A stretch of 36,605 nt of DNA from Spirogloea muscicola (Eukaryota > Streptophyta > Zygnematophyceae > Spirogloeales > Spirogloeaceae). The first letter of the stretch is position 1; each line of letters starts with the position of its first letter. The position numbers and the translations under genes were made by a program. The stretch covers positions 153,373-189,977 of the forward strand of contig WELB01000215.1 in NCBI GenBank assembly GCA_009602725.1, in the 5' to 3' direction. Positions 1 through 36,605 of the stretch are shown one piece after another. Under the pieces are notes generated by a model. The model was not told the DNA's origin. It was given only the letters and a program-made list of their open reading frames with translations, and made no database searches.

Positions 1-1
1 A

Positions 2-89
<88 letters not shown>

Positions 90-111
90 AGGGGGGGGGA
101 GTGGGGGGGGG
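1..111. repeat. (AG)n microsatellite followed by G-rich tract
   Basis: Bases 1-84 are an almost pure AG dinucleotide run. They are followed by a G/GA-rich stretch to about 111. Low-complexity sequence with no coding content. Confidence 0.95.
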
Positions 112-183
112 TTAATCAGTGGCTCTCGGAGGGTGAGGAAAGAAGAAAAAGCTTCCAGGAGAGGGCGGGTGGCTGAGGAAAAA

Positions 184-420
184 GAAGAAAGTGCTCGCCC
201 ATTGAGAATAGGGGCTGGAACAACCAGCCCGAAAAAGAATGAACAGAGTACGAGGAAAGGAATGTGGATTGGGCGGTGAGGGGAAATGATCAAAGAGGAA
301 GCCAGAGGAAGCGCTAAGAAACCAAAGCACACAAAGAAAGAAAGCAGCTACAAATTACTCAGTAACCCCTGCTAAGCAGCCGCAAATCAGAGAGGCTAGG
401 GTCCTGGAAGTGGGTCCCAA
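184..420 (-). mobile_element. LINE 3' fragment, tail T1
   Basis: Read on the minus strand, 420-359 encodes a LINE C-terminus ending SDLRLLSRGY with stop TGA at 359-361. The rest is the T1 3' untranslated tail. Its hairpin GGGCTGG-TTGTT-CCAGCCCC lies at 211-230 and the tail ends near 184 in a GCACTTTCTTC motif. The same tail recurs at 3730, 7585, 7865, 19690 and 35080. The copy is 5'-truncated at about 420, where another repeat begins. Confidence 0.75.
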
Positions 421-422
421 GA

Positions 423-600
423 GGGACGCTTCCAGGAGAAGGGCAGTGGCTGTGAGAGGCTAGCTCAGAAAAATCTCAAAGGGGGCCAGGGAAAGCGCAT
501 ATATTACGCAGGGAACCAAGTAGCTACGAAACACTCATTCACTTATTCCGGCGGTCTCCGACAAAGAGAAGAAGAAAGTGCTCGCCCATTGAGACAAAGA
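423..600 (-). mobile_element. mosaic of short LINE 3' tail fragments
   Basis: A degenerate T5-like hairpin lies at about 447-472 and a very short T1 tail end (GCACTTTCTTC side) at about 567-592. No coding part remains. This appears to be a chain of tiny 5'-truncated insertions. Confidence 0.5.
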
Positions 601-840
601 GAGGCTTCTGCAAACAGCCGCACGCCCCACCGCCTGCTGCCAAACCAATCCTTTGCGAGAGATTCGTGCACGCCCAGCATCGAAACAATGGCGTGCCGAC
701 GGCGGTGGGGCCCGCCAAGCGGCCAGGAGTGGCCAGGCCTGGCACCATGTCAGGCGTGCCGGCCCAGCCGCTAAGTGGTCCAGGTTGAGCCACAAGATAT
801 TTTGGGCCACCGTCCAAATTGTGGGTGGGGCCGGGACCCT
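601..840. other. GC-rich stretch without recognisable gene
   Basis: Open frames exist on both strands but none shows a recognisable domain. The GGCCAGGCCTGGCACCATG-type wording at about 730-780 recurs at 35600-35650, so this is probably part of a further repeat family. Confidence 0.4.
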
Positions 841-1000
841 CGGCGCGCAGGCCGAGCTTTGCCGGCGGCCTCCGGCTTCCGTCAGGGCGACGTCTTTCTG
901 CCGGCTAGCTACTCAGACCTGCCTCTCCTGACTAGAGGTTACTGAGCGTTCCCTGGCTGATGTCTTAGTCCTAGTCTTTCGCGGCTCGGAGTAAGGAGCG
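841..1000 (+). mobile_element. LINE 3' fragment, C-terminus plus start of T2 tail
   Basis: Codons 841-945 read RAGRALPAASGF...SYSDLPLLTRGY and end in TGA (943-945). This closely matches the minus-strand copy ending at 36092. The following bases (GCGTTCCCTGGCTGATGTC) are the T2 tail start found after that copy. The tail is cut at about 1000, where the next LINE copy begins in the same orientation. Confidence 0.75.
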
Positions 1001-1004
1001 TAAG

Positions 1005-1470
1005 TATAATCACCCTCCAAGCGATGCCTTCGCGGCACTGGCCATTAACGTACACGGGGCCTTTGGCAGTGGCTGGTTGGATCTCCTCCAGCGGCTTGCC
1101 TGGGAGGCCATCGAGCGGCGGCAGGTTTCGCCAGGCTTCAATGCTGCCGGCTCCCTCGCGCAGGTCTTTCGGATGAGGCTGGCGGTCTCGCCACAGCGCT
1201 CTTTGGCTCATGCGATATACGCTCGCGCCGGCCGTGCTATGGCTGCTCCTTCCGGGTCTCGGCAGAGTGCCGCTTTTCCTACTCCGAGTTACTCTGATCT
1301 GCTGTTGCTCACACGTGGATACTGAGCATCCATCTGCATCTTCCTCTGCACCGTCTTGCATTTTGTAGTGTAGTCCTTTTTCGGCACTACTTTCTTTGGC
1401 TTTGAACATTGTCCATTCTTTTTGGGTTGGCTTTGCCAGCCCCTCTTCTCTATGGGCGGGCACCTCTTTT
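1005..1470 (+). mobile_element. LINE 3' fragment, C-terminal domain plus T3 tail
   Basis: This is one of the longest coding remnants. An open frame runs from 1005 to stop TGA 1323-1325, about 106 codons. Its motif order is NVHGAFGSGWLDLL, AGSLAQVFRMRLAVS, AGRAMAAPSG and SDLLLLTRGY. The same order is seen at 7993-8310, 19830-20112 and 36092-36379. The pattern resembles the C-terminal end of restriction-like-endonuclease LINE proteins; this is inferred from motif style, not from a search. The T3 tail (1326-1470) carries a hairpin GGGTTGG-CTTTG-CCAGCCC at 1424-1442. No start codon is expected because the copy is 5'-truncated. Confidence 0.75.
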
Positions 1471-1474
1471 GTTG

Positions 1475-1565
1475 TCCTTCGTACTCCGGCTCCTTCAGAC
1501 CTTGTCCATTCCTTTGGGCTGGCCTTTCCAAGCCACCAGTAAATCTGGCCGCGCTTCCTGCTCTG
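1475..1565 (+). mobile_element. LINE tail T2 (solo 3' end)
   Basis: This stretch contains CTCCGGCTCCTTCAGACC, then a GGCTGG-loop-CAAGCC hairpin (1517-1534) and the CCACCAGT-AATCTGG end typical of T2. Matching copies are at 34590-34670, 35980-36090 and 36385-36460. It directly follows the T3 tail. Confidence 0.7.
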
Positions 1566-1639
1566 CAAGGCTTCTGCACTTTCTCTGCAAGGCCTTTGTC
1601 TGTTTCAAATACACAAAAACTTCTGCAAGTGGGCCGGCG

Positions 1640-1770
1640 ACGTGGCGCGTGGCGGCTCGGGCCGAGCTCCCGGCAGCCCAGCGGTCGCCGGGTGTCAGAT
1701 CTTGCTTGACTCCGACATTCATTGGAGGGCGAAGGCGCGCGGTGTGCATGAATTGAAAGGGTGGCCAAAT
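1640..1770 (+). repeat. GC-rich dispersed repeat (GTGTCAGATC / CGCGGTGCACATG type)
   Basis: The order GGCGGCTCGGGC, GGTGTCAGATC, CGCGGTGTGCATGAATTGAA here matches 35720-35850. A shorter end match lies at 18750-18780, and reverse-orientation traces lie near 19575 and 29200. The family is not recognised and has no open frame of its own. Confidence 0.45.
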
Positions 1771-1825
1771 TCAATCAATACATTAGACATTACAAAGCGC
1801 TTTTCTGGCCCCAAGAAAGACTTCC

Positions 1826-2060
1826 AGTAGAAACGTAATTTCGTGTATTGGTTACAAACGTAGGCCAATCGGCCGAGTACAAAGGCACGCACACCCAAAG
1901 TTCTAATAAATCTATAGCAGATTGACCCGCTCAGTAACCACGAGTCAAGACATAAAGGTCGCTAACCGAGATATGAATACTAGATGTCAGATACGATAGA
2001 TGTCAGCCCTTCTGCCACCAACTAGAGCTCGCCCAGCTTTCTGGTGCAAGGCAGTAGCGT
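1826..2060 (-). mobile_element. LINE 3' fragment, tail T4
   Basis: The minus strand encodes SDLYVLTRGY with TGA at 1931-1933. The T4 tail follows, with the GGCC-GATT-GGCC palindrome at 1863-1874 and the CTTGCCTTTGTACTTGGCC-type wording in reverse. The copy is roughly 75-80 percent like 2236-2460 by eye, forming a direct repeat pair. Confidence 0.65.
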
Positions 2061-2235
2061 AGTAGAGAGCCATGGCTGTAAATGGTCAGCTCAGAGAGAG
2101 GGACGAACAAGGTATGAAGGGCCCAGAAGAGCCGTTAGAAGCACACTGCGACTCAATACATACACTGTTCACGCAAAGCTAGTGTGAAGAGTGGGCTACA
2201 TGACACGAAGCCCGAAATGAGGAGGAGCCATCTTC

Positions 2236-2520
2236 CAAGTAAGGAAATTGTGTATTTGTAACAAACGTCGGCCAATAGCCAAGTACGAAGGCAAGCACAT
2301 CTAAAGATTTACATAATATACAGCAAATTGACCCGCTCAGTAAACACGGGTCAAAACATGAAGGTCGCAAATTGATGCATGATTTCTAGATGTCAGATAT
2401 GAAGCCCTTCTGCCACTAACTAGAGCTCGCCCAGCTTTCTGGTGCAAGGCAGTAGCCTGAGCACGCTGCAAACAGGTCGAAACTCGTCGTCGCAAGAACG
2501 ACAGATATGCAGCTGGCAAG
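2236..2520 (-). mobile_element. LINE 3' fragment, tail T4, longer coding part
   Basis: On the minus strand 2520 to 2337 reads RRVSTCLQRAQATALHQ, AGRALVSGR and DLHVLTRVY with TGA at 2337-2339. This is clearly the same C-terminus as the T1-T3 copies, although the tail is unrelated. The T4 tail extends to about 2236. Confidence 0.65.
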
Positions 2521-2524
2521 CCCA

Positions 2525-2665
2525 AGGGGGTCAAGGGCCAGCCCAAAAAGAAAAAGAAATTGGACGCTTCTAGAAGAGGGCGGTGGCTGTGAGAGGCCAG
2601 CACAGAAGAAGAATGTACGGTGTTCGAAGGGGCCAGAGAAAGCGCTATAGAGAAAAGCGCGTTGT
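2525..2665 (-). mobile_element. LINE tail fragments (T5/T1-like)
   Basis: There is a hairpin GGCTGTGAGAGGCCAGC at about 2585-2602, with reversed CATTCTT wording beside it. A second partial GGGCTGGCCC motif lies at 2530-2548. No coding remnant is present. Confidence 0.5.
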
Positions 2666-3100
2666 CATGCGAGAGGGCGTCTATGCGAGATGGCATCGAT
2701 AGGTCTATAACAAGGAAAATGCTGACTTGCTAGTCTACTCGACACACAAACCAAAACGAGTATGTTGGCCACTTTGACCAGACCGACATGAAAAGCCATC
2801 TGATGAGGAAGCAATTGTACCAATTCTAATCAGATGCAGAAATCACAGCACAGTAAACAGTCCAGAACGGTTGAATTTTGACTATACAGCATCAATAACG
2901 TGCCACTGTACATTGAGTTTGCCGTCACCAATACCCAAGTAACAAGACCGTCCGAAGATCGGCCCTACCTAGCTTCCCCAATATTCTCAGGAGGCCGAAA
3001 GGCGCGTCCTCTTAGGAAGACGAAAGGCGCGTCCTCATTGTCTTCGTGACTTGATTAACCATGGCTCCATTAGATGCACACAAGCAACTGATGCAAAGAC
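2666..3100. other. no gene or repeat recognised
   Basis: AT-richer than its surroundings. The only visible pattern is a short doublet GAAAGGCGCGTCCTC at about 2997-3035. Confidence 0.4.
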
Positions 3101-3545
3101 GTGCGCTCAAGCAATGAGCACAACATTCCGAAGGTAAGACTTTCAAAGAACAGCACAATTGTAAGGCTGCTCACCACAGAAGAAAGACGACTTCTCGCAG
3201 TCGCCAGCAGGTTCGCGCAACGCTCACTAAGCGCACACGGCGTGGGCGCCGGGCTCTACGCTCCCGCGGACGCAGGCGCGAGTAGACGCAGGCGTGGTTG
3301 GCGCAGGCGCGATGGCCGCAGGCGCGGCAGGAGGGTGAGGTTTGCCAAGCGAACTGCTTGGCAGGGCTCGCGCGCTCCGACATGGGCCTCCTCCCTCCCT
3401 CTGGCATCTGGTATGCATGCATCGAGTAGTGACCTTTATGTTTTGACCCGTGGTTATTGAGCGGGTCAATCTGCTGTGGGTTATGTAGATCTTTAAATGT
3501 GCTTGCCTTTGTACTTGGCCATTTGGCCTACATTTGTTTCTAACG
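3101..3545 (+). mobile_element. LINE 3' fragment, tail T4, with internal GCGCAGG repeats
   Basis: An open frame 3101-3460 ends SSDLYVLTRGY with TGA 3458-3460. The T4 tail runs to about 3545 with the GGCC-ATTT-GGCC hairpin at 3520-3531. Upstream of the conserved C-terminus, 3237-3335 is an imperfect repeat of GCGCAGGCG units. These make Arg-rich nonsense and probably replace the original sequence. Confidence 0.6.
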
Positions 3546-3554
3546 CAAGGAATT

Positions 3555-3700
3555 TTCCTCCCTCACTCCCTCAGCTCATCTGACTTGCTACTGCTAACAC
3601 GGGGGTATTGAGGGCGCCCTGTCTGCCTAGCCTTTGGCTCCGTCATGAACACCTGTATGCATCTGGCTGGCAGTTTACAGCCGATTCTTCAATATAGCAG
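3555..3700 (+). mobile_element. LINE 3' fragment, tail T6
   Basis: SSDLLLLTRGY ends in TGA at 3609-3611. The T6 tail (GGGCGCCCTGTCTGCCTAGC...) follows, with hairpin GGCTGGCAGTTTACAGCC at 3664-3682. It forms a near-identical direct pair with 3890-4040. Confidence 0.7.
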
Positions 3701-3719
3701 CTTACAATTTCTGGTCGCG

Positions 3720-3875
3720 CCCTTACTGAGTGATTCGTAGCTGCTTTGTTTCTCTGTGTGCTTGTCTTTCTTAGCGCTTCCCCTGGCCGCCTTCTCGTAC
3801 TCTGTTCATTCTTTTTGGGCTGGCTTTTTCAGCCCCTATTCTCAATGGGCGAGCACTTTCTTCCTTGCAGCAGCC
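3720..3875 (+). mobile_element. LINE tail T1
   Basis: Bases from TGAGTGATTCGTAGCTGC through the hairpin GGGCTGGCTTTTTCAGCCC (3818-3836) to GCACTTTCTTCC are a full T1 tail in plus orientation. It sits between the two T6 copies. Confidence 0.75.
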
Positions 3876-3884
3876 TCTGGTCTG

Positions 3885-4040
3885 CGCAGCGGGGTCGCTC
3901 TTCCTCCCCTCAGCTCATCTGACTTCCTACTGCTGACTCGGGGGTATTGAGGGCGCCCTGTCTGCCTAGCTTTTGGCTCCGTCATTAACTCCTGCATGCA
4001 TCTGGCTGGCAGTTTACAGCCGATTCTTTAATATCAGCAG
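3885..4040 (+). mobile_element. LINE 3' fragment, tail T6
   Basis: SSDFLLLTRGY stops at TGA 3948-3950. The T6 tail carries its hairpin at 4003-4021. This is the second member of the direct pair with 3555-3700. Confidence 0.7.
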
Positions 4041-4059
4041 CCGCACTCTCCCTGGCTTA

Positions 4060-4200
4060 ACTCTTCTATGTGCTGACTCGTGGTTACTGAGCGGGTCAGC
4101 TTAGCAGCAGGTGACGTACATTTGTCCAATGTGCTTGCCTTTGTACTTGGCCACACATGGCCTCCCCATCTCTTAATATACACGCATTTCCTTGCCGCCC
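4060..4200 (+). mobile_element. LINE 3' fragment, tail T4b
   Basis: A short YVLTRGY with TGA at 4088-4090 precedes a T4-like tail (GCGGGTCAGCTTAGCAGC ... CTTGCCTTTGTACTTGGCC) with a GGCC-loop-GGCC hairpin at about 4150-4164. Copies occur at 20265-20370 (plus) and 23160-23275 (minus). Confidence 0.65.
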
Positions 4201-4447
4201 CCCGGGGCGCTCGAGCGCCTGAGCGCCGCCGGGCGCGCATGCCGCCGCCTGCGAAGGCACGGCGCGAACCTGCGCTGCGCGCTCCTCGGAGCTCGCCGCG
4301 CAGAATGCCGTCCGCAGCGCGGCCCCCAGCTGGCGGGGTCCCTCATGCCACGCCGTGCGCCGCGTCGGCCACGGCGGTGGCGAGGGAGGATGCGGCACCT
4401 AGGCAGCTTGCACAGCCTCTTGCGGGGGACATGGGTCCGGCTGTCCA

Positions 4448-5166
4448 GCCCACAAGCTAGCTCGGCCGGCTGCGATCAAACCCTCGGCTCAATTGTGCCG
4501 GGGAGGCAACCGCACTGGCGGCCAGTGCAAGAACAGTGCACAGGAGCTCCAGGAGCTGCTGCGCTACGCGCTCATCCCAGGCCCAACCAGGCCCAGGGAT
4601 GGACGAGACGGCTGTCCTGACCACAGCCCCAACACCATCCGAGATTGCCGTGGAGAAGGTCAACATGGAGAGGGGCACAGGACCCCTCCCCCAGCATCCT
4701 CTCCCACTGCTTCTCATGCTGCTGTACTTACGGGCTTCGAGCCTCACCCACAACCAATGCCGTGCACCTCTCCCGCGTCTGCAGGGCAGGCGGCTTCCGC
4801 AAAACCCCCTGCATCTTGGAGGGGAGGTCGCCGCAGCGGAGGAGCCAGGCTGCGCCGCTTGGAAGTGGTTGTCGCCATGGGTTCGGCGAGTGGTGGCAGT
4901 GCCGCGGGTGATGCTGACGGGCCCGTGGCTGGCGATGCCGCTGTATCAGCTGCACCTGGGGAAGGGGAGCAGGGCCAAGAGGACCTCCGGCGGACCTCCC
5001 CTGCGGAGGCAACCTTTTGCCCGCCTGAAGAGCTCCGCTGCCGGCTCTGCTGGCAGCGCTGTGCCTCCAAGGTGTGTCTGAGCTCACACGAGCGGGCCTG
5101 CGTACGGTTCACGGTCCAAGGGTCTGACGATTCAAGGTTCAGACGGTTCAAGATTCAAACGGTTTA
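4448..5166 (+). CDS. possible 5' part of a mobile-element ORF with a Cys/His finger
   Basis: An open frame runs through 4448-5166 (stop TAG 5165-5167). No ATG lies near its beginning, so its start is unknown. Two cysteine clusters are visible: LCRGGNRTGGQCKNSA at about 4491-4540, and RCRLCWQRCASKVCLSSHERAC at about 5036-5101 (here shown only as a pattern C-x2-C-x13-H-x4-C). The latter spacing and the SSHERAC wording resemble the N-terminal zinc fingers of early-branching LINE proteins. The middle is Pro/Ala/Gly-rich. The last 15 codons come from a GGTTCA-rich stretch that looks unrelated. The frame may therefore be a LINE N-terminal remnant joined to other DNA, or a chance GC-rich frame. No host function is proposed. 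Confidence 0.35.
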
Positions 5167-5362
5167 GAGTATCTCAAATCATGGAAATTAACCTTAGAAG
5201 TGCGTACTTCTCTTCTTGTTGCAAGTCGCATTTGTGACCAGCATCTACCTGCACCAGAGGTTGCATATGAAGCTCAAACAGGTGCTTGACGGCAGCTTGT
5301 TGGCCTGCGCAGCCCAGTTGGGGCACATAACGATCCCGGTTGCTGGCTCCGCTCAATGTTAG

Positions 5363-5600
5363 GTGGAAATGCGTGACCTGCGATAGTGGCGACCATATAT
5401 CCGTTGACCCCTTCAGGAGCTGCCACGTGCATTTTGAGCCTGTGGAAGGAGCATCGCTGGTGCCGCTGACTTGTAATGTGTGAGGCTTTTGGCAGAAGGC
5501 TTTTCCTACTTGGCAAACGCGAATAATCATCCCAAGCACTATCAAGTGGCGCTTCGCAAGTGTCACTTTGTCCTGGCCATATGGAGACTCCCCAGCCAGA
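5363..5600 (+). pseudogene. copy D of the secreted Cys-rich family, one exon remnant
   Basis: After an acceptor TGTTAG (5357-5362) the frame reads WKCVTCDSGDHISVDPFRSC...EPVEGASLVPLTC. It matches exon 3 of gene A (33418-33833, minus) and gene B. TGA at 5481-5483 interrupts it. The homology then resumes in another frame (LAEGFSYLA ... YQVALRKC, about 5493-5575), so one frameshift is present. No first exon, signal peptide exon or 3' exon of this family is seen nearby. An isolated, dead fragment in plus orientation, like copy C. Confidence 0.65.
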
Positions 5601-6092
5601 TCGCTTGATCTTGTGCAACACGACCTAGGAGCTCTTTAAGGGGCTGCGCCATGACAGGCTGCTGACAACAGCTCTCTGCACGACCACTAGACGATGAGTG
5701 CAGGGATGCAACGTGCACCGACCAGATGGGCGGTACTGCTGGCACTGGCTATGGATACGTTGCTACATGCTGCTCTACGGGTATATCATGACAGCACATG
5801 CTCCTAACGCTTGTAATGTGTTCGCTTTGCTTAGATACAGGCCTCATATGAATATGAATTTAGGTATGGTCGTGCATTTGTTAGTCATGACTTGCATGTA
5901 AAGTGGAGGCAAGTACGGACTTGCTTCTATGACGTCCGGCCAGTAAGTGTTTGATCGTCAGATGCTCCAACAACTTTGCCGCTGCATGCATGGGCAGGTG
6001 CTAAATAAACCACACCGTGGACTTGCGAGCCAATATGCACTGGTGAGAGACGAGATCGCGGATCTCAACAAAGTACATCCTGGATCCCTCCA
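5601..6092. other. no gene recognised
   Basis: Moderate GC sequence with short open frames only. No repeat tail or domain is seen. Confidence 0.35.
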
Positions 6093-6252
6093 ATGTTTGC
6101 CTTCTCGATTTCTTGGGGGGGTACACCTAATGAGCATGATGACCTAGTAGTGTCCTCCATCAAGGACGTGAAATTCCAACGTGAGGACAATGCTTTCGTC
6201 GAAGGCAGGCTGGTCACAGAGGAGGCCAAATTGGCGGGAAAGGAGGAGCAGG
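6093..6252 (+). CDS. possible isolated exon of an unknown gene
   Basis: An open stretch encodes PNEHDDLVVSSIKDVKF...LAGKEEQ and is followed by a good donor (CAG then GTAAGC at about 6250-6257). The charged, helix-like composition looks more protein-like than neighbouring frames. No family is recognised and no partner exon could be joined. Confidence 0.25.
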
Positions 6253-6390
6253 TAAGCAGGGCGGCGGCGTTGGCTGGTCGGACCAAAAAGCAGCAGTGTA
6301 GCGTCCCACCGTTGAGGGGTGCTTAACCTCGTCGTAACATGTAGTATCGGAGGCGCGGCCCAGTATCGGTGTACTCCCGCCTCCAGTGGC

Positions 6391-6487
6391 GCGCAGTGTG
6401 ACGCGCGAGTAACGCGCGTGTGACGCGCGCGTGACGCACGAAGTGACGCGCGGTGTGACGCGCCTGCAGGCGAGGTGACGCGCAGGT
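6391..6487. repeat. GTGACGCGC minisatellite
   Basis: Imperfect tandem repeats of a 9-12 base unit containing GTGACGCGC, about eight units. It is flanked by unrelated sequence. Confidence 0.85.
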
Positions 6488-6684
6488 CCCCCGCTTCCAG
6501 AATGGAAAGCTGCTTTGCCGGGGTCCTCACGAAGCTGCCCTCGCATCAGCATTCCCCTCATCGGGCCCGCCTTCTCGAAGGTGGGGCCTCGAAGCGAGCC
6601 TTCCAGACACCCCTGGGGGGTTGGCCACATGAAGCACTCTGTAGTGGGCTGAGACCAGACTCGGGGAACTTCTAAGTGAGCTCT

Positions 6685-6775
6685 TACAAAGGGGGCGAGG
6701 GCTGTGAAATGCCAGCCCAGAAAGAACGAACAAGGTCCAAAGGACCGAAAGGCGCCAAAATCACACAGCTATACA
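6685..6775 (-). mobile_element. LINE tail T5
   Basis: Hairpin GGGCTGTGAAATGCCAGCCC at 6699-6718, followed by reversed CATTCTTTCTGGG-type and GGTCCTTGTTC wording. Matches the plus copy at 19100-19165. Confidence 0.65.
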
Positions 6776-7584
6776 AGAGACTACAGCGGATGGGTTCTTA
6801 ATAAGTCGGTCCGGATCAGTCGAGAGAGGGGCACAGCCCTGCTGCTGCTGCCTGCTGCCACAGCCCGTCGACGCAGCCCTGCTACTGCCCGCTGCTGCAG
6901 CCCATCGTTGCAGCCCGTCACTGCGGATTTACCAGCTCTCCTGTGAGTAGACTGCGACTGCTCCCCTTGATGGACAGTTGCTGGCTTGTGAGGTGAGTCG
7001 GCTCCGCCTCAGGACAAGGTGTTCTTCTGCGTCGTGTACGTGGTGCTTCTCGGTGTTGGGGTTTCGCTTTTGAACTCCTAGTGACCCCAACAAAAACGTG
7101 CTAACCCCTGACTGTCTGTGTAGGGGTGGGTTCGTCTCACTTATTAGTTGCTTGCTTCGATAAGGATTTGGGTGGAAAGGGAGTTAGGCTTTAGGGCCGA
7201 CCGCCTCAGCCTGTGGGGTCCTTTGAAGCCAATTCACACGGGGGATGAAGCGGGAGGTGAGGAACAGCCAATCTCGCAGTACTGTTTGCTCGACTGATCG
7301 GGATGCCCCTCGCTTCTGGGAGCCAAAGATCACATTGCCAATGCTTTGAACTGCGGCAGCTCCACGCAGCCGTCACGCATGGGCCACGCTCAGGCAGTCG
7401 AGGCTCTTGGCTGCTGCGAGAAGGACACTTCCAGACTCTTGGCTGCTGCGGGACCGACAAGCGCCTGACTTGGTCCTGCCGGCCGAGGGGCGCGTGGGGC
7501 GCGCCCGGCCGCACACAAAGCCTACACTCTGCGCTGGCTGGCAGTGAGTGCTACCCCGCCCTCACTAGGGCGGAAAAAGCTTCG
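6776..7584. other. no gene recognised; short imperfect repeats
   Basis: 6838-6935 contains loose repeats of GCAGCCC and CTGCTGC. 7411-7455 has CTCTTGGCTGCTGCG twice, about 30 bases apart. The wording GCGGGACCGACAAGCG near 7448 is echoed near 9450. No convincing coding exon is seen. Confidence 0.35.
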
Positions 7585-7695
7585 AAAGAAAGTGCTCGCC
7601 CACTGAGGATAGGGGCTGGAAAGCCAGCCCAAAAGAGAATGAACAGAGTACGAGAAGGGGGCCAGGGGAAGCGCTAAGAAAAGCAAGCACACACT
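7585..7695 (-). mobile_element. LINE tail T1 (solo)
   Basis: Hairpin GGGGCTGGAAAGCCAGCCC at 7612-7630 with the full T1 end. Truncated before any coding sequence. Confidence 0.7.
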
Positions 7696-7864
7696 CTCGC
7701 TTGGGCGCCGGCACACGCGAGGTGGTAGGACGCGCTTCACTCGCTAGTCGTGGCCACTAATGAAGATGCCGTGCCCGTGCGGGTAGCCGCATGGGGGCCG
7801 TTTTCTGCAGCCGCCCAGCCGTAATTGCCGGGCGGCCGGCCGGGCGAGGCCATAGAAGGCTCTA

Positions 7865-8318
7865 AAGAAGAAGAAAGTGCTCGCCCATTGAGAATAGGGG
7901 CTGGAACAACCAGCCCGAAAAAGAATGAACAGAGTACGAGAAGGGGGCCAGGGGAAGCGCTAAGTAACAGAAACAAAGCTGCTACGAGACACTCAGTAAC
8001 CCCTGCTAAGCAGCCGCAGATCAGAGATGCTGGGCTCCTGGAAGTGGGTCCCCTGGCCAGAGCCAGAGGCAGCAGCGAGGGCTCTGCCGGCACGAAGGTG
8101 CAGCGCCCGGGCCATGGACCTCTGCAGCGAGACGGCCAGGCGCATTCGATACACTTGCGCCAGTGACCCGGCTGCAGGGAAGTCAACCGGCTCCCCATGG
8201 AAGCGCCGGGCGATGGTGTGGCGGGCGAGCTGGGTGAGCAGCTCGAGCCACCGAGCGCCAGCGCCCCATGTGTGTCGATGGCCAACGGGAAGAACTCGTC
8301 TTCCCGCGGATGATCCAT
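7865..8318 (-). mobile_element. LINE 3' fragment, C-terminal domain plus T1 tail
   Basis: Minus-strand coding starts near 8318 with DEFFPLAIDTHGA, then ARWLELLTQLARH, AGSLAQVYRMRLAVSL and AGRALAAASGSG, and ends SDLRLLSRGY with TGA at 7993-7995. A one-base deletion after HGA (about 8255) splits the frame in two. The T1 tail with hairpin 7897-7916 ends near 7865. Its 5' end abuts the 3' end of the T3 copy at 8322, so the two are head-to-tail. Confidence 0.8.
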
Positions 8319-8321
8319 TAA

Positions 8322-8582
8322 GAAGAGGGGCTGGCAAAGCCAACCCAAAAAGAATGGACAATGTTCAAAGACAAAGAAAGAGGTGCTGAAAAAGGACTAC
8401 ACTACAAAGTGCAAGATGGTGCAGAGGGAGATGCAGATGGCTGCTCAGTATCCACGTGTGAGCAACAGCAGATCAGAGTAACTCGGAGCAGGAGAAGCGG
8501 CACTTTGCCGAGACCCGGAAGCAGCAGCCATAGCACGGCCAGCCCGCGCGTGGACCGCATGAGCCAAAGAGAAGCTCTAAAG
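8322..8582 (-). mobile_element. LINE 3' fragment, tail T3
   Basis: The same T3 tail as 1326-1470, here in minus orientation, with hairpin 8327-8346 and the coding end of a C-terminus upstream (TCTCGGCAAAGTGCCGC wording shared with 1259-1275). The coding frame is decayed. Confidence 0.7.
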
Positions 8583-8690
8583 CACCCAGTGAATCAAGTA
8601 GCCAAGAATTACTCAGTAACCTCTGTTGACCAGCCGCAGGTCGGAGAAACTAGTCTCCGGGTAGCGGGAGAGCGTCGGTCATAGAGGGAG
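8583..8690 (-). mobile_element. LINE 3' fragment, T7-type C-terminus
   Basis: The minus strand encodes RYPETSFSDLRLVNRGY with TGA at 8613-8615. It is closely similar to 18395-18444 (plus). Confidence 0.65.
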
Positions 8691-9139
8691 GATTCGAGAT
8701 GGGAAGGGTTGGTTATTTCCTCACCCATCCTCAAACCCTCGGACCTTGCCCTTGCAGTTGCTACGTTAGCGTCGCAACCTTTTCCAAGCCTGGGCTTGGC
8801 AATCTGCTCGTTCTTTTTGCAGACCACGTGTAAGGACGAGCAACTACCAAGGCAAGCGCGATAAAACGTGGCAAGCTCGAGACACGACCACGCAGGTGTG
8901 CGGCACAGTCGAATGCTTAAAGATAAAGGAGAACCAGGCATGCTTGGCATCATGAGCAGCCAACTCGGGCACTTGGTGCCAAGTTTTCATTGACCTCATA
9001 ATGCAAGCGTAATGTGGTGTACATTGATAACTGGGAAGGAACTGCACTTCCGCATAATCTGGATCCGACATCTCGTGCCTAAGCGGATGGCCAGCTTGGC
9101 TGGCGAAAAGAAGAGTGGGACCTGGAGCCCAAGAGGAAG

Positions 9140-9220
9140 CAACGCTCTCCAAGAGGGGATTGGTGGCTGTGAATGGCCAGCCACAAAAGAATGAAATAGT
9201 CAAGGAGCCGGAAGGGTCTT
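9140..9220 (-). mobile_element. LINE tail T5
   Basis: Hairpin GGCTGTGAATGGCCAGCC at 9165-9182, followed by reversed CATTCTTTTGTGG wording. Confidence 0.55.
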
Positions 9221-9940
9221 TGACGAGGGTGTTTACGTGCCGGTCAAGCTTTCCCCGACCCTTGAACCCCTTCGGACTTCATTAGTTTGTGCCATTCGGC
9301 CCTCTTCCCCTACAGCATCCGAAGTGACTGTTGCCTTTGGTGCACAAGCAATGACAGATTGTGATGGCTGTAGCTCTGCTTCTCCATGTGTAATCTGGAT
9401 CACAGAGAGACAGGATACCTGTTCGGGGTTGGCAGCCAACTCCGGCTGCCGCGGGACCGACGAGCGTCCCTGCCAGCCGGAGTTTTCCGCCGCGGCAAGT
9501 GCGCCGAGCCGCATGCCCGGCTGACATGCCCCGCTGGCGGGTAGTGTGGCGCCACCAGGGCTGATGAAACACAGCCATCGCCCTGTACTGGAAGAACTTG
9601 TTATCCGCATTGCCGTCTCTGCAGAAGTGCGCGCGACCGGACCTTGCACGGACGGCACGGCCGTGGGCACAAGTCTGACCACCTGCTAGCGAGCCTAGCA
9701 ACGAGAAGACTCCGTCGCCCGTAGTGCAAATCCGCTCATGACCAAGACATTCGATTTATTGCGATACTGTTTGCACTTGGTTTGATATGCTCGCATCATC
9801 CTCCATTAGTACGTCAGCGATAAGAGGAATGATACATGTCTCACCTATTGTGAGTCTGTGTTGAGTCAATGTTTGGAACAATTCCCTCATTTATCAATCG
9901 CAAAGGCACACAGCACGTCCTAATGAGCTCGAAAGGAAGA
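9221..9940. other. no gene established
   Basis: Frames of 95 codons (plus, 9237-9524) and 149 codons (minus, 9233-9682) overlap. The plus frame has several Cys but does not match the Cys-rich family. I cannot support either as a gene. Confidence 0.3.
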
Positions 9941-9945
9941 CAATT
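9941..9945. other. copia target-site duplication, left
   Basis: CAATT immediately precedes the 5' LTR. The same five bases follow the 3' LTR at 14918-14922. Confidence 0.8.
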
Positions 9946-10387
9946 TGTTGAATATTGTAATATGTTGGATCGGCGGGTCGGGGTGGATGACCATCCCGAC
10001 CGTCTCATTGGGCCCTTAAGAGTTTCCCCTGGATAAGGGAGGCCTCGGGCACAGGTCGGAACACTCAACATCTGAGGCCACGCGGTCACGCGCCCGTGCG
10101 CCCTAGCCCTGGCTGCCACCCACCTTGGGTGAGGGCGGAGCCTGTGCTGTCTGACTGTCTGTCTGAGATCTGAATCTGTTTGCCGCCATGAGCACATCTG
10201 CATCTGAGCCGCTGCGACGAGGTCGCTCTGCTGGGCCGCCGCCTCAACGAGGGCGATCTGCTGGACCTGGAGGAAGTCCAATGGAGGAACACGACTGGAG
10301 GAATGCAGATTCTCAAAACGCTTTGTACAACCCACAGGGACAGGTACAGGAGCAGGCACAAGAGCACACAGCCCAGGAACACTTTCA
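9946..10387 (+). repeat. copia 5' LTR
   Basis: Begins TGTTGAATATTGTAATATG and ends CA just before the primer site. Length 442 bases. The 3' third contains an ATG in a strong Kozak-like context (GCCGCCATGAG, ATG at 10188) that opens the gag frame. Confidence 0.9.
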
Positions 10388-11300
10388 GGTTATGGGCCCA
10401 CCCCTCGGGGGTTCTCTGGGTTCGATCCCTGTTCTAACTCCCAAGCTTGGGAGAGATACAAACTGTTTAGTCTGGAAGTATAGGATGAAGAAGATGCTCC
10501 AGTTTCACAATGTTTGGGATGCTGTAGAGCCTCCAGCTAATCGAGGGCTTCATCGGCCTTTCTCTCGTGAAATGTCATAGCCTCAGCGAGCCGTGCCGCA
10601 AATCTGGATGATGAAGAGGTGATAGGCATTGTCAACCTGTCCCTGGCTAGTGGCATCTGGGAGTACCTTAAAGACAAGATTGAGAGCCGCGGAACTGACA
10701 AGGCTTACCACCTCAGCATGCGCTTGCGCGATGCAGAAAGGAGGAAGATGAGTCAATTCAGGCATTTGTCAGCAGAGTACAATCATTGGCTCTTCAGCTG
10801 CATGCCATTGGCGTGGAGGTCCCAGTCCGATTCCTAGTTCTGGCCATACTTATGGGCCTCCCGACTGCGTATAATATTGTTAGAGATACATTGCAGATGG
10901 TCAGCGCCGACAACCTGACTGTGGAATCTGTGCTGGCTCGACTCCTTCATAAGGAACGAACATTGGAGGAGCAACACTGACATCTGACAGGGTCTCTGGC
11001 TGGCTCTCTGCCGACTTCACAGGCAGCACGGCTGGCAAGCAGCCACTCTGAGCAAGATCTCCGACATCACTTGAATCAATCGAAGCTTCATCAGCAAACT
11101 GTTGCTCGCAGTCTTCGGAGCGGGACTGGTGGTGGTAGTCCTCTGAATGAAGATCAGTTTGCAGGGTGGAACAGGAATCACATGTATCCTAGAACTTGCT
11201 TCTACCGCCGTGAGCCTGGACATGTGATCAACGACTGTCCCAAGAAGAAGGCTCTGAAATTTAATGGCAATAGTAGGAGAGGCAGAGGCAGTCATGCTGA
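10188..11300 (+). pseudogene. gag: copia gag
   Basis: Nucleocapsid precursor of the element. The frame opens at ATG 10188 inside the LTR and reads through the primer site into KLGRDTNCLVWKYRMKKML, the typical copia gag N-terminus. It stops at TAG 10578-10580. The homology continues in another frame (NLDDEEVIGIVNLSLASGIW, about 10600-10730) and shifts again near 10735 to ESIQAFVSRVQSLALQLHAIG and a C-terminal LTVESVLARLLHKER. A zinc knuckle follows at 11197-11238, but its second Cys is Arg (CGC at 11206-11208): C-x2-R-x4-H-x4-C. At least two frameshifts and a stop make it non-functional. Confidence 0.85.
10388..10402 (+). other. primer-binding site, initiator tRNA-Met anticodon-arm type
   Basis: GGTTATGGGCCCACC directly follows the LTR. 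It is the reverse complement of the anticodon arm of eukaryotic initiator tRNA-Met (GGTGGGCCCATAACC), not of its 3' end. This is the half-tRNA priming known for Drosophila copia. Confidence 0.8.
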
Positions 11301-11309
11301 GGGAGAGGC

Positions 11310-12730
11310 ACATCTGTCTAGACGGTCTGATAGGTCAAATTGTGATAGCTGGCTGATTACAGCGGAGCGTCTCATCACCTCACCTACAGGCGAGATTGGC
11401 TCCATAACTATCAATCCGTTCCGGATTTCACCATTCGTCTGGGTGATGACAGTGAGCAGCCAGCTGTTGGAAAAGGAGAAGTGCAGCTGCAAATGCCTAC
11501 TCTTTATGGCACTGAAACACAACTTCTGAAGGATGTCTATCATGCTCCTGATTTGGCATCGATCTCCTACCTGTATCCCAGCTCTTAGACAAGGGCTATC
11601 ATGTGACCTTCTACAGAAATGTCTGTACAATCATGAAATCTGGTGTTCCCATTCTGACAGGACGCAGGTCAGGAGATCTGTTCACCTTGAATGGACAGGT
11701 GCAAGTACAGGATGTGGGAATACAGACTCAGGTTGAGAAACCATTCTGGTGCAGAAACAGATGCAGGTTCAGGGCAGGGTAAATGTATCCGAGTCTGATA
11801 GCAATACTCTTGAGCAATGGCATGCTCGACTGGGGCATCCTAATATTCAGCGGATGAAGAAGCTGAGAGAGCATGGTGCATGGAGTAGAAACTCTAGTAC
11901 AAAATGTTGAACCTGAATTCTGTCGGAGCTGTGTACAGGGCAAACTCCACCTTCAAAAACCGCTTGCTGGTGAGCACTTTAGAGCTTCTACACTTCTGGA
12001 ACTGGTGCATTCTGATGTTTGTGGCCCTATGCAAATATCATCTTTAGGGGCAGCAGATATATTTTGTCCTTCATTGATGATGCCAGTCGATGGAGCAAGG
12101 TATATTTTCTGAAAAACAAGAGTGAAGTGTTGGAGAAGTTTATGCGTTTCAGAGCTGCAGTTGAGTGCAGACAGGACAGAAACTCAAGGCTCTTAGATCT
12201 GATAACGGTGGAGAGTACACCTCTAAAGAGTTTGAACGGTTCTGTCAGCAACAGGGAATACACAGGCAATTGACAGCAACCTATCGTCCTCAACAGAATG
12301 GTGTGGCGGAGTAGATCTGTTATGGAGATTGCAAGGTGCTTACTGTTCCATTCTTATACACCATCAGAGTTTTGAGCTGAGGCAGTCGCAACAGCTGTGT
12401 ACCTGAAGAATAGAATGCCTACTACTGCAGTGAAAGACATGATGCCACAGGAGTACTGTACTGGCAAGAAACCTACAGTTGCCCATCTTAGGATGTTTGG
12501 CTGTTCTGCGTGGGTGCATGTTCCTACTGAGATGAGACACAAGTTGCAATCCAAGGCTCGTCAGTGTGTTATGGTAGGATATGGTGAACACGTGAAAGCG
12601 TGGAAAATGTTTGATCTTGAGAACAGGAGGATGATCTTCAGCAGAGATGTAGTATTCGATGAGCAGAGAAGTCCTGACTATTCTGCATTTCTGTTACGGC
12701 CTTCTGAGACAGTGGGAGAAATGTAATGGT
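11310..12730 (+). pseudogene. pol: copia pol: protease end and integrase
   Basis: LKDVYHAPDL and QLLDKGYHVTFYRN (about 11525-11625) mark the protease-integrase linker. The integrase zinc finger begins WHARLGHPNIQRMKKL (about 11818) and ends CRSC (about 11928). The core keeps HSDVCGPM (D at 12013-12015), FIDDASRWSK (about 12070-12099), LRSDNGGEYTS (about 12190) and PQQNGVAE (E at 12309-12311). A short deletion directly after that Glu creates TAG at 12312-12314. TGA at 12373-12375 replaces the Trp of EFWAEAV. Frameshifts near 11880, 12045 and 12170 break the frame. Confidence 0.9.
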
Positions 12731-12879
12731 GGCCCGTACCTCAAGAGCCAGATATTGTTGAGACTGTGGAAGCAGGGTCTGAATCTGGCGATGAAATGGA
12801 AACAGGGGCAGGAGGTGAAGATCTGGAGGAGAACGCTGCTACGTTTGGAGTATCTAGGACAGACATTCGTGTTTTTGCT

Positions 12880-13610
12880 GCTGAAGTGTTGCATGAGCCT
12901 CTCACAATGCAAGAGGCCATGAGCAGTGATGCAGCCCTCAAGTGGAAAGCAGCAGCAGAAGCAGAACTAAATTCAATCAAGGAGAACAAAACTTGGGATT
13001 TGGTAGAGTTACCTGTTGGAAGGAAAGCGATACTCAGCAAATGGATGTTCAAGATTAAACTTAAGGGTGATGGTTCTGTCGATCAGTACAAAGCACGCCC
13101 TTGTTGCTAAAGGTTGTGCTCAGAAGGAAGGGATTCACTACAATGAGACATTTGCTCCAGTGGTTAAAAATAGTGCTGTCAGAAGCTTGCTGGCTATGGC
13201 AGCTATTCGTGATTTAGAGGTAGAGCAGATGGATGTCACCACAGCCTTCTCTAATGGTGATCTTGATGAAGAGATCTACATGCAACAGCCTGCAGGTTTT
13301 GAGATGAAAGGCAAAGAGAATCAAGTGTGCAAGTTGAAGAAGCGCTGTATGGACTTAAACAGGCGCCCAAGGCCTGGTATGCACAGATTGACACTTTCTT
13401 AGTGAACCGAGGTTTCAAGAGATCTGAGGCTGATCACAGTGTGTATGTGAGGGAGAAACCTGCTAAGGTGGTTCTAGCACTGTATGTTGATGATCTGATC
13501 TTACTGGGAGACTCAGCTACTAAAGTGAAGAGAGTAAAGCGAGAGCTGAGTAGTAGATTCAAGATGAAGGATCTTGGGCCCTTGGAGTATTTTTTGGGTA
13601 TTTAGGTCAA
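12880..13610 (+). pseudogene. pol: copia pol: reverse transcriptase
   Basis: Motifs in order: AEAELNSIKENKTWDLVELP (about 12958), KWMFKIKLKGDGSVDQYKAR (13036-13095), a one-base insertion near 13096 before LVAKG, then ETFAPVVK, MDVTTAFSNGDLDEEIYM (about 13228), LYGLKQAPKAWYAQID, and the catalytic YVDD at 13483-13494. The frame stops at TAG 13603-13605 after EYFLGI, where copia proteins usually have Gln or Glu. All catalytic aspartates are present but the frame is broken at 13096, about 13340 and 13603. Confidence 0.92.
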
Positions 13611-14469
13611 GAGAGATAGAAGCAGGAAGATACTGACCTTGAGTTTGTCAAAGTACATTACTGAAGTCTTGGACAGATTTGGTATGCAAGATTGCAAACC
13701 TATCTCTACCCCACAGGATACCACACAGACTTTGAGCAAGGATCAGGGACCCAAGACAAATCGAGATTGACAGAAGATGGCACAGGTGCCTTATAGGGAG
13801 GCAGTGGGATGTTTGATGTACATAGCTGGGGCAGCACGTCCAGACATAGCAGCATCCGTGGGAGTGGTTGCTCAGTTTGTGCAAGATCCTGGTGTTGAGC
13901 ATTGGCAAGCTGTCAAGAGAATCATGCGATATCTGCAGGGAAGCAAGAACTTGTGCTTGACATTTAGAAATACAGGAGATAAATCCGATGAGCTGGTAGG
14001 ATTTTGAGATGCTGACTGGGCAGGCAGTCTGGATGATAGAAGGTCAGTAACAGGTTATGCATTCGAGTTGGGAGCAGGAGCAGTCAGTTGGAGTAGTAGG
14101 AAATAGCAGACTGTGGCGACTTCAACTGTCGAAGCTGAGTACATGGCAACGACTGCAGCAGCAAAAGAAGCAACCTGGTTGAGGAGACTACTACAAGAAT
14201 GTGGATATCTTTCTTCATCGAGTGCGACCACTTTGTTCAGTGACAATCAAGGTAGCATTGCTTTGATTAAGAATCCTGTCTATCATGCTCGTACTAAGCA
14301 TATAGAGATACAACATCATTTCATCCGAGAGAAGGTAGACGAAGGAGTCATCAAGATGCAGTACTGTAGTACAGCAGATATGACTGCAGATATTCTGACC
14401 AAGGGATTGCCTAAGCCTAAGTATGATAGATGTAGAAGTTGGCTAGGTCTGGCTGGTTCACATATTTAA
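13610..14469 (+). pseudogene. pol: copia pol: connection and RNase H
   Basis: MAQVPYREAVGCLMYIA (13777) and DADWAGSLDDRRSVTGYAF (about 14010) are followed by SWSSRK-stop-QTVATS, with TAG at 14104-14106 on the nearly invariant Gln. The last 118 codons (14113-14469) are intact: VEAEYMA, WLRRLLQECGY, LFSDNQGSIAL, ARTKHIEIQHHFIREKV and ADILTKGLP, ending in TAA just before the polypurine tract. TGA at 14005-14007 is a further stop. Confidence 0.9.
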
Positions 14470-14475
14470 TGGGAG

Positions 14476-14917
14476 TGTTGAATATTGTAATATGTTGAAT
14501 CGGCGGGTCGGGGTGGATGACCATCCCGACCGTCTCATTGGGCCCTTAGAGTCTCCCCTGGATAAGGGAGGCCTCGGGCACAGGTCGGAACACTCTCAAC
14601 ATCCGAGGACACGCGGTCTCGCGCCCGTGCGCCCTAGCCCTGGCTGCCACCCACCTAGGGTGAGGGCGGCCCCTGTGCTGTCTGACTGTCTGTCTGAGAT
14701 CTGCATCCGTTTGCCGCCATGAGCACATCTGCATCTGAGCCGCTGCGACGAGGTCGCTCTGCTTGGCCGCCGCCTCAACGAGGGCGATCTGCTGGACCTG
14801 AAGGACGTCCAATGGAGGAACACGACTGGAGGAATGCAGACTCTCAAAATGCTGTGTACAACCCACAGGGACAGGTACAGGAGCAGGCACAAGAGCACAC
14901 AGCCCAGGAACACTTCC
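14476..14917 (+). repeat. copia 3' LTR
   Basis: Begins TGTTGAATATTGTAATATG after the purine tract ATGGGAG. It matches the 5' LTR with about 20 differences. The gag start ATG is conserved at 14719. Confidence 0.9.
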
Positions 14918-14922
14918 CAATT
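14918..14922. other. copia target-site duplication, right
   Basis: CAATT, identical to 9941-9945. Confidence 0.8.
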
Positions 14923-16149
14923 GGCAGTTCTCTTGGGCGCAAACAAAAGCAGGGCAAGTCGGAAAAGTAAGAAGCTAACGAGTAGTTATGACTGAGAAAA
15001 TGTGTCTACAACAATGGGAATTCCCTTGCAGCATTGTCCTTCTATTCCCCTTGGTTCAAGCCTAGACTAGCATGAAAGCTACGTGTTCGCTTCTGGATAG
15101 GTGACACTGACACGGGCTTCTTATGTAACTTCATTTCCCCTTGCTCAAGTACCTGATACTGTAGAACCTGAAAATGACTGAAAGTCCCTGCTTCACTAAA
15201 GGAGCTGAAAGGCCTTGCTGGTGCCCATATTGCGAACCCCACTTGCTGACCTGGCAATCTCGTGCCTGCCTGGCGAAATTTTTACTTTCTCTTGTCTGAC
15301 ATGAAACTGACTTAAGTATAGTTCATCCAGCCTCTCGCACAAAACTTAGTGCTGATTCGATCCATATCCAGAAGGTATTCATGTTGAGAGGTAAGCTCAT
15401 CCAAAGGGGGCGAGGGCTGTATCATATCGTGGCTGATAGTGTGTAGTAGGCCAGAAGAGATATTGACAGGAGATGAGAAAGGGCTGGAAGATAAGAATAT
15501 TTGTGGTCAACTGGCATGAAGTGAAGGAGATAGCAACTTTCATTTATCTGCTACCCTCGTTGCTGTTGCAGCAGCTGCTGTTCTTTCATTGATCCCGTTG
15601 TGGAGCCTGCACTGCGCTACAAGGGTGACATGTGCTTTAAATAGTTTTCTCAATGATTAATTGCACAGGTCTTTGATACATATCGGGAATGTAGCCAAAC
15701 ATAGCAAGCAATGTCAGCTCGTTGAATTTGTTGAGTCCACAGTTGAAGCCGAAATTCAAAGCATCCTTGAAAAGTAGTACAGATATGTGGCTGTGCCGCC
15801 ACTGAGACAGCAACAAAGCCGAGAGGATAGCAAGCTCTGCATGAGCTACTCTACTTGCAGTGCGACAGTCGTGTTTTCACTGAAGTGGGTCAGAAAATCC
15901 AAGATTCAGCTGACATCCACGTCCAGCTCTGCCTAAAAGGTGGTTCTAGCAATTCAACAGCGATGGGTAGGCAGTAAGTGCTCACAGGCTGTAGAGTGGA
16001 TTGTAGTGAAATATTTCGCTACAAGATCTCTTTAGGGGGCTTGCAAATGTGCTGTCATCCACAGGCTTGTAAGACTTGTAAGAACGGGTGGTAGTTTCGG
16101 GTTGCTGGTGCTTGCTTTGTTAATTACAATTGGTGATTATGGCCATGGG
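14923..16149. other. no gene recognised
   Basis: Intermediate GC and only short frames. 15402-15420 (AAAGGGGGCGAGGGCTGT) is half of a T5 tail hairpin. The region downstream of gene B's stop may hold its 3' untranslated part, but no clear poly(A) signal was picked. Confidence 0.35.
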
Positions 16150-17726
16150 TTAAGTGCAAGCACAAGTCAAAAGATTGGACTCTATCTTGAGACTGCAACT
16201 TTGCCCTGTTGGACACTTGCCACTGCTGCACGTAAAGTTTGTAACACCGCCTACTGTTATAGAGTGGAGAGAATTGAGATCACAAGCAGATGGTGGTGGC
16301 GGCGGCGGGGGTGGTTGAGGAGGAGGTGGAGAACCACAACTGTCCTCTGCAAATACCCCAAGAACAAGTCTGAGAAAGACCACATCAAACAGGAGTGCGA
16401 TCCAGCAAGCCACAGCTGGATTTAGAAGGCGACTAAGTGTCACCGAGATCTGCCCCTTTTAGGACCAAGGCAATCCTGGTAAGGAGGGAGAGGGGACAAG
16501 CAATCCATGCCGTTTACTTCCGAGGACTTGAAATTATGTTATATCCAGTTACAAAGACTCTGAAGCTGAAAGAGCTGTAAGCCATAAACCAATTGGGAGC
16601 AAGTCACTGGGTCTGACTAACAATCCAAGCAGAGGTAATACCTGTTTTAACGCACTGGCAGTTAGTTGCACCATTAGTGCCTGTATCCTGGCACGCACAT
16701 CCACCTGCCACAGGTAGCAGTCACATGTTGAAGACCTTCAATGCCACGATGTAGAGCACAAAGGAAAGCCCTCGCATCAATCTACATGGACTTTGCAACT
16801 AGAGAATTTGCACGTGGAACACAACATGGCAAGGTGAACAAAGCACATGCTACATCATTCCAAATCGCATGGAGATGTTTCTTACATGAAGGGGAGCAGC
16901 CTCCACTGCAGCCACAACTGCCTGCAGTCCCGCCAGTAGCACCATTGCATTGCTTTTGGCAGCCATCATTTGAGCAAGTCTCTGTCAGCCGTCTCTGGCG
17001 CTGCAGTCCCTCGTAACGCTCTTGAGTGTCATTGCAAAGCCTCACACGATGAGGCCGAAGGGGAGGGACACTCTCATGAGGCCAGGTGCACTTGCGCAGT
17101 GCTGTTGGAAACTGCCTGGGGTAGTATCCGGTGTCCACCAGCATTGATTCCCCCATAGTCAAATGGTTAACCGTTTGACAAGTCAGACGGACCAGGGAGG
17201 CTCCTTCCAAGGGCTCAAACTTGATATGGCAGCTGGTAAAACTGTCAGCCGCAACGTGGTCCCCTGCTTCGCATGTCACGCAGCGCCACCTGCCCATCAA
17301 GAGGACAGGCATCATACAGGTAGTTCAAGCGTGTTTGACGCTCATCAGGCACCCGCCTTTGTTGTCTCGGAAAATAGCAAGCGCTTCTTCCTATGCTGAA
17401 CGTCCTCGTCAACTGGAAGAATACAAACAATATGCCAGTCACCAGCTCGATCACAACAATGACACTGTTGGCAAGGTCTGGCCTGTCTAACCCACTCACC
17501 TCGCTTTTGAAGTGCAGCCTGTGTGGTGAACCAGGATGCAGTCCTCGCTGTTCGTCGTCATCCCAACTGGCAGCTCCTTGGCTTGGAAAATCTCGCCACT
17601 TTCATCGCTGAGGATTGCATACTCAAGCTCCTCCTTGGCAGCCTCGCAAAGGCTGCAGCTGAATGGCGCAAAAGCGGCAAGCAGCACAAGGAACTGGAAG
17701 CGCAGCCGCTGAGCTCCGGGAAGCAT
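16150..17726 (-). CDS. gene B: secreted Cys-rich, Pro-rich protein (unknown family)
   Basis: Five exons fit in phase: 17726-17500, 17365-17318, 17289-16886, 16704-16642 and 16346-16150 (TAA), for 312 residues. ATG 17726 is chosen because it starts a hydrophobic leader (FQFLVLLAAFAPFSC, then EAAKEELEYAIL), probably a signal peptide. The body holds CVTCEAGDHVAADSF, DTGYYPRQFPTALRKC, LCNDTQERYEGLQRQRR and a Cys-rich run ending CSPSC. Exon 4 gives CACQDTGTNGATNCQC. Exon 5 begins EDSCGS, then a poly-Pro linker, then a Cys-rich end (FTCSSGKCPTGQSC). Donors are GTGAGT, GTATGA, GTAAGA and GTATTA. The weak point is the 28-base intron between exons 2 and 3. Probably extracellular or wall-associated; the function is unknown. 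Paralogues are A, C and D. Confidence 0.65.
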
Positions 17727-17814
17727 CCTGGAGGAAGGCGCAGGCAGCCGAAGTGGGCGCAACAGCCAGGCGCGTCAGTGCCGAGAGCCGGGCACCGCGG
17801 GAGGCTGATTGATT

Positions 17815-17935
17815 GAGAGCTGGAGAGAGAGAGAGGCGAGCTTAGCGAGGCAGAAAGAAAGGTAGAAGGGTAGTGAGAGAGCGGGAGGGGGGAAGAGAGA
17901 GAAAGCGAGGTGTCGGCTGAGAGGTCAAGGAGGGG
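17815..17935. repeat. GA-rich tract upstream of gene B
   Basis: Runs of GAGAGAGAGAG and GGGAGGGGGGAAGAGAGAGAAAG. On the minus strand this is a CT-rich stretch about 90-210 bases upstream of the gene B ATG, a common position for a 5' leader or core promoter. That role is inference only. Confidence 0.5.
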
Positions 17936-17954
17936 ATTCGTGGAGAGAAAGACT

Positions 17955-18045
17955 CATCCAGTAGAGGGCGTGGGCTGTAAAAGCCAGCCCGACAAAGTAG
18001 GGACAAGGTCTGAAGTGGCTCTCAAGCAGTAAAAGCACACAGCTA
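17955..18045 (-). mobile_element. LINE tail T5
   Basis: Hairpin GGGCTGTAAAAGCCAGCCC at 17972-17990 with reversed GACCTTGTCCC wording after it. Confidence 0.6.
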
Positions 18046-18339
18046 TGCAAGCAACTCCTCTGAAAGTGGGTGCTTAGAGTAGCACCTAGTCAGCAGCCGC
18101 AAGGCAGAGTAGCCGGCAGCCAAGAAATATGTCAGCCAGTGACTGTGAATCTTTAGTTCTTCCTTTTGAGCTGCTTCGCCGTGGAAAGCCCACGCTCATG
18201 GCGTCCTCCCATGTGCGCCGCCCATCGTGGACGGGCGGCAGTGCCGCCGACTGCGCCACCGCCGGCGGCGGAGAGGGCGCCCGCCCCAGCAAACTGCTGC
18301 CGTGGCAGCTCCTGTAGGTCGGCGCCGGGCCTTACAAGA

Positions 18340-18560
18340 CCTTAGCGGATTTCTTTGGGCCGTTTTACAAGGCCAACGAACTTCGTGGCCGCTACCCGAA
18401 GACTAGTTTTTCTGACCTGCGGCTGCTCAACAGGGGATACTGAGAACCCAGTGGGCACTCACTTGTGTGCTCTATTGCTTTTCTGGCCTTCGCGCTTTAT
18501 TTGTTCTTTTTCTGGCCAATCACAGCCATCGCCCTCTACGGGGTCCCCCCCGGAGCAGGT
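18340..18560 (+). mobile_element. LINE 3' fragment, tail T7
   Basis: The C-terminus GRYPKTSFSDLRLLNRGY ends in TGA at 18442-18444. The tail has hairpin CTGGCC-AATCA-CAGCC at about 18512-18527, similar to 23490-23508. Confidence 0.7.
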
Positions 18561-18584
18561 TCGCAGCAATCGGCGAAAAAAGAG

Positions 18585-18665
18585 AATGCGGCTGCTGCTA
18601 GGATCGGCTGTAAACTGCCAGCCAGATGCATACCGGTGTTCATGACGGAAGCGGGGGCGGCGCCG
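18585..18665 (-). mobile_element. LINE tail T6
   Basis: GGCTGTAAACTGCCAGCC (18606-18623) is the exact T6 hairpin in reverse, with the GAACACCGGTATGCATCTGG side matching 3650-3670. Confidence 0.65.
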
Positions 18666-18919
18666 ACTGAGCGCGGGCCCCATCATACGCGCCGGGCCAT
18701 CTCGCCCCGGCCAGATGGCGGGTCTGCCGGCGCCGACCGATAAAGTGAGGAAAAGGCGCGCGCGGTGCACATGAAATGAAACGGAGGCCAATACAAGCCA
18801 ACACCTTGTTCAGGCAGAAACTAGTGCTACAAAGTAAGGCTACATTAAACGAAGCCCTATGCTACGGTGGCTGAGGAAACTAGTATCCACAAGAGACCGA
18901 ACGAAGCCCAGAGGAGATC

Positions 18920-19250
18920 ACGTCTGTGGAGCCGCTTGCCTTGGCACTTGGCCACTGAGGCCCTCTACCAATCGTAACACGCGTTTCCCCTCTTCAACCT
19001 CTAGCCCCCTCCTCCCCTCCTCCCCTCCCCTCCTCATGCTGTGTAATGCACACATCTTTGCAACTCCATAGCAGTGTACCTTCTAGACTGCTGTTATGTT
19101 GGCGCCTTTCTGCCCTATGGTCCTTGTTCATTCTTTCTGGGCTGGCCATTCACAGCCCCCGCCCCCTCTTTTCTGCTGTAGGTTATGTAGATCTTCAAAT
19201 GTACTTGGCCTACATTAATTTCCAATACACGGAATTCCTCCTTCACTCTC
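18920..19250 (+). mobile_element. LINE tail pieces T4b and T5
   Basis: 18925-18990 carries a T4b tail (CTTGCC...CACTTGGCCACTGAGGCCC). 19100-19165 is a clear T5 tail with hairpin GGGCTGGCCATTCACAGCCC at 19139-19158. 19180-19235 resembles T4 again (GGTTATGTAGATCTTCAAATGT). Confidence 0.6.
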
Positions 19251-19439
19251 TTTTGGAAGAGCTCACAAGAGTGTTCGTCCTTGGCGGCCCCTGACAGGTG
19301 CGCAGCACTCAGTGAAAAGGCGGGGCGGCGCTGACTGGGCGCGGGCCTCATCATACGCGCCTGGCCGAGCCGCCCGGCCTGTTGGCGAGCCTGCCGGGGC
19401 ACCGACCGTCGGTGCGCCCGCCCGAACTTGTCGCTGATA

Positions 19440-19510
19440 TAGAATAGCGGCTGTACAAGCCAGCCATGCACTTTCTTCATGTGCATACAGAGGGTGTTCA
19501 TGACCACCTT
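19440..19510 (-). mobile_element. LINE tail T6-like
   Basis: GGCTGTACAAGCCAGCC (19449-19465), followed by the reversed GTCATGAACACCCTCTGTATGC block found after the T6 stop and at 34498-34545. Confidence 0.5.
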
Positions 19511-19689
19511 GACGACACCACAGGCTTGGCAGACAGGGCGCTACCAGTAAGGCTTTGTAAGGCTCGGCCTGGCCTCCCTTTCAGTCCATGCGCACACCGC
19601 GCCTTTCTTCTTGGTACCCTCGTGTCAGTAGTAAGGAAGTAAGATGAGCTGAGGGGCGAGAAAATAGAACGGCGGAGGCGGGCTCGGCC

Positions 19690-20115
19690 ACTAGAGAAGA
19701 AAGTGCTCGCCCGTTGAGAATAGGGGCTGGAAAAGCCAGCCCAAAAACAATCAACAAAAGACGAGAAGGGTGCCAGGGGAAGCGCTAAGAAAAACAAGCA
19801 CGCAAAGAAACAAAGCAGCTGTGGATCACTCAGTAACCCCTGCTAAGCAGTCTCAGGTCAGAGACGCTAGGCTCCTGGAAGTGGGTCCCCTGGCCAGAGC
19901 CAGAGGCAGCAGCGAGGGCTCTGCCGGCCCGCAGGTGCAGCGCGCGGGACATCGACTGCTGCAGCGAGACGGCCAAGCGCATCCGGTACACCTGCGCTAG
20001 CGACCCGGCTGCTGGAAAGTCCACCGGTTCCCCATGGAAGCGACGGGCGATGGCGTGGCGGGCGAGCTGGGTGAGCAACTCGAGCCACCGAGCGCCCAAC
20101 GCCCCATGCCACTAA
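19690..20115 (-). mobile_element. LINE 3' fragment, C-terminal domain plus T1 tail (best preserved)
   Basis: The minus-strand frame from about 20115 reads HGALGARWLELLTQLARHA, FHGEPVDFPAAGSLAQVYRM, AGRALAAASGSGQGTHFQEP and SDLRLLSRGY, with TGA at 19830-19832 and no interruption. The T1 tail with hairpin 19723-19742 ends near 19690. It is very similar to 7865-8318, including the repaired position of that copy's deletion. Confidence 0.8.
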
Positions 20116-20261
20116 AGCCCGAGGGACGTGCCAGCCACGCCCCGCCCAACTGTTCTGAGGCGGTGGCTGCCGCCCATCCCCCCTCCCCACCACCCCCCTG
20201 CCCCCTCCTTATCGATCAGCGACCTCGCCATGTTTAGCCGACATTCGAGCGTCAGTTAGCG

Positions 20262-20370
20262 ACCTCTGTGTGCTGACTCGTAATTACTTAGCGGGTCAGC
20301 TTAGCAGCAGGTGACGTACATCTGCCAACGTGCTTGCCTTTGTGCCTGGCCACTCAGGCCCTCCATCACT
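20262..20370 (+). mobile_element. LINE 3' fragment, tail T4b, stop mutated
   Basis: Reads VLTRNY and then TTA where other copies have TGA, followed by the T4b tail with GGCC-ACTCA-GGCCC at about 20349-20363. Confidence 0.55.
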
Positions 20371-20460
20371 CAACAAACTCTTTCTCTTTCTGGCGGAACA
20401 TTTTCAAGGCTATTGAGAACCTATAAGTACCGGCCACTTGCGTAGCTGTGTCGTGCATAA

Positions 20461-20491
20461 GATGCGCGATGCGTGATGCGTGATGCGTAAC
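20461..20491. repeat. GATGCGY short tandem repeat
   Basis: Four units of GATGCGT or GATGCGC. Confidence 0.7.
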
Positions 20492-20514
20492 TATGTGCTT
20501 AGGAGCTTCCTGGC

Positions 20515-20806
20515 CCATTTGGACCTTGGAGGTGGCCTGTTCACAGCAGTCGCCCCCGTTTGGGAGGCTTCTCTTTTCTCTGCTTGACCTCTCTTGCAGA
20601 GCTGTTGTTCAACGAGCGAGTCAGCTTAGCATCAGGCGGTACATTGAGAAGCAGCTGTGATGAAGGGGCCGAGGGCTGCAAAGCGCCAGCCCACAAAGGC
20701 TGAATAAGGTCCAGAGGAGATCACGTCTGTGCAGCCGCTTGCCTCTGTACCTGGCCACTCAGGCCCTCCATCACTCCCAACACCTGGCTGGCCTTCACAG
20801 CCCCTC
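20515..20806. mobile_element. cluster of LINE tails (T5 plus and minus, T4b plus)
   Basis: There is a degenerate T5 hairpin near 20532-20545 (plus) and GGGCTGCAAAGCGCCAGCCC at 20674-20693 (minus). A T4b tail lies at 20725-20775, and GGCTGGCCTTCACAGCC at 20786-20802 (plus) ends right beside the DNA transposon at 20810. Confidence 0.55.
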
Positions 20807-21304
20807 TTAGGGCCTGTCTACACTTGATCGCGCGGTCACGCACGTGCTGACCGCGGGTCAAGGGGCTGGTCGCCGCCACGGAGGCCGAGGCCGCCTGCAC
20901 GTGCGGAACCACCTCCCAAGCCCCGCCAGGTCGGATTGGCTGCCCGGCGCGCTAGGGCAGCAGCTTCAAACCCCGGCAGCAGCGCCGCCTCACGCCGCCT
21001 GGTCGAGCGCCCCCGCAGGCGCACGCTCCCCCCTCCGGTGCTGTCAAGATGTGCATGTGCATTGACCTGTGCGTTGACGACAGCAATGCATCGATGCCGA
21101 TTGAATGCTAGACTGCGAGCCCACGAACGAGGACAACATCGACCACTCCAATGTCCAAGAAGCGGCTCAAGGCGCTCAGAGGAGGGATGCGCTCGCACGC
21201 ACCCTCTATGAACTGCAAAGATCTCTGAAGAAGACATACTCATTGACAGTCAAAATAGAAATTCGTACATCAACGTCTTCCATTATCGTTGCTGCCGGCC
21301 CTTA

Positions 21305-21512
21305 CTACATCTTCTCAATCAGCCTGCTGAGCAGGGACATGAAGCTCTGCGACTCTGCTTCCCGTTGCTGTAGTTGCTGTTGCTGATGCTGTAGTTGCTG
21401 TTGCTGATGCTGTTGTTGCCGTTGCTGATGCTGTTGTTGCTCTTGCATATGCTGTTGTTGCTGTTGCATAAGCTGTTGGTGCTGTTGCATATGTTGTTGC
21501 TATTGTTGCTGA

Positions 21513-21546
<34 letters not shown>

Positions 21547-22332
21547 ATTCTACCATGTGAGTCAGTATCGTCTCCAGCCGACTTGTCTGTTCGTCGGCCT
21601 TCCTCTTCCGCTGACTTGTCGAGGCCTCCTCCCTGGGCGCCATGCCCGGAAGATCGGTCGAGCAGCCGGTGCTGTCAAGATGTGCTGTAGTACAAACATT
21701 AGGCATCGATCCCTGAAATGAGTCGATGATGTCGAAGACCTCGACCGCAGTGCCACGAAGAGTTGATGCCGCCTCGCCGCTCGTGCCCCTCAACCTTTTC
21801 TCCCCCTTGTAGAATTTGTCGAGGCGCTTGTACTTCTGCCGGCAGGCTTGAATATCCTTGTCAAAGCTCGGATGCTTACCGACGATGGCTGTGAGTATTC
21901 GCTTCCACTCAGCCAGCGCTTGGCCTGAGGCAGACAAGAAGAGGCGGTCAGTGGCTCAGTGACACCGGTTGTCGCGGAAGACCGTTCGCAATGATGGCGC
22001 AATGGTGCAGACCGGTGCTCACCCTGCTTGACCACGCCGCTCTTCTTGGCCAAATCGGCGGCTCCCTTAGCGTGTACGAGTGTGACTACCCACTCATGTC
22101 TCCACGAGCCCCAGCCGTCATCGCCGGGGCTGCTGCCTGCGTCAGCACCACTGTTTTGCCCTTGCTGCTCCCGGATGGCAACGTTGGGGTCGAGGATGCG
22201 AATTGGCTCCATGCCCCCGTGCAGCGGAGTGCCCCCACCAGCTGGCGCTGTTGGCGCTGGTAGAGGTGTCACTGGCGACGAGGCAATGTTGCCGCTGTCG
22301 CAGACTACAGGCGGTATGTCAGCTGCTGCCAT
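21305..22332 (-). CDS. Myb/SANT-like (trihelix) DNA-binding protein with poly-Gln tail
   Basis: Exon 1 is 22332-22023 and exon 2 starts at 21924. The 98-base intron (GTGAGC...CTCAG) is in phase. ATG 22332 is the first in frame. A Pro/Ala-rich N-terminus is followed by WRHEWVVTLVHAKGAADLAK and VVKQ. Across the intron come ALAEWKRILTAIVGKHPSFD and QKYKRLDKFYKGEKRL, a trihelix layout as in the second protein of PIF/Harbinger elements. Basic residues (SQRKRKADEQ) precede TAA 21545-21547, giving 229 residues in the standard code. Beyond it the same frame continues as a Gln/His tract with one TAG (21500-21502) and ends QSFMSLLSRLIEKM before TAG 21305-21307, about 309 residues if both are read. Likely nuclear and binding the transposon ends. 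Confidence 0.6.
21366..21547 (-). repeat. CAG/CAA/CAT (poly-Gln/His) tract
   Basis: Imperfect trinucleotide repeat of CAG, CAA and CAT codons in the Myb-like gene's frame. It also holds units of CAGCATCAGCAACAGCAACTA. Confidence 0.9.
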
Positions 22333-22567
22333 GGCAGCCACCAGCTGCAGCTGCCCTGGGACTGCGCGGCCTTGGCGATCAGGATGGCGCTATGACAGCG
22401 CTGCAGGCCAGAGCTGCCGGGAGGGGGGGAGGAGAGCAGGGTCGGGGGACTCGCATATTTGAATATCTGTGTCTTTTGGAGGGAAAGGGGAGCCAGCTGT
22501 CTCTGTTCGGGCAGGCCGGGCAGCGTCCTTGGGGTCCGAAGGGGGGTGGACGGGGGCGGTCAAAATC

Positions 22568-22593
22568 TGGGCCCTCCTCGGGAGGAGGGCCCA
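22568..22593. other. perfect hairpin, 11-bp stem, CGGG loop
   Basis: TGGGCCCTCCT, CGGG, AGGAGGGCCCA. It lies in the right subterminal region of the DNA transposon, at the position where the related element has the hairpin 22942-22963. Confidence 0.85.
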
Positions 22594-22787
22594 CTTCCGG
22601 CCGACCTCGTGGCAAACGCGCGCGTTTTCTCCTTAACGCGCCCACAAACGAGTCCTCGTCAGCGTCCGATGTGGCGCCTCCGTGTCGAGTGACCATGACC
22701 GGCCCGCAAGGCGTAAAACCGGCCGTTCCATACACCGCGCAACACGTACCCCTCGACCCGACCCGGTGACCAAGTGTAAACAGGCCC

Positions 22788-22936
22788 TCAGTAACCTCTG
22801 CTAAGCAGCCGCAGATCAGAGATGCTGGGCTCCTGGAAGTGGGTCCCCTGGCCAGAGCCAGAGGCAGCAGCGAGGGGCTCTGCCGGCACGAAGGTGCATC
22901 GCCCTGGCCATAGACCTCTGCAGCGAGACGGCCAGG
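22788..22936 (-). mobile_element. LINE 3' fragment, C-terminus without tail
   Basis: The minus strand encodes the LINE C-terminus ending SDLRLLSRGY with TGA at 22789-22791. Coding stops at 22931 (GACGGCCAG), where another element begins, and the T1 tail is missing because the DNA transposon end lies at 22787. It is thus sandwiched between two transposon ends. Confidence 0.65.
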
Positions 22937-23162
22937 ATTTCAGACCACCTCGGGAGGTGGTCTCGATTCCGGCCACCCTCGTGGCACACGGCGCCGTTTG
23001 CTCCTTAACGGGGGCAAAAGGCGTCCTGGTCAGGGTCCGATGTGGCGCCTCCGTGGCGTGCGACCATGACCGGGCCCGGCGCCATTGTAACGCGGTCACT
23101 CCGTACAGCGCGTAACACGTACCCCTCCGCGCGGCCGACCGACCCGGTGTAACCCGGCCTAG
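22937..23162. mobile_element. second DNA-transposon end fragment
   Basis: Matches 22565-22787 in order: hairpin, ATTCCGGCC, CTCGTGGCACACG, TCCTTAACG, GTCCGATGTGGCGCCTCC, GACCATGACCGG, CACGTACCCCTC and GACCCGGTGTAA. Roughly three-quarters identical by eye. It ends CCCGGCCT rather than the full terminal repeat, so it is a diverged or truncated relative. Confidence 0.6.
22942..22963. other. perfect hairpin, 9-bp stem, CGGG loop
   Basis: AGACCACCT, CGGG, AGGTGGTCT. This is the counterpart of 22568-22593, with the same loop but different arms. Confidence 0.85.
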
Positions 23163-23275
23163 AGAAAATGCGTGTATATTAAGAGATGGGGAGGCCATGT
23201 GTGGCCAAGTACAAAGGCAAGCACATTGGACAAATGTACGTCACCTGCTGCTAAGCTGACCCCCCCTAGAGAGGG
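23162..23275 (-). mobile_element. LINE tail T4b
   Basis: Reverse of 4085-4195: AAGTACAAAGGCAAGCACATTGG and GGCC-ATGTGT-GGCC, followed by the GCTGCTAAGCTGACC block next to the stop. Nearly identical to the plus copy. Confidence 0.65.
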
Positions 23276-23439
23276 CTCGACCTCCAAGCTGGCGCCAGAA
23301 GTCGACTCAATCCAAATTACCTGCAGGTCTTGCAGAGACGGGATCTCCCATTGTCCTTCCAGACCTTACACGTTCATCTGTTCTCCTCTCACAGCCATTG
23401 CCTTACACTGGAAGATCTATTTTCCCACTTGAGTCGCCG

Positions 23440-23535
23440 TGTGTTTTAGCGCTATTCTGGCCCCTTCGGATTTGGACGTTCCTTTTTCTGGGCTGGCCAA
23501 TCACAGCCATCGCCCTCTGCTCTTTCCTTCTTAAT
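23440..23535 (+). mobile_element. LINE tail T5/T7
   Basis: Hairpin GGGCTGGCCAATCACAGCC at 23490-23508, preceded by TTCCTTTTTCT and a CCCCTTCGGATTTGGAC block. Confidence 0.6.
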
Positions 23536-23806
23536 ACTATTTCATTTCAAATTCTCCGGGGCTCCGGCTGAGCCGGTGGGTCCCGGGGCGTTGATTGGGC
23601 GCGACGACGGTCAGCGCTGACCAGGACCCGCCAATCGCAGCGCAAGGTGGGACCCGGCATTGACGCGCACGTCCCCGCTCGAGAAGACGGCGTCATGGGG
23701 AACGCCGTTAGGGCAGGCCATCCTCACAGGTCCCCGTCCAGTTACTGTTTCTTGTCTCAGCCCGCCTCCCGGAGCCCGCGCCTCGGATTGCGGCACAGAT
23801 CGCGGC

Positions 23807-23813
23807 GGCGAAC

Positions 23814-23845
<32 letters not shown>

Positions 23846-23862
23846 CTCAGCGGCGGCAGTTG
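23807..23862. repeat. (CGG)n tract
   Basis: Nearly pure CGG/GGC trinucleotides in front of the scaffold gap region. Confidence 0.9.
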
Positions 23863-23984
23863 CGGAGAAATTTAGGGCTTAGGTTTATAACCAAGAGATT
23901 GAAGTTTTAGGCAAGGTTTACGACTTACTGGTTCTCTTTAGTACGGGTTTTAAATAAGTAATGTATTCTTTAATGAAGACGTGG

Positions 23985-24050
23985 GAGGAAAAGTTTAGCC
24001 CAGAAAGAATGAATAAAGACCCCAAAGGGGCCGAAAGGCGCCTTTTTTGG
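23985..24050 (-). mobile_element. LINE tail T5, partial
   Basis: Reversed TCATTCTTTCTGGGCTAAAC and the GGCGCCTTTCGGCCCCTTTGG block, as at 6720-6755. The hairpin's second arm is lost. Confidence 0.45.
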
Positions 24051-24315
24051 ATTTCCATGAGAATCTCCGTTAAGTTCTTTTTAGGGGAGGGCAAGGCGGG
24101 CCTGCCCGATATTCGCGGGCAGTGGATACTCACCACCTGCGCTGCGCCACGGGGCTGCCCGTGGACGTGGAGCAGGCTGCCCGCGACTACAGGGCAGCTG
24201 TGCCGGGCAGCGACCCGTGTTTTTTGCCTGACCCGTTCCCGAGCGTAGATGACCACAGTCGATTGGTAGTATCGTGGATTCTTAAGGAAAGGCTTACATT
24301 AGCCATCGCTCGCCC

Positions 24316-24316
24316 C

Positions 24317-24354
<38 letters not shown>
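24316..24354. repeat. (CGG)n tract
   Basis: Pure GGC/CGG run just left of the N gap. Confidence 0.9.
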
Positions 24355-24355
<1 letters not shown>

Positions 24356-24391
24356 TTTGCCGTCGCAGTGGCGCTACAGCCGCACTACGAG

Positions 24392-24934
24392 NNNNNNNNN
24401 NNNNNNNNNNNNNNNNNNNNNNNNNNNNNNNNNNNNNNNNNNNNNNNNNNNNNNNNNNNNNNNNNNNNNNNNNNNNNNNNNNNNNNNNNNNNNNNNNNNN
24501 NNNNNNNNNNNNNNNNNNNNNNNNNNNNNNNNNNNNNNNNNNNNNNNNNNNNNNNNNNNNNNNNNNNNNNNNNNNNNNNNNNNNNNNNNNNNNNNNNNNN
24601 NNNNNNNNNNNNNNNNNNNNNNNNNNNNNNNNNNNNNNNNNNNNNNNNNNNNNNNNNNNNNNNNNNNNNNNNNNNNNNNNNNNNNNNNNNNNNNNNNNNN
24701 NNNNNNNNNNNNNNNNNNNNNNNNNNNNNNNNNNNNNNNNNNNNNNNNNNNNNNNNNNNNNNNNNNNNNNNNNNNNNNNNNNNNNNNNNNNNNNNNNNNN
24801 NNNNNNNNNNNNNNNNNNNNNNNNNNNNNNNNNNNNNNNNNNNNNNNNNNNNNNNNNNNNNNNNNNNNNNNNNNNNNNNNNNNNNNNNNNNNNNNNNNNN
24901 NNNNNNNNNNNNNNNNNNNNNNNNNNNNNNNNNN
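24392..24934. other. assembly gap (543 N)
   Basis: Unresolved bases between CGG-rich flanks. The tracts on both sides suggest the gap falls in a CGG-rich region. Confidence 0.98.
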
Positions 24935-25080
24935 CCCGCCGCCGCCGTCGACCCCGGCGGGACAGCCGCGGCGATATCGCGGGTGCTTCATCGCTAGTCC
25001 TCGGGCCGCCGCGGCCGCCGCCGCCGCCACGGCCGCCCCGAGCGGCAGTGGTTGCGGTGGTGGGCTGCCTGCATGGAGAA

Positions 25081-25145
25081 CGGCGGCGGCGACTGCCTGC
25101 CAACGTTCGACGGCGGAGGCGGCGGCGGCGGCGGCGGCGGCGGCG
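25081..25145. repeat. (GGC)n tract upstream of the flippase start
   Basis: GGC-rich run, interrupted once, ending about 45 bases before the ATG at 25189. Possibly 5' untranslated leader. Confidence 0.85.
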
Positions 25146-25188
25146 CGTCGAGCGGCCTGGACGCGATAGCTCGCTGATCCAGCACCCA

Positions 25189-28100
25189 ATGTATGGCGAA
25201 GTCGGCGGCCATCGCACTGTGTGTGTCAACGACCGCGCAGACTCGGAGCTCAACCACAAGGTGCGCCGCTGCACCGCCAGACGAGCTCTGCAGCAGCAGC
25301 GGCACCACAGAGACCTTCGACTCGTCGGCCCTGCAGTGTCGATGACAAGCCTCACCGCCGTTGCCTCGTGTGCTGGTGCAGAGCAACTCGGTGTCCACGA
25401 CCAAGTACACGGCCCTCACCTTCCTCCCCAAGGGCCTCTTCGAACAGGTCTGTGGGAGGCCCGAGCCCGCACATGCGGCAGCCATTCCTAGCGCAGCAGC
25501 TGCACTTGCAGCCGCCCTTGGTGTGACTGCCAGCCTTCAGTTATTCTCGTGCAGCACTTACCCCATCCAATTGTGGCCGCTCAGAGAGGACCCTCCAGGT
25601 TAGCTGAATTGTGAGGACAAGCGTTGCTGCTGCGTTGGGGCTCTCTGTCTGGTCATCTGATCCGACGCCGCTGTCCTGGCACGCCTGCAGTTCCGGCGGG
25701 TAGCCAACTTCTACTTCCTGCTCATCTTGTCCACCACCCCCATTGAATAAGTGGATTGCCCTGCTCTGCACCAGGCGCCTCTGTGGCCTGCATTTAGCCA
25801 CAACCCAAGAGCAGCGGCCGGGAAAGGCAGAGAAAGGCTTATTTCTGAGCATTGAATGCGCTCCTCAAGGTTAGCATATTGTTGGTGGAATATCTAGAGA
25901 GGGTCGCTGCAGAGGTTACCCACAAGATTTTCTGCCAGCAGCTTGATCCTGCTTCTTTTGTGGCGCGTAGCCCTGTGCACCCAATCACACATGTTGGCTC
26001 GCTCGTCCTGGTGCTGGCCGTCCCCCTCATGAAGGAGGCATTCGAGGACAGGGTGAGCAGCTTGGAAGTTAGAAATGGGACTTGCCTGCTTCTTGGCTTT
26101 TACATCAGGGAGAAAGTATGCACGAGGGCGCTGTATAGAAAACAGCAATGGCTATCATGGTAACGGTCTTTGAAGTGGATTGAGGAAGCTAAATTTGCTG
26201 CACCCTTTGTTGCCGCATCTGCAGATAAGGTAGAACAGTGACAAGGTGATCAATGCCAGTCCGACAGAAAGTCTCAGCTGGAGAGAGTGGGTGTCCGTCC
26301 CCTGGAGTGCAGTTGAAGTTGGCGACATAGTCAGGGTGAGTCAACAGCAATCATGCTATGGAAGTTCTATATGTAGCACCTTACACTAGAGTCTGTCCCT
26401 CTGCCTCCTGCATTAACAGTGACAAGGAGCTTGTTGGACAGCCAGGCGAACTCAGATCTGCTCCAACGCCGTAGACGTAGATGCACTGACGCAGTTTGCA
26501 AGAGCTGAACCTTTGTGCAGGTCAAGTGCGACCGATTCTATCCGGCGGACCTTCTGTGCTTAGCCAGCACCAATGCGGACTGCATTGGTGCTACGTTGAG
26601 GTAGGTGACCGCTGGCCGTTGCACAGGATCCGGCAGCCCTCTGGTGCTTCAGTTGCAGCTCTGCACTGCCCGCTTTGGCTGCATCCAGCAAACGCTCCTC
26701 TTGGGGTCACCTTGCAGACATCCAACCTTGATGGCAAAACAAACCTTAAGATAGGCAAGGCGCTCGAACGGACTTGGGAGTGTGTGACCTCTCAAGCAGC
26801 TGCTGAGTTCAAAGGTGAAGATGTACTGTGCAGTCAACAACATCATTAGTCCTTCATCTTTCAAATATATGAGAAGGATTAGGTGGACTATGCAGCTGAT
26901 GCCCTACACACATAGCATCAAAGCGTAAGCAGTGCTCTGGGAAGGAGTGATTAAGCAGGGATCACTGGATTTCACAGGCACAGTGGAGTGTGAGCAGCCT
27001 AACAACTCGCTGTACACTTTCACTGGCAATCTTGTGACTGGCAAGCAGACTCTTTCAGTGACTCCGAACCAAATACTGTTGCGAGTGAGGTCCGTCAGAT
27101 GTCCACAGTGTCGGTGTTCTGATGCTCCAGCACTGCCTGGCGCGCAGGTGTCTCATAAGTCTGTCTTGCTTGCTTTGTCGCCCTGCTGTCTGGCCATGTC
27201 AACATGATCTGGAGCCTTGCAGGGATGCCGATTGCGAAACACAGAGTGGATCGTGGGTTGCGTCATTTTCACGGGTCATGAAATAAAGGTGAGTCGTCAC
27301 TTACCTCATGTCATGCACAGGGGATATGGCAGGCACTTGACAATGCAATCTGCAGAACCATGTCCATATGCCCTTAGCATAGCATAGGTGGCCTGGAGGT
27401 GATCTGTACTATGCTGGGGGAGCTGGTTGTGCAGGCTGTCATTGCTTGCATTGAGCTGCAAAATAGGCAGCATAGAAGACCATAGTTGCATGCCTGTTGC
27501 TTGATCCCTAAGGTCAGCAGTTGATCAAGTATTGCAAAGTGACCACACTGGTAAGGTTCGCTCTGTAGAGTTGCCAGCAAGAATCATAGGGCAGCCAAGG
27601 CAGCCAATGGAGGAAGGGAGGAGAAGCCAAGATATCAGCTGACCTTTGTGACTATAGACAAGAGCTGACTTACCAACTTCGGCCTTGGTCATATGACCTA
27701 GACCCTCCTTACATCGTACTGATCCGTGAGAGCTACTGATCTAGCACAGTGCTTCTGTTCCTTCAAGGTGATGATAAACGCCATGGACATCCCATCCAAA
27801 CGTAGCACGCTGGAGCGCAGGCTCGACAAGCTGATCCTGATTCTCTTTCTTATCCTCTTTTGTATGTTGCATTGGTGGCATTGGGAGGTCAGCAATGAAC
27901 CTGATACCGTCAAGTAGTGCATCATGTTCTTCAGCAGGTCTCACTTTACTTTGTGACCTTGGGCAGTACAACTCACTCATCACAGCCAATCTGGAAATAC
28001 ATGCTAGATGCTGGGGAGTACATGCTGATAACCGGCACTACCTTATGCTTATGATAGTGCGGTGTTGTGTATGATGGTGTGCAGTGCCGTGTCTCTTGAT

Positions 28101-29092
28101 CGATGGTCTTGGTACCTTCACCTGGAGGATGTGAAGGAAGCGCAGTATGACCCTAGCAATTGCTTTGTGGTGAGCATTGGCTGACCCAATCGATGACACA
28201 AACTAAGGGACCAATCTTTCTTGCTGGCGTGAGAGTTTTTACAAGAGTGAGAACAAGTCTGCAGCAAGCTAGTAAGCCACATGAGGGTGCATCTGAATGG
28301 AGATACATTCGGGGATGCAGGTTGCAATACTGAACTTGTTCACTTTCTTGGCTCTCTAATCAACAATCATACCCATTCCACTCTACGTGTCTATGGAGGT
28401 ACTGCCTCAGTACTTTCATTGAATGGTTGCACTGCTTACAATAACCATCTACAGTACACGGTGCCCTTTCCTACAAGCATTGAAGTATGCAATTGCATTC
28501 CAGTTGCCTGAAGTTGCTCTGAAGTGATCCTTCTTTTTGAGCATAGCAATGGCAACTGCTCTTTGCTTGCTTCAGATGATAAAGATTGTGCAGTCGACGC
28601 AATTTATCAACAAGGACCTAAACATGTACTACAGAGAAACAGACACGCCAGCTCTTGCTCGGACGTCAAACCTTGATGAGGAGCTAGGGCAGGTACGAGA
28701 TGATAGAGTCAATTCATGGACACATCATGTAAGCACGGGGTTGCATGTTTGGATGTTTTATTGAGCCTGTGTGCTGGCCTGTTGTGCTTGTCCAGATTGA
28801 GTACATCTTCTCAGACAAGACTGGTACCCTGACCCAAAACACGATGGAGTTTTCAAGTGCTCGATTGGCGGCGTAATGTATGGGACAGGCGTAACTGAGA
28901 TTCCTCGAGCCTCTGCCAAACGCACCGGCATAGCCCTTGACGACGTACACACTCTTACGCACATCCTTGCCAATGCTATGAGACAAATTTCTTGGCGTCC
29001 TCATGCTATGAGCTCCACCAGCGGTACAGGTCGAGTCGTCATGGCCCCCGTCAGCACGGCTCCCCCCGCTCTGTGGCACCTCCAGCCCTCCT
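25189..29092 (+). pseudogene. P4-ATPase (phospholipid flippase, plant ALA3-like), N-terminal half
   Basis: Known role of the family: ATP-driven lipid flipping in membranes. Exons read here: 25189-25260 (HRTVCVND), 25382-25447 (STTKYTALTFLPKGLFEQ), 25691-about 25746 (FRRVANFYFLLILSTTPI), 25971-26052 (MKEAFEDR), 26234-26335 (WVSVPW...VGDIV), 26521-26600, 26718-26814 (NLDGKTNLK), 26978-27084 (CEQPNNSLYTFTGNL), 27223-27288, 27768-27887 ([15 protein letters not shown]), a doubtful one from 27986, 28321-28398 (IIPIPLYVSME), 28576-28692 ([13 protein letters not shown]...LDEELGQ) and 28796 on (DKTGT at 28814-28828). Lesions: stop TAA 28357-28359, frame breaks near 26584, 27855 and 28850, donor AT at 25747, and DGET changed to DGKT. 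ATP-binding and C-terminal parts are absent. The single-T losses could be assembly errors. Confidence 0.85.
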
Positions 29093-29234
29093 AGTGTAGG
29101 GCGTCATTTCATGTAGCCACATTCTTTGCGCTGCATTTTTTGCACTTTCTGCATTTCTGCCTGAACAGTGTATTGGCTTGAATTGGCCTCGCATTTTATT
29201 TCATGCGCACCGCGCGCCTTCTCTCCCCCCTCCC

Positions 29235-29335
29235 CCGTTCCCTCCTCACCCGCAGGCGGCTGATTACTGTTGACGTGCTTGCCTACACACTTGGCTGCCG
29301 TAGCCCTCCGTCAATCAGTGCTCACTCTTCCTTCC
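29235..29335 (+). mobile_element. LINE tail T4b trace
   Basis: GACGTGCTTGCCTACACACTTGGC...GCCCTCCGTCAATC resembles the T4b tail (CTTGCCTTTGTACTTGGCC...GGCCCTCCATCA). It lies just upstream of copy C. Confidence 0.4.
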
Positions 29336-29487
29336 CCTGCCACTCTTCCTCCCCGTGCGCCTCCGAGGCTCGTCCATCTCCCTATCCTCTCTCTGCTTCT
29401 TCAGGGTCCTCCGGCGGTGCTCGGGCCGCCGGCACTCACCCATTGACTCTTGCCAAACTGCGGCTGCCGCAGACAGCGAGATTGAGG

Positions 29488-31067
29488 ATGGCTTCAGAAG
29501 CTCAGCCGCTGCTCTTCCGGTACCTTGTGCTGCTTGCCGCTCTTGCACCATTCAGCTGCCACCATGTTGATGCTGCCAAGGAGGAACTTGAGTACGCCAT
29601 CCTCAGTGACGAGATCGGGGAGATGTTTCAATCAAGGGGGTTACCAGATGGCGTAACGACTAACAGCGAGGATTGCATCGTGGTGCATCACACAGGGAGC
29701 ACTTTGAGGGCAAGGCTAATGATCAAACAATTTCCTTGCTACTGCTACCATTTCTTGCGTGCGCACTCTCGTCCGTTACGTGACTTTGAAGCCACTGCAA
29801 CCGTAACAATACTTAAACTTAATGCAGCCCTAAGACAAGCATATTTTGCATAGATTTGCAGAGCTGGGCGTTTCATGTACATCTCCTGCAATGTGGACCT
29901 TGCATTCACTACTCCTCTGTCGATGTGGCAGATGGTGCTGTGTGACATGTGAGGCAGGGGACCACATGGCGGCTTAACGCTTCACCAGCTGCCATGTCAA
30001 GCTGGTGAAGCCCGTGGAAGGAGCCTCTTAGCTCGTGTTACTTGTCAGGCTATTGACCATACAACAGAGGGAGTCTCCACGCTCGTAGAAACAGGCTACT
30101 ACCCCAAGCTCTTTCCCACAGCGCTACGCAAGTGCACCTGGCCTCATGAGCGTGTCCCTCCACTCCGGCCTCATTGCACAAAGCTCTGCAATGATACCCA
30201 GGAGTGTACAAAGGGCTGCAGCGGGAGAGGCGGCTGGCAAATGGTGGCTCCACGTGCTCAAATAGCGGCTGTCAACAGCAGTGCAGCGGCGCTTTTGGTG
30301 CACCGCAGGCGATTGTGGCTGTGCTGGAGATTGCAACCCATTGTAGCGATGCCTAAACCCACTTGCATGAACCCCCGGGGGTCTAGGGTTTAGGTCTAGG
30401 GTTCTGAGTACTTCACATGCATGGAGCCATGCATGGACGCCTCCTGCACGGTCAGCAAATGGTTCAATTGTATGTAATACTAGACTGCAACTTTTAAGAA
30501 ACCATGTTTCTCTGCATGTTACTGCTTGTCTCATTGCTTCTTTCCTGGCAGGCGGATGCACTTGCTGAAACGTAGGCTCCAATGGCAATACCAACTGCCA
30601 GTGCGTAGTTACACCAGATGCAGGTGAACATTGCCCACGGGAAAGAGCTGCCAGCCTGTTTTTAGTTGAGCTTCAATATCTGGCTGGACGAGATTCTACT
30701 TGCAAAGTCCTTTCTCTTTGCTAGGAGCCCTACTTGCAAAGTCCTTTCTCTTTGCTAGGAGCCCTTCAATGCTTGACACTAGTGTCAGCTCCAGCAAATT
30801 GCATCAATCTTGCCTCCACATATCTGCTGTGAGTTGCTGTCAGTTTCTGATCTTGTCCTGTCTTGTGACTTGGTCATTGCCATGGCATTTTGTCAGATGC
30901 CACTTCCAATCTGTGGGGACCATGAATGTCCGTGTTTCAGCGATTCTGTCGCGCCTTTATGCAAATGTTCCACAGATGGATGTAAAGGGTGCTCGAATGG
31001 AGAAGTTGGATTGGGGAATAAAGGCATGGATTGTGTGGGCATCGATTGTGGACACTGTACTTTTTGA
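29488..31067 (+). pseudogene. copy C of the secreted Cys-rich family
   Basis: Exon 1 from ATG 29488 reads LLFRYLVLLAALAPFSC, then KEELEYAILSDE and TTNSEDCIVVHHTG, matching genes A and B. Its donor is AAG-GCTAAT instead of AAG-GTGAGT. A 15-base micro-exon (29862-29876) lies where gene A has one. Exon 3 (29932-30342) contains TAA inside GDHMAA-RFTSC, a one-base deletion near 30030, and further shifts near 30205 and 30300. Exon 4 (30552-30623) has TGA after GGCTC. A last Cys-rich exon (30897-31067: CGDHECPCFSD, LCKCSTDGCKGC, CGHCTF, TGA) has no counterpart assigned in A or B. Too many lesions for function. Confidence 0.75.
30697..30764. repeat. 34-bp tandem duplication
   Basis: The unit starting TACTTGCAAAGTCC occurs twice in a row, at 30697-30730 and 30731-30764. 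Both units are identical. It lies in an intron of copy C. Confidence 0.95.
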
Positions 31068-32816
31068 AGGGGTCTACCTGGCACTCAGAGGAGAGTCAAA
31101 GGACTTAGTCTGACCGCTGTGGAGTTGCATTGATGCGTGTGCAGGACACAGCCTAGGCACAGTCTCCTCATACCAGTATCAAATGACAGTAATCACATCA
31201 GGGTATGCTTGTACCTGGCACTCCATCAATACAACAATCTTGACATGATGTGACTGCCAGATTAAGAAGTTTTGAGCAAGATGATATGCTTGCAAGCTGC
31301 ATCCATAGGTATTCATGACCATGGAGTGCAACTCCCAGTACAGCGTGATGGTAGTAGCCCTCCAAGTATCCTCCCCTCTCTTGAGCTCGATATCGGGCTA
31401 TGCCCAACACATCGTCCGTAGCAATCATAGACATCGAAATGTGACATGTTTGCAGGTATAGTGCAGGGCCTGTCGGTTACAAAGTATTCTCATGGTACGT
31501 TACCATGCCCAACAAGGACGGGCTGCTCGTTAGTCTTCAATTCAACCAGCTCACATCGTGCATAAGAGATATTACTATCTGTCATGTAACATATGAATAG
31601 GCACTTCTTGGTACTAAGTGGGCTTCTTTGCATGCTTGTGCCGATGCACCTATACTTATGCCATAATCTATCTCCGCCTCGTTGTGTTAGTGATTCTATC
31701 CAGCACTCTTCGTTGTACTAACAATCCCCATGGCAATGTTCTCGCCATTAGTACTGCCTATAGTTGCATTGCTTGCTTTCGCTGCAACAAGATCGCGAAT
31801 GCTCAACAAAGAGAGGAGCGTTGGCAACAATATCACACCTCTTTTATTTGCAAGAGCACAAGCATCACATACTCATCAAATTTCCAGTCATCGAGCGTCT
31901 GCTTGGGGATGCTCGATATGATGCTAAGGTGGCTCCTGATTTGCAAATAGAGGGTACCTTACTGTTGTCCAAGCCATGCAAGCTTAGAACGCTAGGTAGG
32001 TCTGTAGAGTAGGAAATGGTGTCCCTATTTATGACGTTATACTTATTAGCAGGGTAACTAGAGTAAGAAGGGTTTGTGCTTCCGACCGTGTGAAGATGAG
32101 GTGTTCTGGATATCTCCCTATTGGTTATGTGAATTACTTTTACAATAGCTGCTCCTTGTGAGCCCGTAACAGCAGCAATTGAACCGTGGACCAAGGAATG
32201 GAGCCCCCAAATGGGCAGTTCAGCGACACTGTTGTGTCGTGGGGATGTTGCTACTCCAGCGCACAGCTAAATCTCACCTGGCTATACGTGCTGTAAGTGA
32301 AGGGTCCGAGAGCTATAAGACCAGAAAGAGCTGGCGCAGGTTTCTGCATACTTTTGCAGCAAGTACCGGCTACTGCATTATCTCCTTCAACAATGGAGCC
32401 CCCTCTTTTATCCAAGTGCAAGTGATTGTTGTTGGGGTAGCTAATTCCTGGTGTAACAATGCTCAGGTCAGTTGTACAACAACCGCTGGTCAGTTGTACA
32501 ACCACCGCACTGAGGTAAGCAACTACCCGTCAACACTAGAGCATCACCCGGGCCTAGGATTATATAACCGCCTGCAAGCGAGCCAGAGGATGCCGTAAAA
32601 ATCTGCAAGCAGTGGTCGTAGTAGCAAAAGGACACCTCATTGTTTTGGTTGCTATTCAAGATCCTGTTAAACGACAGTATGTCCGCTCTGACTCTGTTCG
32701 CAAGCAGCAGCCACGGCACGAGCATTGCTAAGGGCGTCATCTCAGCCGTACTACTGAGAATGCATCCTCAGCAATGTGCGCTCAATCTGAGCCTTTTAGA
32801 AGCGGCTGGGGGGTAC
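31068..32816. other. no gene established
   Basis: AT-richer than the rest, with short frames. A minus frame at 32468-32740 begins with a hydrophobic leader (TPLAMLVPWLLLANRVRA) and has Cys near its end, but no join to a neighbouring exon could be justified. GGTCAGTTGTACAAC is doubled at about 32465-32500. Confidence 0.35.
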
Positions 32817-34267
32817 TTATGTCAGTCGAGGCTGACAGACATAAGTACTGCCATATGTCACGTTGTCGCATGTGCACACAAAAGCTGGTGGAGGGTCAAG
32901 AGCATCTTCAGCAGTGCAATTATTGCAATCCTCCGTCACTCCTTCAGGCATCCAGCAACAATCAATTGACTTTGTACCATCGCACGTTTTCTTCTTAGAG
33001 TAATAGCAATGCTTCTCGCAACAACGCGCAGCCGAATTGTCGCTCGTAGCCTTAATGTCACTGATGGAAGCTGTTGATACGCACTGGCAGTCGGTTATGC
33101 CACTGGTCCCTATATCTTGGCAAGTGCAACGGCCTGCCAGAAAGTAGCAACAATAAGCAGGAGCCATGGTCATCATCCGTAATCACGTTGCAGGTAACGA
33201 AATTTGGTGTGCAAGCATTGACGATTTAGATGGTGCTAAAAAAGGTACTTCACTGTAGACGTGAATGAGTACTCCTCTGTGGACGATTGCAGTAATTGTG
33301 TAATGTGCAGCCGTATGCATGGCTGGCCCCATGCTTTGGAACCAACACAACACTTCAAATGCATGTGAGACTATTTCGAATCTGGTATCAACTCAAATGG
33401 GTGGGGTAGTATCTTACACGAAGGCAGGCAGCCTCCGTCGCAGCCACAACTGCCTGTGGTTCCGCCAGGAGCGCCGCCGCACGGCTTGTTTCTGCAGCCG
33501 TTATTTGAGCACGTGGAGCCGTCACCTGCCAGTCGCCTCTCGCGTTGAAGCCCTTCGTAACGCTCCTGGGTATCATTACAGAGCTTTGTGCGATGAGCCC
33601 GGAGTGGAGGGACGCGCTCATGAGGCCAGGTGCACTTGCGTAGCGCTGTTGGGAAGAGCTTGGGGTAGTAGCCAGTATCCACAAGCTTGGAGACTCCCTC
33701 TGTCATGTGGTTGAGAGCCTGACATGTCAGACGAACTAAGGATGCTCCTTCCACGGGCTCGAATTTGACATGGCAGCTGGTGAAGCGATCAGCCGCCACG
33801 TGATCTCCTGCCTCACATGTCACACAGCGCCATCTGCCGCATCAAGAAGGTAGTAGTCAATTCCAGGGACCACGTCTCTGAAGGCTAACACGAGACGCCC
33901 ACCTCTGCTAATCTGCGCAGAGCTGCCTGTGTTCTGGGATGCACTGAGAAGAAGGGAGCGACACAGAAGAGACGGCCACCTCAGAGCATGATAGCTGCAG
34001 CAAAGGGGGCAGTTCGTCCACTCACCTTGCCCTCGAAGTGCAACCTGTGTGATGCACCAGGATGCAGTCGTCGCTGTTGGTCGTCATGCCAGCTGGCAGC
34101 CCCTTGGCGCGGAACATCTCCCCGGTCTCGTCGCTGAGAATGGCGTACTCGAGCTCCTCCTTGGCAGCGTCGACATGGCTGCAGCAGAAAGGTGCAACCA
34201 CGGCAAGCAGCACGAGGTAGCGGAAGCGCAGCCTCCGAGCTGCGTAAGCCAGACTGGATGTCGCCAT
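32817..34267 (-). CDS. gene A: secreted Cys-rich protein (unknown family)
   Basis: Four exons fit in phase: 34267-34026, 33904-33890 (15 bases), 33833-33418 and 33133-32817 (TAA 32817-32819), for 329 residues. ATG 34267 precedes a hydrophobic leader (FRYLVLLAVVAPFCC, then DAAKEELEYAIL), probably a signal peptide. Exon 3 gives CVTCEAGDHVAADRF, CHVKFEPVEGASLVRLTC, DTGYYPKLFPTALRKC, LCNDTQERYEGLQRERR and a Gly/Cys-rich end (GSCGCDGGCLPSC). Exon 4 adds CTCQDIGTSGITDCQC and about 15 more Cys (RCCEKHCYY, DCCWMPEG, DCNNC, VCTC). Donors are GTGAGT, GTTAGC and GTAAGA. Likely extracellular with many disulfides; role unknown. Gene B shares exons 1 and 3 and the start of exon 4 but then has a poly-Pro C-terminus. 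Confidence 0.7.
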
Positions 34268-34440
34268 GTGCAGGTAGCCAGATGGGCGAGCAGGTGTGGA
34301 GGCAAGAGCCAGGCGCGTCTGAGCCAAGGGCCGAGCACCCGCGGGACTCTCTCAGAAGCGGGAAGGGAGGGGGAGGGACGAGCCGCGGAAGGGCAGCGGG
34401 AGAGGGGGTTTAGGGTGGCGGAAATTCGCGGCTGCTGATA
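34268..34440. other. upstream region of gene A
   Basis: On the minus strand this is the 5' flank and probable leader of gene A. It has GAGGGGGAGGG-type purine runs near 34355-34410, comparable to the GA-rich tract upstream of gene B. No TATA-like box was singled out. Confidence 0.35.
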
Positions 34441-34489
34441 TTTAATGGATCAAGGCACAGGGAGGCGTCGCTACGCCCGCGCATTTCTT

Positions 34490-34680
34490 CGCTTCGTGGT
34501 CATGAACAACCCTCTGTATGCACCCTGGCTGGCTTTCACAGACGCTTTTTCGGCAGCAGAGAGAGGGAGAATTTGATGGGCGTGTCTTAGTCCTAGTCCT
34601 TCGCACTCCGGCTCCTTCAGACCTTGTCCTTTCCTTTGGGCTGGCTTTTCCCAGCCACCAGTCAACCTGCGGGTGAAGTG
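34490..34680 (+). mobile_element. LINE tails T6-like then T2
   Basis: 34498-34550 carries CATGAACAACCCTCTGTATGC and GGCTGGCTTTCACAG (T6-like). 34575-34675 is a T2 tail (TGTCTTAGTCCTAGTC...) with hairpin GGGCTGGCTTTTCCCAGCC at 34638-34656 and the CCACCAGTCAACCTG end. Confidence 0.65.
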
Positions 34681-34719
34681 GTGAGGTGGGAGGAAGGAGT
34701 GTGTATCAAGAAGAAGTGG

Positions 34720-34815
34720 CTCTCCCAATGGGGGCAAGGGCTGTGAAAAGCCAGCCCGAAAAGAATTGACAAAGATTTGACGGGGCAATGACGGAGGGGC
34801 CTAAAGCGCTATGGT
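34720..34815 (-). mobile_element. LINE tail T5
   Basis: Hairpin GGGCTGTGAAAAGCCAGCCC at 34738-34757, with CCCAATGGGGGCAAG on its outer side, the mirror of 35440-35455. Confidence 0.65.
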
Positions 34816-34869
34816 AGAACGGGTGGAGGATGGACCACTCAGTAGCTACGAGAGTATTAAGAGATGGAG

Positions 34870-35035
34870 GGGCCCTGTGTGGTCTATCGCATGCGCTTAT
34901 CGGTCTCCCTTAGGCGGTTCATGGCACACGCCTTGCATCTGCGTGCTGGCCGTGCTCTCACTGCAGCCTCTGGATTTCGCCAAGGGGATTGTTTTCCGGC
35001 AGCTAGTCTGTCGCAATTGAGGCTCCTCACTCGTC
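34870..35035 (+). mobile_element. LINE C-terminal fragment without tail
   Basis: The plus frame reads VYRMRLSVSLRRFMAHALHL, RAGRALTAASGFRQGD and SLSQLRLLTR. It is cut two codons before the usual GY-stop by the next insertion, which is in opposite orientation. Confidence 0.7.
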
Positions 35036-35077
35036 GAAGAAGAAGTGGCACTCCCAATGGGGGCAGGGGATGCGAAA

Positions 35078-35275
35078 AGAAAGTGCTCGCAAACTTGAGA
35101 ATTGGGGCTGGAAAAACCAGCCCGAAAAAGAATGAACAGAATACGAGAAGGGGCCCAGGGGAAGCGCTAAGAAATAGAAACAAAGCAGCTACGAATCACT
35201 CAGTCACCTCTGCTAAGCAGCCGCAGGTCGGAGATGCTAGGCTCGTTGAAGTGGGTCCCCTGGCCAGAGCCCCTG
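35078..35275 (-). mobile_element. LINE 3' fragment, tail T1
   Basis: Hairpin GGGGCTGGAAAAACCAGCCC at 35104-35123. The coding end SDLRLLSRGD with TGA at 35200-35202 (Tyr changed to Asp) extends to GTHFNEPS near 35262. Confidence 0.7.
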
Positions 35276-35460
35276 GCCAGCTGCGAGAAGCCAGCCCAGA
35301 AAAGAATTGACCAAGGTTCGGAGGGGCCTACAAGCTACTGAGTGGTCCCCTCCTCCTCCCGTTCTGACAAAGTAGGACCTCCGTCATTGGGCCCCTTCGA
35401 ACCTTTGTCAATTTATTTGGGGCTGACTTTTCACAGCCCTTGCCCCCATTGAGAGCCGCT
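35276..35460. mobile_element. LINE tails T5, minus then plus
   Basis: 35283-35335 is a minus T5 end (AGCTGCGAGAAGCCAGCCC). 35385-35460 is a plus T5 with hairpin GGGCTGACTTTTCACAGCCC at 35420-35439 and the CCCTTGCCCCCATTGAG end. Together they form an inverted pair. Confidence 0.6.
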
Positions 35461-35569
35461 TCTTCTTCTGTGTGGCCCTTGTGTGGCCAAGTGGGGGAGG
35501 GGGCGACTGGGGAGGGGCCAGAGACGAGCTGAAAGCCGCACACGCCAGCCGCCAATCGTTAGCGAAGGA

Positions 35570-35850
35570 AGGAGGGGGGCCCCACCAAGCGGCTCAAAGC
35601 GGCCAAACCTGGCACCATGCCCAGGCGTGCCGGCCCAGCCGCTATGTGGCTCAGGCGGGAGCCACCGTCCAGAATAGTGCGTGCCGCGCAAGCGGTCATG
35701 CGACGCGGCGCCACGCTACTCGAGCCGAGGCTCGCGGCGGCTCGGGCGCCGCCAGGTGTCAGATCGTGGTCGGCTTTTGACCTGCCAATCAGTCAATCAG
35801 AGAGGAAGGCCCGCGGTGCACATGGCTTGAATAGAAGGTGAATGGCTATC
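35570..35850 (+). repeat. GC-rich dispersed repeat, second copy
   Basis: Shares GCGGCTCGGGC, GTGTCAGATC and CGCGGTGCACATGG-TTGAA with 1640-1770. 35600-35660 shares CCTGGCACCATG, CAGGCGTGCCGGCCCAGCC with about 735-775. Confidence 0.5.
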
Positions 35851-35977
35851 CCAAAGCAAAAAAATTCGTGTATTTGAAACACATAGGCACAAGTACAAAG
35901 GCAAGCACATCTGTTCACAGCCAAAGTGAACAGCCAGCACAAAAGAATCGACAAGGTCAATCGGGGCCAAAAGCAGA

Positions 35978-36390
35978 AGGAAGCGCGGCCAGATTGACTG
36001 GTGGCTGGGAAAGGCCAGCCCAAAAGAATGGACAAAATCTGAGGGAGCCTGAGTGCGAACGACTAGGACTAAGACATCAGCCAGGGAACGCTCAGTAAAC
36101 TCTAGACAGGAGATGCAGGTCCGAGAAGCTAGCTGGCGGAAAGACGTCGCCCCGACGGAAGCCGGAGGCCGCCGCCAAAGCTGGGCCTGCGCGCAAGTGA
36201 ACCGCGAAGGCGAGGGACCGCTGCATCGAGACGGCCAAACGCATACGGAAAACCTGAGCGAGGGACCCGGCTACGTTGAAGCCGGGCTGCTCGCCCTGCT
36301 GCCCGAGGCGGCGGGCCGCTGCACGCCGCGCCAGGCGGTGGAGCAAGTCAAGCCATTTGGAGCCAAAGGCTCCGTGCACTCAGGCTCCCT
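35978..36390 (-). mobile_element. LINE 3' fragment, C-terminal domain plus T2 tail
   Basis: The minus frame 36379-36092 is uninterrupted: HGAFGSKWLDLLHRLARRA, AGSLAQVFRMRLAVSMQRSL, AGPALAAASGF and SDLHLLSRVY, with TGA at 36092-36094. The T2 tail follows to 35978 with hairpin 36003-36021. This is the reference copy for T2. Confidence 0.8.
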
Positions 36391-36462
36391 CAGACTTTGT
36401 CCATCTTTTGGGCTGGCCTTTCCCAGCCACCAGTCAATCTGGCCGCGCTTCCTCCGTGCACG
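36385..36462 (+). mobile_element. LINE tail T2 (solo 3' end)
   Basis: CAGGCTCCCTCAGACTTTGTCC, hairpin 36410-36427 and the CCACCAGTCAATCTGG end. It abuts the minus copy at 36379 in head-to-head orientation. Confidence 0.7.
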
Positions 36463-36605
36463 TCCACTGCAGTAGAACGAACTCGTCGCCCACCGGGTGG
36501 TCCGAGTACTTCCATTCCATTCCCCTTTGCCCGCCGCTTGGCCGACTGCGTAGCCCGCCTCCTCCTTTGAGCGCTTCCCCTCCTCTCAACGGCCCCCCGG
36601 CCCCC
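36463..36605. other. GC-rich end of window, nothing recognised
   Basis: Pyrimidine-rich sequence without an open frame of note. Confidence 0.4.

Follow-up and report, generated by a model that had tools for sequence, protein, structure and literature searches.

A recurrent hairpin in a 36-kb stretch of the Spirogloea muscicola genome is probably part of the 3'-terminal tail of a LINE-like element family

The stretch of Spirogloea muscicola DNA analysed here (the window: 36,605 nt, positions 153,373 to 189,977 of contig WELB01000215.1) contains the same GC-rich hairpin many times over, which raises the question of what kind of element has distributed it and why its stem is retained. The explanation favoured here, with a probability of about three in four, is that the hairpin forms the apex of the 3'-terminal tail (50–60 nt at the end of the 3'UTR) in a LINE-like non-LTR retrotransposon family, and that it would be recognised by the reverse transcriptase (RT) of that family.

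The core pattern GGCTG-N3..14-CAGCC occurs 25 times in the window, compared to a mean of 1.68 in shuffled sequence (largest count 5; none of 100 shuffles reached 25). A looser search, which tolerated up to two mismatches in the 12 arm letters, gave 67 places as against 23–51 in 20 shuffles; most loose matches are therefore due to chance. The repetition of about 30-fold that the first-pass annotation had proposed is partly confirmed. From the 67 loose matches, 30 candidates were chosen by eye on the basis of a pyrimidine-rich upstream flank and a common downstream flank. At each of the 11 coordinates listed in that annotation, the hairpin is present in its standard or a variant form. For the alignment, 28 of the 30 candidates (2527 and 35275 were left out) and a remnant at 18512 were combined to 29 rows. 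A model built from these rows had 34 matches in the window at E <0.01, namely its own 29 rows and five others. Rfam gave nothing in the window at gathering score.

The hairpins were grouped into classes, whose letters are those of this analysis. Class A contains 212..230 (minus strand; loose search and alignment; CDS end at 359, 129 nt upstream), 3817..3835 (plus) and 7613..7630 (minus), both from search and alignment, and three further minus-strand hairpins at 7898..7916 (CDS end 7993, 77 nt upstream; fold z -4.5), 19724..19742 (CDS end 19830, 88 nt upstream) and 35105..35123 (CDS end 35200, 77 nt upstream). Class B is represented by 34738..34757 (minus) and 35420..35439 (plus), both from search and alignment and both in the outer-helix set described below; a third class B hairpin at 35275..35297 (minus) is split by the inserted copy carrying the 35105 hairpin and lies outside the 29-row alignment. 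Class C consists of 8328..8346 (minus; CDS end 8445, 99 nt upstream) and a G-U variant at 1424..1442 (plus; search and alignment; CDS end at 1325, 99 nt upstream). Class D is found at 1516..1534 (plus; one inner pair broken; CDS end at 945, the nested copy being discounted), 34638..34657 (plus; search and alignment), 36002..36021 (minus; CDS end 36092, 71 nt upstream) and 36410..36429 (plus; loose search; within a 72-nt tail-only insert). Class E was located by search and alignment at 6699..6718 (minus), 19139..19158 (plus) and 20673..20692 (minus). Class F lies at 17972..17990 (minus), where a degenerate CDS end that has lost its stop codon lies 86 nt upstream at 18076. Class G is found at 23490..23509 (plus; outer pair open; search and alignment). 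Class G-like hairpins are located at 9558..9577 (plus; loose search and model match) and, in decayed form, at 2073..2092 and 2584..2603 (both minus; loose search). Class H comprises 3664..3683 and 4003..4022 (both plus; CDS ends 3611 and 3950, each 53 nt upstream) as well as 18605..18624 and 19448..19466 (both minus; search and alignment). The single hairpin of class I at 9164..9183 (minus; loose search and pair table) has T-A instead of G-C as outer pair, and the outlier of class J lies at 20785..20803 (plus; loose search; model match 27.6 bits). The remnant at 18512..18528 (plus; row h18537 of the alignment; model match; CDS end 18443) lacks the GGG of the 5' arm.

The sequences preceding the hairpins identify the bodies of the copies. 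A C-terminal protein pattern, SDLxLLTRGY* (at least 8 of 11 positions), was detected at 20 places in the window and at 0–1 places in each of 10 shuffles. The hairpin follows this coding end at a distance of 53–129 nt in ten of the 20 places. Among the other ten, one has its hairpin across a nested insert, one a remnant and five a sister tail; two are cut off within tens of nucleotides of the stop codon, and one is probably a chance match. The longest readable C-terminal frame, KERKYNHPPSDAF...SDLLLLTRGY*, spans 993..1325 (plus); further frames belong to a class D copy (36092..36379, minus) and to two class A copies (7993..8271 and 19830..20107, both minus). In ten copy pairs, differences at the third codon position were 1.6–2.4 times as frequent as at the first and 2.0–7 times as frequent as at the second, which is a coding pattern. 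The protein is readable for approximately its last 110 residues only. No RT domain of the hairpin element was found among 96 scanned ORFs (95 of the 101 with at least 100 aa outside the copia element, and one shorter); their sole domain match was a weak VirD1, and the RVT_2 match in the window is that of the copia element. A full-length copy was not seen in the 36-kb window, and no region corresponding to the PD-(D/E)xK nuclease domain that follows the RT in R2-like, restriction-like-endonuclease LINEs turned up in the truncated copies. Pfam and PDB profiles gave nothing credible for the C-terminus, and its AlphaFold model (pLDDT 47) was unusable. In collections of viral and prokaryote contigs, no relatives of the C-terminal protein were confirmed and the tail patterns had no exact match. 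A K-x2-KY...HGAFGS-W stretch of the protein presumably resembles what follows the endonuclease motif in R2-type elements, a likeness that Pfam and PDB profiles did not confirm.

Four copies have well-defined ends. A 72-nt insert consisting of the tail only (36380..36451, plus) is flanked by a target-site duplication (TSD) at 36370-36379 / 36452-36461 (10/10), and once its two flanks are joined, the frame around VDVHGAFGSKWLDLL reads through again. The other three are 5'-truncated copies of 411 nt (19697..20107, minus; TSD 19687-19696 / 20108-20117, 9/10), of 201 nt within a class B tail (35079..35279, minus; TSD 35069-35078 / 35280-35289, 8/10), and of 490 nt lying inside the tail of a copy inserted earlier (982..1471, plus; TSD 972-981 / 1472-1481, 8/10), whose nesting site has an uninterrupted homologue at 36063-36055. 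All four share 5' truncation and the same kind of 3' end, with 22–29 nt between hairpin and 3' terminus; the truncation points vary from copy to copy. The case for TSDs rests on these four copies, whose ends are backed by homology or an intact frame, because in a blind scan for flanking repeats the scores of 28 copies were not separable from those of 28 random places. The head-to-head tails at 36002 and 36410 had been considered as paired insertions; this idea was dropped, as one copy has inserted into an older one here and is flanked by an exact TSD. The window is littered with 5'-truncated copies of one family, many of which carry the hairpin after a conserved coding end; TSDs of about 10 bp bound the four copies described above.

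These features bear on two other kinds of element. Several copies are as short as SINEs (72, 201, 411 and 490 nt), and SINEs with a borrowed LINE tail had been named in the first-pass annotation as carriers of such a signal. Sharing of the tail with a SINE is frequent in stringent LINEs, though not obligatory. However, no SINE body was recognised among the copies read: what is readable of the bodies belongs to the coding end or the 3'UTR of the element itself, and the coding ends are C-termini of a single protein whose substitutions follow a coding pattern. Moreover, the truncation points differ among copies, and ARAGORN detected no tRNA in the window, a result with which a diverged tRNA head is still compatible. 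It is therefore very improbable that the copies are SINEs. A rolling-circle, Helitron-like element would likewise have a GC-rich hairpin close to its 3' end. Helitrons end in CTRR and are not known to make TSDs; the copies described here end for example in GCGCTTC and CACTTTCTT, possess TSDs of about 10 bp and are variably truncated at their 5' side. This origin is scarcely credible.

The hairpin is not universal in the LINE-like family, because sister tails carry another motif. In the sister tail at 3460..3545 (plus), the CDS end at 3460 is followed by GTGCTTGCCTTTGTACTTGGCC-N-GGCC; others are located near 1888, 2294, 4135, 20334 and 23220. The short GGCC hairpin folds in five of ten copies, and a corresponding outer helix was not seen consistently in these tails. 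In addition, decayed copies without an intact stem are present (e.g. 416-496, 23953-24030 and 35899-35968), so that the presence of the hairpin on nearly every tail had been overstated.

Within the 29 rows, all six pairs are formed in 19 and the inner five in 25; the earlier view that pairing is kept was overstated. The loop had been described as changing freely, and the flanks as unrelated. Neither description agrees with the alignment: the flanks align across classes, and most loop positions follow the consensus in 23–27 of 29 rows (G 26/29, C 25/29, N, N, T 23/29, T 27/29, C/T 27/29, A/C 27/29). Similarly, the hairpin was said to follow CATTCTTTTTGG as a rule, whereas this sequence is present exactly in three of 29 rows, and CATTC occurs within 20 nt upstream in 12. 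Six class representatives, which were located via the coding end and not via the hairpin, have arms that are 83% identical (88% if one remnant is disregarded); the corresponding values are 56–59% for the loop, 52% for the upstream flank and 37–39% for the downstream flank. The arms are therefore better conserved than the flanks between subfamilies.

Such conservation might reflect a sequence constraint on a hairpin merely inherited by homologous copies, for example a linear protein-binding motif or a signal for 3'-end processing, instead of a folded RNA. The alignment indicates a common ancestry of all classes, each of the inner five pairs is the same in 26–29 of 29 rows with no two-sided change, and RNAalifold gave no covariation support in either alignment. 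On the other hand, conservation extends to both arms, whereas the two central loop positions differ in length as well as in sequence. For the outermost pair, 14 rows have G-C, four have U-G and one has U-A; two-sided change is present in five rows, although 9 of 28 leave this pair open. Some two-sided change is also seen in an outer helix formed by the flanks. On balance, a sequence constraint of this kind is unlikely.

The outer helix was analysed in an alignment of 11 of the 29 rows (classes A, B, C and F), which were chosen as the helix had been seen there. In these rows 82.9% of cells are paired, and two-sided change occurs at five of 12 pairs; all seven two-sided cells stem from two class B rows and the single class F row. 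The score of 0.190, compared to 0.120±0.019 for shuffled (0/500) and 0.038–0.084 for slid sequences, is favoured by this choice of classes. Pairing deteriorates when the flanks of different classes are combined (p = 0.007 over ten classes, 0.04 over nine, 0.011 over A–F and 0.04 over A, B, C and F). With one row per class, the margin is weak (8.75 versus 7.08 pairs of 12). For the 11 rows, RNAalifold predicted the apical hairpin only. Compared to shuffled flanks, only class A (5/6 copies at ≤0.01) is conspicuous, together with the odd copy J20785; the remaining 22 of 28 copies are at 0.08–0.86. When eight hairpin tails were folded singly, class A gave z -4.5 and class C -2.1, and the other six ranged from -1.8 to +0.3. 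As a universal feature the outer helix was dropped, since it could not be made out in classes D, E, G and H. For classes A, B, C and F, the sequences are suggestive of an outer helix with a degree of compensatory change, and the controls are mixed.

Comparable tails are known from stringent LINEs. In the L2 clade, zebrafish ZfL2-1 and ZfL2-2 cannot retrotranspose without their 3'-tail stem-loop, to which the ZfL2-2 protein binds; specificity between the two comes from the loop and the stem is exchangeable, although its disruption abolished or reduced activity, as did changed stem letters in the stringent eel element UnaL2 (PMC4176376). The LINE 3'-tail stem-loop is common to these elements and the present family. 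In contrast to ZfL2, where the loop specifies, conservation is highest in the stem arms here. The plant L1 element LINE1-1_ZM with ZmSINE2/3 has a 3' end of about 50 nt with a putative hairpin; its stem varies in sequence with compensating changes, its loop and 3' flank are conserved, and its tail is shared by SINEs (PMC3747384). The similarity is a hairpin-bearing 3' end of about 50 nt in green plants; here, however, the stem sequence hardly varies and the copies read included no SINE. Green-algal LINE tails include those of RandI/Dualen of Chlamydomonas with SINEX-1/2/4, of which SINEX-2 ends in (CTTT)n (PMC3747384). The class A and B tails end CTT-rich as well, and kinship with RandI/Dualen is just a lead. 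A 3'UTR requirement has also been reported for R2Bm and R2Dm (PMC4176376); unlike in R2, the insertions in the window are not at one fixed site.

By analogy, the hairpin probably serves as the handle of the RT on the element's own RNA. As no RT domain of the element was found among the 96 scanned ORFs and no full-length copy was seen in the window, we infer RT binding from the stringent LINEs ZfL2, UnaL2 and plant L1. The enzyme would bind the folded 3' end of the RNA, and target-primed reverse transcription would start from the bound end. Copies losing the hairpin would leave no progeny, and inserted copies would be free to decay. A second helix may draw the two flanks together beneath the hairpin in classes A, B, C and F, with a pyrimidine-rich internal loop in between. 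For the structured recognition signal proposed at the outset, the position near the 3' terminus of 5'-truncated, TSD-flanked copies is as in stringent LINEs, and covariation of the inner stem is missing. The type of signal is already known from these LINEs, and the element family looks like an undescribed one.

It is conceivable, if doubtful, that the copies represent an undescribed and perhaps green-algal LINE clade, whose RT reads a nearly invariant stem on a covarying basal helix, and that sister lineages with the same C-terminus have swapped to a TTGGCC-N-GGCC hairpin. If so, the roles would be inverted relative to the ZfL2 tails, in which specificity lies in the loop and the stem is exchangeable, and the co-evolution of tail and protein specificity would be visible inside one genome. 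How a LINE chooses its own RNA has been worked out for few elements only. In a single 36-kb stretch, one coding end is followed by at least six classes of tail with comparable 3'UTRs, together with a sister tail type; given full-length elements, these classes would provide a natural series for distinguishing fixed from drifting parts of the tail.

Translation of the sequence 5' of the GGGCTGG-loop-CAGCCC hairpins led to a single protein C-terminus. Its terminal pattern SDLxLLTRGY* (stop included, at least 8 of 11 positions matching) was found at 20 sites in the window, compared to 0–1 per shuffle in 10 shuffled sequences. At 10 of these 20 sites a hairpin lies 53–129 nt after the coding end; at an eleventh (945) the hairpin follows after subtraction of a nested copy. 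The twelfth (18443) leads to a hairpin remnant at 18512-18528, which lacks the GGG of the 5' arm. The copies at 8613 and 22788 break off no more than tens of nucleotides past the stop codon; the match at 18880 is probably due to chance. The remaining five (1931, 2337, 3460, 4090, 20290) are followed by another type of tail, which contains the motif TTGCCTTTGTACTTGGCC-N-GGCC. This sister tail, which has the same protein C-terminus, was also seen at 23239; a search with its motif gave 14 matches, 10 of which were judged to be copies, and a small GGCC hairpin folds in five of the 10. The longest C-terminal frame reads KERKYNHPPSDAFAALAINVHGAFGSGWLDLLQRLA...SDLLLLTRGY*. In ten pairs of copies, differences at third codon positions were 1.6–2.4 times those at first and 2.0–7 times those at second positions. 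On the basis of these differences, the C-terminal frame evolved as coding sequence. No credible relatives of the C-terminus were found in Pfam, PDB profiles and two contig collections.

All eleven hairpin coordinates listed in the first-pass annotation contain the hairpin or a variant. The core pattern occurs 25 times in the window (mean 1.68, maximum 5 in 100 shuffles). A looser pattern matched 67 sites, compared to 23–51 in 20 shuffles; most of its matches are therefore due to chance. Thirty loose matches were retained by eye according to their flanks; the alignment comprised 29 rows, namely 28 of these thirty (all but 2527 and 35275) and the remnant at 18512. A covariance model built from these rows yielded 34 matches at E <0.01, namely its own 29 and five others. 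The stem of the consensus, GGGCTG-GC-NN-TT-Y-M-CAGCCC, has six pairs: 19 of the 29 rows form every one of them, and 25 form the inner five. Two descriptions of the surroundings have to be revised. CATTCTTTTTGG, said to be usual before the hairpin, directly precedes it as an exact copy in only 3 of 29 rows, and the flanks, described as unrelated, are in fact related, since they can be aligned between tail classes (lettered A–J in this analysis).

The proposed covariation did not appear in the inner stem: the inner five pairs contain no two-sided change in the 29 rows, and RNAalifold reported none for the hairpin alignment. The outermost pair changes on both sides in five rows and is open in 9 of 28. 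The covariation score of 0.074 (29 rows) lies within the range of slid controls, which are scored at shifted positions (0.024–0.100), and was reached or exceeded by 19 of 500 letter shuffles (mean 0.047). For six representatives located by their coding end, arm identity between classes is 83% (88% without the remnant), which exceeds that of the loop (56–59%), the upstream flank (52%) and the downstream flank (37–39%). The arms are therefore selectively kept.

Folding indicated that in classes A, B, C and F both flanks are able to pair beneath the hairpin. In 11 rows, with the structure derived from class A, this outer helix shows two-sided change in 5 of 12 pairs, amounting to seven cells, all of them in class B (two rows) or in the single row of class F. 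Its score is 0.190 (11 rows), compared to 0.120±0.019 for shuffled and 0.038–0.084 for slid controls. Pairing becomes weaker when the flanks of different classes are exchanged (p = 0.007 across ten classes, 0.04 when an odd one is left out, and 0.011 within A–F). A margin of 8.75 versus 7.08 pairs of 12 is obtained when each class contributes a single row; the only copies that stand out from shuffled flanks are five of the six in class A and a single odd one. RNAalifold predicted for the same 11 rows the apical hairpin only and not the outer helix, and no such helix was visible in classes D, E, G and H. The support for an outer helix in classes A, B, C and F is mixed and suggestive.

The truncation points of the element bodies vary between copies, four of which are flanked by 10-bp duplications. 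The clearest case is a 72-nt insert consisting of the tail only (36380-36451), which has identical 10-mers on both sides and whose flanks, once joined, restore the reading frame of an older target copy. The duplication matches in 9 of 10 positions for a 411-nt copy (19697-20107), and in 8 of 10 both for a 201-nt copy (35079-35279) interrupting a class B hairpin and for a 490-nt copy (982-1471) interrupting a class D tail, the uninterrupted form of which is at 36063-36055. In these four copies the hairpin ends 22–29 nt before the 3' terminus. The case for duplications rests on them, because a blind direct-repeat scan scored 28 hairpins overall no higher than 28 random places. Tails also occur in head-to-head pairs with facing 5' ends (9164/9558, 20673/20785, 35275/35420); the similar pair 36002/36410 turned out to be an insertion into an older copy. 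At 569-627 lies a class A tail of which the 3' half is present (TCTCAATGGGCGAGCACTTTCTTCTTC) and the hairpin absent; it was either truncated at the hairpin or split by an interruption.

The window further contains a copia-type LTR retrotransposon (9946-14915; gag, SH3-like domain and RVT_2 matches), whose repeats (9946-10384 and 14476-14915) are 95.7% identical and whose reading frame looks broken. ORFs at 26490-27204 resemble exons of a P4-type (phospholipid-transporting) ATPase; region 26929-27204 matches PDB chains (best E 6e-4), and ORF 26490-26846 matched no PDB chain. The copia element and the ATPase-like ORF identify the window as eukaryotic, and the ATPase-like gene may be plant-like. 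A possible DNA transposon at ~20810-22786 has inverted copies of GGGCCTGTYTACACTTG as its two ends, and a weak Myb/SANT-like match lies between them (E 0.015, under Pfam's cut-off). The regions 16854-17873, 29337-30339, 33387-34402 (~1 kb each) and 5361-5682 are copies of one sequence (60–74% identity) and look like a dispersed gene family; three ORFs scanned from it had no Pfam match.

Among the papers listed for LINE tails, algal LINEs and R2, which were retrieved by topic, the titles and opening parts of abstracts describe neither this hairpin nor this C-terminus. The 3' stem-loop of ZfL2 elements is essential, is bound by the ZfL2-2 protein, and carries specificity in its loop (PMC4176376). 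A plant L1 lineage has a hairpin near the 3' end with a variable, compensating stem (PMC3747384). The Spirogloea tails differ from both in that their stem is the part that stays constant. The suggestion that SINEs borrow the tail found no support among the copies read. In their setting, the tails correspond to those of stringent-type LINEs, and by analogy the reverse transcriptase of the element would bind its hairpin tail.
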